Origin: Sinorhizobium sp. RAC02
Lineage (GTDB): Bacteria > Pseudomonadota > Alphaproteobacteria > Rhizobiales > Rhizobiaceae
DNA: 64,000 bases
Assembly: GCF_001713395.1 (NCBI RefSeq)
Contig: NZ_CP016451.1
Span: 194,556 to 258,555, forward strand
Reading direction: 5' to 3'
The notes beneath the pieces were generated by a model, which saw nothing but the letters and a program-made list of their open reading frames with translations, was not told where the DNA came from and did no database searches. Position numbers and translations under genes: made by a program. The stretch's first letter is position 1. Each line of letters starts with the position of its first letter. Positions 1 through 64,000 of the stretch are shown piece after piece.

Positions 1-401
1 GTTGGAATACCAAAATGAAAACTGACGAAAGCAGGACGCACTTCCAGAAGCATTTGAAACGCTTCATCATCGAGAACGAAGGTCTGGTAAATCTCGTTGA
101 GACTTTCCGGTGCCTTCGCACCAAATTTCTCGAACAGAGCAGAAAAATGCCTGATCCAGGCCGCCTCGATGTTCCTGTCCCGCCGCGGCGGATCATTGCA
201 GAAGACGTTTACGTTGAACGGTTGGGCGGTGAGTGAGCGGGTTTGAAGGATTGTTGATCTTGCCTGGGCAACCGAGCTTGCACCAATCCCGAGCGAACCA
301 AGGGCACCTGCGTTGGAGACCGCCGCTGCCAAGGCCGGAGTGGAAACACCCGCCATCGGTGCCTGGATAATCGGGTGAGCTGTTCCCAATAACTCGATCA
401 T
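1..401 (-). CDS. Nitronate monooxygenase, partial (3' end outside window)
   Basis: The reading frame starts at the ATG whose first base is 401, behind a GAGGAAA ribosome binding site, and runs off the left edge, so only about the first 133 residues are present. The N-terminus MIELLGTAHPIIQAPMAGVS followed by TPALAAAVSNAGALGSLG is the FMN-binding opening of the nitronate monooxygenase (2-nitropropane dioxygenase) TIM-barrel family. Members oxidise alkyl nitronates to carbonyl compounds and nitrite. It lies 76 bp downstream of the alanine exporter on the same strand, so the two may be co-transcribed. The C-terminal half cannot be judged. Confidence 0.88.
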   Translation of the reverse strand, partial: MIELLGTAHPIIQAPMAGVSTPALAAAVSNAGALGSLGIGASSVAQARSTILQTRSLTAQPFNVNVFCNDPPRRDRNIEAAWIRHFSALFEKFGAKAPESLNEIYQTFVLDDEAFQMLLEVRPAFVSFHFGIP

Positions 402-477
402 GATGGTTTCCTCAATTTTGTGATCCGTCACAGCCTCGCGTCAGGTTGGGAGAGGATAGGCTGTGGACCCACTTTTC

Positions 478-942
478 TCAGTTATTCAGCGACATCGGTT
501 TTGTTCCGCCCCGGGGCAAACCGAAAAGCTTTCTTACCCAATTGAGGAACGCACCGTAAGGCCGCCCCAGTACCAGCATCATGACTGTTGCGCCGATGAT
601 ACCACTCAGCAATCCGCCTCCTTCTGCGCCGCTTACCACGATAATGGCTGCATAAATCGGCACCTGAAACGACATGAGAGCAGCGCTGTCCCAGAACAGT
701 CGCGATAGCTCCGTCTCCCCAGCGCGCTGCATGAGGAAGTCGCGCCAAAGGCCATAAGGCCGCGCAACCGGAACCATAAGGACCGCCCCTAGCAACCGGG
801 CATGACAGACCTGCTCCCACGTCATTCCAGCAATCATTCGCTCGTTGAATGCACCAGTTGTTGTGAAGAACAGAAGAAGCGCCAGTGTGTCGGCAATAAA
901 TGATCGCCGACGGACTGATTTTTCCTCCCGACTGACAGCCAT
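478..942 (-). CDS. alaE: L-alanine exporter AlaE
   Basis: This 154-residue protein has about four hydrophobic segments and matches the small AlaE inner-membrane exporter family in length and motif order: ADTLALLLFF near the N-terminus, GMTWEQ, ARPYGLWRDFLM in the middle and GRPYGAFLNWVRKLF near the C-terminus. E. coli AlaE (YgaW, about 149 residues) exports L-alanine and prevents toxic accumulation from dipeptides. The start is supported by AGGAGA about 10 bp upstream. It precedes the nitronate monooxygenase on the same strand. A direct functional link to its neighbours is not evident. Confidence 0.85.
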   Translation of the reverse strand: MAVSREEKSVRRRSFIADTLALLLFFTTTGAFNERMIAGMTWEQVCHARLLGAVLMVPVARPYGLWRDFLMQRAGETELSRLFWDSAALMSFQVPIYAAIIVVSGAEGGGLLSGIIGATVMMLVLGRPYGAFLNWVRKLFGLPRGGTKPMSLNN

Positions 943-1032
943 AACGTCGTCTTCTCCTGTCTTATAAACTTCCTGGCTGTGCAGTGCCTAGACCTCAAGC
1001 GAGAAGCTGCGTTCTAGACCGGTGCGTGCGAA

Positions 1033-1800
1033 TTATTTTGCGGCTTCCTCGATCAGATCCGCCACGACCTCCGGTTTCGAAACCATGACCACGTGCGACG
1101 CTCCTTCTACGACAACCGTCCGCTTCGAGCCGGCTCGATCGGCCATGAACCCGAGCGCCTTTGCCGGTATGTTCTTATCGCCGTCACCGTAAACAAAGTA
1201 GGATGGGAGTGACTTCCAAGCCGGTTCACCGGATTTCTCCGTTAGTGCGGCTTCGGTAATTGGCCGTTGGCCGGCTGCCATCAACGCAGCAGCCCCGGAC
1301 GGAACGTCGTGAGCAAACTGGTGATGGAATTTCGCCTGATCAATGTAGAGATCGACTCCTCCTCCGGACAGCTTGACCGGAGCCGCTAGCGCTTCCCCGA
1401 GCGTTCCGCCTGGAAACTTGCCCGCCAGATCAGCCGCTGCTTCTCCAGCTTCAGGTGCGAAGGCTGCCACGTAGACGAGCGACTTGACGTTATCCTGTCC
1501 TTTCGCGGCATTCGAGATAACCTGACCGCCGTAGGAATGTCCGACGAGAACCACTGGTCCTTCGATGCCCTCAACAACGTCAGAAACGAGACGCGCGTCG
1601 CTCGAGACGCTGCGCAAGGGATTGGCAACCGCAACGGCTCTGTATCCGTCTTGCTGAAGTCGGGTAATCACGCCATTCCAGCTTGACGAGTCTGCGAATG
1701 CCCCATGCACGAGTACGATGGTAGGCTTTGCTTGTTGCGCAACAGCAGTTCCGGACAAAAGGCCGCTTGCAACGACAGCCGTGACGGCAATATTGGACAT
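1033..1800 (-). CDS. Secreted alpha/beta hydrolase
   Basis: A 255-residue alpha/beta-fold hydrolase. I chose the ATG at 1800 because GAGGAG precedes it and because MSNIAVTAVVASGLLSGTAVAQQA then forms a plausible cleavable signal peptide, giving a periplasmic enzyme. The nucleophile elbow VGHSYGG supplies the catalytic serine, VLVHGAFADSSSW is the oxyanion-hole segment, and GASHVVM near the end carries the expected histidine. It belongs to the salicylate-esterase/hydroxynitrile-lyase-like group of small hydrolases. A paralogue lies at 51358-52098. The substrate is unknown. The 364-bp region upstream contains repeated element A at 1926, which points away from this gene. Confidence 0.82.
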   Translation of the reverse strand: MSNIAVTAVVASGLLSGTAVAQQAKPTIVLVHGAFADSSSWNGVITRLQQDGYRAVAVANPLRSVSSDARLVSDVVEGIEGPVVLVGHSYGGQVISNAAKGQDNVKSLVYVAAFAPEAGEAAADLAGKFPGGTLGEALAAPVKLSGGGVDLYIDQAKFHHQFAHDVPSGAAALMAAGQRPITEAALTEKSGEPAWKSLPSYFVYGDGDKNIPAKALGFMADRAGSKRTVVVEGASHVVMVSKPEVVADLIEEAAK

Positions 1801-1925
1801 GGAATCTCCTCGCTGGTTTCGTGGTCTGAATGCTGTAGGCCATATGCTGAGGCATAAATGCATGCCGACAGATCAGTGGGTTTCATTAGTTCGCAGAATT
1901 TCGTGCGAGCAGCTAGGGGTTTGGC

Positions 1926-1946
1926 GTTCCTCTATTCGCGACACAC
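1926..1946 (+). promoter_or_regulatory. Repeated 21-bp operator-like element, site A
   Basis: A copy of the GTTCC-N7-GCRACACAG element: GTTCC at 1926-1930 and GCGACACAC at 1938-1946, one mismatch in the second half. It lies between the divergent hydrolase (starts 1800) and the KefB-like antiporter (starts 2165). The second half faces the antiporter operon, 218 bp before its start. The binding protein is inferred to be one of the LysR paralogues in the window. Confidence 0.55.
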
Positions 1947-2164
1947 TTTTGCAATCCATGCGGCTATCCAGCCAATCTACGCAACGTTACGAGTGGCTTT
2001 CAGGGAATGGCAACGAACGACCTGCAAGTGAACCAAACCGTTTGGCTTGAAGGCGTCCGCCAACTGCTCTTGGCTGCGTGGCGAAGTCCAGTGCGACAAG
2101 AGGGGCAAAGAATACGCAATCGGCTGGTCCCGTTGGTCAAGCTGACAAAACGGGAGGCGAATGA

Positions 2165-3922
2165 TTGGCTGAAGTGGGTTTGGGGCAGACGATCGGACCT
2201 GCGATCGTCCTGATGGGAGCCGCTGTCGTCGCAGTGCCGCTGTTTCGGAGGCTCGGTCTGGGTTCAGTGCTGGGTTATTTTGCTGCCGGTGTGCTGGTCG
2301 GCCCCTCGTTGCTTGGCCTCTTTACTGACGCCCTGTCCATCCTGCATTTTTCCGAGCTTGGCGTCGTGATGTTTCTGTTCGTGATTGGACTTGAACTGCG
2401 CCCGCTCAAGCTATGGGCTATGCGTGGACAGATTTTCGGGCTTGGATTGGCACAGGTCGCGCTGGCAATCGCAAGTCTTGCGCTGACGGGGATGCTGGTT
2501 TTCGGCCTGTCCGGTCAGGTGGCCTTCGTCGCCGGGGCAGGCTTCGTCCTCTCTTCGACCGCCGTCATCATGTCTGTCCTCCAGGACCGCGGCGAGATTT
2601 CGAGTGTCGAGGGCCAGAAATCAGTCTCGATCCTGCTCTTCGAGGATCTCATGATCGTGCCGCTTCTGGCGGTGGTCGCATTCCTGTCACCGCTATCCCA
2701 GGCACAGTCGGGCTGGATGGACATTTTGCTGGCACTTGGTGCGGTGCTCGTGCTTCTGGGCGTATCGAAATGGGGGCTGAATCCATTTTTTGCCCTGCTG
2801 GCGAAGACGCGAACGCGCGAAGTCATGACGGCGGGCGCGCTGATGGTGGTCCTCGGCGCAGCGCTGTTGATGGACATGACTGGTCTCTCCATGGCGATGG
2901 GCGCATTCCTCGCCGGGGTGATGCTGTCTAGTTCGAGCTATCGGCATCAGATCGAAAGCGATATCGAGCCGTTCCGCGGCCTTCTCATGGGTCTGTTTTT
3001 TCTGGCAGTCGGCATGTCACTCGACCTTTCCGTCGTTGCCGCCGAAGGGTGGCTTCTGTTGTCCATGCTAGTCGCATTCACGATCGCAAAGGGCGTCGTG
3101 GTTTATGCGGTTGCACGCGTGTTCCGCAGTTCCAATCACCAGGCATTACATCGCACCTCGATGTTCTTGCAGGGCGGCGAATTCGCCTTCGTGCTCTATG
3201 CCGCCGCGACTACTGGCGGCGTGATTGACGCCCGCGAAAATGCGTTGTTTACCACCGTCGTGATCTTCTCCATGGCTCTAACGCCGCTCCTGATGATCGC
3301 GGCAGACCGGCTGCTGCGAAACGAACCATCGATGGATGGCGTCGACGCAGCCCGGGATCTGACTGGATCAGTGCTCATCATCGGTTTCGGCCGCTTTGGG
3401 CAAATCGCATCGCAGCTGCTGCTCGCCAAGGGCGTCAGTCTCTCGGTGATCGACAGGAACCCTGATCGAATCCGCGATGCAGGGCGGTTCGGGTTCAAGG
3501 TCTTCTTCGGCGATGGTACAAGGCTCGATACCCTGCGCCATTCCGGGGCGGTGTCTGCCGATGCGCTGATGATCTGCGTGAACGATCCGAAAGCGGCAAT
3601 GCAGATCGTGGAACTGGCGCAGCACGAGTTCCCGCAGGCAAAGATCCTCGTGCGGAGTTATGATCGCGCTCATGCCGTGGAACTGATCCGGGCTGGCGTC
3701 GATTACCAGATCCGCGAAACGGTCGAATCCGCCTATATGATGGGAGCGGAAGGGCTGCGGGCGCTGGGCTATGCCGAGCTCGACGTGGAGGAGGCCGCAG
3801 AGGATGTGCGTCAACGCGACAATGAAAGGCTCGCCGAGCAGGTGCAGGGCGATGCCATGTCCGGCCGCGGCCGGTTGCATGTCCAGCCCGTTCCGGAACC
3901 TCTCGGCAAAGCGTCCGTGTAG
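2165..3922 (+). CDS. Monovalent cation:proton antiporter-2 (CPA2) family, KefB/KefC-like
   Basis: This 585-residue protein has an N-terminal Na+/H+-exchanger domain of roughly 12 membrane segments (residues about 1-380), including LGYFAAGVLVGPSLLG and FLQGGEFAFVLY. A TrkA-N/RCK nucleotide-binding domain starts near residue 400, where GFGRFGQ is the Rossmann loop. This is the architecture of glutathione-gated K+ efflux systems KefB/KefC, which acidify the cytoplasm during electrophile stress. The start is a TTG behind GGGAGGCGA; a nearby ATG at 2161 is out of frame and closes after three codons. It heads a tight operon with the next two genes. Nearby MDR reductase and GST genes fit an electrophile-defence role, which is inference. 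Confidence 0.88.
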   Translation: MAEVGLGQTIGPAIVLMGAAVVAVPLFRRLGLGSVLGYFAAGVLVGPSLLGLFTDALSILHFSELGVVMFLFVIGLELRPLKLWAMRGQIFGLGLAQVALAIASLALTGMLVFGLSGQVAFVAGAGFVLSSTAVIMSVLQDRGEISSVEGQKSVSILLFEDLMIVPLLAVVAFLSPLSQAQSGWMDILLALGAVLVLLGVSKWGLNPFFALLAKTRTREVMTAGALMVVLGAALLMDMTGLSMAMGAFLAGVMLSSSSYRHQIESDIEPFRGLLMGLFFLAVGMSLDLSVVAAEGWLLLSMLVAFTIAKGVVVYAVARVFRSSNHQALHRTSMFLQGGEFAFVLYAAATTGGVIDARENALFTTVVIFSMALTPLLMIAADRLLRNEPSMDGVDAARDLTGSVLIIGFGRFGQIASQLLLAKGVSLSVIDRNPDRIRDAGRFGFKVFFGDGTRLDTLRHSGAVSADALMICVNDPKAAMQIVELAQHEFPQAKILVRSYDRAHAVELIRAGVDYQIRETVESAYMMGAEGLRALGYAELDVEEAAEDVRQRDNERLAEQVQGDAMSGRGRLHVQPVPEPLGKASV

Positions 3923-3946
3923 AAATAGCAATGAAAGTGAAGGCAC

Positions 3947-4972
3947 ATGCGAACGCTAAGGGTTGCGATTGCCGGGTTCGGGGGCGTGGGGCGTGCCACG
4001 GCGAGCCTTCTCCTGTCGCGGCGCGCGCGTTATCGCCAGGTCTATGGGGTCGACATCCGTCTGATTGCGGTTTGCGGATCACAGGCCGGCTTGCGCGATG
4101 ATCGCGGTCTCGAAGAAGACCAGCTCGGCACGCTCGAGGACGGACGTTCTGGCCCGGATTTCATAGAGGAGAGCGGGGCGGATATTCTCGTCGAAGCCGG
4201 ACCGAGCGATTTTCGTAGCGGCGGCCCGGGGCTTGGCTACATTCGTTCCGCCCTGTCTGCCGGGCGTGATACGATCGTGATATCCAAGGGCGCGCTTGTC
4301 CACAGCGGAAAAGAACTTCGCGAACTTGCAAGAAGATCGGGCGCCTTGCTGAAGCTCAGCGGCGCGGCGGCGGCGGCCCTGCCGACGATCGATCTCGTGG
4401 ATCACAGCCTCAAGGGCTGCACCGTGCTTGAAGTCGAAGGTATTCTCAATGCCACGACCAACTACCTGCTCGACGCCATGATGACACGTGGGATCGGCTT
4501 CGAAGCCGCGTTGCGCGAGGCGCAGCTCGGCGGCTTTGCTGAAGCCGATCCGCGAAACGACACGGAAGGGTGGGATACCGCCTGCAAGCTGCTGATCCTC
4601 GCCAATTTCGGCCTCAACGCCGACCTGACGATGGATGACCTGACCGTCGAAGGTATTCAGTCGGTGACCGGCGAGCGTATCGAGGCATGGTGCAGTGCGG
4701 GACTCGTACCAAAACTTGTCGGCAGTCTCACGCGGGCTGACGGCACATTCAGCGCCGCCGTTGGCATAAAGGCCTATCCTCTCTCCGATCCATTCGCGAA
4801 CATTCGCGGAAAGGACAAGGCGATCCGCATCACAACGGACGCAATGGGAGAGACGATCGCGATCGCATCCGGCAACGAGCCGCTGGCTACAGCCGCCGCT
4901 GCGCTGAAGGATCTCGAGCACATTCTGACGGCGCGGGCCGCAGAAGACTTATCGGAGAGCACTTCACAATGA
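3947..4972 (+). CDS. Homoserine dehydrogenase-like oxidoreductase without ACT domain
   Basis: A 341-residue NAD(P)-dependent enzyme. Residues 6-18 (VAIAGFGGVGRAT) form the Rossmann nucleotide-binding loop. The homoserine dehydrogenase catalytic domain follows, with NATTNYLLDAM and the AEADPRNDTEGWD...CKLLILA block that carries the substrate-binding acidic residues and lysine. The C-terminal ACT regulatory domain of ordinary Hom proteins is absent, as in the short homoserine dehydrogenases. It lies 24 bp after the antiporter and overlaps the next gene by 4 bp, so translation is probably coupled. Position beside an ion antiporter and an amidotransferase suggests an accessory pathway rather than threonine biosynthesis, but the real substrate is unknown. 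Confidence 0.8.
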   Translation: MRTLRVAIAGFGGVGRATASLLLSRRARYRQVYGVDIRLIAVCGSQAGLRDDRGLEEDQLGTLEDGRSGPDFIEESGADILVEAGPSDFRSGGPGLGYIRSALSAGRDTIVISKGALVHSGKELRELARRSGALLKLSGAAAAALPTIDLVDHSLKGCTVLEVEGILNATTNYLLDAMMTRGIGFEAALREAQLGGFAEADPRNDTEGWDTACKLLILANFGLNADLTMDDLTVEGIQSVTGERIEAWCSAGLVPKLVGSLTRADGTFSAAVGIKAYPLSDPFANIRGKDKAIRITTDAMGETIAIASGNEPLATAAAALKDLEHILTARAAEDLSESTSQ

Positions 4973-5670
4973 CAAAGCTCACCTTGCAGGCCATACGTCA
5001 TGTCGGATTCGAGGATCTCGGCAGCTTTGAAGCTCCCTTGCGGGAAGCGCGCTATGCCGTCGAGTATGTGGATATCGCGGAGCAGGACCTCGGGAAGTTC
5101 GATCCTATGTCTGCTGATCTTGTCGTGGTCCTGGGCGGCCCTATCGGCGTCAACGATTACGGGGCTTATCCCATAATCACTCGAGAGATCGAGCTGCTAC
5201 GGGCACGTCTTACGGCCGACCGGCCGACACTCGGCATCTGTCTCGGAGCGCAGGTGATGGCCGCCGGCCTCGGAGCTCATGTCTATCAGGGATCCGAGAA
5301 GGAGATTGGTTGGTCAACCCTCCAACTTACGGCAACCGGCGGTCCTAACCCTCTTGCCGCGCTCCAGGATGTCCCGGTTCTGCATTGGCATGGCGACACG
5401 TTTGATCTACCCGGCGGGTGCGAGCGTCTCGCCTCCACCCCCATCTGCCTCAACCAGGCCTTCTCGCGTGGGCCGAACATTCTCGGCCTGCAGTTTCATC
5501 CTGAGCTTGTTGCCGCGAGGTTTGAGCACTGGCTGTTGGGACATGCGAGCGAATTGGCGACGTCTGGCGTCAGTCCCGTGATGCTGCGCCGCGAGACCGA
5601 ACTTTACGGAAAAAGACTTGAAGAAGCTGCTGTCCGCCTGCTGACCGAATGGCTGGCGCGGCTCACTTGA
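4969..5670 (+). CDS. Class I glutamine amidotransferase family protein
   Basis: A 233-residue stand-alone class I glutamine amidotransferase domain. The catalytic triad is visible as C91 in LGICLGAQ and H177/E179 in LQFHPEL; VVLGGPIGVND near residue 55 is the oxyanion strand. The protein resembles GuaA-type domains without a synthetase partner, a group that includes gamma-glutamyl hydrolases and YfeJ-like proteins. The ATG overlaps the previous stop as ATGA. Whether it transfers ammonia to the upstream dehydrogenase product or simply hydrolyses a gamma-glutamyl bond cannot be told from sequence. Confidence 0.85.
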   Translation: MTKLTLQAIRHVGFEDLGSFEAPLREARYAVEYVDIAEQDLGKFDPMSADLVVVLGGPIGVNDYGAYPIITREIELLRARLTADRPTLGICLGAQVMAAGLGAHVYQGSEKEIGWSTLQLTATGGPNPLAALQDVPVLHWHGDTFDLPGGCERLASTPICLNQAFSRGPNILGLQFHPELVAARFEHWLLGHASELATSGVSPVMLRRETELYGKRLEEAAVRLLTEWLARLT

Positions 5671-5706
5671 AGGGGCAACCCTCCTCCAACAATCGAGGAA
5701 AAGCGT

Positions 5707-6663
5707 ATGAAAGCAGCAGTCTATGACAATCCAGGTCCGCCCACGGTCTTGAGATATGCCGATGTCCCGGATCCCGTGCCTGGGCCAAACGATGTTCTCA
5801 TTGCCGTCGAGGCGATTTCGATCGAGGGTGGAGATCTGATCAATCGCCGTTCGAAGCAGCAGCCCTCTCCCTGGATTGTCGGCTACGCAGCCGCCGGGAC
5901 CATCATGTCGGTCGGCGAGAACGTGCGCAATCGAACAGTCGGCCAAAGGGTTACTGCCTTCGACATGCAGGGCTCACATGCGGAACTCTGGTCCGTGCCT
6001 GCCACACGCACATGGCTGGTTCCGGATGGTGTAGACATGGGACAGGCTGCTGCGCTGCCTATTTCCTTCGGAACTGCTTACCATTGCCTGATCACCCGGG
6101 GGGGCCTGCGAGAGACTGAGACAGTTCTGATCCAGGCGGCCGCCGGTGGCGTTGGCCTTGCCGCTATCCAATTGGCACGTGACGCGGGCGCGACCGTCAT
6201 AGCCGTCGCCGGCGGCAGGGAACGCCAGGCGCGCCTCATCGACCTCGGTGCATCAAACGTCATCGACCGGTTGAAAAACGACGTCGTCGCTGAGGTGCTT
6301 CGGCTGACCGATGGTCGGGGTGCTGACCTCGTCATCGATCCCGTCGGGTCTACCTTACAGGGTTCGCTTGCTGCGCTCGCTCCTGAGGGAAGTCTTGTCT
6401 TCGTCGGAAATGCGGGCGGCGGAGGCCTCAATGTCGATTTGTGGCAGCCGATGCAGAACAATCAGACGCTTCACGGCGTCTTTATGGGCTCACTGTTCGA
6501 GAAGCCAGCCGTACACCGGACTGTCGACGAGCTCCTCTCGGCGGCGGCACAGAAGAAGCTCGAGGTCGTGATTGATCGAATCTTCCCACTTCGGGAAGCA
6601 CCGAACGCTCATCACTATGCCGAAACGGCCAAACCGCTGGGCCGCGTGGTCATGAAGCCCTGA
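5707..6663 (+). CDS. Zinc-independent MDR quinone oxidoreductase
   Basis: A 318-residue medium-chain dehydrogenase/reductase of the quinone oxidoreductase type. The N-terminal GroES-like half begins MKAAVYDNPGPPTVLRYADV. The Rossmann half contains VLIQAAAGGVGLAAIQLA and DGRGADLVIDPVGS. The cysteine/histidine zinc ligands of alcohol dehydrogenases are not apparent. Such enzymes reduce quinones or alpha,beta-unsaturated carbonyls with NADPH. It starts 36 bp after the amidotransferase with AGGAAAA upstream, so it probably belongs to the same operon and would fit a carbonyl/quinone detoxification role alongside the antiporter. Confidence 0.87.
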   Translation: MKAAVYDNPGPPTVLRYADVPDPVPGPNDVLIAVEAISIEGGDLINRRSKQQPSPWIVGYAAAGTIMSVGENVRNRTVGQRVTAFDMQGSHAELWSVPATRTWLVPDGVDMGQAAALPISFGTAYHCLITRGGLRETETVLIQAAAGGVGLAAIQLARDAGATVIAVAGGRERQARLIDLGASNVIDRLKNDVVAEVLRLTDGRGADLVIDPVGSTLQGSLAALAPEGSLVFVGNAGGGGLNVDLWQPMQNNQTLHGVFMGSLFEKPAVHRTVDELLSAAAQKKLEVVIDRIFPLREAPNAHHYAETAKPLGRVVMKP

Positions 6664-6765
6664 CTCCCGTGTTCCATAATTCCGCAGCTCGCGCAGCCAA
6701 TGTGTTTCACATGCGACGCTGATCACCAACCAGTGTTGATCGCAGCGAGCGAAAGGACAATCGAG

Positions 6766-7683
6766 ATGAAGCACATTTCGTTCAAGAACAGACATATCAA
6801 CGTGGTGGGCAATCTCCATCTACCGCCTGACTTCACCGAAAGTGGAGCTTACCCTACGCTCGTCCTTGCAACACCAGGCAGTAGTGTGAAGGAACAAGTC
6901 GGTGCAATCTACGCAGAGAGACTGGCTGACCGCGGCTTTCTGGCCCTGACTTTCGATCCGTCGTACCAGGGCGAAAGTGGCGGCGAGCCCCGGGATCTTG
7001 AAGACCCGGCCGCTCGCGTCGAGGATATTCACTGCGCGGTCGATTCCCTGATGACGTTACCTTACGTGAGCGAGGAGCGTCTCGGCCTGTTGCGAATATG
7101 CGCCGGTGGCGGCTACGCGATCCATGCGGCGCTGACCGAAAGACGCTTCAAGGCGGTCGGGACGGTCGTCGCCAACGACATCGGTGAGGCGTTGCGGCAG
7201 CTTCTGCCTGACGCCAGTCAAACGCTTGTTGACGTCGGCAACCAGAGGACGAACGAAGTGCATGGTGGCCGACCGCGAAGAGACCCCATGGATCCCGGAT
7301 AGCCTGAAGGACGCCAGGGCAGCAGGCATTGTAGACCCAGACCTGTTGGAAGCGGTCACATTCTACCGGGAGTCGCGTTACCGGCACCCGAACTGTACGA
7401 ACCGGCTGTTGTTCGTGAGATACGGCAGCCTTCTCAAGTTTGACGCCTTCAATCTCGTGCCCGATCTGCTGACGCAACCGCTTCAGGTCATCGTCGGCGG
7501 CCGCCGCGGAAATACCGGTCAATACGAAGCCGGACAACGTCTGTTCGACCTCTCTCCATCAAAAGAAAAACACTTAATGGCGGTTGAGGGAGCCGGCCAT
7601 TACGACATGTATTAGAAGCTCAATATATGAGCCAAGCCGTCGAGAGGCTGGCTGATTTCTATAAGGTGCATCTCATCGCTTGA
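6766..7683 (+). pseudogene. Alpha/beta hydrolase, broken by two single-base frameshifts
   Basis: The first frame (from ATG 6766) gives LVLATPGSSVKEQ, FDPSYQGESGG and a nucleophile elbow ICAGGGYAIHAAL typical of the cysteine-elbow hydrolase group. At the CCCC run near 7284-7287 the frame shifts and the protein continues as PWIPDSLKDARAAG...LTQPLQVIVGG...VEGAGHYDMY. A missing base near 7613 then creates a TAG, after which the family C-terminus SQAVERLADFYKVHL resumes in a third frame up to TGA 7681-7683. Everything else is intact, so either the gene decayed recently or two sequencing errors are present. It follows the MDR gene on the same strand. Confidence 0.8.
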
Positions 7684-7813
7684 AGCGCCCGGTAGCTTCC
7701 TGGGCCGCTTCCGGGCAGCGTGTCGAACCCAAATGCATTCACTCAGCGCATGGCTCAGCGCCGGTTACCGGCTGATGCCTTGCAGCCATTCCAAGAGCTC
7801 AACCGAGGATATC

Positions 7814-8689
7814 ATGATGCAAGACCCAAAGATTTCAGCAAATTCGAGCATTGACGGGGCGACCTGGATTCCTGAAAGCAAATCAGCTGTCACTCATCCC
7901 CACATGACGGACGATTTTGCGCGCGTCTACGAGATGACGGCGAACCGGAATACCGGTCAGATTGCTGCTCTGGCTCTCGATCGTGTCGGTGGTATTCAAT
8001 GGGGCACGCACGTTCTTGATATCGCAGCGGGCGCTGGGGCGCTAGGTGTGCCAGCTGCGCTTCGCGGCGCGGCCGTGCTTGCCATCGACAATGCGCCTGG
8101 CATGGTAAATCTTTTGGAGAAAAGGCTCGCACCCTTTCCCTCAAGTGAGGCAAGGCTGATGGATGGTCAGCAACTCGCGTTGAAAGACGACAGCTTCGAT
8201 GCGACATTCTCGCTTTTCGGAGCCAGCATTTTCCCCGATTGGCGACGCGGTCTGGCCGAGCAGGCGCGCGTGACCCGGCGCGGCGGGAAAGCCTGTGTGG
8301 CGACATGGCGCAAACCGCCGGGCGGCGGCCCTTTCATGGTCATGGCGCAAGCGCTGCGCTCTGTCTTTCCAGACATGCGACCGCCTTCGCCTCCTGAGGG
8401 TTTTCTCCTGCTTTCCGAACCCGATCGGTTGGCCAAGGAAATGGCTCACGCCCACCTTTCCGCGATTGACGTCGAAGAGATCGAGACCGTCTGGGAAGGC
8501 CCCGCCGGGCACGCTTATCTTGACGAACTTCGTGACTTGCACAGCTATATGGGCGTCTACGCGCAGCTTGATAGCGATCAACGACGGCGTGTCGACGCGG
8601 CAATACTTGAGGTGATCGACGGATTGGCAAGCGGCAACACGGTTATCCTCCGCGCAACCGCCGTTCTGGCCGTGGGAACGAAACGATGA
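7814..8689 (+). CDS. Class I SAM-dependent methyltransferase
   Basis: A 291-residue protein with the class I methyltransferase signature: motif I VLDIAAGAGALGVPAA, the acidic ribose-binding residue in VLAIDNAPGM, and motif III-like SFDATFSLFGASIFPD. ATG 7814 was preferred over an upstream in-frame start because GAGGA lies just ahead at 7805-7809. The family is close to UbiE/Methyltransf_11 proteins acting on small molecules. The substrate is not predictable. It is separated from the broken hydrolase by about 130 bp and is the last recognisable gene of this rightward cluster. Confidence 0.83.
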   Translation: MMQDPKISANSSIDGATWIPESKSAVTHPHMTDDFARVYEMTANRNTGQIAALALDRVGGIQWGTHVLDIAAGAGALGVPAALRGAAVLAIDNAPGMVNLLEKRLAPFPSSEARLMDGQQLALKDDSFDATFSLFGASIFPDWRRGLAEQARVTRRGGKACVATWRKPPGGGPFMVMAQALRSVFPDMRPPSPPEGFLLLSEPDRLAKEMAHAHLSAIDVEEIETVWEGPAGHAYLDELRDLHSYMGVYAQLDSDQRRRVDAAILEVIDGLASGNTVILRATAVLAVGTKR

Positions 8690-9109
8690 AGCGAGTTTGT
8701 TTCTCGCCTTGAGTGCGGTGGCCGAGCCGCTTCAGGCTGGCTCCCGATCCGAGGCTGGGCCTGACCTCCAGAGGCCCAGTCTTTGCTTAAAACGTCCGAT
8801 CAATCTCTCCATGAGTGCTCCAGCTACCTGGTAATACTGATGCAGCTGAAACCTGAATGCCTGCCGGCGGTCGTGGCTGTAAGGTCGTAAGTGGCAAAAG
8901 CACGCCCGATGCAATCTGTCCGGAGGTAAAATGGCAGGGAGATCGGCTTCTTCACCCCCCTCCACCTCGTTGGGCGCGATCGCCATTGTATGCCTGCCAT
9001 GAGGCAATCTCGCAGATTCGAGCTGATACTCTTTTGTCCACCCCGAAGATGCCATGCCTCCGCGCCCGGAATAAAGCCGGGTGGGCATGCAGATCCTCTT
9101 GCAAATGGC
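8690..9109. other. Intergenic region without a recognisable gene
   Basis: Overlapping open frames occur on both strands here, the longest on the minus strand from 9229 to 8732, but none shows a family motif, ribosome binding site or conserved neighbour. The only signal I can support in this gap is repeated element B at its right end. Confidence 0.4.
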
Positions 9110-9130
9110 GTTCCCCATTTTGCGACAGAG
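9110..9130 (+). promoter_or_regulatory. Repeated 21-bp operator-like element, site B
   Basis: GTTCC at 9110-9114 and GCGACAGAG at 9122-9130 match the GTTCC-N7-GCRACACAG element with one mismatch. It is 116 bp upstream of the LLM monooxygenase start, nearly the spacing seen at sites C, D, F and H. The adjacent downstream LysR gene (10318) is the natural candidate regulator. Confidence 0.65.
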
Positions 9131-9246
9131 CTTCCCAGGATCGAGCACTATCGCATGACCGGCTGTGGTGCCAGTCTCAGACTGTCGGTGGCCGTGCACC
9201 CGTGGAGAAAGAAGCTCTGCGCTAAACATCTTTCAAAGGACCCATA

Positions 9247-10284
9247 ATGGAAATCGGTATCGACAGTTTTGCGGCTATCCTTCCAGATCCGGCGACGGGC
9301 CAGGTTCCCTCGGCCACCATCCGTATGGCAGAACTGATCGAGGAAGTCGAAGTGGCGGACCGCGTTGGACTGGACGTGTTCGGTATCGGTGAACATCACC
9401 GCGCAGAGTTTCTCGACTCCGCGCCGACGATCATACTGGCTGCCGCTGCGGCACGGACCAGCCAGATCAGATTGACGAGCGCGGTAACAATTATAAGTGC
9501 TGCCGACCCTGTGCGGGTTTTTCAGGAATTCGCAACCCTCGATCTGATTTCCAGGGGTCGAGTGGAAATCGTTGTAGGTCGCGGGTCCTTCGTCGAAGCT
9601 TACCCACTGTTTGGCTTGGACACGCGTGACTACGACGATCTTTTTGCGGAAAAGCTCGATTTGTTGCTTGCTCTGCAAGAGTCGACGAATGTGAGCTGGG
9701 AAGGGCGTTTCCGACCGCCGCTCCGCGGACAAGGCGTCTATCCCCGTCCTCATCAACAACGACTTCCGATATGGATCGGTGTCGGCGGCACGCCGCAGTC
9801 GTTCGCGCGCGCCGGTGCGCTTGGTCTTCCCTTGATGATCGCCATCATAGGCGGAAGCTTTGAGCGCTTTCGTCCGCTCGTCGATCTCTATCGGGAAGCT
9901 GGTAAACGCGCAGGGCAAAGCCCCGAGGTGCTCAAGATCGGTGTTCATGCGATGGGCTTCGTCGGCGAAAGCAATGCTGCAGCCAGGGACGCCTTTTTCC
10001 CTGGCTGGGCGCATCTGACAGCGAATATCGGTCGCGAACGCGGCTGGTCGCCGCCGACGCGTCAGCAGTTCGAGACCATGGCGGGACCCGAAGGTGCATT
10101 CCTGGTTGGTGATCCAGCGACGGTGGCAGCCAAAATGCTGCGGGCCAGTGAAACACTGGCTGGCGTATCACGCATCACCTTCCAGATGAGCACAGCCGCT
10201 CTCGATACTTCAGCAATGAAACGATCAATAGAACTGCTGGGCACCGAAGTGGCGCCGGTGGTCAGAGCAACACACCGCGCTTGA
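9247..10284 (+). CDS. LLM class flavin-dependent oxidoreductase
   Basis: A 345-residue luciferase-like monooxygenase. The N-terminus MEIGIDSFAA, GIGEHHRAEFLDSAP, LTSAVTIISAADPVRVFQEFATLDLIS and GRVEIVVGRGS are the TIM-barrel and FMN-contact segments of the bacterial luciferase family; WIGVGGTPQSFARAGALGLPL is the late flavin-binding strand. These enzymes use reduced flavin and oxygen to oxidise small organics. It is close to the product of 38428-39486, so the pair arose by duplication. It is followed 33 bp later by a LysR gene on the same strand and preceded by site B. Confidence 0.9.
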   Translation: MEIGIDSFAAILPDPATGQVPSATIRMAELIEEVEVADRVGLDVFGIGEHHRAEFLDSAPTIILAAAAARTSQIRLTSAVTIISAADPVRVFQEFATLDLISRGRVEIVVGRGSFVEAYPLFGLDTRDYDDLFAEKLDLLLALQESTNVSWEGRFRPPLRGQGVYPRPHQQRLPIWIGVGGTPQSFARAGALGLPLMIAIIGGSFERFRPLVDLYREAGKRAGQSPEVLKIGVHAMGFVGESNAAARDAFFPGWAHLTANIGRERGWSPPTRQQFETMAGPEGAFLVGDPATVAAKMLRASETLAGVSRITFQMSTAALDTSAMKRSIELLGTEVAPVVRATHRA

Positions 10285-10317
10285 CAGCTAGGCTTGATCG
10301 CAAAACGGGGACACAAA

Positions 10318-11340
10318 ATGGACATCGAAGATCTGCGGACCTTTGTCGAAGTCGCCGATTCCGGTGGTGTATCGCCGGCGGCGCGCCGGTTAGGTGTTTC
10401 CAAGTCGATGGTCAGTCGGCGGCTCGCCCGACTTGAGGTGGAACTCGGTGTCCAACTTGTTGCGCGCACTACCCGTGGCGCCGGCCTCACCGAGGCGGGT
10501 GTCACGTTTCGCGAGTTTGCGGCAAAAACCTGCACCGAAATAGACATTGCACGCGAAACGATTTTGCCCGAAGGCGACCTTCGTGGACGCTTGAGGGTTT
10601 CCGTTCCGCTGACATCGGGCCCAATGCACTTCGCCTCCGTGCTTACAGAAATGGCGCGCCGCCACCCGCAGCTTCAGATCCACGCCGAATATAGCGACCA
10701 CTGCGTCGATCTGGTTGCAGAAGGGTTCGACTGCGCGATTCGAGTCGGCGCGTTGCGTGACTCCAACGTGATCGCCAAGCGCGTGGGCGAGATCTATTTC
10801 AAGCTCGTCGCCAGCCCCGACTATATCAGGGTTCATGGCTCACCTGAATCGCCAGACGAAATCGCGACCCACCAAGCCTTGCTGGGTATCGAGGCGTGGC
10901 GGTTCCTGGAAGGCGACAGGATCATCACCGTGCAGGCACAGGGTCGCTTCAGCTCCAACAACGGCGCGGCGATAGCCAAAGCCGCAGCGAAGGGGCTTGG
11001 CATTGCATGGCTTCCGGACTGTGTCACCCATAAATATCTTGCCTCAGGCGCGCTTGTCCCAATCATGACCCGCTTTCCGCTGCCCGTCGGGGATGTTCAT
11101 GTTGTCAGGCCATCCAGCCCCCATCCACCGCGCAAGGTGCGTATCCTTTCCGAATTTCTCATCGCATCTTTCGAAAAACTTCGCGGGGCGTCGGGTGCGG
11201 ATAACCGATCACCCACCCTTGATCACTCGCTCACATCTCTCAATAGTTCGTCGGGCGCGGAACTCCGCCTGAAGATAAATAACTCCGTCTCAGATGATGC
11301 CTTCAGAGAACAGCGGCAACCAATTCACTCCGCGATATAA
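10318..11340 (+). CDS. LysR family transcriptional regulator (paralogue 1)
   Basis: A 340-residue regulator. The N-terminal winged helix contains EDLRTFVEVADSGGVSPAAR and SKSMVSRRLARLE, followed by the LysR substrate-binding domain. ATG 10318 aligns with the start of the three sister regulators (20374, 36521, 37501). Its C-terminus is about 30-40 residues longer than theirs, a low-complexity Ser-rich tail after the conserved RKVRILSEFL segment, possibly from loss of the original stop. It sits directly downstream of the LLM gene. A degenerate copy of the 21-bp element (10293-10313) overlaps its translation start region, which hints at autoregulation but is weak. Confidence 0.88.
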   Translation: MDIEDLRTFVEVADSGGVSPAARRLGVSKSMVSRRLARLEVELGVQLVARTTRGAGLTEAGVTFREFAAKTCTEIDIARETILPEGDLRGRLRVSVPLTSGPMHFASVLTEMARRHPQLQIHAEYSDHCVDLVAEGFDCAIRVGALRDSNVIAKRVGEIYFKLVASPDYIRVHGSPESPDEIATHQALLGIEAWRFLEGDRIITVQAQGRFSSNNGAAIAKAAAKGLGIAWLPDCVTHKYLASGALVPIMTRFPLPVGDVHVVRPSSPHPPRKVRILSEFLIASFEKLRGASGADNRSPTLDHSLTSLNSSSGAELRLKINNSVSDDAFREQRQPIHSAI

Positions 11341-11371
11341 ATCGCCTAACAGATAAGAAAGGTTTCCTCAC

Positions 11372-12307
11372 ATGAGCTGGAACCCCGCAATTGAACCAGG
11401 CTGTCCGGACGAGGTCGGAATTGACGCGATCGAAACCCTCATCATTCCCCGCGCCCGCGACCTTGGCGGCTTCGAGGTTCGACGCGCCCTGCCTGCCCCG
11501 AAGCGACAGATGGTGGGACCATTCATCTTCTTCGATCAGGCAGGACCGGCCGAGCTCCTGACGGGCCAGGGCATCGATGTCCGGCCCCACCCGCATATCG
11601 GGCTTGGCACGGTCACATACCTCTATCGCGGCGACTTTCATCACCGCGACAGCACGGGAGCCGACCAAATCATCCGTCCTGGTGCGTTGAACTGGATGGT
11701 CGCCGGCCGCGGTGTTTCCCATTCGGAGCGAACATCCGCCACTGCCCGAAGCGGGCCGAACAGTCTGTTCGGGATCCAGACCTGGCTCGCCCTGCCGGAA
11801 AAGAATGAGGACATGGCGCCAACATTTAACCACTATGGCGAGGAGATGCTGCCGGTGATCGAGGATCGCGGGGTATCGGTTCGGCTCATTCTCGGCAACG
11901 CTTATGGCAAGACCGCTCCCGCAACCATGTTTTCCGAGACATTTTATGCCGATGTCACGCTGGGTCCGAGTGCTCTCCTGCCGATGCCTGACAATCACGA
12001 GGACCGAGGCATCTATATCGCCGAAGGCTCGATCTCGATCGCTGGTCAGGAGTTCGAGGCACAGCAGATGATGGTCTTCCGCCCCGGCGACAGGATCACG
12101 GTTGCAGCCGGCCAAAAAGGCGCTCGCCTGATGATCCTCGGCGGCGCTACATTATCTGGACCGCGCTACATCTGGTGGAACTTCGTCGCCTCATCGAAAG
12201 AGCGCATCGAGGAAGCCAAGGCCGAATGGCAGGGGCAGAAATGGGGCGAAGGCCTGTTCGACTTGCCGATCGACGATCGCGACGAGCATATACCGCTTCC
12301 GGAATGA
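11372..12307 (+). CDS. Pirin family protein
   Basis: A 311-residue bicupin. The N-terminal pirin domain has the metal-binding cluster RPHPHIGLGTVTYLYRGDFHHRDS, with H73/H75-type histidines and the HHRDS stretch, then VAGRGVSHSER. The C-terminal pirin_C domain begins near residue 190. Pirins are Fe-binding cytoplasmic proteins; some, such as YhhW, have quercetinase activity. Its start is 31 bp after the LysR stop, on the same strand. A link to oxidised aromatic substrates is plausible but not shown. Confidence 0.9.
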   Translation: MSWNPAIEPGCPDEVGIDAIETLIIPRARDLGGFEVRRALPAPKRQMVGPFIFFDQAGPAELLTGQGIDVRPHPHIGLGTVTYLYRGDFHHRDSTGADQIIRPGALNWMVAGRGVSHSERTSATARSGPNSLFGIQTWLALPEKNEDMAPTFNHYGEEMLPVIEDRGVSVRLILGNAYGKTAPATMFSETFYADVTLGPSALLPMPDNHEDRGIYIAEGSISIAGQEFEAQQMMVFRPGDRITVAAGQKGARLMILGGATLSGPRYIWWNFVASSKERIEEAKAEWQGQKWGEGLFDLPIDDRDEHIPLPE

Positions 12308-12396
12308 CGACAGTCGCGCGATCGCCCTGGCGCGATTGACGAAATCCGGAACGGCATTCACGACCTGCCTGTTCGATAGAAGACGGAGAAAGTAAA

Positions 12397-13647
12397 ATGA
12401 GCAACAAATGGCCACGCCTCGACTACCTCAGCTGGCGCGAAACGTGTTCCGCCCTGCACCTCTACCTGCAGGTCGTCGGCAAATACCGACTGGCTCATAC
12501 ACCGTGGCTCAACCATTCCTGGAACGCGACTTTCTACGTTACCCCCTCCGGTCTGACGTCCTCTCCGATCCCTGATGGCCCTGGCATCGAGATTGTGTTC
12601 GATTTTCATGAACATACAGTCATTGGTTCGAATGGTGACGGACGGCGAGCCTCGTTTGCGTTGGGGACATCTACCGTCGCAGGGTTCCACGCCAATTTCA
12701 CCCGTCTGATCTCCGAACTCGGCGGCAATCCCGACTTCCATGGCCAGCCAAATGAAGTGGCGGACCCCGTGCCGTTCGATGAGGACCATCGGGAACGCTC
12801 GTATGACCGCGACGCCGTCCGGAAGTTTCATGAGGCACTGATGGCGATAGACCGGGTATTCAAAGCGTTCCGGACATCCTTCATCGGGAAATCCAGTCCT
12901 GTGCATCTTTTCTGGGGCAGCTTCGATCTGGCCGTTACCCGGTTTTAGGGACGGCAGGCGCCAATCCATCCTGGCGGCGTACCGGCACTGCCGGACAACG
13001 TGGCGCAGGAGGCCTACGACCGCGAGGTTTCTTCGGCAGGCTTTTGGCCGGGAGGCGGCGGCATCGACTATCCCGCATTCTATGCCTATGCCTATCCCGC
13101 ACCGAGCGGTTTCAGGGCTGCGTCTGTTCGGCCTGATACGGCATTCTGGCACGAGGGCCTGTCGGAGTTCATCCTGCCTTATGAGGCGGTTCAGGCTGCG
13201 GCCGATCCTGACGAAGCGCTCATGGCGTTTCTCGTCTCGACTTACGAAGCTGCCGCCGATCTTGGACATTGGGATCGAGACCAGCTCGAGTGCACGCACG
13301 GTCAGCGCGGCAAAGTTCGGGAACTGAGTGCGAAGGCCCCGGAGAAGGCTACTTCTTCGGTTAGCGAGGAGGTGGAACGGGAAGACGGGGTTTCGAAGGG
13401 GCGGTACCGGATCGTGGTTGAAGGCGTCGAAGCGGAGATGACCTACAGTCGAGCTGGCACACAGCTCATCATCATCGACCACACTGACGTCCCCGCGGCT
13501 TTACGGGGGAGAAAAGTTGGTGAGCGGCTTGTGCGCCAGGCGATCGAAGATGCCCGACGCGAGGGTGTTTTTATCATTCCCCTTTGCCCGTTTGCGAAAG
13601 CCCAGATTGAGCGACATCCTGAATGGCAGGATGTTCTTCGCAAGTGA
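12397..13647 (+). pseudogene. DUF5996-GNAT fusion interrupted by one in-frame TAG
   Basis: Frame 12397 encodes a DUF5996 protein (YLSWRETCSALHLYLQVVGK, FWGSFDLAVTRF) that stops at TAG 12946-12948 exactly where the family continues with SGRxAPxHPGG. The same frame resumes immediately as GRQAPIHPGGVPALPD and runs to 13647 without another stop, completing DUF5996 (SSAGFWPGGGG, YPAFYAYAYPAPSGF). After a linker near residue 310 it continues into a YjdJ-like GNAT acetyltransferase domain with VPAALRGRKVGERLVRQAI. A TCG-to-TAG change would explain the stop. The whole would be 416 residues. It may be a recent nonsense mutant, a read-through product or an error. Starts with GGAGAAAGT upstream, 90 bp after pirin. 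Confidence 0.78.
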
Positions 13648-13674
13648 GCAGAATGCCCGGCATTGGAGGATGGC

Positions 13675-14238
13675 ATGCAGAAAAAAACCGACCCGATCCT
13701 GGAGGCAGATAAGCTCCTGATGGCCGCTGTCGATGAGGCTATCGACAACGCTGCCAGGACCGCTGGACCTGAACTTCAGGCAGGTGGTTCACGCGTCTCG
13801 CCCCGTGATTACTTCGCAGATGGCGTTCTGCGCCACCTGTTCCTGCGTTTGTGCGGAGCCGACCCGACAACATACAAGGGAGGTGATCCGGAAACGGCGT
13901 GGAAGATTTTGTATGCAGGACGCGGCGTCGCCCGTCACTGGGAGAGGGAAAGCGGCAAGCCGCCCGCGTGGCGAGGGAAGAAAGACCGCCGGGAGGATAT
14001 TGAGAAGGACAGAAGTGAACGCCAGCAGCTGGCACTCTCCGCGCAGAATTTTGCCATAACCACCGCTATTCGAGCTTTGCTCGATCACGCACGCGCTTCG
14101 GATCCGGAAATCACAGATCGTCTCGAAGCAGTCATCGACGCACGCCACGCGAGGCTTGAGTCTAAATCCGATACCGACCACGAGTTTACCGAAAGAGCAA
14201 AAACCTACCTGTCGCTCCTCACCCGCCGGCCGGACTAG
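13675..14238 (+). CDS. Hypothetical protein, KGGDP-motif family (larger member)
   Basis: A 187-residue protein I do not recognise. ATG 13675 has GGAGGA at 13665-13670. The central segment LCGADPTTYKGGDPETAW followed by GVARHWERE is shared in order and spacing with the next gene, so the two are diverged duplicates. The rest is mainly charged helix, including an Arg/Lys/Glu-rich stretch near residues 90-120; no membrane segment or signal peptide is present. It begins 27 bp after the GNAT frame ends, suggesting co-transcription. No function can be assigned. Confidence 0.65.
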   Translation: MQKKTDPILEADKLLMAAVDEAIDNAARTAGPELQAGGSRVSPRDYFADGVLRHLFLRLCGADPTTYKGGDPETAWKILYAGRGVARHWERESGKPPAWRGKKDRREDIEKDRSERQQLALSAQNFAITTAIRALLDHARASDPEITDRLEAVIDARHARLESKSDTDHEFTERAKTYLSLLTRRPD

Positions 14239-14284
14239 GCGCAATGCTACGCAATCGGAACCTCAACAGTTGATGGAGTTAAAC

Positions 14285-14626
14285 ATGACAGAACGTTGCC
14301 CTGTTCTTACCCCCTCTGAAAGACAGATCGTCGACGTCATCAAGAGTGCGGACGACGGATTGGCTGCTGCGGTCTCTCTGGCTTTGGAGGAGGCGGTCAA
14401 AAAGGCTGCCGAAGATATGAGAGCAATCGGTCAGGAGGAATCCGCGCCGGCGATGCAATATTTTGCGAGCGTCATTCATCAAAGAATGTACTGCCTGATG
14501 TGCGGTGCGGATCCGGACACACTCAAAGGCGGCGATCCCGACATCGCTTACCACGTCATCCGCAACAGCCAGAATATCGCCAGGCACTACTGGTCAGCAG
14601 ATATAGAACCCTACCCACCCAAGTAG
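14285..14626 (+). CDS. Hypothetical protein, KGGDP-motif family (smaller member)
   Basis: A 113-residue protein starting at ATG 14285 behind GGAG. It carries MCGADPDTLKGGDPDIAY and NIARHYWS, matching the preceding gene's core. The N-terminal 60 residues are predicted helical. It has no signal sequence or known motif. The shared cysteine-containing core and helical setting suggest a small helical domain repeated in two neighbouring genes; role unknown. Confidence 0.65.
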   Translation: MTERCPVLTPSERQIVDVIKSADDGLAAAVSLALEEAVKKAAEDMRAIGQEESAPAMQYFASVIHQRMYCLMCGADPDTLKGGDPDIAYHVIRNSQNIARHYWSADIEPYPPK

Positions 14627-14729
14627 GAACTAGTGCGAAAACCACCGGTGGCGAGGTGTTGAGCATGGATCAGCGCGCCGAACGTAGTCTCTATGTTGGA
14701 AATTTCGTAGCACTTCTAGGAGGTAAGCC

Positions 14730-15728
14730 ATGGTATCAGACGCGGATCTCACCGGCATCGATTGTGAAGTAGTAGACCGAGTGATTGACGTCGGAAAAAA
14801 CAAATTCCGCGTATTGGAGCAAGGACAAGGGCCAGCAGTTCTTTTCGCCCACGGCTTCCCGGACACGGCCGACACATGGCGGAGCCAGATGAGCGCTGTT
14901 GCGGAGGAAGGTTACCGAGCTGTAGCGCTTGACATGCGCGGGTTCGGGGCGAGTTATTCACCTTCGGAGGTTGAACAGTACACATCCCCCTACATTGTCG
15001 GCGATCTGGTCGGCGTGCTGGACGCGCTGGAAATCCCGAGTTGCACTCTCGTGGGCCATGACTGGGGTGCAGATCACGCCCAGAAGGCAATGCTGATGCG
15101 ACCCGACCGGTTTACAGCCCTCGTCAGTGTGAGCATCCCCTACGCGCCAAGGGGTGAGACGAGCCTCAACGACAGCTTGCGGGATCAAGGGCTCGGTGAT
15201 CGCTACTACGCACTGGCATTTGACAAACCAGATTCAGGCAAGCAATTCCTGCCTGCGGAGAACAGCATCGCGAGCGTTCTATACTGGCTTTCGGCGAGCC
15301 CGCCGCCGGAGCAGCGCTGGGATCCGATCGACCCGGAAAAGCACATGCTACGCCCTGCACCGGTAGTCGCTCCAGATTGGGCCGACCCCGACTATGTCGA
15401 CCGTACGATAGCTGCTTTTACCCACTCCGGGTTTGAAACAGGTCTGAACTACTACCGCGCCGTTCCCCATACATTCGAACTCATGTCGGCGTATAAAAAC
15501 GCTGTCATTCGACAGCCCAGTCTCTATATCTGGGGTGCAGTTGATGGACTTTGCCAGTTTTTCCATTCGGACAACCCGACTGTCAACGACATGCGAGCAA
15601 GTCAGCCCGGACTGGTCGATGTTGTCCGTCTGGAAGCCACCGGTCACTGGGTGCAACACGAAGCAGCAGATCGCCTGAATGCCGAATTGCTCAAGTTTCT
15701 CGGCACCCATGCTTCGTGGGAGATCTAA
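14730..15728 (+). CDS. Alpha/beta hydrolase, epoxide-hydrolase-like
   Basis: A 332-residue hydrolase. HGFPDTADTWR gives the HGxP oxyanion motif. The nucleophile elbow VGHDWGA has aspartate rather than serine, as in epoxide hydrolases and haloalkane dehalogenases. The catalytic histidine lies in ATGHWVQHEA. Tyrosines in the cap region (NYYRAV) fit epoxide hydrolase lid tyrosines. It has a strong AGGAGG ribosome binding site 8 bp upstream of ATG 14730. The stop is immediately followed by the ankyrin gene's start, so the two are translationally linked. Expected role: cytosolic opening of an epoxide; substrate unknown. Confidence 0.87.
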   Translation: MVSDADLTGIDCEVVDRVIDVGKNKFRVLEQGQGPAVLFAHGFPDTADTWRSQMSAVAEEGYRAVALDMRGFGASYSPSEVEQYTSPYIVGDLVGVLDALEIPSCTLVGHDWGADHAQKAMLMRPDRFTALVSVSIPYAPRGETSLNDSLRDQGLGDRYYALAFDKPDSGKQFLPAENSIASVLYWLSASPPPEQRWDPIDPEKHMLRPAPVVAPDWADPDYVDRTIAAFTHSGFETGLNYYRAVPHTFELMSAYKNAVIRQPSLYIWGAVDGLCQFFHSDNPTVNDMRASQPGLVDVVRLEATGHWVQHEAADRLNAELLKFLGTHASWEI

Positions 15729-15729
15729 A

Positions 15730-16746
15730 TTGACATTGATTTCCGCAATACGCGCCGGCGATCTCGCCAGAGTTGGAAGTCTCGTTCAGTCAGGGGTAGA
15801 TGTGAATGCCCGCGACGCCGAGGGATTTACGCCGCTGATGATCGCGGCCGGGTTGGGACAGCCGCAGATGGTGGAATTGCTGCTGAATGCAGGAGCGGAT
15901 GTTTTAGTCCTTGAGCCGCGCATGGGCGCGACAGCGCTCCACAAAGCCGCTCAATCCGGCAATCGTGACGTAATAACGCTACTTCTGGACAATGGTGCGT
16001 TTGTCGATCAGCAGTCGCCCGTATTGGGGAACACAGCGTTAATGGATGCGGTTCTACACAAGCAGGAAGATGGTGTGAGGACGTTGCTCTCCTATCGCGC
16101 CAGGACTTCAATCCGAAACCACTGGGACCAAACCGCTCTTGACCTCGCCGAGAATGATGGCCTGGATTCAATCGCCCGGCTGATCCGTGATAAAGTCAGT
16201 GCCAATGAGACAAATGTCCTGCGATCGGATCTCGTCCTTGCCGCAAAAGCGGGTGACGTCGGAGAAGTGAAACGGTTGATTGCTGCCGGCATCGACGTCA
16301 ATCAACGGATGCCGATCGCCGGGACGCCGGACGACGATTACACTCCACTGGGGATCGCCGCCCGAGAAGGGCATGCGGAAATTGTGACCCTTCTCAGGGA
16401 TGCAGGTGCAGACGTCCGGCAGGTCGTGGGCCTCATGAAAGGTACACCTTTCCATGAAGCAGCCTATTTCGGACATGCAGATGTAATTGAAATTCTTGCT
16501 GAAACAGATTGTATCGGAGCTGCGCAGCCAGAGCTGGATGCGCAGGGGCCGTATAATGGTCTGACAGCACTTCACGACGCTGCGTGGCATGGTCACATGG
16601 ATGCTGTACGATCGTTGATCAACGCGCGCGCGCGGCTGGATCTGAAGAGCCATGCAGGCCTGACGCCGAGGGAATTGGCTCTTCTCTACGGATATGACGA
16701 AATCGCATCGTTGCTCGCTGAAAGCGAGAATTTTGAAAACACCTGA
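15730..16746 (+). CDS. Ankyrin repeat protein
   Basis: About 338 residues made of ankyrin repeats in two blocks, with repeated signatures such as GFTPLMIAAGLGQPQMVELLLNAGADV split over consecutive units, GATALHKAAQSGN, GNTALMDAVLHKQ, YTPLGIAAREGHAEIV and LTALHDAAWHGH. TTG 15730, one base after the preceding stop, is the likeliest start because repeats begin right after it; an in-frame ATG at 15709 inside the upstream gene is the alternative. No signal peptide. Ankyrin proteins act as interaction scaffolds. Coupling to an epoxide-hydrolase-like enzyme suggests a partner role, which is inference. Confidence 0.82.
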   Translation: MTLISAIRAGDLARVGSLVQSGVDVNARDAEGFTPLMIAAGLGQPQMVELLLNAGADVLVLEPRMGATALHKAAQSGNRDVITLLLDNGAFVDQQSPVLGNTALMDAVLHKQEDGVRTLLSYRARTSIRNHWDQTALDLAENDGLDSIARLIRDKVSANETNVLRSDLVLAAKAGDVGEVKRLIAAGIDVNQRMPIAGTPDDDYTPLGIAAREGHAEIVTLLRDAGADVRQVVGLMKGTPFHEAAYFGHADVIEILAETDCIGAAQPELDAQGPYNGLTALHDAAWHGHMDAVRSLINARARLDLKSHAGLTPRELALLYGYDEIASLLAESENFENT

Positions 16747-17069
16747 AACGACGTGGATCCACCTCCTAACGCTCTTCGTGTCATGCGGTTAGGCTGCTGC
16801 CAAAATTACGAGCGTGCAGCTGAACTGGTGCACGATATGCCTTACAACGACAGCCCACTCACAGCGGTGTTCGACCGTGTTCATCTGTTTGCTTAGGCCT
16901 TGACCTGATCGCCTCAGAAAGCAGCGGTCTAGCGAATTCAAAGAACGCCTGTGCGCTTTGGGACCCCTTGCTTGAACGAAACAGCATTTGTGCGGGCATC
17001 GGCTCCGAAGTGAGATCGCACCAACCACTGAACCACCGGGATTCAAAGGTTCGACGAAGGCGTAACTCC
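16747..17069. other. Gap without recognisable gene
   Basis: About 320 bp between convergent genes. A short minus-strand frame (17046-16789) has no motif. I see no terminator with a clear T-tract and no operator copy here. Confidence 0.4.
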
Positions 17070-17870
17070 TTATATTCCGGGCATATTAGGCTCTAGGGCC
17101 GGTTCTTTGACATAGACTGGATACCTTGATTTCGCCGCCGCGGTGAGAGTTGTATCGATATCCAGAGTGATCGCTGGCTGTTGGGCAGATGTTACGGCGA
17201 TCTCGAAGCCGTCGGGATCCACGGTGAAGCCGCCTCCCCCAAACACCAGATTGCTCCCGGGACGAGTTCCGACGCGGTTGGAACTAACGACGCAAGCGCC
17301 GCTGGCAATTCCTGCCATGCTGGCAGCAGTCCTCCACATGCGATGGTCGACGCCGGTCGCGCGCGGCACGGCGATCAGATCGGCACCTGCCTTTCCAAGG
17401 TGGCGTGCTTTGTCCACGAACATCAACTCGGTGCATATCAACACACCAACCTTGATTCCCGCGATTTTAACCACGTCAAAACCAGGGCGCTGAAGCTCGA
17501 ACCACGATTCTTCTTCCCATCCTGTTTCTGATGGAAAATAGTGCTTTTGGTGGATGAACTCGTATCGGCCTTCTGTCAGCACAAATCCCTCGTTCACCAG
17601 ACGTCGGCCGTTAAATACGGGACGAGACGAGATTACTGCCGCGAGCGGTAGACGAGATAAGGTGTCCAAGGCTCGCTCGTGGAGCGCAGCCCATTCACGC
17701 GCAGCTTGGACATCGAAAGGACGCCTTGTTGGCTGCCAAAAGCCAAACGGCATCTCATTCGTTATCAGGATGTCATTCCGTGCGTCGACGAATTGCCTGG
17801 AGATCTCTTCCCAAGCGGCCTCGCCCGGGAGCAACCCTTCCGGCCATTCAACCGACCATGCCTTAACCAT
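17070..17870 (-). CDS. Carbon-nitrogen hydrolase (nitrilase superfamily)
   Basis: A 266-residue nitrilase-superfamily amidohydrolase. The Glu-Lys-Cys triad can be placed at E39 in ITNEMPFGFW, the lysine in FIHQKHYFP, and the cysteine in GVLICTELMF. SNRVGTRPGSNLVFGGGGF near the C-terminus is the conserved strand of the alpha-beta-beta-alpha sandwich. Length is normal for the family, and no signal peptide is present. It probably hydrolyses a C-N bond of a small amide or nitrile; the substrate is unknown. It is convergent with the ankyrin gene and about 90 bp upstream of the porin stop. Confidence 0.82.
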   Translation of the reverse strand: MVKAWSVEWPEGLLPGEAAWEEISRQFVDARNDILITNEMPFGFWQPTRRPFDVQAAREWAALHERALDTLSRLPLAAVISSRPVFNGRRLVNEGFVLTEGRYEFIHQKHYFPSETGWEEESWFELQRPGFDVVKIAGIKVGVLICTELMFVDKARHLGKAGADLIAVPRATGVDHRMWRTAASMAGIASGACVVSSNRVGTRPGSNLVFGGGGFTVDPDGFEIAVTSAQQPAITLDIDTTLTAAAKSRYPVYVKEPALEPNMPGI

Positions 17871-17962
17871 CCAAGCCTCTTTTACAGTTATCGTCGAATA
17901 AGTCGTTCAGCGTGAGAGCATTAAGTTGAACTACAACAACCCCACCTATGGCTGTGCATCCT

Positions 17963-19465
17963 CTACCAGGCAAACTTCAGTTCCGCTCGGACGTAGTTGC
18001 TGTCACGGCCTCCGGCATTGCGAAGCGTCGAACCTACCTGGTAGTGAACTGCTTCTACCGAGCCTGTAAGATTTCGGTTGAACCTGTAGTCGGCCCTCAA
18101 TTGAACATAGGCGCCCGTCCAAGGATTTCCCCCGCCTGCGGTCCCGGCAACCGGGACGCTCGGCAAGGTATAAACGGCGTCGTCCGTCGTCTGGCGCCAA
18201 AGCAGACCGACGCCTGCCAGTAAGGTCAGGTCATCCATCGGCTGAACGGTGATCGAAGGCTTGACGTGGATGAGGTTGGCGTATCCGGTATGCCCGCCGA
18301 GCGAGAAATAGACTCCGTTTGGAAACAGCGGATTGAAGGTGCCAAGGGTGCCATCATCCGCATCCCGATCACCTGACGCCATGTCGAACTGCAGACCGAT
18401 CCTGGGCGACCAGGTTACCCCTTCAAAGGTATAGCCGGTCCTCGCCCCCAAGGCCCATCCCACAATGTCGGCCGAACCGACCTGCCCGACCTGACCCATT
18501 GCTTCCGCGTCCCAGTCGAAACCGCCATGCGTCCCGGCCAACCGGATATTGAGCACATGCCGTTCCTCCTCGCCCGATGCGGTCAGGAAATTCGCATTAT
18601 TACGTTGGTAGAGCGCGTAATACGCGGAAGCCTCTGTCGTCGGGGACAGTTGTCGCTCTACCCTGGCGCCGCTGAACCGCAGATCGCTGCTTGATTGATC
18701 ATCGAAAGGGTCGTCATCCCGATACTGGACGGGCTAGCTGACAAGACCATAGAAGCGCCATATCTCCGTTTCCCACCCGGCCCAGATCGCGTCGAACGAC
18801 TGGCGGACATTCGGCCCGTCACGGGTCGAGACAAAACGTTCCAGGTCGAACGCGAAGTCCTGCCGACCGATCCTCGCAATAAACGTTCCCGCGTAAGTTT
18901 CCTGCGTATACCCCATGAATGCGAGGCGAAGGTCAAATCTGTTTGCATCGTTGGGGCCGACTGCCGTCTTGTCGAAGGCGCGCACATCTTCAAACTGCGT
19001 AAACAATTGCCAGTTTTCATTCAGGTGTAGGTCGATATGAAACTGCGCACGCTGCAACCCGTAAGCATCCGTTGGGTTCGCCGCTACGGTTCCGAACGCC
19101 GGCGCATCGCTGGTTTCAATGATTTCCCGTAGATTGAACCCTAACGAAATATAGCTGTCGGGATTAGCGGGAAATAACGGGATGTATTTAAGGCGATCCA
19201 GCGGTTGCGTCCGCAGTTCTGCATCTGCGAGAGGCGACCAGTCCTCTTTCGAGCGGTCGGGTTTCATCACGGGCCGATCCGCCGCATTTGCATCGTCGTT
19301 GGCGAAGGCAAGCCCGTGCTCCATCTGAGAAAGGGTGATGAGAGCCAACGATAAAACAAGCCTCCTTGCCCAGTGCGTGAAGCCAGTTAGGTTCGGCTGT
19401 CGCCTCCTGCATCGGTCACCGGCGGCGTGCCATTGGGTACCTAGATTTAAGTTGATTAATCCCAC
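17963..19465 (-). pseudogene. Alginate-export-type outer membrane porin with one in-frame TAG
   Basis: One continuous minus-strand frame encodes an N-terminal signal region (ARRLVLSLALITL...GLAFA), then beta-strand-rich sequence typical of the alginate_exp porin family (SLGFNLREIIETSDAP, QRAQFHIDLHLNENWQLFTQFED). It ends at TAG 18734-18736 after FYGLVS, then continues in the same frame as PVQYRDDDPFDDQ...FSGARVERQLSP through the last strands to FAW at 17963. A C-terminal aromatic residue fits an outer-membrane barrel. Only the TAG (probably CAG originally) breaks it. The start is uncertain: GTG 19465 is the longest choice and lacks a good ribosome binding site. Confidence 0.75.
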
Positions 19466-19574
19466 GAGGATCGTTTTCGGTAGTTCGATGCGGTACTTTC
19501 GGAACGACGAGGATAGATGGATCGTCCGTAGTATTCCGGTGCCTCCATCGGTTTCCTCGATGTCCCGGCCATGA

Positions 19575-20234
19575 CTAAAGTCCTGCTGGGGCGTTCGTCA
19601 CCGGTGTGTTAAGCAACTGCTGTTCCCACAAGTAGGCGATGCCGCTGCCAGCCATGTGAGATATCAGCACCTCGGTCAGTTCTTCGACATGCTGGGTGCG
19701 TGCCCAGTCCCGCTGCCATTCGCTAGCCAAGGCCATCCACGTCATCATGTTGACGCCGGCTGCGATCATGCGCTGTATGGCGACCTGGTGAGACTCGACG
19801 GAGCTTCCCCCCGATGCGTCGGTGATGACGGTCACGTCCCAGCCTTCGCCAGCCGCCTGGATTGCAGGCATCGCAACACAGACTTCCGTCCAGAGGCCTG
19901 CGATGATGAGTTGCTTACGCCCGGTCGCCTTGACGAGATCCACCACATTCTTGTCTTCCCACGTATTGATCCAAGTCCGGTCGATCACTTCCTGCCCCGG
20001 GAAGACATCGGTGATCTGCTTGAAAAGCTTACCGCCGCGATCGGCAATGACACTGGTAAGGATCGTCGGAACATCGAAGGCCTTGGCCACCTTGGCCAGC
20101 GCAGTCGTGTTGTTGACGACAGCCTGAGGATCATGACTATTAACGTTGGTCAGCTGATAAGGCTGATGGTCGATAAGGACGAGAACAGAATCTTCGGGAC
20201 GAAGGAGAGAATCTAGGCCGTTACGAAAGGTCAT
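19575..20234 (-). CDS. Isochorismatase-family cysteine hydrolase, YcaC-type (copy 1)
   Basis: A 219-residue hydrolase closely following E. coli YcaC: VLVLIDHQP with D22, RTWINTWED with arginine where many relatives have lysine, and GLWTEVCVAMPA with C119. Members are cytosolic hydrolases of poorly known substrates. The sequence is about as similar to copy 2 (39572-40234) as within-family duplicates usually are. It is divergent from the LysR gene at 20374, with site C 113 bp upstream of its ATG, so LysR control is likely. Confidence 0.9.
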   Translation of the reverse strand: MTFRNGLDSLLRPEDSVLVLIDHQPYQLTNVNSHDPQAVVNNTTALAKVAKAFDVPTILTSVIADRGGKLFKQITDVFPGQEVIDRTWINTWEDKNVVDLVKATGRKQLIIAGLWTEVCVAMPAIQAAGEGWDVTVITDASGGSSVESHQVAIQRMIAAGVNMMTWMALASEWQRDWARTQHVEELTEVLISHMAGSGIAYLWEQQLLNTPVTNAPAGL

Positions 20235-20347
20235 GGATACATCCTGTATTGCAGGTTAATAAAGCTTCGTTCGAGGGCGTTCGGAAAGCCATCCGCTACG
20301 AACGTGCCATTCTCTCTTGTGGCCCGGTAGTCCTCGGTTGTGTCATG

Positions 20348-20368
20348 CTGTGTTGCAGGAAGGGGAAC
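20348..20368 (-). promoter_or_regulatory. Repeated 21-bp operator-like element, site C
   Basis: On the minus strand, GTTCC (20368-20364) and GCAACACAG (20356-20348) match the element fully. It is 113 bp upstream of the YcaC-type hydrolase and overlaps the AAGGGGAACG ribosome binding region of the divergent LysR gene (start 20374). Occupancy could therefore activate the hydrolase and repress LysR translation or transcription. The regulator assignment is inference from position. Confidence 0.7.
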
Positions 20369-20373
20369 GCGAA

Positions 20374-21300
20374 TTGCAAATTGAGGATCTGAGGATATTC
20401 GTCGAGGTTGCTGATGCGGGAGGGGTGTCATCAGCAGCGGCGCGGCTGGGCATTTCCAAGTCGATGGTCAGCCGACGGATTACCCAGCTCGAGGCGGAAC
20501 TTGGCGCACAGTTACTGGCAAGGACGACCCGTGGTATAGCGCTGACAGAAGCAGGTGCTACATTCAGGGAGTACGCGGCCCGGATTTCTGCCGAACTGGA
20601 TGTGGCGCGGGAAACGATCCTGCCTGCCGGTGAGCTTCGAGGTCGCATGCGCGTAGCCGCACCACTATCATTTGGCCCGACGCATTTTGCTCCGGTCCTC
20701 GCCCAGATGGCGCGCCGATACTCGGAACTCCATATCAGTTCGTCCTACACCGACCGCTTTGTAGATCTCGTAGGAGAAGGTTTCGACTGTGCAATTCGGG
20801 TAGGGTATTTGCAAGATTCGAATCTCATCGCAAGACGTGTCGGGCCGCTGTATGGTAGATTCGTTGCGAGTCCAGCCTACATCCAGGCGTACGGCGCTCC
20901 CGAACGACCGGAAGATCTTGTGAATCACCAGATCGTGATGCGGGAAGCCGAGACTTGGCAATTCATGGATGGCGAAAGAGTCGTCACGCTGCGCCCTCAG
21001 GGACGCTTTGTAGCCGACAACGCGGTATCACTGATGGCAGCTGCTCTCGAGGGCCTCGGGGTGGCCCGTCTGCCGGAACCGCTTGTAGCGGATCATATCT
21101 CGTCGGGCGCACTGGTGCCAGTCATCACGGGTTATCCAATCCCACCAGCCGGCATCTTTGTCGTAAGGCCACCTGGCCAGTATTCATCCCGAAAAGTGAG
21201 AGTCCTCACGGACATGCTCATCGAATGTTTTGGCAACCCGCCTGTTGGCGATGGCGCGCTGAACGTCAGCAGAGAAGACGACCCAACGGCGCAAGGCTAG
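20374..21300 (+). CDS. LysR family transcriptional regulator (paralogue 2)
   Basis: A 308-residue LysR regulator starting at TTG 20374, which aligns with the first residue of its sisters (QIEDLRIFVEVADAGG) and follows AAGGGG by 8 bp. The helix-turn-helix is SSAAARLGISKSMVSRR, then ARTTRGIALTEAG and the effector domain. It is divergently arranged with the YcaC-type hydrolase in the usual LysR target layout, with site C between them. Close paralogues are at 10318, 36521 and 37501. Confidence 0.9.
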   Translation: MQIEDLRIFVEVADAGGVSSAAARLGISKSMVSRRITQLEAELGAQLLARTTRGIALTEAGATFREYAARISAELDVARETILPAGELRGRMRVAAPLSFGPTHFAPVLAQMARRYSELHISSSYTDRFVDLVGEGFDCAIRVGYLQDSNLIARRVGPLYGRFVASPAYIQAYGAPERPEDLVNHQIVMREAETWQFMDGERVVTLRPQGRFVADNAVSLMAAALEGLGVARLPEPLVADHISSGALVPVITGYPIPPAGIFVVRPPGQYSSRKVRVLTDMLIECFGNPPVGDGALNVSREDDPTAQG

Positions 21301-21559
21301 TGTAAAAAATTCGAAGTCGACCGGTTCGCTTCCGGTTGCTGGTCCAGCGTGTGATTTGCGGCGTCAACATCGTCGCGTATTAGCAGAGCCAGTGATGGGG
21401 AGCGGCTCCGTCAGGGTTTCCGAGGGTTCCTCGTTGAGAGTATCCCTCCTGAACTGGTGCCACGGGTATTCCCGGATCTTGATGACCCTGACCACTTGCC
21501 ATAGGAAAATCCGTCGGCGTACGGCGATAGGCGTCGTCGTAGCCTCTGCAGTGGGCATC

Positions 21560-21745
21560 GACGCCAACTGATGTCGTCGGAGATGATGCCGAAGTCAGAT
21601 TCCAGGAACTCCTGAAGTAAGTTCGCGATCACGGCCTGCGTACCTTGCCCAAGCTGATCGACGACATACGACAGGCTGGACACGACCACGTCGGACTACA
21701 CGAAGACCGCTGTCCGACGAGATCGAAATCCAGTTGCCCTACTCA
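21560..21745 (-). pseudogene. Possible remnant of a molybdopterin-dependent oxidoreductase
   Basis: Minus-strand frames in this gap give GNWISISSDSGLRV and, one frame over, YVVDQLGQGTQAVIANLLQEF. Together they resemble the segment around the VExGQG motif in isoquinoline 1-oxidoreductase beta or xanthine dehydrogenase large subunits. No start, no further domains and at least one frameshift are present. If real it is a short decayed fragment; the similarity is limited and I hold it loosely. The rest of 21301-21781 shows nothing else. Confidence 0.3.
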
Positions 21746-21781
21746 CCTGTGTGCGCTTATCTGGTGTTACGCACACCGGAG

Positions 21782-22216
21782 TTACCGGGGGAGTGGGTTC
21801 GTCGTCGCGAACGAGTAGCGCGCGATCTTCCACGTGCCGTCATCGCCTTGATGGAAGATGAACAGTTCGTGGTTAGCGTCGGGTACGCGTTGTTTGATTG
21901 CGTTTACGGTGACGTGCCCGTTCGAACTCGTCCTGACGAACGCCCATTTCGGAGCGACTTGCACAATCTCCTCGACCGTCAACTCGGTGTCGAAGGTAAT
22001 CATCTGAAAGATGCCGCTGTAAGCAGCCCGGATTGCATCGTCGCCGACCGCCGAAGGGCTGTTAGGAGCCATGAAGACGCCGTCGGCATCGAATACAGTT
22101 AGCACCGTGTCAGTATCCGAGGCGTTAAGGGCCGCCTCGTAGGTCTGCAATACCTTCTCGATGTCAGCCTGGACTACATCAGCGGTTTTGCCTGCGGATT
22201 TCGCGAGAAATTTCAT
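21782..22216 (-). CDS. SnoaL/NTF2-like protein (SgcJ/EcaC family)
   Basis: A 144-residue NTF2-fold protein beginning at ATG 22216. ADIEKVLQTYEAALNASDTD and VLTVFDADGVFMAPNSPSAVG are the typical helix and cone opening, and KIARYSFATTNP the closing strand. Family members include polyketide cyclases and many orphan enzymes or binding proteins. It lies between two other leftward genes' regions and probably has its own promoter in the about 215-bp upstream space. Substrate unknown. Confidence 0.85.
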   Translation of the reverse strand: MKFLAKSAGKTADVVQADIEKVLQTYEAALNASDTDTVLTVFDADGVFMAPNSPSAVGDDAIRAAYSGIFQMITFDTELTVEEIVQVAPKWAFVRTSSNGHVTVNAIKQRVPDANHELFIFHQGDDGTWKIARYSFATTNPLPR

Positions 22217-22432
22217 AAACCTGCATCTCTTTCTTGTTTCAATTGGTTGTTTTGGGCTTTGTATAGCTTCCGGTTTTGCGGGTAATAAGAGGGTCTTGAA
22301 GCTGTCGCCGTTCCCGAACGCCGCACGCCGTCGTGGCAATAGGTTAGCGGCACGCAGCCGCGGCGACTTGCCCCGGCCGCGCTAATTTCGCTTTTTGTGA
22401 GACAAAGCAGAGGAAGAACCTGACCGCTAAGT

Positions 22433-24241
22433 TCATTTCGCCTCGTAGTAGCTGCCAAAGTATTTAATGGGCGACCAAGCAGGAAGAATCTCAGGCAGTT
22501 TCGGTGATAGATCGCTATAATCCTGCGCACCGAACACTACCTTGCCGTCCATGATAGTCAGAACAGAAGAAACCAATTTGATCTGATCTTCCGGCACGGC
22601 GAAATAGTCCCGGTCGAGCACAACGAAGTCCGCGAGATTGCCCGGCGCAATTAATCCCATTTCGGATTCGGTATCCATGAACCATGCTGCGCCTCTGGTG
22701 AACAGTTTCAGCGCTTCGGCGCGGGAAAGACGATTGTCCTTGGCCAGAACTTCGGATCCCGACACGGACTTCCCGGATACCATCCAGCTGATGCCAACCC
22801 AGGGGTTGAACGTGGCTGCACGGAAGGCGTCGGTGCTCATAGCCAGCGGAATGCCGCTATCCACGAGCTTGCGCAGACGCGGGGTCTGCAAAGCTACCTC
22901 GCGACCATGGCTCTTGATGAACGCGTCACCGTGCAGCGCCATTTTCGCATCAAGGGCGATACCGCCGCCCAGCTTTTTGACCCTTTCGATATTCTCCGGA
23001 GTAATGGTCTCAGCGTGTTCGAGGCTCCATTTCAGACCATCCAGCGGGATCTCTTCGTTCAACTTTTCCAGAGCGTCGAGAAAGGGTGTGATGTTCTCAT
23101 TGTAGCTGATGTGTTCGCGGAATGGGATGCGTTGTTGGACCAGCTTCCGTACATCCTGCTCAACCAGCTGTCGCATCTTTTCAGGCTCGATGACGATCGC
23201 CGGACGATCGAAGTTCTCGTGATCGTGCACTTCCGCCTGCAAGACCTCCCCGGCCCCTCGATATTCATGGCCATGTGCAAGGGCAGGATGCAGGTTCTGC
23301 CCGGTGCTGATCGGCGCTGTCTTCGTGATCGCTTCGAGCTGCGCGTCCACCATGTTCATCGGCTTGCTGCCGTCGCCAAGTTGTAGGACGATAAAGGGCA
23401 TGCGCACGTTGAGAAGGTTGTCCCGTGCAAGCACGTCCACCGTCGCCTGCGGCTTGGGGTATCCCCACCGGCTGCCCGCATCGATGATGGAGGTCACCCC
23501 GAAACGGTTCAAACCGTGAATGCTGTAGATCAACGAACTCACTTCTTCGTCGAATGTAAGCTGTGGCACCATGGTTTCGAGGGCGACAAAGGTCCAGGTG
23601 TTTCCGTAGACAACACCAGTATACTGTCCGTGGCTATCCTTTTCAAACTCGGTATCCGGCAATTTGGGAAACCGATCGGTCCCCACGCCAAGGACCTCCA
23701 TAGCGCGCTTGTTTAAAAAGGCGTGGTTGTAGGCATATTGAACAATCAACGGACGATTAGGCACAGCCCTTTGCAATTCATCCGGCGTGGGAAGGCGGTT
23801 TTCCTCAAATTGATAGGGAGACCAGCCTCCGATCACTTTGACCCATTGTCCATCCGGTGTGCGTTCGGCCTGCTCGCTCAGCATAGTCAACGCCTCACCC
23901 AGCCTCGGCACGCCGTCCCACCGTATGTTGTAATTATAGCCGCTGTCGTTGAGGACGTGTGTATGAGCATCGCTGATGCCGGGAATGACCCTTCGGCTGC
24001 GCGCGTCAATCACCTTGGTCGCTGAATTCTTCAGACTGAGAATTTCCGCATCAGAGCCGACGGAATAGATGCGCCCCTTCGTAACGGCGAGAGCCGAAGC
24101 TTCGGGCTGCGCACGGTTGCCGGTGAATATCTTTGCGTTGAAAACGATCAGATCAGCGCCGGGCTGGTGCTGGGTCGTTTGTGCTTGAACGGAGGAAAAA
24201 GATGAAACCGTCACAAATGCGATAAGTATTTTTCTGATCAT
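22433..24241 (-). CDS. Exported amidohydrolase, YtcJ-like
   Basis: A 602-residue amidohydrolase starting at ATG 24241 behind GAGGGC. MIRKILIAFVTVSSFSSVQAQ is a signal peptide, so the enzyme is probably periplasmic. The metal site opens with SDAHTHVLN. Later blocks include WSLEHAETI (metal histidine) and MSTDAF with the conserved aspartate, then APGNLADFVVLD. YtcJ-like proteins hydrolyse C-N bonds of cyclic or amide compounds. It sits where the isochorismatase of a LysR module would be expected: 23 bp upstream is a vestigial isochorismatase N-terminus and further up is site D, so it may have captured that promoter. Confidence 0.87.
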   Translation of the reverse strand: MIRKILIAFVTVSSFSSVQAQTTQHQPGADLIVFNAKIFTGNRAQPEASALAVTKGRIYSVGSDAEILSLKNSATKVIDARSRRVIPGISDAHTHVLNDSGYNYNIRWDGVPRLGEALTMLSEQAERTPDGQWVKVIGGWSPYQFEENRLPTPDELQRAVPNRPLIVQYAYNHAFLNKRAMEVLGVGTDRFPKLPDTEFEKDSHGQYTGVVYGNTWTFVALETMVPQLTFDEEVSSLIYSIHGLNRFGVTSIIDAGSRWGYPKPQATVDVLARDNLLNVRMPFIVLQLGDGSKPMNMVDAQLEAITKTAPISTGQNLHPALAHGHEYRGAGEVLQAEVHDHENFDRPAIVIEPEKMRQLVEQDVRKLVQQRIPFREHISYNENITPFLDALEKLNEEIPLDGLKWSLEHAETITPENIERVKKLGGGIALDAKMALHGDAFIKSHGREVALQTPRLRKLVDSGIPLAMSTDAFRAATFNPWVGISWMVSGKSVSGSEVLAKDNRLSRAEALKLFTRGAAWFMDTESEMGLIAPGNLADFVVLDRDYFAVPEDQIKLVSSVLTIMDGKVVFGAQDYSDLSPKLPEILPAWSPIKYFGSYYEAK

Positions 24242-24263
24242 TTTGCCCTCTAGTGGCTGAGTT

Positions 24264-24347
24264 TTACAAGGTACGGTCAAGCGGAAGCAGGCGCCTTTCA
24301 GCGTGCACCGGGCTAAGAAGTGAGGCGAGGGAGTTACGGAAGGTCAT
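24264..24347 (-). pseudogene. Vestigial N-terminus of a YcaC-type isochorismatase
   Basis: A 27-codon frame from ATG 24347 begins MTFRNSLASLLSP, matching the MTFRNGLDSLLRP and MSFRNGIDSLLRP starts of the two intact hydrolases, then diverges and ends at TAA 24264-24266. The DNA upstream also resembles the isochorismatase promoter at 20235-20374. It reads as the leftover 5' end of a deleted third copy, now serving as a short leader in front of the amidohydrolase. Confidence 0.7.
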
Positions 24348-24467
24348 TTAATACATCCTCTGTTGGCTTTTCGTCGAAGAACGTCGCGAAGAGCCCCTTT
24401 TGAGAAATCCAGCCGCGTTGAGCGTGTCATGCCCCTTAGGTGCCTGGTAGCCCTCGTTCGTGCGACG

Positions 24468-24488
24468 CTGTGTTGCATGAAGAGGAAC
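24468..24488 (-). promoter_or_regulatory. Repeated 21-bp operator-like element, site D
   Basis: Minus-strand GTTCC (24488-24484) and GCAACACAG (24476-24468) match the element fully, 120 bp upstream of the vestigial isochorismatase ATG and 226 bp upstream of the amidohydrolase. The flanks resemble those of site C over roughly 50 bp, including CTGGTAG-CCTCG-type matches, supporting duplication of a whole promoter. Confidence 0.68.
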
Positions 24489-25161
24489 GCAAATTATTCT
24501 GTACGCCCGCCCGATAGCGAGGGCGCGATGAGCCTCGGCAAGAAAATAACGATCGGTGTTAGAGCAGCGTCAATATTTCGAGGTCGGCACGGGTCAGGAA
24601 AAGATGCAGTATGCGCGACCTCCGCCTTATCTGCGTTTCATCTATCATGACATTGCGACTGGTTCGGCCCATCAAGGACTCCGCCGAATTTTGAGGCACC
24701 ATTTGATTCGATTGCCTTCCGGCTCAAGCCGCGACATGGCTGATCGGCGTGTCGTTCCCCTTTGTGCAACACAGTTTCGCGCTTGCGGAGACTACCTTGA
24801 TCGAAACTGCAACGCTAAACTTGCTGCTGAAACCACTTTCAGGAGACGATATAAAGGTGAAATTGGCCGACCACCTGAGTTATGACAGAATGCCTCGGAA
24901 CCGGCTTAACCGTTGAAGCAGTGGTTCGTGTGACTGTTCCGGCTCGGCGTTAGCTTTTTCCTGCGCCTAATCGCTGCGGTGGGGGTCATCGGTCTCCCGG
25001 CGTTTGGGCGCTTTACAGAGGCTGGGACCGTGGTTTTTCTTGCGGCCCCAGCACGAACGGCTGACACGCGGACTATCGCTGCTCAACGGGGCTAACTGGT
25101 CCATGCTGCGAAGCGCTTCAAAAACCGTGCTTACCTTAAACAGATCCCAGAGAGGACAATC
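24489..25161. other. Long gap with site E and no convincing gene
   Basis: No family-recognisable frame exists here. A plus frame at 24556-24885 has no motif. After site E a short frame GTG 24857 to TGA (MKLADHLSYDRMPRNRLNR) follows CAGGAGA, but it cannot be judged. The region is probably scar tissue of a deleted LysR gene and other material. Confidence 0.4.
24754..24774 (+). promoter_or_regulatory. Repeated 21-bp operator-like element, site E
   Basis: GTTCC (24754-24758) and GCAACACAG (24766-24774) match the element fully and read toward the nitroreductase, 387 bp away. The N7 spacer differs from site F in no position, and the two sites differ at only one base overall. The long distance suggests a gene or segment was lost in between. 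Confidence 0.65.
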
Positions 25162-25761
25162 ATGACGACCAGCAACAGTCGCGAGTCGGAGTATCCGATC
25201 GCCCCACTTTTTCTTGATCGCTGGTCTCCCCGCGCCTTCAGCAATGAAACGATGCCGGAGAAGGATCTGCTGACGATCCTTGAGGCCGGTCACTGGGCGC
25301 CCTCCTCGTTTAACCATCAGCCTTGGCGATTTGTCTACGCGATGCGTGGTTCAGATTACTGGGACAATTTCCTCGGCCTGCTGATCGAGTTCAACCAGAG
25401 TTGGGTGAAGTCCGCTGCCGCTCTGTTCTTCGTCACTTCTCGCACTCATTCGGGCGAGCTGGGCTCTGCAGACCAGAAGCCGATTTACAGCCACTCCTTC
25501 GACGCAGGTGCGGCTTGGGCGTCCATAGCATTGCAGGCTCATCTGTCGGGCTATGAAGCGCATGGCATGACCGGCGTTAATTTCGACAAGGCGCCTGAGG
25601 TCCTCGGGATCCCAAATGGTTTCCGCGTCGAATGCGCAGTCGCCATCGGCAAGATCGGCGACAAAAACCAGCTGCCCAAGGGGATCCGCGAACGCGAAGT
25701 GCCAAGCTCGCGCAAACCGCTTTCAGATGTGGCATTCAACGGGATTTTTATTGTGAAGTAG
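25162..25761 (+). CDS. Nitroreductase family protein
   Basis: A 199-residue FMN-dependent oxidoreductase. RWSPRAFSNETMPEKDLLTILEAGHWAPSS carries the FMN-phosphate arginines typical of the family, and NHQPWRFVYA follows. The C-terminal part GIPNGFRVECAVAIGKIGD is the second FMN contact. AGAGAGGAC precedes the ATG. Such enzymes reduce nitroaromatics or quinones with NAD(P)H in the cytoplasm. It is the only intact gene downstream of site E. Confidence 0.9.
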   Translation: MTTSNSRESEYPIAPLFLDRWSPRAFSNETMPEKDLLTILEAGHWAPSSFNHQPWRFVYAMRGSDYWDNFLGLLIEFNQSWVKSAAALFFVTSRTHSGELGSADQKPIYSHSFDAGAAWASIALQAHLSGYEAHGMTGVNFDKAPEVLGIPNGFRVECAVAIGKIGDKNQLPKGIREREVPSSRKPLSDVAFNGIFIVK

Positions 25762-26084
25762 GGCAAAGGTCTTCCTGTCTCCCTCGGGCAGGCAGGGGGG
25801 CCTAAAGGAGTCGGATGAGGAGAGCGGAGCTGCCGTAGCCATGGCCGTTCGGATCAGACCTGGATCGCAACAACATGGAACCAGTACGCAACCGACCTCG
25901 CAAAACTGATCGCCTCGCTCGACGTTTGCGATCTCATTCACTTGGGTCCTTGACCGGCGGAAGTGAAGCCGCGCATTACATCGGCAGGGAACCACTGGCA
26001 GAACGATATCTGCAAAACAGTGTCGCCCAGCGCGGAACGCATAAAACCTTGTTATGCGCGACGGCAGGTGATAGCGCTTTGAAC

Positions 26085-26132
26085 ATGCATACTAATCCGA
26101 TCAACGTCACGATGATGATGCTGCGCTCGTAG
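26085..26132 (+). CDS. Met-rich leader peptide MHTNPINVTMMMLRS
   Basis: A 15-codon ORF starts at ATG 26085 and ends at TAG 26130-26132. Codons 10-12 (26112-26120) are three consecutive ATG, close to the stop. An AGGTGA is present at 26066-26071, somewhat far from the start. It lies about 35 bp before an intrinsic terminator and 107 bp before a methionyl-tRNA synthetase. The layout parallels the rhizobial trpL leader, which has three consecutive Trp codons near its end. Translation of this ORF is inferred. Confidence 0.6.
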   Translation: MHTNPINVTMMMLRS

Positions 26133-26135
26133 CGT

Positions 26136-26189
26136 GGCGGGTTTCGTGCGTGTTCGGTGCACCAGAGACCGCCCTTAGAGGCGGTTTTT
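26136..26189 (+). terminator. Putative transcription attenuator upstream of metG paralogue
   Basis: The terminator stem is ACCGCC (26168-26173) with GGCGGT (26180-26185), loop CTTAGA, followed by TTTT (26186-26189). An alternative partner GGCGG at 26136-26140, just past the leader stop, can pair with CCGCC (26169-26173) and would disrupt the terminator. A ribosome stalled on the three Met codons would leave GGCGG free; one reaching the stop would cover it. Pairings were found by eye and no energies were computed. Confidence 0.6.
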
Positions 26190-26239
26190 CTTTGCTAATC
26201 GCCTCCAAGGCCTTTTCCAGCTTTTGAGAGGATACTCCA

Positions 26240-27790
26240 ATGAAAACATCGTCCATCTACCTCACCACCTCGATACCCTATGTCAATTCCTCACCGCATG
26301 TCGGGTTCGCACTCGAGCTCGTACAGGCCGATGCATATGCTCGCCATTTCCGGCTCCTTGGCAAGGATGTTCGGTTTCAGTGTGGGACCGATGACAACAG
26401 CCTTAAAAACGTGCGAGCGGCAGAAGCCGTGGGACGGCCTGTTGCAGATTTTGTCGCTGCCAACGGCGACAGCTTCGAACGGCTCGGCAGACAGCTTGAC
26501 ATCTCCAACGATGAGTTCGTTCGCACGTCGTACGATCCAAGACACGTCGCTTGCGTCCACTCGCTCTGGAATGCCTGCACCGCCAGTGGCGATCTTTATC
26601 GCAAGGCTTACGAAGGCTTCTATTGCGTGGGCTGCGAGCAGTTTTACGAACCATCGGAACTCGATGACGGGAAATGCCACGAGCACGGCGTGGCGCTTGA
26701 ACTCATTCGGGAAGAAAACTGGTTTTTCCGCCTTTCCCGATACGGCGACGGGATCCTTGATCTGATCGAATCAGAAAAGATTCAGATTAAGCCTGCGCAT
26801 AGACGCAACGAAATCGTCGCTTTGCTTCGGCGCGGAGTGACGGATATCAGCGTGTCGCGCAGCGCAGAACGGGCGCGTGGATGGGGCGTGCCGGTCCCCG
26901 GCAGCGACGAGGTCGTCTACGTCTGGTTTGATGCGCTCGCCAATTACTTGACCGGCCTCGGGCACGGATCTGACGATTTGATCTATCAGCGCTACTGGGC
27001 CGGTGATGGCGAACGCCTCCATTTCGTCGGAAAGGGCATCTCAAAATTCCATGCCATCTATTGGCCGGCAATATTGTTATCCGCCGGTCTACCCCTGCCC
27101 TCATCCATTTTCGTACACGGCTATCTTACGGTGGATGGCAGGAAAATCGGCAAGTCGGCCGGAAACGGAATTTCCCCTGAGCGCCTTATTGAGACGTACG
27201 GCACACCGGATGCACTCAGATACTATCTGCTTCGACACATACGCTCCGGAGATGACGGCGATTTTTCCGAAGAGCGGCTGGAGGCCGCATGGTCGGGGGA
27301 ACTTGGCGGACAACTCGGAAACCTGGCGAACCGGGTGCTAACACTTCTCGGCAATGCTTTCGACGGGGTCACACCTCAAGTCCTGGACAGTGCGCTGGTG
27401 CGGCAAGCGTCAGGACTTTACGAAAGAGTTCATCAGGCTTTCGACAATTATGAGCTTCATGTGGGCCTTGCCGAGATTTTTGCCTATCTGGGCGAGGCGA
27501 ACAGGGAATTCACGAGGCAGACCCCCTGGGCGGATGCGAAAGCACTGCTCGGACACATTGAAACAGACGAGCGAGCCGCGATCGCGCGTCGCCTCGGGGC
27601 CACATTGGCGGAGCAGGTCCACGGCCTTGCCATCGTAGCGCGTTGTCTTCTGCCTTTCCTGCCGAGAGCGGCGGCCGAATTGCACGACAAACTTGGCCTT
27701 GTAGCGCCGGCAAGATACGACGTCCCCTTAGAGGTATCAGGCGGCAGCACGTGGCCTGGCACAGTTATGTTTCCGCAACGGGGGGCTTAG
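26240..27790 (+). CDS. metG: Methionine--tRNA ligase, probable second copy
   Basis: A 516-residue class I synthetase. The HIGH-like signature is PHVGF at residues 19-23. The KMSKS-like signature is KIGKS near residue 300, in DGRKIGKSAGN. A zinc-knuckle-like insert occurs at CVGCEQFYEPSE...KCHEHG, and WFDALANYLTGLG and FVGKGISKFHAIYWP are typical MetRS blocks. The anticodon-binding helical domain is present; the C-terminal tRNA-binding appendage is absent, as in many alphaproteobacterial forms. HVGF and KIGKS both deviate from the commonest consensus, suggesting a paralogue. GAGAGGA precedes the ATG. Its leader/attenuator suggests induction by Met-tRNA shortage. Whether another metG exists is not visible here. 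Confidence 0.88.
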   Translation: MKTSSIYLTTSIPYVNSSPHVGFALELVQADAYARHFRLLGKDVRFQCGTDDNSLKNVRAAEAVGRPVADFVAANGDSFERLGRQLDISNDEFVRTSYDPRHVACVHSLWNACTASGDLYRKAYEGFYCVGCEQFYEPSELDDGKCHEHGVALELIREENWFFRLSRYGDGILDLIESEKIQIKPAHRRNEIVALLRRGVTDISVSRSAERARGWGVPVPGSDEVVYVWFDALANYLTGLGHGSDDLIYQRYWAGDGERLHFVGKGISKFHAIYWPAILLSAGLPLPSSIFVHGYLTVDGRKIGKSAGNGISPERLIETYGTPDALRYYLLRHIRSGDDGDFSEERLEAAWSGELGGQLGNLANRVLTLLGNAFDGVTPQVLDSALVRQASGLYERVHQAFDNYELHVGLAEIFAYLGEANREFTRQTPWADAKALLGHIETDERAAIARRLGATLAEQVHGLAIVARCLLPFLPRAAAELHDKLGLVAPARYDVPLEVSGGSTWPGTVMFPQRGA

Positions 27791-27944
27791 CTCTCCTCCG
27801 CTTCTGCCAACAATGAGGCGATTTCGCCGTATCCATAAGGCATAGCCAGCTTCGCCGGCGCTTTAGACCAAACGTCGACGTTCACGAGCCCTGTTCCGTG
27901 ATCCGGAGTGGTGGTGTTTTGAGGGGCACCACAATTGACATCTG

Positions 27945-28205
27945 GTGCCTGGGAACAGAATCTCCGTCCTTATCTGCGATCAAGGCATCGGCATAGCGGG
28001 GGAACTTCATTCACGCATTTTCGAGCCATTTTATCTCGTGAACCCGCAAGGATCCGGGGCTGGTCTCGGTTTGAGCATGGTCAACGAGATTATTGAAAAG
28101 CATGGTGGCTTTATAGATCTCAGGTCAACACCTTGCCAAGGAAGTGTCTTCGCTATTCGCTGGCACCATGCGCTGCGGATCGAAAGGCATCGTCAAGACC
28201 TCTAG
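27945..28205 (+). pseudogene. C-terminal fragment of a sensor histidine kinase
   Basis: About 86 residues contain the end of an HATPase domain: VLICDQGIGI (G1 box), RIFEPFY (F box) and GAGLGLSMVNEIIEKHGG (G2 box), then the closing strand. The frame is closed by TGA just upstream, and no H box or N box is present, so this is a truncated remnant. The 5' part is not found in the flanking sequence. Confidence 0.75.
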
Positions 28206-28299
28206 ATCCGGCCTTTCGTGACGCATGGTACATGGGATATCCCCCTTGGCCGCGCAAAGTCTCCGAGCTTCGGGCCTCCCAGATAATGGGCGCTCCTGC

Positions 28300-28380
28300 T
28301 CAGTGATGGACAACCCAGCCAACGGTGATGATGACAGCCAGAGCCGCGCCCATGGAAATCTGAAATACGGATAATGTCAT
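28300..28380 (-). CDS. Possible 26-residue membrane peptide
   Basis: From ATG 28380 the frame encodes MTLSVFQISMGAALAVIITV followed by GWVVHH and a stop, a single hydrophobic helix. There is no convincing ribosome binding site, and it lies downstream of the zinc-type dehydrogenase. It could be a small membrane protein or chance; I do not recognise a family. Confidence 0.25.
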   Translation of the reverse strand: MTLSVFQISMGAALAVIITVGWVVHH

Positions 28381-28468
28381 TATGCTTTGCCCATGTCTTT
28401 GAGACACCTGATGTTCCGGCGGGCCGCTATTCTGCCCACCGGACTTCTGATCGGGCCTTGACGTCTGT

Positions 28469-29488
28469 TCAGGCAAAGCCTTCAAGCACGACCTTGCCAA
28501 TCGTTGATCCGCTTTCGAGCTGCTCGTGAGCCTTCTTCAAATTTGCCGCGTTGATTTTACCGAAGTTGTTCGTGGCGGTTGTTCTAATCCTTCCATTATC
28601 GACGGCGGCCGATATCTCGTTCAAAATACGCTCCTGCTCGTCCATGTCCGGTGTGCCATAGATGGCGCGAGTGAACATAAGCTCATGGTGGATCGAGACG
28701 GCTTTCCGCTTGAACGCCATGATGTCAAAGCCCGATGGATCATCGATGAGGCAGAAACGACCCTGCGGCGCAATCAGTTCGACAATGTCATCAACATGCT
28801 GCGCGGTCTGGGTCGTTGAGAAAACGAACGCCGGAGCGCCGATGCCCAGTGCCGCGATCTGGCTGGCGAGTGGCTTCGAGTGATCAACGACATGATGCGC
28901 ACCTTGCGACTTGACGAACTCCCGCGTTTCCGGACGCGAAGCCGTTGCAATGACGGTCAGGTCGGTAAACTGCCGAGCGATCTGAATGGCGATCGACCCA
29001 ACTCCGCCGGCACCTCCGATGATCAGGACGGCGGGAGCAGCGCCGGGAACCGGCTTCTTCACATCCAGACGGTCAAAGAAGGCCTCCCATGCCGTCAACG
29101 ACGTCAGCGGCAGCGCCGCGGCTTCGGCCCACCCGAGCTTCGACGGCTTTTTGCCGACTATACGCTCGTCAACCAGATGGAATTCGGCGTTTGCACCCGG
29201 ACGCGTAACAGAACCCGCATACCAGACCTCGTCTCCGACTTTGAAGCTAGTGACTTCGTTGCCGACCTCCGCGACGATACCCGTCGCGTCCCAACCAATG
29301 ACTTTCCATTCAGAACCGGCGTCTGGTGAAGCGCTACGACGAACCTTGTAGTCGACGGGATTGACCGAAATCGCTTTCACTTGGACAAGGATATCCCGGC
29401 CTTCGGGCTGCGGCTTTGGCAGTTCGATGTCGATGAGCGAATCCCGGTCGCAAATCGGCGAAGGTATCTTGTATCCGATGGCTTTCAT
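28469..29488 (-). CDS. Zinc-type alcohol dehydrogenase-like protein (MDR)
   Basis: A 339-residue MDR enzyme of the TIGR02817 type. The start MKAIGYKIPSPI is preceded by GGAGACAC. The GroES-like half contains VKAISVNPVDYKVR and WDATGIVAEVGNEV, and the Rossmann half VLIIGGAGGVGSIAIQIARQ. Unlike classical ADHs the structural zinc cysteines are missing. Family members act on quinones or enones. It is the most downstream of a run of leftward oxidoreductase genes, separated from the next by 139 bp. Confidence 0.88.
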   Translation of the reverse strand: MKAIGYKIPSPICDRDSLIDIELPKPQPEGRDILVQVKAISVNPVDYKVRRSASPDAGSEWKVIGWDATGIVAEVGNEVTSFKVGDEVWYAGSVTRPGANAEFHLVDERIVGKKPSKLGWAEAAALPLTSLTAWEAFFDRLDVKKPVPGAAPAVLIIGGAGGVGSIAIQIARQFTDLTVIATASRPETREFVKSQGAHHVVDHSKPLASQIAALGIGAPAFVFSTTQTAQHVDDIVELIAPQGRFCLIDDPSGFDIMAFKRKAVSIHHELMFTRAIYGTPDMDEQERILNEISAAVDNGRIRTTATNNFGKINAANLKKAHEQLESGSTIGKVVLEGFA

Positions 29489-29627
29489 GTGTGTCTCCAT
29501 TTCGGCGTCTGTGACGTCACTTGTTTGTCTTCCTGCGTTCGCCCGAGCACTGGAAGGAGCTGACTGGCCCCTTCCTTGCCCTTCGATGGAACATGCTTCG
29601 TTGCTCGCATGGCGGAGGTTGCTCGTG

Positions 29628-29957
29628 TTAGCCGGCGGCATCACCATTTTCATGATCGGTTGCGGCAAAGGCGCCGCCCTCGAGATGATAGACCGTCGGT
29701 TCCTTCGAGAAGTATTCCTGTATGGCGCTCATGAACCCCTCATGGTCTTCGCTCGCTTCGAAGCCTGGAGTATGATCCTCAAGCGAGCGCCATCGCACGA
29801 CTAGGTTGAAGACCTCCGGCGTTTCGATCCCCTGGGCCAGAACATGGCCGCGGTACCCTTGCGCACGCGTGAGCAGAGGAACAACGTCCTCGAATGCCTG
29901 CCTGAACTCTGTGATTTTGTCGTTGTAGACAGGCAGCACGGCGATCTCGTAAATCAT
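29628..29957 (-). CDS. Antibiotic biosynthesis monooxygenase (ABM)-like protein
   Basis: A 109-residue dimeric alpha+beta-barrel protein: [44 protein letters not shown] and SLEDHTPGF are the ABM/NIPSNAP-like strands and helices. Such proteins can be cofactor-free quinone-forming monooxygenases or stress-responsive YgiN-like enzymes. The ATG overlaps the stop of the upstream MDR gene (ATGA), so the two form a unit with quinone chemistry as a common theme. Confidence 0.8.
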
Positions 29958-30940
29958 GGTTGCACCTTTGTGTCGGCCGACGGATGAACGGCAATCGCGA
30001 TTTTGCCCCGCAAACCGTTGTTGGGTTTTTCGAGCAGCGCATGGGCAAGCGGAAGGTCGGCGAGCGAATAGACGGCGCCTACGTGCGGCCGCAGCTGACC
30101 GCGTTCCACCAGTGTACTCAGCTCGTCGAGCTTGCCTTGGTTCTGCCGCGTGAAGACGAAGTGGTAGCTCGCGTTCTTACCCCATGCCTCAATGAGGTTC
30201 TGCGGCTGTGCAATGTCCACGGTCGAGACAACACGGCCAAGTTGCGCGAGCACCTTCGGGCTGTGGGACAATGTGTCGCCGCCGAGGGTGTCGAACACAA
30301 CGTCTACTCCGAGGCCTTCGGTTTCTCGCATGATGGCATCGACATAATCTTCTTTCCTGTAGTCAATGACGACGTCCGCTCCGACACTTCGCGCAAACTC
30401 GAAGTTTTCTTCGCGCACGGTAGTGAAGACCTTCGCACCGATGGCTTTCGCGACCTGGATAGCCACATGCCCTACCCCTCCCGCGCCACCATGGATCAGG
30501 ATGCTTTCTCCCACCCTGAGGGCAGCACGCGAGACAAGGGCTTCCCAGGCTGTTCCGCCGACCAGGCTGAGGCTGGCGGCTTCCAGATGGCTGAGCGCGC
30601 TGGGCTTCCTTCCAATGATATTCTCGTTTGCGACGTGGTATTCGGCATAACTTCCCGGCCCGTCGAATATTTGCGGCGTGTACCAGACCTCGTCTCCGGG
30701 AGAGAACGTCGTTACGCCCGGACCGACGGCTTCGACTACACCAGAAACGTCATGACCGGTAATTGCCGGCAACGGCACCAGGTCGCGATAGTCGCCTCGC
30801 CGAACCTGGTAGTCCAGGGGATTGATCGAGGTGGCATGGACCCGCACCAGAACCTGTCCCACCTGAGGAACCGGCTTTGACACGTCGGAAAGCTAAAAGG
30901 CTTCCGGACCACCAAAGGAGTTGAGTATCATCGCTTTCAT
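29954..30940 (-). pseudogene. MDR quinone oxidoreductase with one in-frame TAG near its start
   Basis: From ATG 30940, with AGAGGA upstream, the frame reads MKAMILNSFGGPEAF then TAG (30893-30895) and continues [20 protein letters not shown] to a normal MDR end at 29954. The intact paralogue at 32155-33150 reads DAFELRDV here, so the TAG replaces a glutamate codon. A GTG-type restart at 30883 would lack the first beta strand. The downstream body is intact: [33 protein letters not shown]. Functional status depends on read-through, or a restart could give a shorter protein. Confidence 0.78.
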
Positions 30941-31092
30941 CGAAAATCCTCTCTTCACGTGATACCGTGGCGCTTACCGCCCGGTTTGTGTGTTGAATTG
31001 CTGAGCACAGGCAGCTGCCTGCCTGATGCGTTGTCGGGATCCTGTGCGCATGAGCATGCGAGTACCGCACTCACTGACAGTGGCTTTGCGCC

Positions 31093-32082
31093 TCATCTCG
31101 CAGCGATCCTGAAATGCGGAATGACTTCAGTTCCGATCTCATCGAGAACATCGGCGACAGGTCTCTTGCTGAACTTGAGGTTCAGTGCGACGTGGTTGAT
31201 CCCATATGAGCGCAGGGCGTCCAATAGGTCGGCCAGCTGCCGTCGCCCGACCCGATATCCGAGATGGATTGAGCTGGGCGGCGTATCCGGATCTGCGGCC
31301 AGATCGACATAAAGCGATTGCGCAATCGGTTTGAATTCTGCTCCGGCGTGATCAAGTGCTTCGCGCCAGCGTTTGGCGACCTGCGCTTGCTGACCCATGT
31401 CCCGCGGGTAAGTAAGCCAGCCATCGCTGCGTTGCGCGATCCACTCCAGCGATTGCTGGCTCTGCCCGGTGACGAGAGTGGGCAGCCTGGGCGAGAACGG
31501 TTTGGGCACGAGGTCGCCACCGCCCGTAAGCCGGCCATAATGCGCCGACGCGTAGACGGGAAAACGCTTCGTCAGCAACGTCTCTACATAGTCGAACGCG
31601 TCACGGAAGAGTTCGCCACGAAGGTCGGCATCCCGGCGATATGCTGGGTACTCGACCGGGCGGTCGCCCGAAGCCACGCCAAATACGAAACGTCCGCCGG
31701 ATAGGCGATCGAGCGACGCCGCCGCCTTGGCGACATCGATCGGGTGATGAAGCGGCAGGATGACGGCGCCCGTAGCGAGTGCGATAGTGGACGTGCTTGC
31801 CGCGATCGTCGCGAGCCAGACGAAAGGATCGTAAATCTGGCCCAGATCGCCGAAGGTCGGGTCGTTCAGCGGCACATCCCGCGCCCAGAGCGCGGCAAAG
31901 CCGAGACGCTCGGCTTGCTGGGCGAGCTCGATCTGGTCGCGCATGGCCGGCTCGGGTCCGTCGAAAGATTCGATTGGGAAATAGACGCCGACCGTCAACT
32001 GCTCCGGCGCGAACATGGACGCATAGCCACGGCCGAAAGGGTTAGGTCCGCCCCTTGCGGCCGGTGATGGGTTAATGGTCAT
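31093..32082 (-). CDS. LLM class oxidoreductase (TIGR03571-like)
   Basis: A 329-residue luciferase-like flavoprotein, distinct from the two close paralogues at 9247 and 38428. Visible blocks are LTVGVYFPIESFDGP, ERLGFAALWARDVPLND, TGAVILPLHHPIDVAKAAASLDRLSGGRFVFGVASGD and LVTGQSQQSLEWIAQRSDGW. It lies between two MDR quinone oxidoreductases on the same strand, 73 bp downstream of one and 152 bp upstream of the other. An FMN-dependent oxygenase or reductase role is expected. Confidence 0.88.
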   Translation of the reverse strand: MTINPSPAARGGPNPFGRGYASMFAPEQLTVGVYFPIESFDGPEPAMRDQIELAQQAERLGFAALWARDVPLNDPTFGDLGQIYDPFVWLATIAASTSTIALATGAVILPLHHPIDVAKAAASLDRLSGGRFVFGVASGDRPVEYPAYRRDADLRGELFRDAFDYVETLLTKRFPVYASAHYGRLTGGGDLVPKPFSPRLPTLVTGQSQQSLEWIAQRSDGWLTYPRDMGQQAQVAKRWREALDHAGAEFKPIAQSLYVDLAADPDTPPSSIHLGYRVGRRQLADLLDALRSYGINHVALNLKFSKRPVADVLDEIGTEVIPHFRIAAR

Positions 32083-32154
32083 GGTGCTTCTTTCCTGGAA
32101 CAGGCTGGCCGGGGGATAAGCCCCGACCGTCCGTGTGACATTGCAGATGCCGGG

Positions 32155-33150
32155 TTAGGCACTCGCCTCGCCCGATACGTCGATCACGACCTTGCCGCGC
32201 AAGCCTCGCGCAGACCCGTTTTCCAACAGCTCGTGGGCTTCACCGATGCGGGCAAGCGGCAGTGTGGCGCCTATTACGGGCTTGACCAGACCGCGCTCGA
32301 CCAAGTCCGTGAGCGCGTCGAGCTTGCCGCGATTTTGTCGGGTGAACACAAAATGATAGGCTGCGTTCTTCCCCCAGGCTTCAATGAGGTTCTGCGGCTG
32401 AGCGATATCGACGAGGCTGACTACGCGGCCGGCATCCGCTAGCGCGTGCGGGCTTCGCGTGAGTGTGTCGCCGCCGATCGTGTCGAAAATCACGTTCACG
32501 CCTTCGCCTCCAGTCAGCCGGCCGACCGCCTCCACATAATCTTCCGCCGTGAAGTCGATCGCCTCGTCGGCGCCGAGCGAGCGAACGAAGTCGTGGTCGC
32601 GGGCGAGTGCTGTCGTGATTACTCGTGCGCCCATCGCCTTGGCGACCTGCACCGCAATCGTGCCGACACCGCCCGCACCGCCGTGGATGAGGATCGTTTC
32701 GCCGGCCCGCAGCTGCGCGCGCTGGCTGAAGGCTTCCCAAACAGTGCCGCCAACGAGCGTCAGGCTTGCAGCCTCAAGGTGTGTCAGATTCCGGGGCTTT
32801 CGGCCGATAAGCTCGACGTCGGCGATGTGTTGCTCGGCATACGAACCCGCGCCGCCGAAGATCTTTGGCGTGTAATAGACCTCATCACCGACTGCGAACT
32901 CGTGAACGCCGGAGCCCAGCTCCTCGATCACGCCGGAGATGTCATGCCCGGTGATTGCAGGCAAGGGAACGTAGTCTTTGTAGTCGCCGCGGCGGATCTG
33001 GTAGTCGAGGGGATTGATTGCGGTGGCATGCACCCGCACCCGTACTTGGCGAGGACCGACTTCCGGCACCTCCACGTCGCGCAGTTCGAACGCGTCAGGG
33101 CCGCCGAAACGAGTGAGGACGGCTGCTTTCATGGTCTTGGTTATGGTCAT
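32155..33150 (-). CDS. NADP-dependent MDR quinone oxidoreductase
   Basis: A 331-residue protein, close paralogue of the interrupted gene at 29954-30940. It has [58 protein letters not shown] and the Rossmann loop [20 protein letters not shown]. Zinc ligands are absent. It is divergent from the LysR gene at 33291, 140 bp apart, the usual LysR-target layout, so that regulator probably controls it and the leftward LLM gene. Confidence 0.9.
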
Positions 33151-33290
33151 GGCGATATCCTTTCAACAGTAGCTTTGACGGGCTCACCAACCATGGCGCC
33201 GTCTCGATTGCTCCTATTTGATCTATCGAGATTGCTTTCGGTAGCAGCCCGTTTTAGGATCAGTTTCAACAAAATTTTGAAAGTCAGGTT

Positions 33291-34217
33291 ATGGACGTGG
33301 ACGATTTAAATCTCTTTGTGCGCATCGCCCAGTTGCACAGCATCAGCGCGGCAGCACGCGACCTGGGTCTCACGCCAGCGGGAGCGAGTGCACGGCTGGC
33401 CGCGCTTGAGAAAAAGCTCAGTGCTAGGCTTCTCCATCGCACGACCCGACAAGCGACGTTGACCGAGGACGGTATCGCCTTCCTGCCACATGCAGAACAT
33501 GTCGTGCATGCGGCAGAATCTGCACGGGCGGCTCTTGGGCGAGAGCAAGCTGCGCCTCGCGGCACGTTGCGCGTAGCGGCCCCCGCCTCGTTCGCGCGGA
33601 TGCATATTGTGCCGGGTCTGCCTGACTTCTGCAGCCAATATCCCGACTTGGCGCTTGATTTGCGCATCTCGGACAGCATCGTTGACCTGGTCGAAGGCGC
33701 TTTTGATGTCGCCGTCCGTTATACCGAGCCAAGCGACTCGTCCTTCGTCGCGCGGCGGCTGGCCCCCGACAATCGCGTGCTGGTTGCGTCGCCCGACTAT
33801 CTTGAGCAACGTGGCCACCCCGAGACGCCTGATGATCTATCGAAACATGCCTGCCTCGTCGTCGGCACGCTGGATCTCTGGACGTTCCGAGGGAACGCTG
33901 CGGAGGTGATCGAGCGACGTGTTACTCCGAGCCTGCGCATCAATGACGGCAGCGCGGTGCGCGACGCAGCTTCTGCCGGGCTTGGCATCGCTCTGATGGC
34001 AACGTGGTGCGCATCGGACGAGTTGCGATCTGGCACCCTCGTGCCAGTGCTTCCCGAATACCCGCTGATCTCAACGCAGACGCTTTGGGCGCTGTATCCA
34101 AGCTCTCGCGAACTGGCACCGAAAGTGAGAGTGTTCATCGACTGGCTCATCCATCGGTTTGGTCATCAACCGTACTGGGATCGTGGGCTGGAGAGGATCC
34201 TTAGTAACCGTCGATGA
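33291..34217 (+). CDS. LysR family transcriptional regulator (distinct lineage)
   Basis: A 308-residue LysR regulator: MDVDDLNLFVRIAQLHSISA, LGLTPAGASARLAALEKKL as the helix-turn-helix, LLHRTTRQATLTEDG, then the effector domain. It is less similar to the four close paralogues and lacks their SKSMVSR recognition helix. It is divergent from the MDR gene at 33150 and no copy of the 21-bp element lies between them, so it should use a different operator. Confidence 0.9.
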   Translation: MDVDDLNLFVRIAQLHSISAAARDLGLTPAGASARLAALEKKLSARLLHRTTRQATLTEDGIAFLPHAEHVVHAAESARAALGREQAAPRGTLRVAAPASFARMHIVPGLPDFCSQYPDLALDLRISDSIVDLVEGAFDVAVRYTEPSDSSFVARRLAPDNRVLVASPDYLEQRGHPETPDDLSKHACLVVGTLDLWTFRGNAAEVIERRVTPSLRINDGSAVRDAASAGLGIALMATWCASDELRSGTLVPVLPEYPLISTQTLWALYPSSRELAPKVRVFIDWLIHRFGHQPYWDRGLERILSNRR

Positions 34218-34303
34218 CACGTGGTTTACGACTGACATGCGCGTCAGGCCTGCGAAGCAACCACGCCTGCCGAAAGAGCTCGCACTCAGTGGCCGTTTTT
34301 GGC

Positions 34304-34750
34304 TCAGAACGTACGAGCAAGGCGGGCATCCACAGAATGCCTGTTCCCACCCCGCACGCTAAAGAAGAGGAAAATCGCTGTCCAAAGAAGTGACTTCTCT
34401 GAGCCGGCAAGCCCTTCTGCCTTAACGACCCCATGGAAATAGACGGTCACGAGGAGGACGAACATCGCCGCGAACGACGCCGGCCGTGTCAGCAGACCAA
34501 TCGCGATAAGAATACCGCCAAAGAACTCGGTCGCAGCGAGCAGTGGCGACCAGAAGAAACCTGGGTAAAATCCGATACTTTCAACCAGGTCTGCCGTGCT
34601 GAACGGGTCTGTGATCTTACCGTAACCATGCGTTACGAGCAGAACCCCTGCAGTGAAGCGCAAAATGGTTTCCACAATTTGATCAAGCGAAGAATAAACG
34701 GATGCGAACGCTGGAAAGAACAGGCGGGTAGGCTGAAGCTGCTGGTTCAT
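34304..34750 (-). CDS. DoxX family membrane protein
   Basis: A 148-residue protein with four hydrophobic segments. RFTAGVLLVTHGYGKI is the first DoxX helix; FFWSPLLAATEFFGGILIAIGLLTRPASFAAMF follows in two parts, and an exposed basic tail. DoxX-like proteins are inner-membrane components sometimes linked to oxidative stress and thiol metabolism. It converges with the LysR gene. No further assignment is possible. Confidence 0.85.
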   Translation of the reverse strand: MNQQLQPTRLFFPAFASVYSSLDQIVETILRFTAGVLLVTHGYGKITDPFSTADLVESIGFYPGFFWSPLLAATEFFGGILIAIGLLTRPASFAAMFVLLVTVYFHGVVKAEGLAGSEKSLLWTAIFLFFSVRGGNRHSVDARLARTF

Positions 34751-34969
34751 CGTTAACCTATGGATGTGATGTAAACTTGGATTTCAATTTGCGTCTTCGG
34801 GAGGCGGTGCAGAACGCTCTCTGACGGCGATATCGATGCATTAGGTAAGATCGGTCTGGTAAAACAAAAAAACTGACAAGCTGCCCCCCGCTTGTTCGCA
34901 TCCGATAGCGACATGTTTTCGAGAACATCAGAACTAGCCGAGCAGCGGATTGCAAGCGAGCCCTATGTG

Positions 34970-34990
34970 GTTCCCCTTTGTGCGACACAG
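34970..34990 (+). promoter_or_regulatory. Repeated 21-bp operator-like element, site F
   Basis: GTTCC (34970-34974) and GCGACACAG (34982-34990) match the element exactly, 118 bp upstream of the SnoaL-like gene at 35109. It differs from site E at a single base, suggesting recent duplication or strong constraint. Confidence 0.7.
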
Positions 34991-35108
34991 TTTCTCGGGA
35001 TGCAGGCTTTCAGAGACAGACCCGTATCGATATCCTGTGACCACCTCTCGCACCTGTGCCTGAACGATTTAAAGCTTTCAAAAATTTGCCGCATCAAGTG
35101 GAGAACGC

Positions 35109-35537
35109 ATGCCCGATAAACACATACGAAAATTTTTCACAAGCTATATTGATGTTCTAAACACACACGATTTTCAAAGGCTTGGCGAGTTCATGCATGA
35201 TGAGCTTCTCGTGAATGGGCAAAGGGTGACCCTGAGTCAGATGATCACTGAACTCGAGGGACACATCGACGCGGTTCCGGATCTAGTCTGGCAGGTTGAA
35301 GAGATCGCTGTCGAAGGTAATCAGGTTGCCGCCCGGCTGCTCAACAGGGGAACCCCCGTGAAGGAGTGGCTTGGCTCTCTGCCAAATGGCTCGCGCGTTG
35401 AGTTCGCGGAGCACCTGTTTCACAAAGTTCTCGATGGCCGTTTCTTCGAGCAGAACTTCCTGCTCGATGCATGGTCGGTGCAAAAGCAGCTTGCTTCACT
35501 CGCCGGGAAAAACCCGTCGAGCGAGGGCCAAAGCTAA
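35109..35537 (+). CDS. SnoaL-like ester cyclase family protein
   Basis: A 142-residue NTF2-fold protein with KFFTSYIDVLNTHDFQRLGEFMHDELLVNG, the ITELEGHIDAVPDLVWQVEE strand-helix and a closing FLLDAWSVQKQLASL. It fits the ester cyclase/SnoaL group acting on polyketide-like or small cyclic substrates. GTGGAGAACGC precedes the ATG. Its promoter holds site F at the standard spacing. It is convergent with the GST gene. Confidence 0.84.
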   Translation: MPDKHIRKFFTSYIDVLNTHDFQRLGEFMHDELLVNGQRVTLSQMITELEGHIDAVPDLVWQVEEIAVEGNQVAARLLNRGTPVKEWLGSLPNGSRVEFAEHLFHKVLDGRFFEQNFLLDAWSVQKQLASLAGKNPSSEGQS

Positions 35538-35635
35538 CGGCGTCGCCATTGGTAACAAATGCTTTTCACTCGCCTGATGCAACCGAACTTGGCGCACCAC
35601 ACATCGATTATGGTTTTACGATGGGGGCAAGCCCC

Positions 35636-36295
35636 TTACACAGCCGGGCGGAATTCTTTGATACGTGTTGCCGGTGCTGAAGCTGCTTCTCGTGCGAGGA
35701 TTTTCTGAACCGCCGGATCGCCGAATATCCTGTCATGCAACGCCTGCACATTAGGATACTCCATCAGGCCACTCGGCAAGAGTTTCACCGCCCAACGGAT
35801 CATCGGAAATGAGTAGGCATCGATGATCGAGCGCCTATCACCGAGAATGAATTCGCGTCCGTCAAGATGGCGATCGAGTATCTGAAACTGTTTCGACACC
35901 AGTTCCTGCCCGGCCTCGATCACGGACGATAGAGCCTTCTTGCTGACGTCGGTCGAGTACCGCTTGGGAACAAAGATTGGCCAGAATGAAGCGTGGACGT
36001 CCGATGTAAAAAAGGCAGACCAACGACGCGCTTCAGCTTGAGCGCGCACACTTTCTCCGCCACTTAGCCCGGCCTCGGGATGCTTGTTTGCCAGATAATC
36101 CAGTATCGCCCCCGCCTGCGTCAGGAGCCAACCGTCATCCTCACGAAATGTGGGTACAGCTCCCGCTGGGTTGATCGAGAGCAGCTCTTCGGAGCCGTAT
36201 TGGACCCTTACTGCCTCATAAGGTGCACCAATCCATTCAAGGACGATATGTGGAGCCAGCGAACAAGCGTTGGGTGCGTAGTAAAGTGTAGGCAT
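35636..36295 (-). CDS. Glutathione S-transferase
   Basis: A 219-residue GST. The N-terminal thioredoxin fold starts MPTLYYAPNACSLAPHIVLEW, with C11/S12 at the usual beta-class catalytic position; INPAGAVPTF contains the cis-proline and LLTQAGAILDYLA the gamma-Glu-binding segment. The C-terminal helical domain contains the conserved RRSIIDAYSFP. Cytosolic; it conjugates glutathione to electrophiles. It is divergent from LysR paralogue 3, with site G between them, and fits the same stress theme as the KefB-like antiporter. Confidence 0.88.
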   Translation of the reverse strand: MPTLYYAPNACSLAPHIVLEWIGAPYEAVRVQYGSEELLSINPAGAVPTFREDDGWLLTQAGAILDYLANKHPEAGLSGGESVRAQAEARRWSAFFTSDVHASFWPIFVPKRYSTDVSKKALSSVIEAGQELVSKQFQILDRHLDGREFILGDRRSIIDAYSFPMIRWAVKLLPSGLMEYPNVQALHDRIFGDPAVQKILAREAASAPATRIKEFRPAV

Positions 36296-36494
36296 GGTTC
36301 TCAAAGACCTTTCTGCACAGGGTGAAGGCACTCACCGATTGGGGTAATCCGTAAACAGATCAGTCATTTGATCCTCACACACTCCGCCGAGCTATGGAGC
36401 AGGATCAACCGAACTTGACCGCCGTTTGGGACGGCATTACGAGATTGAGACTGTCACTCGCGGCTACGATGCGGTAGTGCTGCTCAACGCCAAA

Positions 36495-36515
36495 CAATGT
36501 CGCTAAAGAGGGAAC
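36495..36515 (-). promoter_or_regulatory. Repeated 21-bp operator-like element, site G
   Basis: Minus-strand GTTCC (36515-36511) and GCGACATTG (36503-36495) match with two mismatches. It faces the GST gene, 199 bp from its start, and overlaps the ribosome binding site of the divergent LysR gene, whose TTG start is at 36521, as at site C. Confidence 0.55.
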
Positions 36516-36520
36516 GCAGA

Positions 36521-37408
36521 TTGGAAGTGGAGGATATGCGGACATTCGTGGAGGTAGCGGATGCCGGTGGAGTAACCCCAGCAGCGAGGCGGCTGGGCAT
36601 TTCCAAATCGATGGTGAGCCGGCAACTTCGTCGACTTGAAGCCGAGTTGGGTGCGCAATTACTCGCACGGACGACGCGCGGCGCTTCGCTCACTGAAGCG
36701 GGCGCAATATTTCGCGACCATGCAGCGAGAGTGTGCGCCGAAGTGGACGCCGCACACGAAACCATCACTCCGGGAGGCGAGTTGCGCGGCCTGCTTAGGG
36801 TCGCAGCTCCACTTTCCTTTGGCCCAACCCATTTTACGCCAGTTATCGTCGAGATGGCGCGCCGCCATCCGCATCTTAAAATTCACATCGACTTCAGTGA
36901 CGACACCGTGGATCTGGTGGCAGGCGGGTTCGATTGCGCCATCCGCCTCGGTTACGTCAAGGACAAGAACCTAGCGTCTGTGAAGGTGGGGCCACTTTCA
37001 GGAATGGTCGTTGCCAGTCCTGACTATATCAAGGAAAATGGAGCACCCGAAACGCTGAACGACCTGGCTACGCGTCATCAGGCACTCATGCAGGGTGACG
37101 AAGCCTGGCTGCTCATGGATGGAAACGACGTCGTTGCCGTTCAACCTGCCGGGAGATTTAAGGCCGACAACGGCATCTCTCTCGTTGCGGCCGCCGTAGC
37201 GGGGCTCGGGGTGGCTATCCTTCCCACCGGTCTCATTCGTGAGCATCTTCAAACTGGCGCTCTTATGCCTGTCATGACGCGCCACCCGGTCCCTTCGGCG
37301 GGCATATTCATTGTATGCCGTCATGGACGCCATGCCTCAAGAAAGGTTCGGGTGCTAACTGAAATGCTCATTCAGTGTTTTGATTGCGCCCCTGTCTCGG
37401 GACACTGA
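36521..37408 (+). CDS. LysR family transcriptional regulator (paralogue 3)
   Basis: A 295-residue LysR regulator. I prefer TTG 36521 (first residues EVEDMRTFVEVADAGG) over ATG 36497, because GAGGGA precedes TTG while the ATG lies inside site G without a ribosome binding site. The helix-turn-helix is ARRLGISKSMVSRQLRRLE, then ARTTRGASLTEAG. Divergent from the GST gene. Sister genes at 10318, 20374 and 37501 share the same recognition helix. Confidence 0.9.
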   Translation: MEVEDMRTFVEVADAGGVTPAARRLGISKSMVSRQLRRLEAELGAQLLARTTRGASLTEAGAIFRDHAARVCAEVDAAHETITPGGELRGLLRVAAPLSFGPTHFTPVIVEMARRHPHLKIHIDFSDDTVDLVAGGFDCAIRLGYVKDKNLASVKVGPLSGMVVASPDYIKENGAPETLNDLATRHQALMQGDEAWLLMDGNDVVAVQPAGRFKADNGISLVAAAVAGLGVAILPTGLIREHLQTGALMPVMTRHPVPSAGIFIVCRHGRHASRKVRVLTEMLIQCFDCAPVSGH

Positions 37409-37500
37409 GACGTCGTCACTCGATTGTGTGACGTGCCCTCATATGCAATTTGCAAGTTGCAAGGTGGAGTGTCCAAGAGGATCATTGTCATCGACCGGGA

Positions 37501-38394
37501 TCAGAGCCCGTCAGCCGACTTGCACAAATCTGCCTCCAGACGTTCGATCAACATCTCTGTGAGAACCCTGACCTTGCGGTTGGGCTGAACCCCCGGGGGT
37601 CTAACCACAAATATTCCCGCTCGCGGAAGCGGATAGCGTTTCATCACCGGCACCAGCGTCCCAGCAGCCAAATGATCCCGGATGTATTGATTTGCCAGCG
37701 CAGCGACGCCTAGGCCAGCGACGGCGGCGGCGGTGAGTGCGATCCCACTATTGGCTTTGAAGCGCCCCCTTGGTTTGACGGCGATCAGTTTGTCTCCATC
37801 CATCAGCTTCCATGTATCGGATTCACCCATCAGGGCTCGGTGCGAAGAGAGCTCCTTCAGCGTTTCGGGTGATCCGTATTCCTTGATGTAACTCCGACTG
37901 GCGACCAGTTTCCCGTGGAGAGGGCCGACACGCTTTGCAATCAGGTTCGAGTCGTCGAGAAAGCCCACGCGGATGCCGCAGTCATAGCCTTCAGCGACGA
38001 GATCGACAAAGCGCTCACTATAGGATGTATGGATATGGAGTTGCGGGTGCCGCCGGGCCATTTCTGCCAGAACCGGTGAAAAATGGGTTGGGCCGAAAGA
38101 AAGTGGAGCGGCAACCCGAAGAAGTCCTTGTAGCTCGCCGGCAGGAAGAATAGTTTTTCTAGCCACATCGACTTCATCACAAACTCGCGCTGCGTAATCG
38201 TAGAAGGCAGTGCCAGCTTCGGTAATCAATACCCCTCGCGTAGTTCGTGCAAAAAGTGTTGAGCCAAGCCTGGTCTCAAGACGAACCAGGCCGCGACTTA
38301 CCATGGACTTCGAGATGCCGAGCCGATGGGCCGCGAGCGCTACACCGCCCGCGTCGGCGACTTCCAGAAAAATACGCAGATCATCGGTATTCAT
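37501..38394 (-). CDS. LysR family transcriptional regulator (paralogue 4)
   Basis: A 297-residue LysR regulator with MNTDDLRIFLEVADAGG, HRLGISKSMVSRGLVRLE and ARTTRGVLITEAG. It lies directly downstream of the LLM gene on the same strand, and both follow a YcaC-type hydrolase, giving the order hydrolase-LLM-LysR. No clear 21-bp element lies at its own start, so it may be transcribed from the promoter at 40235-40368. Confidence 0.9.
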   Translation of the reverse strand: MNTDDLRIFLEVADAGGVALAAHRLGISKSMVSRGLVRLETRLGSTLFARTTRGVLITEAGTAFYDYAARVCDEVDVARKTILPAGELQGLLRVAAPLSFGPTHFSPVLAEMARRHPQLHIHTSYSERFVDLVAEGYDCGIRVGFLDDSNLIAKRVGPLHGKLVASRSYIKEYGSPETLKELSSHRALMGESDTWKLMDGDKLIAVKPRGRFKANSGIALTAAAVAGLGVAALANQYIRDHLAAGTLVPVMKRYPLPRAGIFVVRPPGVQPNRKVRVLTEMLIERLEADLCKSADGL

Positions 38395-38427
38395 CAGATG
38401 CCCTCTTCCCAGAAGCCCGCGTACCGA

Positions 38428-39486
38428 TCATAGCGAAAGCGGCAACCCAGAACCATCGCCAAATGCCCGAACAGCCGGTGCCACTTCAGTGCCAAGCAGT
38501 TCGATCGACCGGGTCATCGCGCCGGGTTCGGACGCCGCTGATGTCATCTGGAAGGCGATGCGGGATATCCCGCCAAGCACCTCGTTCACGTGAAGAATAT
38601 TGGCCGTGACTGTAGCGGGATCCCCTACAATAAATGCGCCGTTCGGACTGGCCAATTCATCGAATTGTGCCCGGCTCGGCTGCGCCCAGCCGCGCTCCTG
38701 CGCATATTTTCCGATCATCTGCGCCCAGCCGGGGAAAAAGATATCGTGCGCCTCATCGTCCGTGTCGGCGACGAAGCCCATCGCATGCACGGCTACCTTC
38801 AACGTTGCGGGATCATGGCCGGCCCGCGCCCCGGCCTCGCGGTAGAGATCGACAAGCGGGCGGAAGCGCTCGAAAGTGCCTCCAATTATTGCGATCATCA
38901 GTGGCAGGCCAAGCTTACCGGCACGTTCGAAAGATTGCGGCGTGCCACCGACGCCCACCCAAATTGGCAACCTTGCCTGATGGGGCCGCGGGTACACACC
39001 CTGCCCGTTCAACGCCGGTCGGAAGCGGCCTTCCCAGGTTGGTGTGGTGGTTTCACCAAGCTTCAAAAGCAGATCGAGGTTCTCAGAAAAGAGGTCGTCA
39101 TAGTCGCTCATCGGCAGGCCAAACAATGGAAACGCCTCTACCGACGACCCTCTGCCAACGACGACCTCAGCACGACCGTGCGCTATGAGGTCGAGCGTCG
39201 CAAATTCCTGGAAGACGCGCACCGGATCGGCCGCGCCTAGAACCGTCACGGCGCTTGTCAGCCTGATCCGACTGGTACGCGCCGCGGCAGCCGCCAGAAT
39301 AACGGCAGGTGCAGAATCAAGAAACTCGGCCCGATGGTGCTCACCGATGCCGAAAAAATCGAGCCCTACACGATCTGCATCCTGAATCTCGTCGAGAAGG
39401 CCTGCCATGCGATCGGCTGCAGATGGAAGCGCACCTGTTGCAGGATCGGGAAAAAGGGCGGCGAAGCTGTGGATACCGATGTCCAT
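38428..39486 (-). CDS. LLM class flavin-dependent oxidoreductase (paralogue)
   Basis: A 352-residue luciferase-like monooxygenase closely related to the product of 9247-10284: MDIGIHSFAALFPDPATG, GIGEHHRAEFLDSAPA, GRAEVVVGRGSSVEAFPLFGL and PIWVGVGGTPQSFERAGKLG. The start at 39486 aligns with the paralogue. It sits between a YcaC-type hydrolase upstream and LysR downstream, 34-85 bp apart, so the three probably form one operon under site H. Confidence 0.9.
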   Translation of the reverse strand: MDIGIHSFAALFPDPATGALPSAADRMAGLLDEIQDADRVGLDFFGIGEHHRAEFLDSAPAVILAAAAARTSRIRLTSAVTVLGAADPVRVFQEFATLDLIAHGRAEVVVGRGSSVEAFPLFGLPMSDYDDLFSENLDLLLKLGETTTPTWEGRFRPALNGQGVYPRPHQARLPIWVGVGGTPQSFERAGKLGLPLMIAIIGGTFERFRPLVDLYREAGARAGHDPATLKVAVHAMGFVADTDDEAHDIFFPGWAQMIGKYAQERGWAQPSRAQFDELASPNGAFIVGDPATVTANILHVNEVLGGISRIAFQMTSAASEPGAMTRSIELLGTEVAPAVRAFGDGSGLPLSL

Positions 39487-39571
39487 GATGTTCCTTGACG
39501 TTTCGGCCGGGCGACGAGGATTCGCGACCGTCGCGATGCGGCGGGACGAAATCCTCCCCATCCCGTCTGGA

Positions 39572-40234
39572 CTAGAAGCCAGAGCTTTCGAGTGACTTTA
39601 CATCAGTGTTAAGCAACTGCTGTTCCCATAGGAACGCGATCCCGCTGCCGGGTTCATGTTCCTTGAGAACATCCACAAATTCGGCAACATGTTCGAGTCG
39701 AGCATGGTCGCGCTGCCATTCAGAAGCCAGGGCCAGCCATGTCATTGCATTGGCACCGGCGGCGATCATGCGCTGGACAGCTCTCTCATGGGCTTCAACG
39801 GAAACTCCACCGCACGCATCGGTGATCACTGTCACGTCCCAGCCGTCACCAAGGGCGTGGATCACTGGCATCGCGACGCAGATTTCCGTGTAGAGGCCTG
39901 CAATGATCAGTTGCTTGCGTCCCGTAGCTTTGACGGCATCCACAACCTTCGGGTCCTCCCAGGTGTTCAGGGTGGTACGGTCGATAACTTCCTGTTCTGG
40001 GAATACATTGGTGATCTGTGGGAAGATCAGACCGCCGCGATCGGCTACGACACTGGTTAGAATGGTCGGAACACGAAAGGCCCTGGCAGCCTTCGTCAGT
40101 CCAGCCGCGTTGTTGACCACGACTTGGGCCGTGTGGCTGTGGAGGTTCGCGAGCTGGAAGGGCTGATGGTCGATCAAGACGAGTACAGAATCTTCGGGGC
40201 GAAGGAGTGAGTCGATGCCGTTGCGAAAGCTCAT
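39572..40234 (-). CDS. Isochorismatase-family cysteine hydrolase, YcaC-type (copy 2)
   Basis: A 220-residue YcaC-like hydrolase with VLVLIDHQP, an arginine in IDRTTLNTWED where many relatives have lysine, and GLYTEICVAMPV carrying the cysteine nucleophile. It is very similar to copy 1. It heads the hydrolase-LLM-LysR unit and has site H exactly 113 bp upstream, the same distance as site C from copy 1. The N-terminus MSFRNGIDSLLRP is the reference that identifies the vestige at 24347. Confidence 0.9.
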   Translation of the reverse strand: MSFRNGIDSLLRPEDSVLVLIDHQPFQLANLHSHTAQVVVNNAAGLTKAARAFRVPTILTSVVADRGGLIFPQITNVFPEQEVIDRTTLNTWEDPKVVDAVKATGRKQLIIAGLYTEICVAMPVIHALGDGWDVTVITDACGGVSVEAHERAVQRMIAAGANAMTWLALASEWQRDHARLEHVAEFVDVLKEHEPGSGIAFLWEQQLLNTDVKSLESSGF

Positions 40235-40347
40235 GATAATCCTCTGCGGTAGTTGAATGGGATGAATGAAAAGGGCGACCGCCGTGGCATTGCCCCGGGC
40301 AAGCTGTCATTCCCATCGTCAAATCGCTAGGGGCGTTATCGGCCACA

Positions 40348-40368
40348 CTGTGTAGCGGATAGCGGAAC
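40348..40368 (-). promoter_or_regulatory. Repeated 21-bp operator-like element, site H
   Basis: Minus-strand GTTCC (40368-40364) and GCTACACAG (40356-40348) match with one mismatch, 113 bp upstream of the YcaC-type hydrolase copy 2. It shares a divergent intergenic region with site I, which faces the PQQ dehydrogenase. Confidence 0.65.
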
Positions 40369-40632
40369 ACGGGCCGAGGATGGGGGCAAAGAGGCGATCA
40401 CTTCGGGCAGATCTTACCGTCATCCAGATCCGTACGGCGCTGACCGGGTGCGCTGGCCGATGCGACGCTGAGGAGCGCCATCGAATCCTATGTCGAGAAA
40501 ACCAGCGGATTGTCTCGTGCCAGGCATAAGGTCAGCGCCCGTTCACCTGTCGCATGATCCGGCGGCCCCCCCGCACCCGCACCGATCCGCGAGCTCCGAC
40601 CTGGCTGACATCGGAGTTGTGCGAAATGCGCT

Positions 40633-40653
40633 GTTCCCGTCTCCGCGACACTG
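40633..40653 (+). promoter_or_regulatory. Repeated 21-bp operator-like element, site I
   Basis: GTTCC (40633-40637) and GCGACACTG (40645-40653) match with one mismatch. It faces the PQQ dehydrogenase, 72 bp upstream of its GTG start, shorter than the about 115 bp seen at other sites. It would connect the PQQ-linked genes to the same regulators. Confidence 0.55.
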
Positions 40654-40725
40654 TGGAGCGGACTACGCGCCTACAGGGCAGCCTCCTCCGATGCTACCGT
40701 TAATCATTGCCAAGGAGGACCTCAC

Positions 40726-42483
40726 GTGAGTAACAATCTCGTCACCAACCACAACATGTCTGAACACCCTTCCGATGCACAGAGGCATGCGGATTTCCTG
40801 AACAGGTCAGCAACGAGAAAAATCAGGTCGGGGCTGGAGGACACGAAAACCCGTTTCGAGAACTTCAAGATGGAAAAAAACCGCCGGCACGCGCGGTTTC
40901 TGCTGGGCTTGACCGCGGCACTTCTGACGACGGTTGCGAGCTCGACCGCTTACGCTGATCCGAGACCGGTGAATGAGAACAATTGGCCATCTTATAACAG
41001 GACACTGGCTGGTGATCGGTTTTCGCCGCTCAGGCAGATAACCCCGGACAACGTCGCAAACCTGACGCGAAAATGTGAATACGCGCTTGCCGAACCGACA
41101 TCGTTTCAGACAGGCCCGCTCGTGATCGACGGGGTCCTCTATTTCACATCGCCCAGTGGGTCGTTTGCGATCGATGCCACGACCTGCGAGGAGCGCTGGC
41201 GTGTTACCCATACCGTACCAAAAGGCGAAGGCGTCATCTCGGCCAACCGCGGCTTCGCCTTCCTGGACGGCAAGCTGTACCGGGGAACGATGGAAGGCCA
41301 CGTGATCGCACTCTCGGCAGAGGACGGTCGAACGCTGTGGGATGCCCAGATCCCGGACGCGGGGCCGGGCGTCACCATTCCTATGGCGCCGATCGCCGCG
41401 GACGGAAAGGTGTTCGTCGGCAATGCGGGCGGTGACCGCGCCAACGTGCGAGGCCATGTTTATGCCTATGACGCGGAGACCGGCAAACTGCTTTGGCGCT
41501 TCGAGGTCATCCCCGACACGCCCGAGGTACGGGCGACCTGGAAGATGCCTCAGGGCAACCCACTTTCCGGCGGAGGAGTATGGGTCTCCCTGAGCTACGA
41601 TGAGGAGACGGGCGTTGTTTATGCCCCCACCGGCAATCCCGCGCCGGACTTCGACGCCGAACTTCGAGAAGGCGACAATCTTTATGTCAACTCGATCATC
41701 GCCATCGATGGCGACACGGGAAAGCTGATCACCCACAATCAGGTCGTGAAGCGCGACTTTCACGACTGGGGCGTCAGCGCCGCACCAGCACTCGTCACGA
41801 CCAAGCGTGGCCGACGCATCGCAGCGTCAGCCAACAAGGACGGACTGCTCACCGTGCTCGATAGAACAAATCTCGATGCCGGGCTTCCTTTCATCTATGC
41901 CCAGCCTACAACCACACGAGAGAATGGTGATGTTCCGCTTTCACGCGAGCGTCCAACTCTATTTTGCCCAGGACTGTTCGGGGGGACGGAATGGAACGGC
42001 GCAGCTTACCACCCTACTGAGAACACGCTGTTTGTAGGGGCCGTAGATTGGTGCTCAACGGTGACGCTCCAATCTCGCGACGCGCCTGTTCCAGCGACTG
42101 GCGATATCTGGCTCGGCGTGCTTGAACCTCTCAACAAAGTACTCGCTGACTGGTCGACAGCCCGCGGCTGGCTTACCGCCTTTGACGCCGATACTGGCGA
42201 CATCCGCTGGAAACTGGAGACACCAAAACCCGTTCTGGCCGGCATCACCCCTACGGCGACTGGATTGGTCTTCGGAGCCGATCTTGCGGGCAACCTGTTC
42301 GCACTGGACGCTGCGAGTGGGCAGCGGCTGTGGAACGACAATCTGGGTCAGCCTCTAGGCGGCGGGCTTATCACTTATAAGGCCGGCGAGAAGCAGTTGG
42401 TCGCAGCCGCTGTCGGCAACGGTGGCGGGGTCTGGCCGATTGACGTCACGCGCAGCAGCATCGTCGTTTACAGCCTCCCATGA
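40726..42483 (+). CDS. PQQ-dependent dehydrogenase (quinoprotein alcohol dehydrogenase type)
   Basis: A 585-residue beta-propeller enzyme. GTG 40726 has AAGGAGG 8 bp upstream, but the export signal ARFLLGLTAALLTTVASSTAYA only begins near residue 56; ATG 40870 is an alternative giving a conventional signal peptide. Mature sequence shows NNWPSYNRTLAGDRFSPL, propeller W-motif repeats such as DAETGKLLWRFEV, and VYAPTGNPAPDFD with the downstream GDNLYVNSI aspartate of the active site. No CxxCH heme site is present, so it is a type I periplasmic quinoprotein. Followed by SDR, SMP-30 and pqqA-E, so cofactor supply is encoded alongside. Confidence 0.85.
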   Translation: MSNNLVTNHNMSEHPSDAQRHADFLNRSATRKIRSGLEDTKTRFENFKMEKNRRHARFLLGLTAALLTTVASSTAYADPRPVNENNWPSYNRTLAGDRFSPLRQITPDNVANLTRKCEYALAEPTSFQTGPLVIDGVLYFTSPSGSFAIDATTCEERWRVTHTVPKGEGVISANRGFAFLDGKLYRGTMEGHVIALSAEDGRTLWDAQIPDAGPGVTIPMAPIAADGKVFVGNAGGDRANVRGHVYAYDAETGKLLWRFEVIPDTPEVRATWKMPQGNPLSGGGVWVSLSYDEETGVVYAPTGNPAPDFDAELREGDNLYVNSIIAIDGDTGKLITHNQVVKRDFHDWGVSAAPALVTTKRGRRIAASANKDGLLTVLDRTNLDAGLPFIYAQPTTTRENGDVPLSRERPTLFCPGLFGGTEWNGAAYHPTENTLFVGAVDWCSTVTLQSRDAPVPATGDIWLGVLEPLNKVLADWSTARGWLTAFDADTGDIRWKLETPKPVLAGITPTATGLVFGADLAGNLFALDAASGQRLWNDNLGQPLGGGLITYKAGEKQLVAAAVGNGGGVWPIDVTRSSIVVYSLP

Positions 42484-42581
42484 CGCCATAGACGTTCGCC
42501 GAACTGGCAGTCTCGCGTTGTGGCACGCAGCCCCGTCTCCCGAGACCGCACCCTTCCACGAACCAACAGAACAGGTGTTTC

Positions 42582-43325
42582 ATGACTGAACTCAACGGAA
42601 AACGCGCGCTGGTCACGGGCGCATCAAGAGGCATCGGCGCGGCGATCGCGATCATGCTCGCCGACAGGGGGGCCGACGTTGCCATCACCTACGAAAGCTC
42701 CGCCGACAAGGCCGCCAAAGTGGTGAACGAAATCGAGGGTAAAGGTAGAAAGGCGCTTGGCCTTCGGGCAGACAGCGCTGATCCCGAAGCTGTCAGGCGC
42801 GCCGTCGAGGAAACGGTCGCCGGTCTCGGTGGGCTCGACATTCTCGTCAACAATGCCGGCATCGCTCGCTACGCGAATGTTGGCGATGACGGAAGCCTTA
42901 CGGACCTTGAGGCGATGTTCAATGTGAACGTGCGTTCTGCCGTTGCTGCCTCTGGCGCCGCCATGCGGTATCTTGGGAAAGGCGGACGTATCGTCATAAT
43001 CGGGTCGTTTCTTGCGGAGCGCGTGCCGTTTCCCGGTGTCACCCTTTACTCGACGACTAAATCTGCACTTACGGCGTTCAGCAGGGGTCTTGCACGCGAC
43101 CTCGGCTCACGAGCCATAACCGTGAACCTGGTGCAGCCAGGGCCGACCGATACAGACCTGAACCCAGCAAACGGGGATCACGCTGACGGCTTGCGTGCAC
43201 TCACCGCGCTCGGACACTACGGCGAGCGGGAAGATATCGCATCGGCGGTGGCGTTTCTCGTCAGTCCTGCGGCCAAATTCATCACCGGAACGGTGCTCAA
43301 CGTGGACGGCGGGATCAGCGCCTAG
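42582..43325 (+). CDS. SDR family oxidoreductase (copy in PQQ cluster)
   Basis: A 247-residue classical short-chain dehydrogenase: TGASRGIG at residues 12-19, LVNNAGIA, and the active-site pair in LYSTTKSAL, ending with GTVLNVDGG. It starts 98 bp after the PQQ dehydrogenase. The product at 48111 is a paralogue. The likely role is interconversion of alcohol and carbonyl forms of the substrate of the neighbouring quinoprotein; that link is inference. Confidence 0.9.
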   Translation: MTELNGKRALVTGASRGIGAAIAIMLADRGADVAITYESSADKAAKVVNEIEGKGRKALGLRADSADPEAVRRAVEETVAGLGGLDILVNNAGIARYANVGDDGSLTDLEAMFNVNVRSAVAASGAAMRYLGKGGRIVIIGSFLAERVPFPGVTLYSTTKSALTAFSRGLARDLGSRAITVNLVQPGPTDTDLNPANGDHADGLRALTALGHYGEREDIASAVAFLVSPAAKFITGTVLNVDGGISA

Positions 43326-43355
43326 CACTTTTGCTCGCCTTTGGAGGAAATGACG

Positions 43356-44336
43356 ATGCGCCACTTTCACCTCAAAATGGGTCTATCGATCTTGACGCGC
43401 CGGAACCGTACAACCGCCCTTTCGCGGGTCATCTTGACCGCCTTGGCAATCGCCTGCGCCGGTCAGGCAGCCGCCTCCCCCACCGAAATTGTCATAGAAG
43501 GCGCGAACACCTTCCCTGAGAATATCACTTCGACGCGAGACGGAACCATCATCACCGGCTCGGTCGGCTCGGGCGGCATATTCAAGGCTGCGCCGGGCGC
43601 TACGGTCGCGACTCAATGGATAGCGCCCGGAGACAACGGCCTGCTCGATACGTTCGGTGTCCTGGCTGACGAAGCTTCCGATACATTGTGGGTCTGTTCC
43701 TCGAGCATGGACCCGCCTGTTGCCGGAGAGCCTCCCGCCGTTCCGGCGCTATATAGATACCACCTTGATACCGGCGCCTTCCGCAGTAAACATTCGCTAC
43801 CAGGGAGGACCGGCTTGTGCAACGACATCGCCATCGGTCCCGATAGAGCGGCCTATGTCGCCGACACAACCGGCGGCCGCATCCTGCGCCTGCGGGACGG
43901 TGGTGAAACCCTGGAAGAATGGTCCAAATCTGCGGAACTCGAGGGTGCGGACGGTCTCGATTTCCAAGAGCGGCAACTGTTCGTAAACAGTTTCACGACG
44001 GGCAAACTGTTTCGCATCGAACTGAAACCAGACGGCACCGCCGGAGCACCGGTCACGCTTACCGCCTCCCGCCCGCTCATCCAGCCCGATGGCTTGCGCC
44101 GGCTGAACGACAGACAATTCGTCATGGCAGAAGGTGCGGGCACAATCGATCTTCTTACCGTCAACGGCGACACAGTCGAGGTCGAAACCCTGAGATCCGG
44201 TCTGATCGGCCCGGCAGGTGTCACCATCATCGGCGACATCATTTGGGCCTTGGAATCCAAGCTTTCGATGCGCGGTCAATCCGCTGTCGATCCGGCACCA
44301 TTCAAGGCTTACGCAGTTCCCGTGATCGGGGACTGA
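43356..44336 (+). CDS. Periplasmic SMP-30/gluconolactonase-like beta-propeller protein
   Basis: A 326-residue protein. ATG 43356 is placed by GGAGGA at 43343-43348. After an N-terminal signal (ILTALAIACAGQAAAS) the sequence has six-bladed propeller features such as IAIGPDRAAYVADTTGGRILRL and GADGLDFQERQLFVNS. SMP-30/gluconolaconase-family enzymes hydrolyse lactones, which fits a quinoprotein making aldonolactones. It sits 30 bp after SDR, so it belongs to the same operon. Confidence 0.82.
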   Translation: MRHFHLKMGLSILTRRNRTTALSRVILTALAIACAGQAAASPTEIVIEGANTFPENITSTRDGTIITGSVGSGGIFKAAPGATVATQWIAPGDNGLLDTFGVLADEASDTLWVCSSSMDPPVAGEPPAVPALYRYHLDTGAFRSKHSLPGRTGLCNDIAIGPDRAAYVADTTGGRILRLRDGGETLEEWSKSAELEGADGLDFQERQLFVNSFTTGKLFRIELKPDGTAGAPVTLTASRPLIQPDGLRRLNDRQFVMAEGAGTIDLLTVNGDTVEVETLRSGLIGPAGVTIIGDIIWALESKLSMRGQSAVDPAPFKAYAVPVIGD

Positions 44337-44342
44337 CACGGT

Positions 44343-44363
44343 CCTGGCGCTCACAGCGCCAGG
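44343..44363. terminator. Strong hairpin after the SMP-30 gene
   Basis: CCTGGCGCT (44343-44351), loop CAC, AGCGCCAGG (44355-44363): a perfect 9-bp GC-rich stem 6 bp after the stop codon. There is no T-tract, so it may be a processing or stability element rather than a classical intrinsic terminator. Confidence 0.55.
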
Positions 44364-44407
44364 CGCAGCAAGCCGATGGCATGCGCTCTGCAAGTCATTC
44401 GGGTTGC

Positions 44408-44449
44408 CTGCAAAAGCACGTTAGCTGCACGCATCTAACGTGTTTGCAG
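44408..44449. repeat. Long imperfect inverted repeat upstream of pqqA
   Basis: CTGCAAAAGCACGTTAG (44408-44424) faces CTAACGTGTTTGCAG (44435-44449) across a 10-base loop: 15 paired bases with a two-base bulge. It is 80 bp before pqqA. It may be an operator, a processing hairpin or a terminator without T-run. Confidence 0.6.
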
Positions 44450-44528
44450 GGCTGGTTCAAATAATTGCCGGTCCAATTAAAACTAAACCACGGCCTTTGC
44501 GGCCAAACAGTCAAATAGGAGTTCTAGC

Positions 44529-44624
44529 ATGAAGTGGACTACACCAAAGTTTGTCGAAGTATCTTGCGGTATGGAAATCAACCGCTACGCGCAGGCAGAC
44601 GGCCCAGAGCCGGTTCTGTTCTAG
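44529..44624 (+). CDS. pqqA: Coenzyme PQQ precursor peptide PqqA
   Basis: A 31-residue peptide with the invariant glutamate and tyrosine E16 and Y20 in GMEINRYAQAD, which PqqE cross-links to start pyrroloquinoline quinone synthesis. Too short for most gene callers. TAGGAG lies 8-13 bp upstream. It is 16 bp from pqqB. Confidence 0.93.
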   Translation: MKWTTPKFVEVSCGMEINRYAQADGPEPVLF

Positions 44625-44640
44625 TCGTGAAGGGCACGGG

Positions 44641-45555
44641 ATGATGACCGCCCTTCGGTTTCTCGTGCTCGGCTCTGCCGCGGGCGGCGGTTTGCCGCAG
44701 TGGAACTGCAATTGTTCCAATTGTGCCGCCGCCCGCGATCCGTCATCCGGACTTGCTCCACAGACGCAGTCGTCGCTTGCCGTCAGTGTCGATGGCAAGA
44801 CTTGGGCGATTTTCAATGCCTCGCCGGACATTCGACAGCAGATCCAGCAGACGCCGCAGCTTCACCCCAGCGCACTTCGCCATAGCCCGATCAAAAGCGT
44901 CGTCATCACCAATGCCGATATCGATCATATCGGGGGTCTGCTGACGATCCGCGAAAAACAGGCATTCGACCTGATCTCCACTTCGGCGATCGACGCGGTG
45001 CTCGACGCCAACCCTGTCTTCCGCGTTCTTGATCCGGCCTTCGTCAAACGCCTCTCAGTCGGCCTGGACGAAGAATTCTCACCGCTCGAAGGGCTTGAGG
45101 CCCGCATATTTGCGGTCCCCGGCAAGGTGGCGCTGTTTCTGGAAGAGGGCGAGCCGGAACTGGGTCTGGAAGGCGAGCAGACGATCGGCGTGGAATTTCT
45201 CGCCGCCGGCAGGCGCGCCTATTACATTCCGGGCTGCGCGACGTTGCCGGACTGGCTGTGCGCGCGCATCCGCGGCGCGGATCTCGTCTTCTTCGACGGG
45301 ACCGTGTTCACCGATGACGAGATGATCCGCGTCGGAACCGGTGTGAAGACCGGACAACGGATGGGGCATATGCCGATCACCGGTGACAGCAGGTCCGGCA
45401 GCCTCGATGTGCTGTCGAAACTCGATATAGCCTGCATGGTCTATGTGCATATCAACAACACGAACCCGATCTGGTGCGACGGCCCGGAGCGGGGTGCCGT
45501 CACCGCCGCCGGTTTCGAAATCGGTCATGACGGAATGGAGATCAACCTTGCCTGA
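44641..45555 (+). CDS. pqqB: PqqB, metallo-beta-lactamase-fold hydroxylase
   Basis: A 304-residue protein. It begins LRFLVLGSAAGGGLPQWNCNCSNC, the diagnostic PqqB opening, and has the metal-site motif NADIDHIGG plus VYVHINNTNP. PqqB hydroxylates the cross-linked tyrosine intermediate. It overlaps pqqC by 8 bp. Confidence 0.95.
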   Translation: MMTALRFLVLGSAAGGGLPQWNCNCSNCAAARDPSSGLAPQTQSSLAVSVDGKTWAIFNASPDIRQQIQQTPQLHPSALRHSPIKSVVITNADIDHIGGLLTIREKQAFDLISTSAIDAVLDANPVFRVLDPAFVKRLSVGLDEEFSPLEGLEARIFAVPGKVALFLEEGEPELGLEGEQTIGVEFLAAGRRAYYIPGCATLPDWLCARIRGADLVFFDGTVFTDDEMIRVGTGVKTGQRMGHMPITGDSRSGSLDVLSKLDIACMVYVHINNTNPIWCDGPERGAVTAAGFEIGHDGMEINLA

Positions 45556-46339
45556 CGTACAAAATCGAGCCGATTTCGAAGCCCGCCTGCGCGTCATCGG
45601 CGACATGCGCTATCACGACAAGCACCCGTTCCACGGCATGCTGCATGGCGGTGAATGCTCGATCACGCAGGTGCGCGCCTGGGTGATCAACCGCTTCTAT
45701 TACCAGAGCCGAATTCCACTGAAGGATGCTGCCTTCATGTCGCGCTGCGAGGATGTCGACATCCGCCGCGCCTGGCGCAAGCGGATCGAGGACCATGACG
45801 GTGGCCGCAAAGAGGGCGGCGGTATCCGCCGCTGGCTAAAACTTGCCGAGGCTGTCGGTCTCGATCCCGATTACGTGGCGTCCAGCCGCGGCGTACTGCC
45901 GGGCACGCGCTTTGCCTGCGACGCCTATGTGCACTTCGTGCGCGACATGCCGATGCTGGATGCGGTGGCCGCCTCGCTGACCGAGCTGTTCGCGCCGACC
46001 ATCCACAAGAACCGGATTGCCGGTCTCATCGAGCATTACGCTTTCGCCAATGACGAGGCGCTTTCCTATTTCCGCAAGCGTCTCGACGAAGCGCCGGTGG
46101 ATGTCGCCTTCGGTCTCAATTACGTGCTCGACCACGCCGATACCAAGGAAAAGCAGGATGCGGCCGCAGCCGCGCTGACCTTCAAGACGGACGTGCTTTG
46201 GGCGCAGCTCAATGCGCTGTTTCACGCCTATGTCTCACCCGCTCTGCTGCCGCCCGGCGGCTGGGATGGGAAAGAAGGCGTGATCGGCGATCTCGACCAG
46301 CCGGCGCTGAAAACACCGGTCAAGGGAGCCGTGGAATGA
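45548..46339 (+). CDS. pqqC: PqqC, pyrroloquinoline-quinone synthase
   Basis: A 263-residue all-helical oxidase. RYHDKHPFHGMLHGGE, FYYQSRIPLKDAAF and EHYAFANDEALSYFRKRL are hallmark blocks. The TTG start 45548 inside the pqqB end matches the family N-terminus; a longer in-frame ORF upstream is not homologous. It catalyses the last oxidation and ring closure to PQQ. It shares an ATGA overlap with pqqD. Confidence 0.94.
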   Translation: MPDVQNRADFEARLRVIGDMRYHDKHPFHGMLHGGECSITQVRAWVINRFYYQSRIPLKDAAFMSRCEDVDIRRAWRKRIEDHDGGRKEGGGIRRWLKLAEAVGLDPDYVASSRGVLPGTRFACDAYVHFVRDMPMLDAVAASLTELFAPTIHKNRIAGLIEHYAFANDEALSYFRKRLDEAPVDVAFGLNYVLDHADTKEKQDAAAAALTFKTDVLWAQLNALFHAYVSPALLPPGGWDGKEGVIGDLDQPALKTPVKGAVE

Positions 46340-46635
46340 GCGAGCCGGCAGCAGTCACGGTCACGGCACAGACGGTCGCGAAACTGGCCCGCGGTGTGCG
46401 GCTGCGCGAGGACCCGGTGCGCGGCCAGACCGTGCTTCTGGCGCCGGAAAGAGCGCTGGCTCTGGACGAGATCGCGGTGATGATCGTCAACGCGCTCGAC
46501 GGCGTGCGGGATCTCGATGCGATCGCTGAAGAGTTCTCCGTCAAGTTCGAGGCGCCGAAGGAACAGATCCTCGTCGATGTGATTGCCTTCGTCGACGAAT
46601 TTTCCAAGCGTCGCATGCTGGAGCTGAAGCCGTGA
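46336..46635 (+). CDS. pqqD: PqqD, PqqA chaperone
   Basis: A 99-residue PqqD with ARGVRLREDPVRGQTVLLAPE and LDEIAVMIVNALDG. PqqD binds PqqA and presents it to PqqE. ATG overlaps the pqqC stop; its own TGA overlaps the GTG start of pqqE. Confidence 0.94.
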   Translation: MSEPAAVTVTAQTVAKLARGVRLREDPVRGQTVLLAPERALALDEIAVMIVNALDGVRDLDAIAEEFSVKFEAPKEQILVDVIAFVDEFSKRRMLELKP

Positions 46636-47777
46636 CCGAGCATGTCAGCCCTCCGCGGACAAGTGAGTGGACCGACCGGGACGGGGTGACGGATCGCATC
46701 CGCATTCCCGCGCCGATCGCCATGCTTGCAGAGCTGACGCATCGCTGTCCGCTCGCCTGTCCCTATTGCTCCAATCCCTTGGAACTGGAGGGCGTCAAGA
46801 CCGAGCTTTCGACGCAGGAATGGATCACCGTATTCGAACAGGCGGCAGCGTTGGGCGTGCTGCACCTGCATCTTTCCGGCGGCGAGCCGGCCTCAAGACG
46901 GGATCTGGTGGAGCTGACGGCCGCTGCAGCCAAGGCCGGGCTTTATACCAATCTGATCACCTCCGGCATCGGCCTCACCGAAAAGCGGATCGCCGAACTG
47001 TCCGAGGTAGGGCTCGACCATCTGCAGCTGTCGATCCAGGGCGCGACGCCTGTGCTTGCCGACAAGGTGGGTGGTTACAAAGGCGGTTACGATCGCAAGA
47101 TTGCGGTGGCCGAGTGGACGCATTCAGCCGGCATTCCGCTGACCGTCAACGCCGTCTGCCACAAGCAGAACATGGACGAGCTGGGCGCCATGCTGGATCT
47201 TGCGGTCACGCTCGGTGCCCGCCGCATCGAGATCGCCACCGTACAGTTTCACGGCTGGGCCGAGAAGAACCGCAAGGCGCTGATGCCGACCAAGGAACAG
47301 GTGCTGCGCACCAACGCCTTTGTAGACGAGGCCCGCAAGCGGCTGGAAGGCATTATCGTCATCGACTATGTGCCGGCCGATCATCACTCGACCTACCCGA
47401 AAGCCTGCATGGGCGGCTGGGGTCGTACCGGCCTCAACGTGACGCCATCTGGCAAGGTTCTGCCCTGCCATGCGGCGGAAAGCATTCCGTCGCTGAACTT
47501 CGAGACGGTGCGCGACATGTCGCTCACCGATATCTGGTACGACAGCGACGCCTTCAACGCCTATCGCGGTGACAGCTGGATGCCGGAACTCTGCCGCTCC
47601 TGCGACCGCAAGGCGATCGATTTCGGCGGCTGCCGCTGCCAGGCGATGGCGTTGGCAGGCGATGCAACGGCTCCCGATCCTGTCTGCGCCCGCTCACCGA
47701 TGCGCCAAGTGCTCGCGGAACAGGCGAACCTAGACGGCCGCTCAGAGCCTCCCGCTTTCGTTTATCGCGGCCGCTAG
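46632..47777 (+). CDS. pqqE: PqqE, radical SAM PqqA cross-linking enzyme
   Basis: A 381-residue radical SAM enzyme. HRCPLACPYCSN carries the CxxxCxxC [4Fe-4S] site at C39, C43 and C46; LSGGEPASR follows. The C-terminal SPASM region contains CMGGWGRTGLNVTPSGKVLPC and the C-rich CRSCDRKAIDFGGCRC cluster. It forms the Glu-Tyr cross-link on PqqA. GTG start. Confidence 0.95.
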   Translation: MTEHVSPPRTSEWTDRDGVTDRIRIPAPIAMLAELTHRCPLACPYCSNPLELEGVKTELSTQEWITVFEQAAALGVLHLHLSGGEPASRRDLVELTAAAAKAGLYTNLITSGIGLTEKRIAELSEVGLDHLQLSIQGATPVLADKVGGYKGGYDRKIAVAEWTHSAGIPLTVNAVCHKQNMDELGAMLDLAVTLGARRIEIATVQFHGWAEKNRKALMPTKEQVLRTNAFVDEARKRLEGIIVIDYVPADHHSTYPKACMGGWGRTGLNVTPSGKVLPCHAAESIPSLNFETVRDMSLTDIWYDSDAFNAYRGDSWMPELCRSCDRKAIDFGGCRCQAMALAGDATAPDPVCARSPMRQVLAEQANLDGRSEPPAFVYRGR

Positions 47778-48110
47778 ATTAAACTTGAATAATAATCAGA
47801 CAATTGAGCGAACTCAGATCATCGAAAAGTCCTTGCGGGATTAGAAAAACTTGGTGGGCCCATTTTTCGGGCGCAGCAAGAGTTCGGCTTGGTGCCCGCA
47901 GCAGTCACAATATGGGAGATCGTCCGCCTTCGTCGTCAGCCCCACAGATTGGTCGCGTAAAAGCTCAAATCGTACCGCGTGGCCGACCGGACCGCACCGT
48001 GCGATGGCGGGAACCAACTAGGCCAGAATGTTTGACCGGGGTGGCAGCTCATATTACCAGGGCTTGCTCCCGATCAATTAGTCAGCCAAATCAGTCGGTC
48101 GCGGCCTGAC
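47778..48110. other. Gap after pqqE
   Basis: No gene, operator copy or clear terminator is visible between pqqE and the convergent SDR gene. Confidence 0.4.
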
Positions 48111-48854
48111 TTAAGCGTTTGCGCCTCCGTCTACGGTCACGGTTGTACCGGTAATCATATTTGCGCCGGGGCTTGCCAGAAATGCAACAACGTCCGCAAT
48201 TTCGCGCGGGTCCGCAAAGCGCCCAATTGACGAGAGGCTCCGCTGGAAATCAGCGCTTGCGCCATCTGCCGGATTTGCCTCGGTATCGGTTGATCCGGGC
48301 GAGACCAGGTTGACGGTAATGCCTTGTGGCCCAAGTTCTCGCGATAGACCGCGCGTAAACGAATGCAACGCCGACTTCGACATTGCGTAAGCCGTCACAC
48401 CTGGAAAGGGGACGCGGTCGCCAAGGGCTGATCCGATTGAGATGATACGGCCGCCGCCCTTGGTGAAGTGCGGGATAGCAGCTTTTGAAAAAGCGACTGG
48501 CGCACGCACGTTGATGTCCATAAGGGCCTGGAACTGCGTGAGGTCGAGGTCAGCGATTGGTCCGGCCAATCCGATGGCTGCACTATTCACCAAAATGTCG
48601 AGGCCACCGAACTTTTCGACAGTCTCAGCCACGGCCCGCTTAGCAGCGTCCGGATCCGCACTGTCGGCCTGCACGGCCAACGCACGGCGCCCCAGCTTTT
48701 CGATCGAAGACACGACGCCGTCCGCGCGCTCCGGCGACTTTTTGTATGTAATTGCCACGTCCGCGCCCTTCTCAGCCAAGACCAGCGCGATCGCAGCGCC
48801 GATACCCCGAGACCCTCCGGTAACGAGAGCGCGCTTCCCCATAAGATCAGCCAT
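48111..48854 (-). CDS. SDR family oxidoreductase
   Basis: A 247-residue short-chain dehydrogenase: TGGSRGIG, LVNSAAIG (serine replacing the second Asn of NNAG), YAMSKSALHSF as the active site, and GTTVTVDGG at the end. It is a paralogue of the SDR in the PQQ cluster. It is divergent from an AraC regulator (163 bp apart), the likely controller. Confidence 0.9.
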   Translation of the reverse strand: MADLMGKRALVTGGSRGIGAAIALVLAEKGADVAITYKKSPERADGVVSSIEKLGRRALAVQADSADPDAAKRAVAETVEKFGGLDILVNSAAIGLAGPIADLDLTQFQALMDINVRAPVAFSKAAIPHFTKGGGRIISIGSALGDRVPFPGVTAYAMSKSALHSFTRGLSRELGPQGITVNLVSPGSTDTEANPADGASADFQRSLSSIGRFADPREIADVVAFLASPGANMITGTTVTVDGGANA

Positions 48855-49017
48855 GCTACATCCTTGTCTACATGTTTTCAGAGGGCCACTTTGGGCCCCG
48901 GGATGGTTACTATTTCCATTCCCTTCGGGCCTATAGATAAGCGGTCATGAGAAAATCAACATCTCCAATTTCACCACATATTTGCCTGATCCTTCCAAAT
49001 GTGTAATATAGCCGGGA

Positions 49018-49899
49018 ATGAGCATCTCCGAAAATGTCTTGAGCCGCCTCCTGAACGACGTCGCTCCTTTTGTTGCCGGCCGCACGGGAACTGTAGGGAT
49101 TGCGACGCCTGTCCCACGTCTGATGGTTTGGACGAGTACGGTCCCGACCTTACCAACGCCAGCTGTGTTCGAACCGATGTTTTACGCAGTCTTGCGCGGG
49201 ACAAAGGTATTAATCATGGGTGCCAATCGCTTCGAGCTGACGGCGGGCGTTTGCGCGGCATCGTCCTTTGGTCTGCCTTTTATCCATCAATTCATCGACG
49301 CGACGCCTGATCTGCCTTACGTCGCGATTAGCCTTCATCTTGATACAACTATAATTACGCGTGTCATGCTCAATATGGCCAAACGCGACGACCGCTGGAC
49401 CTGCGCGGTAGCGGCGGGAGAACTGAACGGCCTGGTCGGCGAGCCGCTGGGTCGGCTTGTCGGGCTTTTGAACACTCCGGACGATATCGGTATGCTCGCG
49501 CCGCACTATGAGACTGAACTCTACTACCGCCTGCTCCAGAGTACGATGGGAGATACGCTACGTCAGGTGGGTCAGCGAAACGAGCGGTTCCAGCAACTCA
49601 AGACGGCGGCCGACTGGCTGGCTTCCAACCACAATGAGCCCGTCAATATCCCAGATTTGGCGGCGTCCGCGGGAATGAGCGTCACCTCGTTTCATCGGCA
49701 CTTCAAGGGCGTGACAGGATTCAGCCCGCTTGCTTTTCAACGCCATGTCCGTCTTTTGGAAGCACGAAAGCTCCTGGCCGCCGGTTCCGCCAACGTGTCG
49801 CGTGTTGCTTATGAGGTCGGCTACGTTAGCGCATCGCAATTCAGTCGGGAGTACAAGAGCATGTTCGGCAGTCCGCCCGTCGCTGACCTGCAACGGTAA
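49018..49899 (+). CDS. AraC family transcriptional regulator
   Basis: A 293-residue regulator. The AraC-type N-terminal domain is followed by a double helix-turn-helix: EPVNIPDLAASAGMSVTSFHRHFKGVTGFSP and VSRVAYEVGYVSASQFSREYKSMFG, each broken here by flanking sequence. It begins close to the divergent SDR. Expected to activate the SDR in response to a small carbonyl or alcohol; inference. Confidence 0.9.
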   Translation: MSISENVLSRLLNDVAPFVAGRTGTVGIATPVPRLMVWTSTVPTLPTPAVFEPMFYAVLRGTKVLIMGANRFELTAGVCAASSFGLPFIHQFIDATPDLPYVAISLHLDTTIITRVMLNMAKRDDRWTCAVAAGELNGLVGEPLGRLVGLLNTPDDIGMLAPHYETELYYRLLQSTMGDTLRQVGQRNERFQQLKTAADWLASNHNEPVNIPDLAASAGMSVTSFHRHFKGVTGFSPLAFQRHVRLLEARKLLAAGSANVSRVAYEVGYVSASQFSREYKSMFGSPPVADLQR

Positions 49900-49928
49900 G
49901 CCTCATGAGCCGTCGGACTCTCCTCCGA

Positions 49929-50273
49929 TCAGCCCTCGTGGACTTCCGCCCGATGCGGATCCGTGACATAGGCCGTGAGCCCCCCTCGCCTTCCGTCGTG
50001 ATGGTCACGGCCTCGCCTTTTGGCATATAGACGATCTCGCCCGGCCCGGCCGTCACGGTTCCTGCGCTTGTGGAAACGGCGAGCCTACCTTCCAGGACGA
50101 TCATGAACCGTCATTGTCTCTGTCAGGCTCTGTCCTGGACCGTAACGACCGTATCCGACGGTGATTGGGCCGCCGTCCTTCTCATCGACCAGATTTCCGA
50201 CGAGAATGTCGCCCTCCTGTCCTGGAGACCGCACCAGATTTGCATCAGCGACGTTGAATTTCCGGACCCTCAT
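49929..50273 (-). pseudogene. Cupin protein, frameshifted twice
   Basis: The frame from ATG 50273 (GGAGG upstream) gives MRVRKFNVADANLVRSPG and ends early as TVHDRPGR. An 8-nt loss between CATGAT repeats near 50103 would explain the shift into MIVLEGRLAVSTSAGTVTAGPGE, the EutQ-type cupin core. A second shift in a G6 run near 49972 leads to LTAYVTDPHRAEVHEG and a stop. A single original small cupin is clear; both breaks are at repeat or homopolymer positions. Confidence 0.75.
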
Positions 50274-50361
50274 TGCTTTCCTCCTGTTTTCCCATCGGAT
50301 GTTAGCGCGGCAACGAGGGTCGCCGATCTCCCGCATCCACAAAATGCAGTCAAAGGGGTAG

Positions 50362-51255
50362 CTATATTGTCGTTCTCAGATGATCGATCATCGCTCTGAA
50401 GGCAGGGGCCGTCCGCGCTCTGTTAGGATAGTAAAGACTGAAACCGGGCAGGTCTGGCAGCCAGTCCGCCAATACCGGAACAAGGCTTCCCAAATCGATG
50501 TCGTTGCGAACTTGCGAACGAAACACGTAGGCCAAACCGAGTCCGTCCAGCGCTGCGGCGCGGATCGCCTCACCGTCATTGAATACAAGCATTCCGTCGG
50601 TCCCGTATTCGGCTTTCTTTTTGCCCCTCGCTAGCGGCCATCGATAGAGCCTGGTCGAGCTGACAAAACGGTAGCCGATACAGGCGTGCCTGACGAGGTC
50701 CTCCGGCTCGGCCGGCACGCCTCGCTCTTCGAGATAGTCGGGTGAGGCGACAATCGATACCGCAGTGGACCGGGTCAAAGGAACCGAGACCATGTCCTTC
50801 TCGACGAGCATGTTAAACCTGATACCTCCGTCAAAACCATCGGAAACAATGTCGCTCAAACCTTCGTCGATCGAGACCTCGACCGAAACGTTAGGAAACG
50901 TCTGCCTGAACGATTTCAAGGCGGGCCTGAGGATCGTTTCAAAGGCGACAGGGATCATGGTCAGGCGCACCGAACCCGAGATGGTCTCGCGCATCTCCTG
51001 AAGATTTGCCAAGCCGTCGTCGATGTCCTTGAGGGCTGGCACCAACGTATCGAGCAGCCTTTGCCCCGCTTGCGTCGGGGAAACGTTCCTCGTGGTTCGC
51101 GCAAGCAGCGCCATGCCGATACGGTTTTCAAGCTGACTCACTGCATAGCTGAGAGAGGATTGGGAAATCCCGAGTTCTGCAGCTGCAGCGGTAAAGCTCC
51201 GGTGTCTCGCGACTGTCTCGAAGACGGCGAGATCACGAAGGACAAGACGATCCAT
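50362..51255 (-). CDS. LysR family transcriptional regulator (distinct lineage)
   Basis: A 297-residue LysR protein: LRDLAVFETVARHRSFTAAA, ELGISQSSLSYAVSQLENRIG as recognition helix, ARTTRNVSPTQAG, and an effector domain. It lies divergent from the exported hydrolase at 51358, 102 bp apart, and probably regulates it. No 21-bp element in this interval. Not one of the four close paralogues. Confidence 0.9.
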   Translation of the reverse strand: MDRLVLRDLAVFETVARHRSFTAAAAELGISQSSLSYAVSQLENRIGMALLARTTRNVSPTQAGQRLLDTLVPALKDIDDGLANLQEMRETISGSVRLTMIPVAFETILRPALKSFRQTFPNVSVEVSIDEGLSDIVSDGFDGGIRFNMLVEKDMVSVPLTRSTAVSIVASPDYLEERGVPAEPEDLVRHACIGYRFVSSTRLYRWPLARGKKKAEYGTDGMLVFNDGEAIRAAALDGLGLAYVFRSQVRNDIDLGSLVPVLADWLPDLPGFSLYYPNRARTAPAFRAMIDHLRTTI

Positions 51256-51357
51256 TTATTCAACTCATCGATAGCCTCATGCGAATTGCATGATCTAATA
51301 GATAACAACGGCAACGGTTATGTTCCAGCCATCACCATCCAGAACACCGAGGTAGAG

Positions 51358-52098
51358 ATGACCATTAAGAGACCCTTGTTTGCCTTCATTGCCGGAGTGG
51401 CGATCTCCGGCCCCGCTTATGCCGATGCGCGGAACGTTGTCCTCGTCCATGGCGCGACCATGGACGGTTCGGGTTGGCGCCAGGTATATGACATCCTGAA
51501 AAGCAAAAGCCTTTCTGTAAGTGTCGTTCAGTTGCCGCACACGAGCCTTGCCGATGACATTGCGGCGACCCGTTTGATTTTGAAGCAGCAGATTGGCCAG
51601 ACGGTGCTGGTCGGGCACAGCTACGGCGGCGCGGTCATCACGGAGGCGGGCAACGAAGATACGGTTAAGGCGATGGTCTATGTCGCAGCACTTCAACCGG
51701 ACAAAGGTGAAAACCTCACCGAACTTTCCCAGCGCTTTCCCATGAGGATCGACATGAAGATGCTTGACAACCAGAGCTTCGTTCCGTCTCCCAACACGTA
51801 CCACGAAAGCATCGCTGCGGACCTGCCACGCGACATGACCGATTTTATGTCCGCGTCGGCAAAGCCAATGACACTTGAACCCTACCAAACGAGATTTCAG
51901 CATGCCGCCTGGCATGGGAAGCCCACGTTTGGCATCGTGACGACGGAGGACAAAGTGATTCCGCCCGCTTTGTTGCGTTGGATGTACAAGCGCGCCGGTA
52001 CGCAGACGAGCGATATCGTGTCGAGCCACATGGTCTACATGTCTCATCCCAAAGAGACGGCGGACGTTATTCTCAAAGCGGTGGCCTCGGTGGATTAA
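51358..52098 (+). CDS. Exported alpha/beta hydrolase (paralogue of 1033-1800)
   Basis: A 246-residue alpha/beta hydrolase. MTIKRPLFAFIAGVAISGPA then YADA is a signal peptide, so it acts in the periplasm. VVLVHGATMDGSGW is the oxyanion segment; VGHSYGGAVI the serine elbow; SSHMVYMSHP supplies the histidine. ATG 51358 is preceded by GGTAGAG. It has the same design as the first hydrolase in the window, with LysR next to it. Substrate unknown. Confidence 0.86.
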   Translation: MTIKRPLFAFIAGVAISGPAYADARNVVLVHGATMDGSGWRQVYDILKSKSLSVSVVQLPHTSLADDIAATRLILKQQIGQTVLVGHSYGGAVITEAGNEDTVKAMVYVAALQPDKGENLTELSQRFPMRIDMKMLDNQSFVPSPNTYHESIAADLPRDMTDFMSASAKPMTLEPYQTRFQHAAWHGKPTFGIVTTEDKVIPPALLRWMYKRAGTQTSDIVSSHMVYMSHPKETADVILKAVASVD

Positions 52099-52172
52099 AG
52101 GGCGGAAAGCTACACGTTTTCCTGTATTCTGCAGCGCGTCGCTTCGGGTTTAGGCTAAACGCTTGCCTTATT

Positions 52173-52595
52173 TCAAGACATGAACTCGTCGATAAGCTCT
52201 TGTTGCCGGGAAGTGCTTCTGCAGCTTCCGGTATCAACGGGCAGGCCATTTAGCTCCTGCAGCCGTGTACCCCAATTGCACATACTGACAAGCACAGGTT
52301 CCAGTGATTTTCCCAACTCCGTTAGCTGGTACTCCACCTTCGGTGGAATCTCTGGATAAATGGTGCGGTCTATAATGCCGTCGGCTTCCAGCTCCCTGAG
52401 TTGAAGCGTAATCATTCTTGGCGTTGCGGCCGGAGTGAGACGGCAAATCGCGTTGAACCGTAGTTTGCCATCGAGCAGATGAAACAGGATTACCGGCTTC
52501 CACAGACCCCCGATGACCGAAATTGTCGCTTCCACCGCGCATCCAGTCCGGTTGGCTATACGGCGCTTGCGCCTAGATTTAACACTATCATCCAT
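52173..52595 (-). CDS. HxlR family transcriptional regulator
   Basis: A 140-residue winged-helix regulator: EATISVIGGLWKPVILFHLL, LRFNAICRLTPAATPRMITLQLRELEADG and VEYQLTELGKSLEPVLV are HxlR blocks. An N-terminal cysteine in NRTGCAVE is where redox-sensing HxlR/QorR/YodB proteins carry theirs, and it could sense quinones or aldehydes. It is divergent from the NmrA gene, 135 bp apart. Confidence 0.9.
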   Translation of the reverse strand: MDDSVKSRRKRRIANRTGCAVEATISVIGGLWKPVILFHLLDGKLRFNAICRLTPAATPRMITLQLRELEADGIIDRTIYPEIPPKVEYQLTELGKSLEPVLVSMCNWGTRLQELNGLPVDTGSCRSTSRQQELIDEFMS

Positions 52596-52730
52596 GATAC
52601 TACATGCTCACTTTGTACGTACTTCATTTAGAAGCACTATACCCTTATTTTCGCGGTGGAGCAAAGAAGACGCGCTGGCACTGGAGTGTCTGTTCCAGCC
52701 AGTAATCGCAATAAGGAGAAGAGCCTCACA

Positions 52731-53684
52731 ATGTCTATGAAACAAATGCCGCTTATTTCAGTGGTCGGCGCAACCAGCAAGCAAGGCCGCAGCGTGGCCA
52801 CGACACTCCTCAAGAGCGGTCAATACAGGGTCCGAGCATTGACCCGGAATCAAGATTCCAAAGAGGCTCGTAGCCTCGCAGCTCTCGGTGCAGAAGTTGT
52901 GGTCGCGCCGCTAGGACCTGACCATCAGAACGAACTTGCTGCAGCTTTTGCTGGGGCGGATGGCGCATACCTGATGACGCCGCAGCTTTTGCCCCAAGAC
53001 AACGCCGAATTCGCGCTCGGCAAACAACTGGCCGATGCAGCGGTTGAAGCGGGCGTCGGTCACATCGTGTTTTCGACATTAGAGAATGTTCAAAAGATCT
53101 CGGGTGGAAAGAAGTTCACGCCCCACTTCACCGACAAGGCGCTCGTTGCCGATTACATTCGCACACTGCCAGTTACGCACTCTTTCGTCTCTCTCGCATT
53201 CTTTTATACGAACCTACTTGAGTATTACGTCCCCCAAATGGAAGGGGACACGCTCCTCATGCCAATCTACCTCCCTGAGGACTTCTGCGCACCGTTCGTG
53301 GATGCGACGACAGCAACAGGACCGGCCGTCCTGTCTGTGCTGTCCGACCCTGCGACCTTCAATGGAAAGACACTTCCGATCGTCGGCGACATCATTTCCC
53401 CGCGCGAGATGGTCGAAACGTTCCAGCGCGTGACTGGCGTCAAGGCAGAATACCGCAGCGCGTTTAAGCGCGACGAACTGTTGAAATACTTTCCGGGATT
53501 TGGCGCCAACGACCTTCTTGTCGATGAACTGATCGGCATGGTCGAGTATGCGGTCGAGTACGGCTACTTCGACAAGGAACACGATCTGGAATGGAGCCGC
53601 CGCTTGAATCCGGAGACGCTTTCCTGGGAGCAGTTTCTGAAGTCGTCCGACTGGCGCGGTGACAGGATGCAGTTCGGCCTTTGA
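52731..53684 (+). CDS. NmrA family NAD(P)-binding oxidoreductase
   Basis: A 317-residue Rossmann protein: SVVGATSKQGRSVATTLLKSG is the nucleotide loop, followed by VRALTRNQDSKEA, VVVAPLGPDHQNEL and the helices of the NmrA/HSCARG/QOR2 group. Members sense NADP(H) or reduce quinones. The start is supported by AAGGAGAA. Divergent from HxlR, whose family often controls quinone reductases, so a quinone- or aldehyde-induced role is plausible. Confidence 0.86.
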   Translation: MSMKQMPLISVVGATSKQGRSVATTLLKSGQYRVRALTRNQDSKEARSLAALGAEVVVAPLGPDHQNELAAAFAGADGAYLMTPQLLPQDNAEFALGKQLADAAVEAGVGHIVFSTLENVQKISGGKKFTPHFTDKALVADYIRTLPVTHSFVSLAFFYTNLLEYYVPQMEGDTLLMPIYLPEDFCAPFVDATTATGPAVLSVLSDPATFNGKTLPIVGDIISPREMVETFQRVTGVKAEYRSAFKRDELLKYFPGFGANDLLVDELIGMVEYAVEYGYFDKEHDLEWSRRLNPETLSWEQFLKSSDWRGDRMQFGL

Positions 53685-53700
53685 ACCAGTCCGCCGGGGC

Positions 53701-53734
53701 CGACAACCGCCGGAATACGGTCACACGGTTGTCG
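53701..53734. repeat. Perfect 9-bp inverted repeat after NmrA gene
   Basis: CGACAACCG (53701-53709) and CGGTTGTCG (53726-53734) are exact complements across 16 bases. It lies 17 bp after the NmrA stop and 93 bp before the SnoaL-like gene. It may be a terminator without T-tract or an operator. Confidence 0.5.
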
Positions 53735-53826
53735 ACTTCAGAATATCACGGGCTGGCATACCGCGTTGCGCGAAGCTGCACAGCATTTGATTGGCATTCA
53801 GACCCAACAACAATAGTGAGAACGAT

Positions 53827-54225
53827 ATGAGCGTTGAAGACAACAAGCGCATCGTGCGCGAGTTCTGTGATTACTTTAGAACATCAAACGCTGAAGGTCT
53901 AATCGATGGTATGACAGAAGATGCAACATGGTGGGTCAACGGAAAGCCGCACCTGTTTCCGTCCGCCGGGATAAAGACGAAAGCGGAAGCTGCGAGCATG
54001 TTCCGCAATATGCTTGCAGCCTATTCGAACGGTCTTGATATGAAAGTCCTCAATATGATCGGCGAAGGCGATAGCGTCGCCGCTGAGGCGCGTTCGCAGG
54101 GACTCACAAAGTCCGGCAAGGTCTACGAGAACGAATACTTTATTCTATTCAAGATCCGCGACGGAAAGGTCGCGAGCGTGAGGGAGTATACCGACCTTAT
54201 GCACGTCGAGGAGACGTTTGGCTGA
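53827..54225 (+). CDS. SnoaL/NTF2-like protein
   Basis: A 132-residue NTF2-fold protein: DNKRIVREFCDYFRTSNAEGLIDGMTEDATWWVNGK is split over helix and first strand, and EYTDLMHVEETFG closes the cone. Good match to small ketosteroid-isomerase-like proteins. The next gene after NmrA on the same strand, 142 bp away. Substrate unknown. Confidence 0.82.
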   Translation: MSVEDNKRIVREFCDYFRTSNAEGLIDGMTEDATWWVNGKPHLFPSAGIKTKAEAASMFRNMLAAYSNGLDMKVLNMIGEGDSVAAEARSQGLTKSGKVYENEYFILFKIRDGKVASVREYTDLMHVEETFG

Positions 54226-54720
54226 GGCGAGTGTGGGGTTGTTAGGTACGGTCGCATCTATCTCGTGAATGCTGTTCTTGGGATGACACACACGCTGTGA
54301 AGCGAGACCCCGCAGGTTATGGAAAATATGGTCACCGCCGACTAACGATGTTCGCAGAGGAACGTTGCGGCTGTTGTTGATCTCCTTTTAATAGCGCTGG
54401 AGCTTCATAAGGGACGCGCAGTGGCGTCCCTCGCGGGCACCCGCGCAAACGACATAAAATACGAGAAGATTGCGGTAACATTGTCTGCGCCGAAAAAGCT
54501 CAGGGAGTAGTCCGGTAGGCAGCGCGTTCCCGCATGTCATAGCTTGACGCTATTTTCTATAACGCTTGAATGCCGGCGGCATATGCGATTCAGGCCTCTC
54601 TTCGAGAGGGGTTAGCTTACAAGCGCCCAAGTGCAAGACTTGGTGCCTCGTTTCATCTCTCCTATGTTGTAGGAGTAATGGTAGCGCAGACCGGTGCGCC
54701 GTAATAAGCTTGGAGTTAGC
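54226..54720 (+). other. Gap carrying three hairpins before the response regulator
   Basis: No gene was found. Three perfect 6-bp hairpins stand in a row: CCTCTC/GAGAGG at 54595-54609, CCAAGT/ACTTGG at 54627-54643, CTCCTA/TAGGAG at 54659-54675. Their starts are exactly 32 bases apart. They lie in what would be the leader of the response regulator starting at 54721. No T-tract follows. Confidence 0.45.
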
Positions 54721-54827
54721 ATGAGAATCCTGCTCGTTGAAGATGAGGCGGAGTTCGCAAAAGCGTTGCGAGGCGCGCTCAGTCGCGACCGTTTCGTAGT
54801 CGATTGGGTGGATAGCGTTTCGCTGGC
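54721..54827 (+). pseudogene. Response regulator, 5' part (interrupted)
   Basis: From ATG 54721 (GGAG upstream) the frame gives MRILLVEDEAEFAKALRGAL and SRDRFVVDWVDSVSLA, the first beta strand and acidic pocket of an OmpR-type receiver domain. It is cut at CTAG 54827-54830 by the insertion sequences; the reading frame resumes after a second CTAG at 57268. Confidence 0.8.
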
Positions 54828-54829
54828 TA

Positions 54830-55881
54830 GAGCAGATTCGACTTAATCCGGGTCATATCCGGCTGCCTCAAAATAGTGCCGACATTCCTCTGGCTTGAAA
54901 GCGGAGAGACAATTGGCGACGACGGACCAGAGTTCATCGATGCTCCTGGCCGCCGCCTTTCTGAGCAGGGCCTTGAGCTTCGAGAAGGCCATCTCGATCG
55001 GGTTGAAGTCAGGGGAGTATGGTGGCAGGAACAGGAGCCGCGCGCCGACCTTTTCGATGGTCTCGCGCACGCCGCTGATCTTGTGAGCGGGCAGATTGTC
55101 CATGACGACGACATCACCGGGGCGAAGCGCGGGCGCGAGAACCTGCTCGGCATAGGCCAGGAAGGCCGGACCGTTCATGGGGCCGTCGAGCAGCATCGGC
55201 GCCGCCATGCCGTCCAGTCGCAGCCCAGCAGTAAAGGTGGTCGTCTTCCAATGGCCGTGGGGAACGGCCGCCCGGCATCGCTCGCCGCAAGGTGCTCGCC
55301 CTCGCAGCCGCGCCATCTTCGTGGACGCGGCAGTCTCGTCGATGAAGATCAACGTCTGGGGGTCGAGGTCAAGTTGGCCGTCGAACCATGCTATGCGGCG
55401 GCGCAGGACATCGGGACGCTGCTGCTCAGAGGCGTGCGCCGTCTTTTTTTGAACGTGATGCCTCGGCGGTCGAGGAACAGCCAGACCGTCGAGGGCGCAG
55501 CCTGCACACCGCGCTCGGCGGCAAGGCGCTCACCAATCTCGGCAAGGGTCATGTCCGGCGCCGCATCGATCAAGCCGAGGATGAAAGCCTCGCGAGCGTC
55601 GAGCTTCGAGCGTGACGGCTGGCCCTGCTTGCGCGCCTCCGTCTCGCCAGTCTCACGATAGCGCCGATACCAGGCCCCGGCCGTCGCGATCCCGACGCGG
55701 AAGCGACGCGCCGCCTCTCGCGTTGAAACTCCTTCTTCGATCGCCGCAATCACTCGACCGCGAAGGTCTCCGCTCAGGCTCCTCGTCATCATCATCTCCT
55801 GGCAAATCACCAGAAGCAGTGAATCAGATAAGCTCGTCGGCGTGAATCCTCAAACCGACTCTGCGTTCATCGAAGATGCTC
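54830..55881 (-). mobile_element. IS630-family insertion sequence
   Basis: Ends GAGCAGATTCGA at 54830 and the complement of GAGCATCTTCGA ending at 55881, flanked by TA duplications (54828-54829, 55882-55883), as expected for IS630/Tc1-type insertion. Total 1,052 bp with one transposase on the minus strand. It lies within the TSD at the left end of the neighbouring IS5-family element, so it inserted later. Confidence 0.82.
54843..55789 (-). CDS. IS630-family transposase, two frames (probable programmed frameshift)
   Basis: Frame 1 from ATG 55789 gives the helix-turn-helix N-terminus: [30 protein letters not shown] and [15 protein letters not shown]. At the A7 run (55450-55444 on the minus strand) the frame moves to the DDE half beginning near [21 protein letters not shown], with MDNLPAHK and [15 protein letters not shown]630 elements often use such slippage. 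If no slippage occurs the short N-terminal product ends at 55391. Confidence 0.82.
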
Positions 55882-56648
55882 TAGGCTGTGGACTCGTTAT
55901 GGCGGAGGGTGACGCGAATGCAGGCTAGCTTTGTCATTGCGAGAAATGTCATTCCCAGCTTGTCGTATCGGGTTGCGATCCGTCGGTAGCATTTGAGCTT
56001 GTTGAAGAAGCGTTCGATAAGATTGCGCTTTTTGTAGAGCCAAGGGCTGAAGACGATTGGGCTCTTTCGGTTGGACTTCGGCGGAATGTTTGCCCACGAG
56101 CGGGTCGCTCTCAATTTTGCTCGTAGCCAATCGGCATCATACGCCCTGTCAGCCAGCAACATTGCCCCAGGGCGAATGCCATCAAGTAGTGCGCTGGCTG
56201 CGGTTATGTCGTGTGCGTGACCGGGTGTGATAGCGACCTTAATTGGCAGCCCCATACCGTCGGTGACGGCATGGATTTTCGTCGTCAGACCGCCTCTGCT
56301 TCGTCCAAGGCAGCGATCTGGATGATCCACCCTCAATGTTGCCGCTGAATGATGTGCGCGAACCGAAGTGCCATCGATCATGATGATGTTATCATTTGAT
56401 GCGCCGGTAATCGCGTCCATCAAACTGTCCCAAATCCCGGCTCTCATCCAGCGTCGGAAGCGATTGTAGCAGGTGGTGTAAGGGCCATAACGCTCGGGCA
56501 CGTCCCGCCAAGGAGCGCCCGATCGCAATACCCAAAATATGCCGTTCAATACACGTCGATCATAGACACGCGGCATCCCTCGGGGTTTATTCGGCAACAG
56601 TGGCTTAATGACGCGCCATTCAAAGTCGGTCAGATCGTACTGGCTCAT
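55881..56648 (-). CDS. IS5-family (IS427-group) transposase
   Basis: A 255-residue DDE transposase with LTDFEWRVIKPLLP, GIFWVLRSGAPWRDVPERYG, IDGTSVRAHHSAA, GGLTTKIHAVTD and ADRAYDADWLR, and ERFFNKLKCYRRIATRYDK with the final catalytic glutamate. The reading frame reaches the very end of the element, and its stop TAG is made from the flanking CTAG target site. Probable start ATG 56648 with a TTG alternative two codons upstream. Confidence 0.88.
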   Translation of the reverse strand: MSQYDLTDFEWRVIKPLLPNKPRGMPRVYDRRVLNGIFWVLRSGAPWRDVPERYGPYTTCYNRFRRWMRAGIWDSLMDAITGASNDNIIMIDGTSVRAHHSAATLRVDHPDRCLGRSRGGLTTKIHAVTDGMGLPIKVAITPGHAHDITAASALLDGIRPGAMLLADRAYDADWLRAKLRATRSWANIPPKSNRKSPIVFSPWLYKKRNLIERFFNKLKCYRRIATRYDKLGMTFLAMTKLACIRVTLRHNESTA

Positions 56649-57267
56649 ACTCAACTGAATCAGAAAACGATGCGATATAAAAGGTGTCGCTATGATACAG
56701 CGCGCTTGCGAGAGCTCCGAAAACGGCTAAGTTTTGATCTATGGCGCTTTGGCAATTCGTTTGTGACCTCATCCCGTCCTCAGCCGCGAGAATAGACGGG
56801 GTGATTGCCGCGCGGATGCACCGTGACCAACTCGATTGCATCGAGCTAAGTTTCTCCCCCTCGACAATAACCGCGATTTTCGAACGCGTTGGAATGATGT
56901 TGCCGGAAAAGCAATCCTGGTCTCCGAACATCAGAATCTGGGGAGACGAGAGGACTGACGACGTGCAGATCGGCGTTCGAGAAGCGGCAATCGACGACGT
57001 GCAGTTTCGTTTGAATGTAGCCAAGCTCCGCATGCCGCTTGTGGGTAATATTTGTGCGCTGGCGCGTGAGTTCGAATGTGTGCTGGCAACTCGAAGCGGC
57101 GCAATTATCCGGCCGTACAGTGAATCTGTAGTTCGAGCAATCACGCGATCCGACGCTGCTCGGTTTGTAAATGATCCGGAGCGCTACCTCCGTGAGGCAA
57201 TTCAGAAAGACCCCGAACCCAAATGACGCCTACCGCGACACTCGCTCAATTTTTATGAGTTCACAGC
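55885..57267. mobile_element. IS5-family (IS427-group) element with passenger gene
   Basis: Terminal repeats: GCTGTGGACTCGT at 55885 and, as complement from 57267, GCTGTGAACTCAT. Direct CTAG at both flanks (original left copy now split by IS630; right copy 57268-57271). The 1,383-bp element carries the transposase (minus) and an unrelated 161-residue ORF (plus) between transposase start and right end. Typical IS5 elements of this group lack cargo of this kind. Confidence 0.75.
56741..57226 (+). CDS. Passenger hypothetical protein inside IS5-family element
   Basis: A 161-residue protein reading MALWQFVCDLIPSSAARIDG, SWSPNIRIWGDERTDDVQIG, DDVQFRLNVAKLRMPLVGNI and CVLATRSGAIIRPYSES. It is compact, soluble, with no membrane segment; it resembles no family I can name. 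The frame is divergent from the transposase and ends 41 bp before the right terminal repeat. Possible roles include immunity-like protein or other cargo; no evidence distinguishes them. Confidence 0.6.
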   Translation: MALWQFVCDLIPSSAARIDGVIAARMHRDQLDCIELSFSPSTITAIFERVGMMLPEKQSWSPNIRIWGDERTDDVQIGVREAAIDDVQFRLNVAKLRMPLVGNICALAREFECVLATRSGAIIRPYSESVVRAITRSDAARFVNDPERYLREAIQKDPEPK

Positions 57268-57511
57268 CTAGTGAAGCTTCGAGATCTGGCGTGCACGAGC
57301 TCATCTTACTTGATCGAACCCTTCCCGACGGCGATGGACTGAGCCTGATCCAGCAGTTTCGAGTCGACTCTCCGGGTGTGCCAATCATTGTGCTGAGTGC
57401 CCGCGGAGAGCTGTCCGACCGGGTAGCGGGGCTCGACGACGGCGCCGACGACTACTTGGTGAAGCCATTTGACTTCGAAGAAATGCTCGCTCGCATCCGT
57501 GCGGTGCAGCG
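57268..57511 (+). pseudogene. Response regulator, 3' part (receiver domain)
   Basis: After CTAG 57268-57271 the frame continues SEASRSGVHELILLDRTLPDGDGL, RVDSPGVPIIVLSARGELSD and GLDDGADDYLVKPFDFEEMLARIRAV, completing the receiver domain with the phospho-acceptor aspartate in LILLDRTLPDG and the conserved lysine in LVKPFD. Joining 54827 directly to 57268 (one CTAG) restores one uninterrupted frame. The DNA-binding domain is missing because an IS3-type remnant begins at about 57512. Confidence 0.8.
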
Positions 57512-57513
57512 CC

Positions 57514-57669
57514 ATCGAACGCGCCTTCCTCATACTTGCGCACCCAAATCCGGATCAAGTTGCGCGACACGTCGTGGCGCTTTGCCAGACCATGCAGCGT
57601 CTCGCCAGCGATAAACTCCTGCGCGACCTGCCGTTTGAATTCCATACTGTGAATGCGATGTTTTGCCAT
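57514..57669 (-). pseudogene. IS3-family OrfA remnant
   Basis: From ATG 57669 the frame gives MAKHRIHSMEFKRQVAQEFI, AGETLHGLAKRHDVSR and NLIRIWVRKYEEGAFD, an IS3-type OrfA helix-turn-helix, then runs directly into response-regulator DNA. Only about 52 codons remain, so this is a truncated copy. 57670-57903 shows nothing else I can name. Confidence 0.65.
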
Positions 57670-57903
57670 GGGCTCCACTTTCGGCAACCCGGCAAGCCCG
57701 GTCAATTCATCAAGCCTATCTGTCCACCCCCAGGGGCGCACTCCAAAGTCAGTTTTAAACCTGCTTTGCAAACCTTTGGGAATCACGGAAACTTAGTTCG
57801 TCACCACGACCTAGCATCTCCAGTTCCTTGGTTAGCGAAAGGACGAATTGTTTGTCATTCCGCGGCTACGCCCGCTACCGGCAGAATTCCGCAACTGGAG
57901 AAG

Positions 57904-58629
57904 TCATAGATGCTCTACATGCCCACCAAGATATAGCGACCGCATCGCAGGATCGGCAAGGAGTTTGCGCGCCGGCGCGTGAATTGCCACCTTCCCCAGA
58001 GAGAGTACGTAGGCCCGATCGGCCACTCCGAGCGCCTCGAAGGCGTTCTGCTCCACCATCAGGATGCACATGCCCTGGCTGTCACGGATGCTGGCGATGG
58101 CATCGAAAACCTCGTGCAGCATCAGGGGCGACAGCCCCGCCGAGGGCTCGTCCAGCAACAGGATTTCTGGGCCCGCAATCAGGGCGCGCGCAAGCGAGAG
58201 GATCTGGCGCTCGCCGCCGGACAGTGCCGAGGCCTTGCGGTTCTGTTTCGATGCTAGCACCGGATACTGCTCCATCAGCACCTCATAGCCAAGCGTGGCT
58301 CCAGCCCGGTCAAGTCCCCGCGCACCGAGACGCAGATTCTCGCCGACGGTCAGAGTGCCGAAGACATTGTCGGTTTGCGGCACATATCCGACACGGTGGT
58401 GACGGACCTTTTCATGAATCGGCACGGCGCTCACATCGTCCCCGTGCATCATCACGATACCCGCGCGCGGTTTCAGATAACCCGCAATGGTCTTGAGCAA
58501 GGTAGATTTCCCGCAACCGTTCGGGCCGAGGATCGCGACCAGCTCCTTACGGTTTGCGGTCAGGGAGATTCCATTCAATATGTCCGCGCCGTCTCCATAA
58601 CCAGCGCGGAGATCCCGGACATCGATCAT
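57904..58629 (-). CDS. Branched-chain-type ABC transporter ATP-binding protein (LivF-like)
   Basis: A 241-residue LivF-type ATPase: Walker A GPNGCGKST, Q-loop VGYVPQTDN, signature LSGGERQ, Walker B ILLLDEPSAG, and the LivF-type NAFEALGVADRAYVL. ATG 58629 overlaps the LivG stop. Last gene of the five-gene transport operon. Confidence 0.92.
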   Translation of the reverse strand: MIDVRDLRAGYGDGADILNGISLTANRKELVAILGPNGCGKSTLLKTIAGYLKPRAGIVMMHGDDVSAVPIHEKVRHHRVGYVPQTDNVFGTLTVGENLRLGARGLDRAGATLGYEVLMEQYPVLASKQNRKASALSGGERQILSLARALIAGPEILLLDEPSAGLSPLMLHEVFDAIASIRDSQGMCILMVEQNAFEALGVADRAYVLSLGKVAIHAPARKLLADPAMRSLYLGGHVEHL

Positions 58630-59375
58630 CGCGCCATTCCTCCCTTTTCGACGGCCTTGCCCAGATAGGCTTCGACGACGCGCGGATGGTGCTCGAGTTG
58701 GTCGGGCGCGCAATCGACAACGATTTCACCCCGATCGAGGACAATGCAGCGCGTGCACAGTTCACGGATGAAAAGCATATCGTGTTCGACGACCAGACAG
58801 GCGCCTCCGCGCTCGACATAGCGACGCAGCACGCCGATGAGTTCGGAGCGAAGCGACACATGGACGCCGGCAGTCGGCTCATCGAGGCACAGGAGTTTCG
58901 GATTTGCCCGCAGTGCCGTCGCCACCGACAGCAGTTTCTTCTGGCCGCCCGACAGTGCGCTGGCCGCATTGTCGGCAACGTGGGAGAGCTTGAATTCTTC
59001 GAGCAAGGCATCGATGTCACGGCCGAAGGAGACGGGTGAAAACCGGCCGCCGTCATCGCGCTTGCCGGCCTTCAGCACCTCCCGCACGGTCATCCTGTGT
59101 GGCATCGAGGGAAGCTGGAACGTCCGCACCAGGCCCAGATCCGTGATCGTCTGGACACGCGCATCGGAAATGTCCCGCCCCGCCAGCGTCACCGTACCCG
59201 TGCTTCGGGCAAGGAAACCTGAAATGGCGTTCAGTGCCGTGCTCTTGCCCGAGCCGTTCGGCCCCAAGAGACCGACGATCTCACCCGGCCGAACCGAGAA
59301 CGAGACATCCTCGAGCGCCTTGAACAGCCCGAACGACACGGCAAGGCCCCGCACTGTCAAAAGCTCACCGGTCAT
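58626..59375 (-). CDS. Branched-chain-type ABC transporter ATP-binding protein (LivG-like)
   Basis: A 249-residue LivG-type ATPase: Walker A GPNGSGKST, LVRTFQLPSM, signature LSGGQKK, Walker B LCLDEPTAG, and H-loop VEHDM. ATG 59375 is preferred to the one 12 bp upstream since GGAGG lies at the right distance. It overlaps LivM. Confidence 0.92.
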   Translation of the reverse strand: MTGELLTVRGLAVSFGLFKALEDVSFSVRPGEIVGLLGPNGSGKSTALNAISGFLARSTGTVTLAGRDISDARVQTITDLGLVRTFQLPSMPHRMTVREVLKAGKRDDGGRFSPVSFGRDIDALLEEFKLSHVADNAASALSGGQKKLLSVATALRANPKLLCLDEPTAGVHVSLRSELIGVLRRYVERGGACLVVEHDMLFIRELCTRCIVLDRGEIVVDCAPDQLEHHPRVVEAYLGKAVEKGGMAR

Positions 59376-60255
59376 GACGACCTCCAATGCGTTCGGGGAA
59401 AATCCCCTGCGGACGCAGGAGAAGAAAGGCCAGGATTACGCCACCGGTCAGGAACAGGCGGGCGGCCGCGACAAAATCCGACGGTAAGGCATAGTAGTCC
59501 TTCACAAAGGGCACATAGGCCATCAAGAACTGCATGGCGAAAGCCCCGGCAATGACGCCCCTGTTGTTGGCGATGCCGCCGACGATGATCATCGACCAGA
59601 TCAGGAACGTCTCTCCCGCCACAAGCAGTTCCGGGCCGACAAAGCTGAGATAATGGGCGTAGAGCACACCCGACACGGCAGCGATCGTTGATGTGAAGAC
59701 CATCACGATCGAACGGATGCCGTCGATGTCATAGCCGAGGGCGCGGGCAAGCTGCGGCTCTTCCCGCATCAGCTTCATGCCGAGGCCGAAGTTCGACTTC
59801 ACGAGCCTTTCGCAAAGCCACCAGACAAGCAGCAGTACCGCGGCGAACAGCGCCAGCCGGGACAATCCATCCCAGGGGCGAAGGCCGGCAAACAGCGTCG
59901 GCAGGCCCGAAATACCCTGCGCGCCGCCCGTCACGCCTTCGAGGTTCGTTGCAAAGATCCTGAAGATCTCCGCGATGGAAAGAGTGGCGATCCCCCAGTA
60001 GTCGGATGACAGCTTGCGGCCGAGCCTTGCGAAGAACAGGCCGACCAGGACGGCCATGACCAGCGCTATCGGCAATCCGGCAGCGACCGGCAGCCCGAAA
60101 CGATGGGCAAGCCCGGCCCCGTAGACGCCGCAGCCGAACATCGCCACCAAGCCGAAATTCATCTGCCCGGAAAAGCCCGCCTGGAGGTTGAGGCTCAGCG
60201 CGAGAATGCCGTAGATGCAGGAGATCGAGACGACGTGGATCAGAAAATCAGACAC
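59365..60255 (-). CDS. Branched-chain-type ABC transporter permease (LivM-like)
   Basis: A 296-residue inner-membrane permease with about eight hydrophobic segments: ILALSLNLQAGFSGQMNFG is the typical LivM opening and YWGIATLSIAEIFRIFATN the conserved cytoplasmic loop. It overlaps both neighbours. Confidence 0.92.
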   Translation of the reverse strand: MSDFLIHVVSISCIYGILALSLNLQAGFSGQMNFGLVAMFGCGVYGAGLAHRFGLPVAAGLPIALVMAVLVGLFFARLGRKLSSDYWGIATLSIAEIFRIFATNLEGVTGGAQGISGLPTLFAGLRPWDGLSRLALFAAVLLLVWWLCERLVKSNFGLGMKLMREEPQLARALGYDIDGIRSIVMVFTSTIAAVSGVLYAHYLSFVGPELLVAGETFLIWSMIIVGGIANNRGVIAGAFAMQFLMAYVPFVKDYYALPSDFVAAARLFLTGGVILAFLLLRPQGIFPERIGGRHDR

Positions 60256-61141
60256 GCGTAACCTCGCTCACGAAAATACCCCTCGGGCGGAAAAGCAGGA
60301 TGGCGACCAGCAGCGCGAACGACGCGGCGGGGGCATAGCTTGCCGGGAGAAAGAAGAAATCCTCGCCAACGAGCGGCCCCAGATTGACGTTGGTGATCAG
60401 CGTTTCGGCTGCGGCGATGACGATGGCGCCGACAACCGCCCCGAAGGCGTTTCCCAGCCCGCCGAGGATGGCCGCCGCGAAGACGGACAGAAGCATGTTC
60501 GTGCCCATGTCGATGCTGACCGAACCGCGCAGGGCCAGCATCATGCCGCCGAGGGCCGCCAGCACACCGGACAGAAAGACGACGAAACCGGTCACCTGAC
60601 CGTTGTTCACACCCGTCGCTGCGGCCAGCACCGCATTGGTCGAAACGGCGCGCATCTCGCGGCCCAAAGGCGTTCGAAAGAGAAGCAGCGCAAAGCCAAG
60701 GAGGATCGCAACCGTCACGCCGAGAGTGATCATCTGCATTTCGGTCACGCGCACCCCGAGAAGGCGGGTCGCGGGCGTGACCGGAACGGAAAAGCGTTGT
60801 GCTGCCGGACCGAAGCCAAGAAGAAAGACCGCCGACAGCACCATGCTCAGTGCCAGCGAGCCGATCAAGGCGATCGCCGGATCGCGGCGAAGCAGCCGCT
60901 CGAAGACGAGCCTGTTGAAGACCAGGGCAAGGACGCCCACGAGGAGCGCCGAGGCGGCAATCGCCAGGACGAGGGGTATGCCGTGCCGCTGGAGCGTCAT
61001 GCCGACGAAGGCCCCGACGACCGCATATTGCACAAGGGCCACATTCGGAAACCGGATCAGCGAATAGATGGCGCTGAGGGCCACCGCGATCAGCGCCAGG
61101 TCCACCGCCCGGAATAAAACGTCGAAAAGAAACTGAATCAT
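60248..61141 (-). CDS. Branched-chain-type ABC transporter permease (LivH-like)
   Basis: A 297-residue permease, hydrophobic throughout, starting MIQFLFDVLFRAVDLALIAV. The conserved loop is GREMRAVSTNAVLAAATG and VNNGQVTGFVVFLSG. It begins 55 bp after the substrate-binding protein gene. A long charged ORF on the opposite strand is a shadow. Confidence 0.9.
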   Translation of the reverse strand: MIQFLFDVLFRAVDLALIAVALSAIYSLIRFPNVALVQYAVVGAFVGMTLQRHGIPLVLAIAASALLVGVLALVFNRLVFERLLRRDPAIALIGSLALSMVLSAVFLLGFGPAAQRFSVPVTPATRLLGVRVTEMQMITLGVTVAILLGFALLLFRTPLGREMRAVSTNAVLAAATGVNNGQVTGFVVFLSGVLAALGGMMLALRGSVSIDMGTNMLLSVFAAAILGGLGNAFGAVVGAIVIAAAETLITNVNLGPLVGEDFFFLPASYAPAASFALLVAILLFRPRGIFVSEVTRV

Positions 61142-61196
61142 ATGATGCTTCCGCCGTTGCCGGCCCGGACGGGATTGCCGCCCGGGCCGTCTCTGC

Positions 61197-62300
61197 TTAT
61201 TCGACGCGGGTCGGCTTGCCGTCCTTGACCACGAGCTTCTGATAGGGCTGCCAGGTCCGCTGGCCATCTGCGTCCAGCTTGATTTCCCCGGTGGCACCGG
61301 AAATCCCTGCGGCGCCAACCTTCTTGATGGCGTCGATCACGGCCTTGCGATCGGTGCTGCCCGCTTCGTTCAGGGCAGCAGCGGCAAACAGGATCGTGTC
61401 ATGGGCATATCCGCTCCATGCAGAGGCGAAGGACTGCCCGTAGGCCGCTTCATAGGCCTTAAGATAGGTGTCATCCCCGGCAGCGGTGTAGTCGACATCC
61501 ATGCCGAAAAGCCCCTCCTTGAATTCAGCGGGCGTATCGGCGTCATGCATGGTCATCTGCACAGAGTACCAGGGTTTTTCTTCGCGCAGACCCAGCTCAT
61601 AAGCTTCCTGCATCAACAGGCCGCCATCTGCGCCATAGGCCGTGAACACATAGGCGTCGGGGCTCGATGCCTCGGCCTGCTGAAGCTCGCGTCGATAGGA
61701 TGTCTGGCCCGACGTGTAGATGATCGTCGTCGAAATCTCGCCGCCCATCTCCTTGAACTGCCGCTCGAAATTCGAGGCGATGCCCTGCCCGAACGCATTG
61801 TTCATCGCCAGAAGAGCAACCTTCTTCCAACCATGGGAAAGGACGTCTTCAGCGGCAAACTTGGTCGAGACATTGTCCAGCCCGACCATGGAAAAAGATG
61901 TCGCGCCGATGCCGCGCACGAGGCCCGAGGTCGAAACCGCATTGAGATGTGGCATGCCCTCGCCCACGAGATACTGACCGAGCGGGATGGTGATGCCCGA
62001 GGAATATTCCCCGACGACCAGGGCAACCTTATCGACGGAAACCAGCTTGCGCGCGGCATCGATGGCGCGTTGCGGATTGTTGCCCGAATCCTCGTAGATG
62101 ATCCTCAGCGGCTCGCCGAGCACGCCGCCCTTGGCGTTGATCTCCGTGATGGCCAGTTCCATTCCGCGGCGCAGGTCCTCCCCGCCGCTGGCGTTGACGC
62201 CGGAAAGCGGCAGCACGGTGCCGATCACGACATCGGCCTGCGCCGGGACGGCCAATCCCAGGAGGGAGGCGGCTGCAAGGAAGCGTATCATCGATTTCAT
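61197..62300 (-). CDS. ABC transporter substrate-binding protein (Leu/Ile/Val-BP family)
   Basis: A 367-residue periplasmic binding protein: signal MKSMIRFLAAASLLGLAVPA, then DVVIGTVLPLSGVNASGGED, MELAITEINAKGGVLG and VGEYSSGITIPLGQYLVGEG typical of type 1 periplasmic folds. Its operon continues into LivH/M/G/F. It is the first gene; the neighbours PxpC/PxpB suggest an oxoproline- or lactam-like substrate, which is inference. Confidence 0.9.
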   Translation of the reverse strand: MKSMIRFLAAASLLGLAVPAQADVVIGTVLPLSGVNASGGEDLRRGMELAITEINAKGGVLGEPLRIIYEDSGNNPQRAIDAARKLVSVDKVALVVGEYSSGITIPLGQYLVGEGMPHLNAVSTSGLVRGIGATSFSMVGLDNVSTKFAAEDVLSHGWKKVALLAMNNAFGQGIASNFERQFKEMGGEISTTIIYTSGQTSYRRELQQAEASSPDAYVFTAYGADGGLLMQEAYELGLREEKPWYSVQMTMHDADTPAEFKEGLFGMDVDYTAAGDDTYLKAYEAAYGQSFASAWSGYAHDTILFAAAALNEAGSTDRKAVIDAIKKVGAAGISGATGEIKLDADGQRTWQPYQKLVVKDGKPTRVE

Positions 62301-62593
62301 GGTTATCCCCTTTTGTTGCGTCGTTGCACCGGGGTTGCGTTGCCCCGTTTGAAATACTTTCGGCACTCGTTGCACGTGCGAAGCCGACCCCGATGACGTG
62401 CGCCATCGGGTGCTGGACTGCTCCTCTACGATTGAGGAGCCACAGGTTGTTGCAGAAGACTCCGCAGGCAATGAAGCCGGCGACCGTTCCCTTTTTTGTC
62501 GCCGCCGTTCATGCCGCGTGTTTATGAAGGCACTGTCGCCGGGAAGCTGGTTTCGAAAAACTATAATCCTGCGATAAGCGCTATAGCGCCATT
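62301..62593. other. Region before the transporter operon, with a 12-bp palindrome
   Basis: Upstream of the binding-protein gene and downstream of pxpC. It contains the perfect palindrome GCGCTATAGCGC at 62578-62589, just after the pxpC stop and 278 bp upstream of the transporter start. No gene is visible. Confidence 0.45.
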
Positions 62594-63637
62594 CTATCTC
62601 TCGCGAGCCTGGCTCCCCTGCCCATCGGGCGCCGCCGCATCGACCACGCCGCAGATCAGGTTCTCGGACATCAGCCGTTGAGCGAGCGTGCCGCGGGCAT
62701 TCGAAATCGTTTGTTGATAGTTGGTCGTTGCGGTGGCGACGGTGCGGGCGATGCTGACGGCCTCGCTCGCCGTCACCGAACGGAACAGCACCGGATCACG
62801 TGGCCGCAGTTGAACGAAGGCATCAAGGTCGCATTCCAGCACCGTTGCAATCTTTGGATAGCCACCCGTCGTCTGATGGTCCGACAGAAGCACCGTCGCA
62901 ACCCCGTCGCCGGCGACCTGGACCGAACCGCGCACGATCGGCTCGGATGGCATGTCGAGCGAGGCTTCCGGGGCGACGGCAGGCCCGGCAAGCCGCACAC
63001 CCATGCGATCCCACGCATCCGTCATGCGCCACCCGCCGGCAAGGAATGCGGCAAGCGCGTCTGCTCCGAAAAAGCGCTGTTGCGGCCCGATGGTCACCCG
63101 CACGTCCCGTCGCGGACGCGCGCTGACCGGACAGGGAATTGCCCCCTCGCGCTCCTCGCGCCGTGCCGCATGTGCAATGTGCAGGCGCTGGCCGGCGCTG
63201 AGGCGCCCTCCTCCGAAACCCGAGAGGGCGTGGGTCGACGCGCTTCCCAGCCATTGCGGGACCTCTAGGATCCCGGCGAATGTCAGATAACACCAGCTTC
63301 CCCACGGGCCGGGACGAATGGCCAGTTTCTCGCCCCCCTTCAGGGTCGCGATACTCCAGGAACCGCGCTTCTGCCCGGCGTGATCGACGATGAACCCGCC
63401 ACCCGCAACGGCAAAGCTGACGACGCCGGAGAGGCATTCCAGCATCAGCCCTCCCATGGAAATCTCGATGCCCGGGGCGTCCGGCGCATTGCCGAGCGCA
63501 ATGTTCGCAGCCGCAAACGAACGGCGATCCATCGGCCCCGAACGGGGCACGCCATAGCGCATCATTCCCGGACGGCCGCCGTCTTGCACCGACACATGCG
63601 GGCCGGCAAAGGTAACGGAAAGGGCGACGTCGCTCAT
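62594..63637 (-). CDS. pxpC: 5-oxoprolinase subunit PxpC (biotin-dependent carboxyltransferase-like)
   Basis: A 347-residue AHS2-domain protein: TFAGPHVSVQDGGRPGMMRYGVPRSGPMDRRSFAAAN is the diagnostic opening, with DHQTTGGYPKIATVLECDLD later. PxpA/B/C hydrolyse 5-oxoproline to glutamate; others in the family are allophanate hydrolase or KipA. It overlaps pxpB by 4 bp. Confidence 0.88.
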   Translation of the reverse strand: MSDVALSVTFAGPHVSVQDGGRPGMMRYGVPRSGPMDRRSFAAANIALGNAPDAPGIEISMGGLMLECLSGVVSFAVAGGGFIVDHAGQKRGSWSIATLKGGEKLAIRPGPWGSWCYLTFAGILEVPQWLGSASTHALSGFGGGRLSAGQRLHIAHAARREEREGAIPCPVSARPRRDVRVTIGPQQRFFGADALAAFLAGGWRMTDAWDRMGVRLAGPAVAPEASLDMPSEPIVRGSVQVAGDGVATVLLSDHQTTGGYPKIATVLECDLDAFVQLRPRDPVLFRSVTASEAVSIARTVATATTNYQQTISNARGTLAQRLMSENLICGVVDAAAPDGQGSQARER

Positions 63638-64000
63638 AATCCCAGCTCCGCATCGTATTCGGCGCGGCTGATGCGGCGCAGGCGCACCCGGTCACCCACG
63701 TCGAACAGGAAGGGCCGCTCGTCTTTGCCGGTCAGGATACGGGTCGGGGAGCGACCGATGATCCACCAGCCAGTCGGCATGGTGATGGTCGAGACCAGGC
63801 ATTGCGGCCCGGCGATCAGCACGCTGCCCGCCGGAACGCCCCGGACGGCGGCCGGCTTGCGCGGCATCCGGATCGTCTCGGGCACCCCGGCGAGATAGGC
63901 ATAACCCGGGGCGAAACCATACATGAAGACATCGTATTGCCCCGCCAGATGCGCAGTGATCACGTCCTCCCGTGGAAGTCCGGCCGCCTCGGCAACCGCA
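63634..64000 (-). CDS. pxpB: 5-oxoprolinase subunit PxpB (KipI-like), partial at right edge
   Basis: The frame runs through the window edge, showing only the C-terminal about 122 residues: VFMYGFAPGYAYLAGVPETI, RKPAAVRGVPAGSVLIAGPQ and TGWWIIGRSP are the AHS1/KipI blocks. With PxpC it should form the oxoprolinase B-C complex. The N-terminus lies outside. Confidence 0.88.
   Translation of the reverse strand, partial: AVAEAAGLPREDVITAHLAGQYDVFMYGFAPGYAYLAGVPETIRMPRKPAAVRGVPAGSVLIAGPQCLVSTITMPTGWWIIGRSPTRILTGKDERPFLFDVGDRVRLRRISRAEYDAELGL

Follow-up and report, generated by a model that had tools for sequence, protein, structure and literature searches.

A repeated 21-bp element as the probable recognition half of an operator-promoter for one clade of LysR-type regulators

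What is the short sequence GTTCC-N7-GCRACACAG that recurs in the window, as we call the whole 64,000-nucleotide stretch of DNA analysed here, and which protein reads it? A sequence-only reading had reported nine copies, each intergenic or at a gene start, and had proposed a local regulon with LysR proteins carrying an SKSMVSR recognition helix as the predicted binders. All nine copies (9/9) are present at the positions it gave, which for minus-strand sites are the upper coordinates; sites C, D, E and F match every fixed position, A, B, H and I carry one mismatch and G carries two. Gene calls place 8/9 in intergenic DNA, for comparison with a noncoding fraction of 23%, and the ninth, site G, overlaps the lysR3 start. 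With an earlier start codon for lysR2, site C would overlap that gene as well. The distances reported from motif end to start codon also hold (B, 116; C, 113; F, 118; H, 113; and 120 to the relic ATG at D). At up to three mismatches the window holds 23 matches against only 12.6 expected, so that the loose pattern by itself is weak evidence, even with 23 reached in 0/100 shuffles. With at most one mismatch, the genome itself (6.63 Mb) contains 12 matches versus 2 for a reversed control pattern, and the genome-wide scan proposed earlier shows that 10/12 cluster within 42 kb (C2:193078-235208) of the plasmid-like contig C2, which carries 11-12 sites in all.

Four LysR proteins are encoded in the window: LysR1 (10318..11340, plus strand), LysR2 (20344..21300, plus), LysR3 (36497..37408, plus) and LysR4 (37501..38394, minus), each with HTH_1 and LysR_substrate domains and the SKSMVSR helix; the start codons of LysR2 and LysR3 are uncertain. 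The shared helix claimed for these four is thus correct for the window, and the clade has a fifth member on the contig, all five in this genome lying on C2 and the next LysR being 37% identical. They are not 'near-identical', as had been said, with a measured identity of only 52-63%. The match to the fifth LysR begins 24 bp from a box, which is of variant form. Comparison with relatives extends the association: in the best 80 of 522 confirmed loci, the motif (at most two mismatches) lies at the lysR 5' end in 76/80, exactly in 51 of those 76, and points toward the divergent gene, mostly ycaC (57/76 site-ORF pairs). The genera among these 80 include Rhizobium, Paraburkholderia, Variovorax, Pseudomonas and Dyella, which we take to represent Alpha-, Beta- and Gammaproteobacteria, and the helix of the clade reads SKS(M/I)VSR.

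A redundancy filter reduced these 76 sites to 40, all from other genomes and originally located using the motif of the sequence-only reading itself, on which a core matrix was trained without any window sequence. With this matrix 8/9 sites (all but I) score higher than anything in 10 Markov shuffles of the 258-kb contig, and I scores a marginal 13.5, with 0.7 such matches expected by chance. A 51-position matrix again lifts eight sites (not I) above all shuffles, with 0.2 I-level matches expected by chance, and a 70-position matrix recovers A, B, C, D, E, G and H, and not F and I. When the genome was searched with a model built from other genomes, scoring 150 of 2877 first-look candidates, the ten best matches among the candidates scored all fell at C2:193-235 kb; H and I reached only E 0.19.

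The operator exceeds 21 bp. GTTCC-N7-GCRACACAG (block 1) is followed 17 bp later by CTAYC (block 2) and then, at fixed spacing, by a -10-like element at operator positions 63-68; these two blocks were absent from the earlier list, as were two further sites, 26018-26038 (minus) and C2:193078 (minus), the latter just outside the window. Position 64 is A in 37/40 lysR-type promoters and in 19/21 other promoters, a set reduced from 33 sites with loci L030, L055 and L095 excluded, and in which one member (own5) is itself a lysR-type promoter. The box is not confined to lysR 5' ends: with its CTA and -10 blocks in phase it also stands before pirin, KefB, SDR and other genes. Block 1 is an imperfect dyad with a T-N11-R core (T3-N11-R15), whose pairs G1/C17, T2/A16 and C5/G13 are invariant across the nine window sites. 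It had been remarked that LysR sites usually carry T-N11-A rather than this form; the core is indeed not the strict one, and strict A does occur (position 15 is A in 3/9, G in 5/9 and T in 1/9 window sites, and A in 12/40 elsewhere). Among seven LysR proteins of 44-52% identity, six have GTTCC-N7-(G/T)CAAC, i.e. A, at the place that scores best. If transcription starts at operator position 75, as the -10-like element would imply, the recognition site, block 1, would have its centre at -66, and the activation site, block 2, would cover the -35 hexamer with its centre at about -34. With this inferred +1, the block spacing fits the -65/-35/-10 layout of LysR promoters, and the predicted starts would fall near 2000 (plus) for KefB, 9184 (plus) for the first LLM gene, 20294 (minus) for ycaC1 and 24414 (minus) for the amidohydrolase.

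Site A (block 1 at 1926..1946, plus) stands before a KefB-like antiporter operon (2165 onwards), with CTATCC as block 2 at 1964-1969 and TACGAG in the -10 position at 1988-1993; KefB orthologues are preceded by sites in loci L087, L103 and L176. Site B (9110..9130, plus; block 2 CTATCG at 9148-9153) precedes an LLM monooxygenase gene (9247) and lysR1 (10318), and in R. johnstonii (L176) the LLM gene is likewise preceded by a site. Site C (20348..20368, minus) lies between the divergent ycaC1 and lysR2, in the lysR2 start region, with block 2 at 20330-20325 and CACGTT in the -10 position at 20306-20301, and points at the gene for the isochorismatase-like hydrolase YcaC1 (19575..20234, minus). 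Its counterpart YcaC2 (39572..40234, minus) is faced by site H (40348..40368, minus), before ycaC2-LLM-lysR4. Site D (24468..24488, minus) precedes an amidohydrolase gene (22433-24280), and site G (36495..36515, minus) separates the divergent GST and lysR3 genes. At site E (24754..24774, plus) CTACCT and TAAACT (-10 position) follow, and a nitroreductase ORF (25162) begins 387 bp downstream. Site F (34970..34990, plus), 118 bp before a SnoaL-like protein gene (35109), has a poor block 2 and lacks a -10 in phase; site I (40633..40653, plus), before a PQQ dehydrogenase gene, has a marginal matrix score but carries CTAC and TA in phase. The extra site at 26018..26038 (minus) exceeds every shuffle with the core matrix alone and has neither a block 2 nor a -10 at the expected phase; a near copy is present in locus L030. 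Gene calls around this site and C2:193078 reveal no clear target gene.

Across 151 family genomes, in each of which 14 of the first-look candidates were scored, the exact motif occurs in 18/19 carriers of the clade versus 4/132 non-carriers (p 1.5e-18). In 17/18 family genomes it is no more than about 110 bp away from a clade lysR, solely on the 3' side in three, and in one genome (G105) motif and clade LysR are on different contigs. In a phylum sample, which has genomes in common with the family sample and is therefore not independent of it, the motif is found in 8/9 genomes with a relative at >=64% versus 10/290 others (p 2.6e-10); the family threshold (E 1e-80) would give 11 carriers there, 8 with the motif. 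The box also fades as LysR identity falls: it accompanies 93/107 at >=60% (training loci included), 4/12 at 52-60%, 0/7 at 44-52% and 0/24 lower, in a count that left out LysR shorter than 200 aa or with a match starting after residue 25. A good motif is missing at 4/80 of the best 80 of 522 loci and in 1/19 family genomes with the LysR, and several LysR of 57-61% identity have no box at their own 5' end, which LLM-lysR operons may explain. Phage carriage of the clade was also considered and rejected: 26 phage records are all below 60% identity, with five at 31-35% among the matches listed.

We conclude that the repeat is, with high probability, the recognition half of an operator-promoter that serves a single clade of LysR-type regulators (LTTRs), and that the SKS(M/I)VSR clade is very likely its binder, as judged from sequence comparison. 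The regulon first proposed is supported by the position at lysR 5' ends, the co-occurrence and the loss of the box with divergence, and also by the variant box at the divergent fifth paralogue; the accompanying caution about other regulators can be relaxed on the comparative data, with binding still a prediction. A bound LysR tetramer would activate the gene faced by the GCRACACAG half, namely ycaC, LLM-lysR, the amidohydrolase and KefB here and pirin and SDR in relatives, and the sites would be pooled among paralogues. Because the box sits at the lysR start in the ycaC-lysR and GST-lysR pairs, its position suggests negative autoregulation. Given YcaC, pirin, quinone-oxidoreductase-like, GST and KefB targets, our guess is an inducer of aromatic or electrophile type.

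Against pooling, each paralogue might instead read solely its neighbouring site, giving separate small circuits with look-alike operators. That the LysR proteins are merely 52-63% identical, that the fifth has a variant box and that B, C, G and H head operons containing or facing a LysR gene all accord with such an arrangement, which we regard as possible and somewhat doubtful: C2 has 11-12 sites for 5 clade LysR genes, no clade member lies next to A, E, F or I, and the helix is common to all four window proteins. Nor is any subclade-specific base clear at the eight tabulated positions of the box, a weak test in an uneven sample where 65/76 loci are LysR2-like. It is very improbable that the box is a mobile-element end or is bound by another regulator, such as the AraC-type protein at 49018; part of an AraC-type regulator is encoded by an ORF covering the upstream site C2:193078, but the box sits at and co-occurs with the LysR clade, decays as LysR diverges and keeps a constant distance from the -10-like element. 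Reading the reverse complement as an AraC/XylS site turned up no connection to any AraC gene. A leader or translation signal in the lysR mRNA, with the GGAAC strand acting like a Shine-Dalgarno sequence, would suit the 31/76 loci with an ATG 1-8 nt past GGAAC in the lysR direction (22 at 5 nt), but 45/76 have no ATG within 16 nt and the phased box stands before genes away from lysR, leaving this scarcely credible.

The vestigial isochorismatase start reported at site D is substantiated, its similarity to the ycaC 5' end being matched in 0/200 shuffles with either ycaC copy. The relic (24309..24365, minus; leader end, ATG at 24347, about 13 codons) is placed between site D and the amidohydrolase; a similar relic occurs in Rhizobium relatives (loci L026 and L034). 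Rhizobium relatives also have a divergent lysR, which is missing at site D. The amidohydrolase has thus captured a ycaC promoter, and site D with its Rhizobium counterparts provides a visible case of promoter capture. No ycaC relic stood out at A, B, E, 26018, F, G, I or C2:193078, the lowest value being 11/200 shuffles for site B against ycaC1. Tentatively, and with rather less than even confidence, we picture a plasmid-borne island in which five diverged LysR, probably with different inducers, share one operator pool, and which grows by copying a lysR-operator-ycaC cassette and by ycaC promoter capture, with site D as the fossil.

The control seems to be of the ordinary LysR type, with an operator apparently common to sister regulators and spread partly by promoter takeover. 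A search of open-licence literature, largely without full texts, found no description of this LysR clade. For this clade, which occurs in several proteobacterial classes, the analysis yields a precise operator that can be tested, along with predicted transcription starts, and it identifies one signal connecting YcaC hydrolases, pirins, KefB-like antiporters and an amidohydrolase. According to the accessible part of a Pseudomonas syringae HT-SELEX survey, regulators and motifs mostly pair one to one (PMC7532196); if several paralogues share one operator here, cross-talk between sister regulators would become directly testable.

Among known systems, E. coli YhaJ is likewise a LysR-type regulator divergent from a pirin-like gene (yhaK), with the DoxX-family target yqjF and quinol-type inducers, and its box, given as TCA-N7-TGA in the available part of the source, differs from the one here (PMC5031710). 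Orthology with YhaJ was rejected on this difference and on 25% identity to LysR2 (E 1e-5), weaker to the others. E. coli YcaN shares the tie between a LysR regulator and ycaC, its deletion lowering ycaC expression (PMC9068703, as far as the accessible text goes). YcaN is 26-32% identical to LysR1-LysR4 versus 52-63% among the five paralogues, it is not divergent with ycaC and no matrix match above 14 occurs at that locus, so neither an orthologue nor a YcaN-type locus is indicated. In its predicted layout the operator here resembles divergent LTTR promoters such as that of AccR, with their -65/-35/-10 arrangement: a dyad near -65, blocks near -35 and -10, and the regulator divergent from its target (PMC11602165). 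Unlike the AccR type, as portrayed in the part of that paper at hand, the recognition half here is placed at the start region of lysR, and one contig with five paralogous regulators carries the operator at about ten promoters.

The repeat GTTCC-N7-GCRACACAG holds up: all nine copies claimed in the sequence-only reading were found in the window, at 1926(+), 9110(+), 20368(-), 24488(-), 24754(+), 34970(+), 36515(-), 40368(-) and 40633(+) (sites A to I). With up to three mismatches the pattern is loose: the window has 23 matches where 12.6 would be expected. Allowing no more than one, the whole 6.63-Mb genome has 12, of which 10 fall inside 42 kb of contig C2; the window (C2:194556-258555) is the final part of this 258,555-base contig. 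Training sites came from lysR 5' ends in LysR-clade loci of other genomes, contained no window sequence and were selected by means of this same motif; among the best 80 of 522 such loci, 76 carried a site with at most two mismatches and 51 an exact one. When C2 was scanned with a core matrix built from the 40 that remained after redundancy filtering, sites A to H, a further window site at 26018(-) and one just outside the window, C2:193078(-), scored over all 10 shuffles, and site I lay at chance level (0.7 such matches expected). A 51-position matrix retained A to H and C2:193078 and gained a box at C2:111731(-), with site I and 26018 inside the shuffle range. A sequence-only covariance model trained on these outside sites (150 of 2877 first-look candidates scored) gave the ten top ranks of the whole genome to C2 sites, eight with E-values of at most 0.0033 and H and I at 0.19. 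The orphan site 26018 adjoins a methionyl-tRNA synthetase-like gene (Pfam; 26240-27790) on this plasmid-like contig. At C2 about 193 kb, an ORF (L013:18337-19047) with a good operator copy inside it contains part of an AraC-type regulator, similar by eye to that at window 49018-49899; this copy has no obvious target gene.

Comparison strongly supports the proposal that LysR proteins are the predicted binders; the description of the window paralogues as near-identical needs correction, and the core of these sites reads T-N11-R, against the T-N11-A usual for LysR sites. The genome encodes five clade LysR proteins (at least 55% identical to LysR2, a window paralogue), every one on C2, and the closest LysR outside the clade is 37% identical to LysR2. 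Beside the fifth stands the C2:111731 box. Its sequence is a variant (GTTCC-N7-CGTTCTACAG followed by GCTACCG) also present in the fifth protein's relatives L168-L170, which are 53-54% identical to LysR2 and have the helix PKSIVSR. In a family sample of 151 genomes, the clade occurs in 19, the exact motif in 22 and the two together in 18. In a phylum sample of 299, 9 genomes encode a relative of at least 64% identity, 18 contain the motif and 8 combine them, or 8 of 11 when two genomes whose relatives reach 48-50% are added. The box declines with LysR distance, from 93/107 through 4/12 and 0/7 to 0/24 in falling identity bins, and at 44-52% identity the best-scoring place reads GTTCC-N7-(G/T)CAAC in 6 of 7, without the remaining motif. 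In 13 genomes, chosen for having sites in their loci, 44 of 48 model matches counted by eye share a contig with a clade LysR, in each case at a distance of about 8.2 kb or less. Near the 5' end of a LysR gene whose product is 40% identical, L188 carries GTTGC-N7-GCAAC, a perfect dyad in a comparable position, so the core dyad may predate the clade.

At the 5' ends of lysR genes, sites could be paired with an ORF 76 times (75 loci; L075 counted twice, L085 absent): with a YcaC hydrolase in 57 cases, the amidohydrolase in 10, an alginate-export-like match in 4, a pirin and an SDR in one each, and none of these in 3. For YcaC, 31 of the 57 start codons lie 104-148 bp from the motif; the others were set further upstream by the longest-ORF rule or belong to ORFs truncated at a contig end. 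Thirty other sites, partly non-independent through overlapping loci, precede pirin (12), SDR (3), amidohydrolase (2), KefB (2), quinone-oxidoreductase-like (1) and YcaC (1) genes, or genes without a window counterpart (9); eight further sites, L085 among them, yielded no ORF. A related cluster on R. johnstonii pRlX3 has five matrix matches, upstream of ycaC-type hydrolase, amidohydrolase, lysR, LLM and KefB genes. Sites E and F are unsupported there: neither the nitroreductase nor the NTF2-like (SnoaL-like) gene of that cluster is preceded by a match. The window alginate-export gene (17963-19465), divided between two ORFs, is probably broken, since pRlX3 has a single gene annotated under this name (L176:16114-17496). 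A DUF5996 domain (12397-13647) is likewise divided, the second ORF also having an acetyltransferase-like domain; pRlX3 has one annotated DUF5996 gene (L176:20186-21469).

The stretch separating site D from the amidohydrolase contains the remnant of a ycaC leader and first codons, its ATG 120 bp from the motif, whose alignment to both ycaC copies beats 200/200 shuffles. Comparable relics occur in Rhizobium L026 and Phyllobacterium L034; a divergent LysR still stands opposite the amidohydrolase in L026 and L028, and a tblastn search with LysR2 gave no match at E 10 in window 24381-25300. Thus in an ancestor the amidohydrolase probably took the place of ycaC behind the same operator, the LysR being lost later at site D.

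Counted from the start of GTTCC, the conserved element comprises GCGTTCC-N7-GCRACACAG, C at 27, CTACCG at 39-44 and, in lysR-type promoters, GGAATGACA-N3-T at 56-68. Promoters of other genes (21 sites after redundancy filtering, one of them lysR-type; pirin, KefB, SDR, PQQ and nitroreductase are among the genes) have this third block replaced, yet A at 64 (19/21) and T at 63 (15/21) are conspicuous, as in a -10 element. A at 64 is found in 8 of the 9 window sites and is absent from site F and from 26018. Of 76 loci read in the lysR direction, 31 have an ATG no more than 16 nt beyond GGAAC (5 nt beyond it in 22 of these) and 45 lack one; at those 31 a regulator on the box would mask the translation start region of its own gene, from which we infer possible lysR autorepression. 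The repeat is predicted to define a previously uncharacterised LTTR regulon of known kind, whose unusual features would be the shared operator and the captured promoter. Assuming +1 at position 75 puts the blocks at -66, -34 and -12 to -7; the layout published for LTTRs, at -65, -35 and -10, is close to this (PMC11602165).
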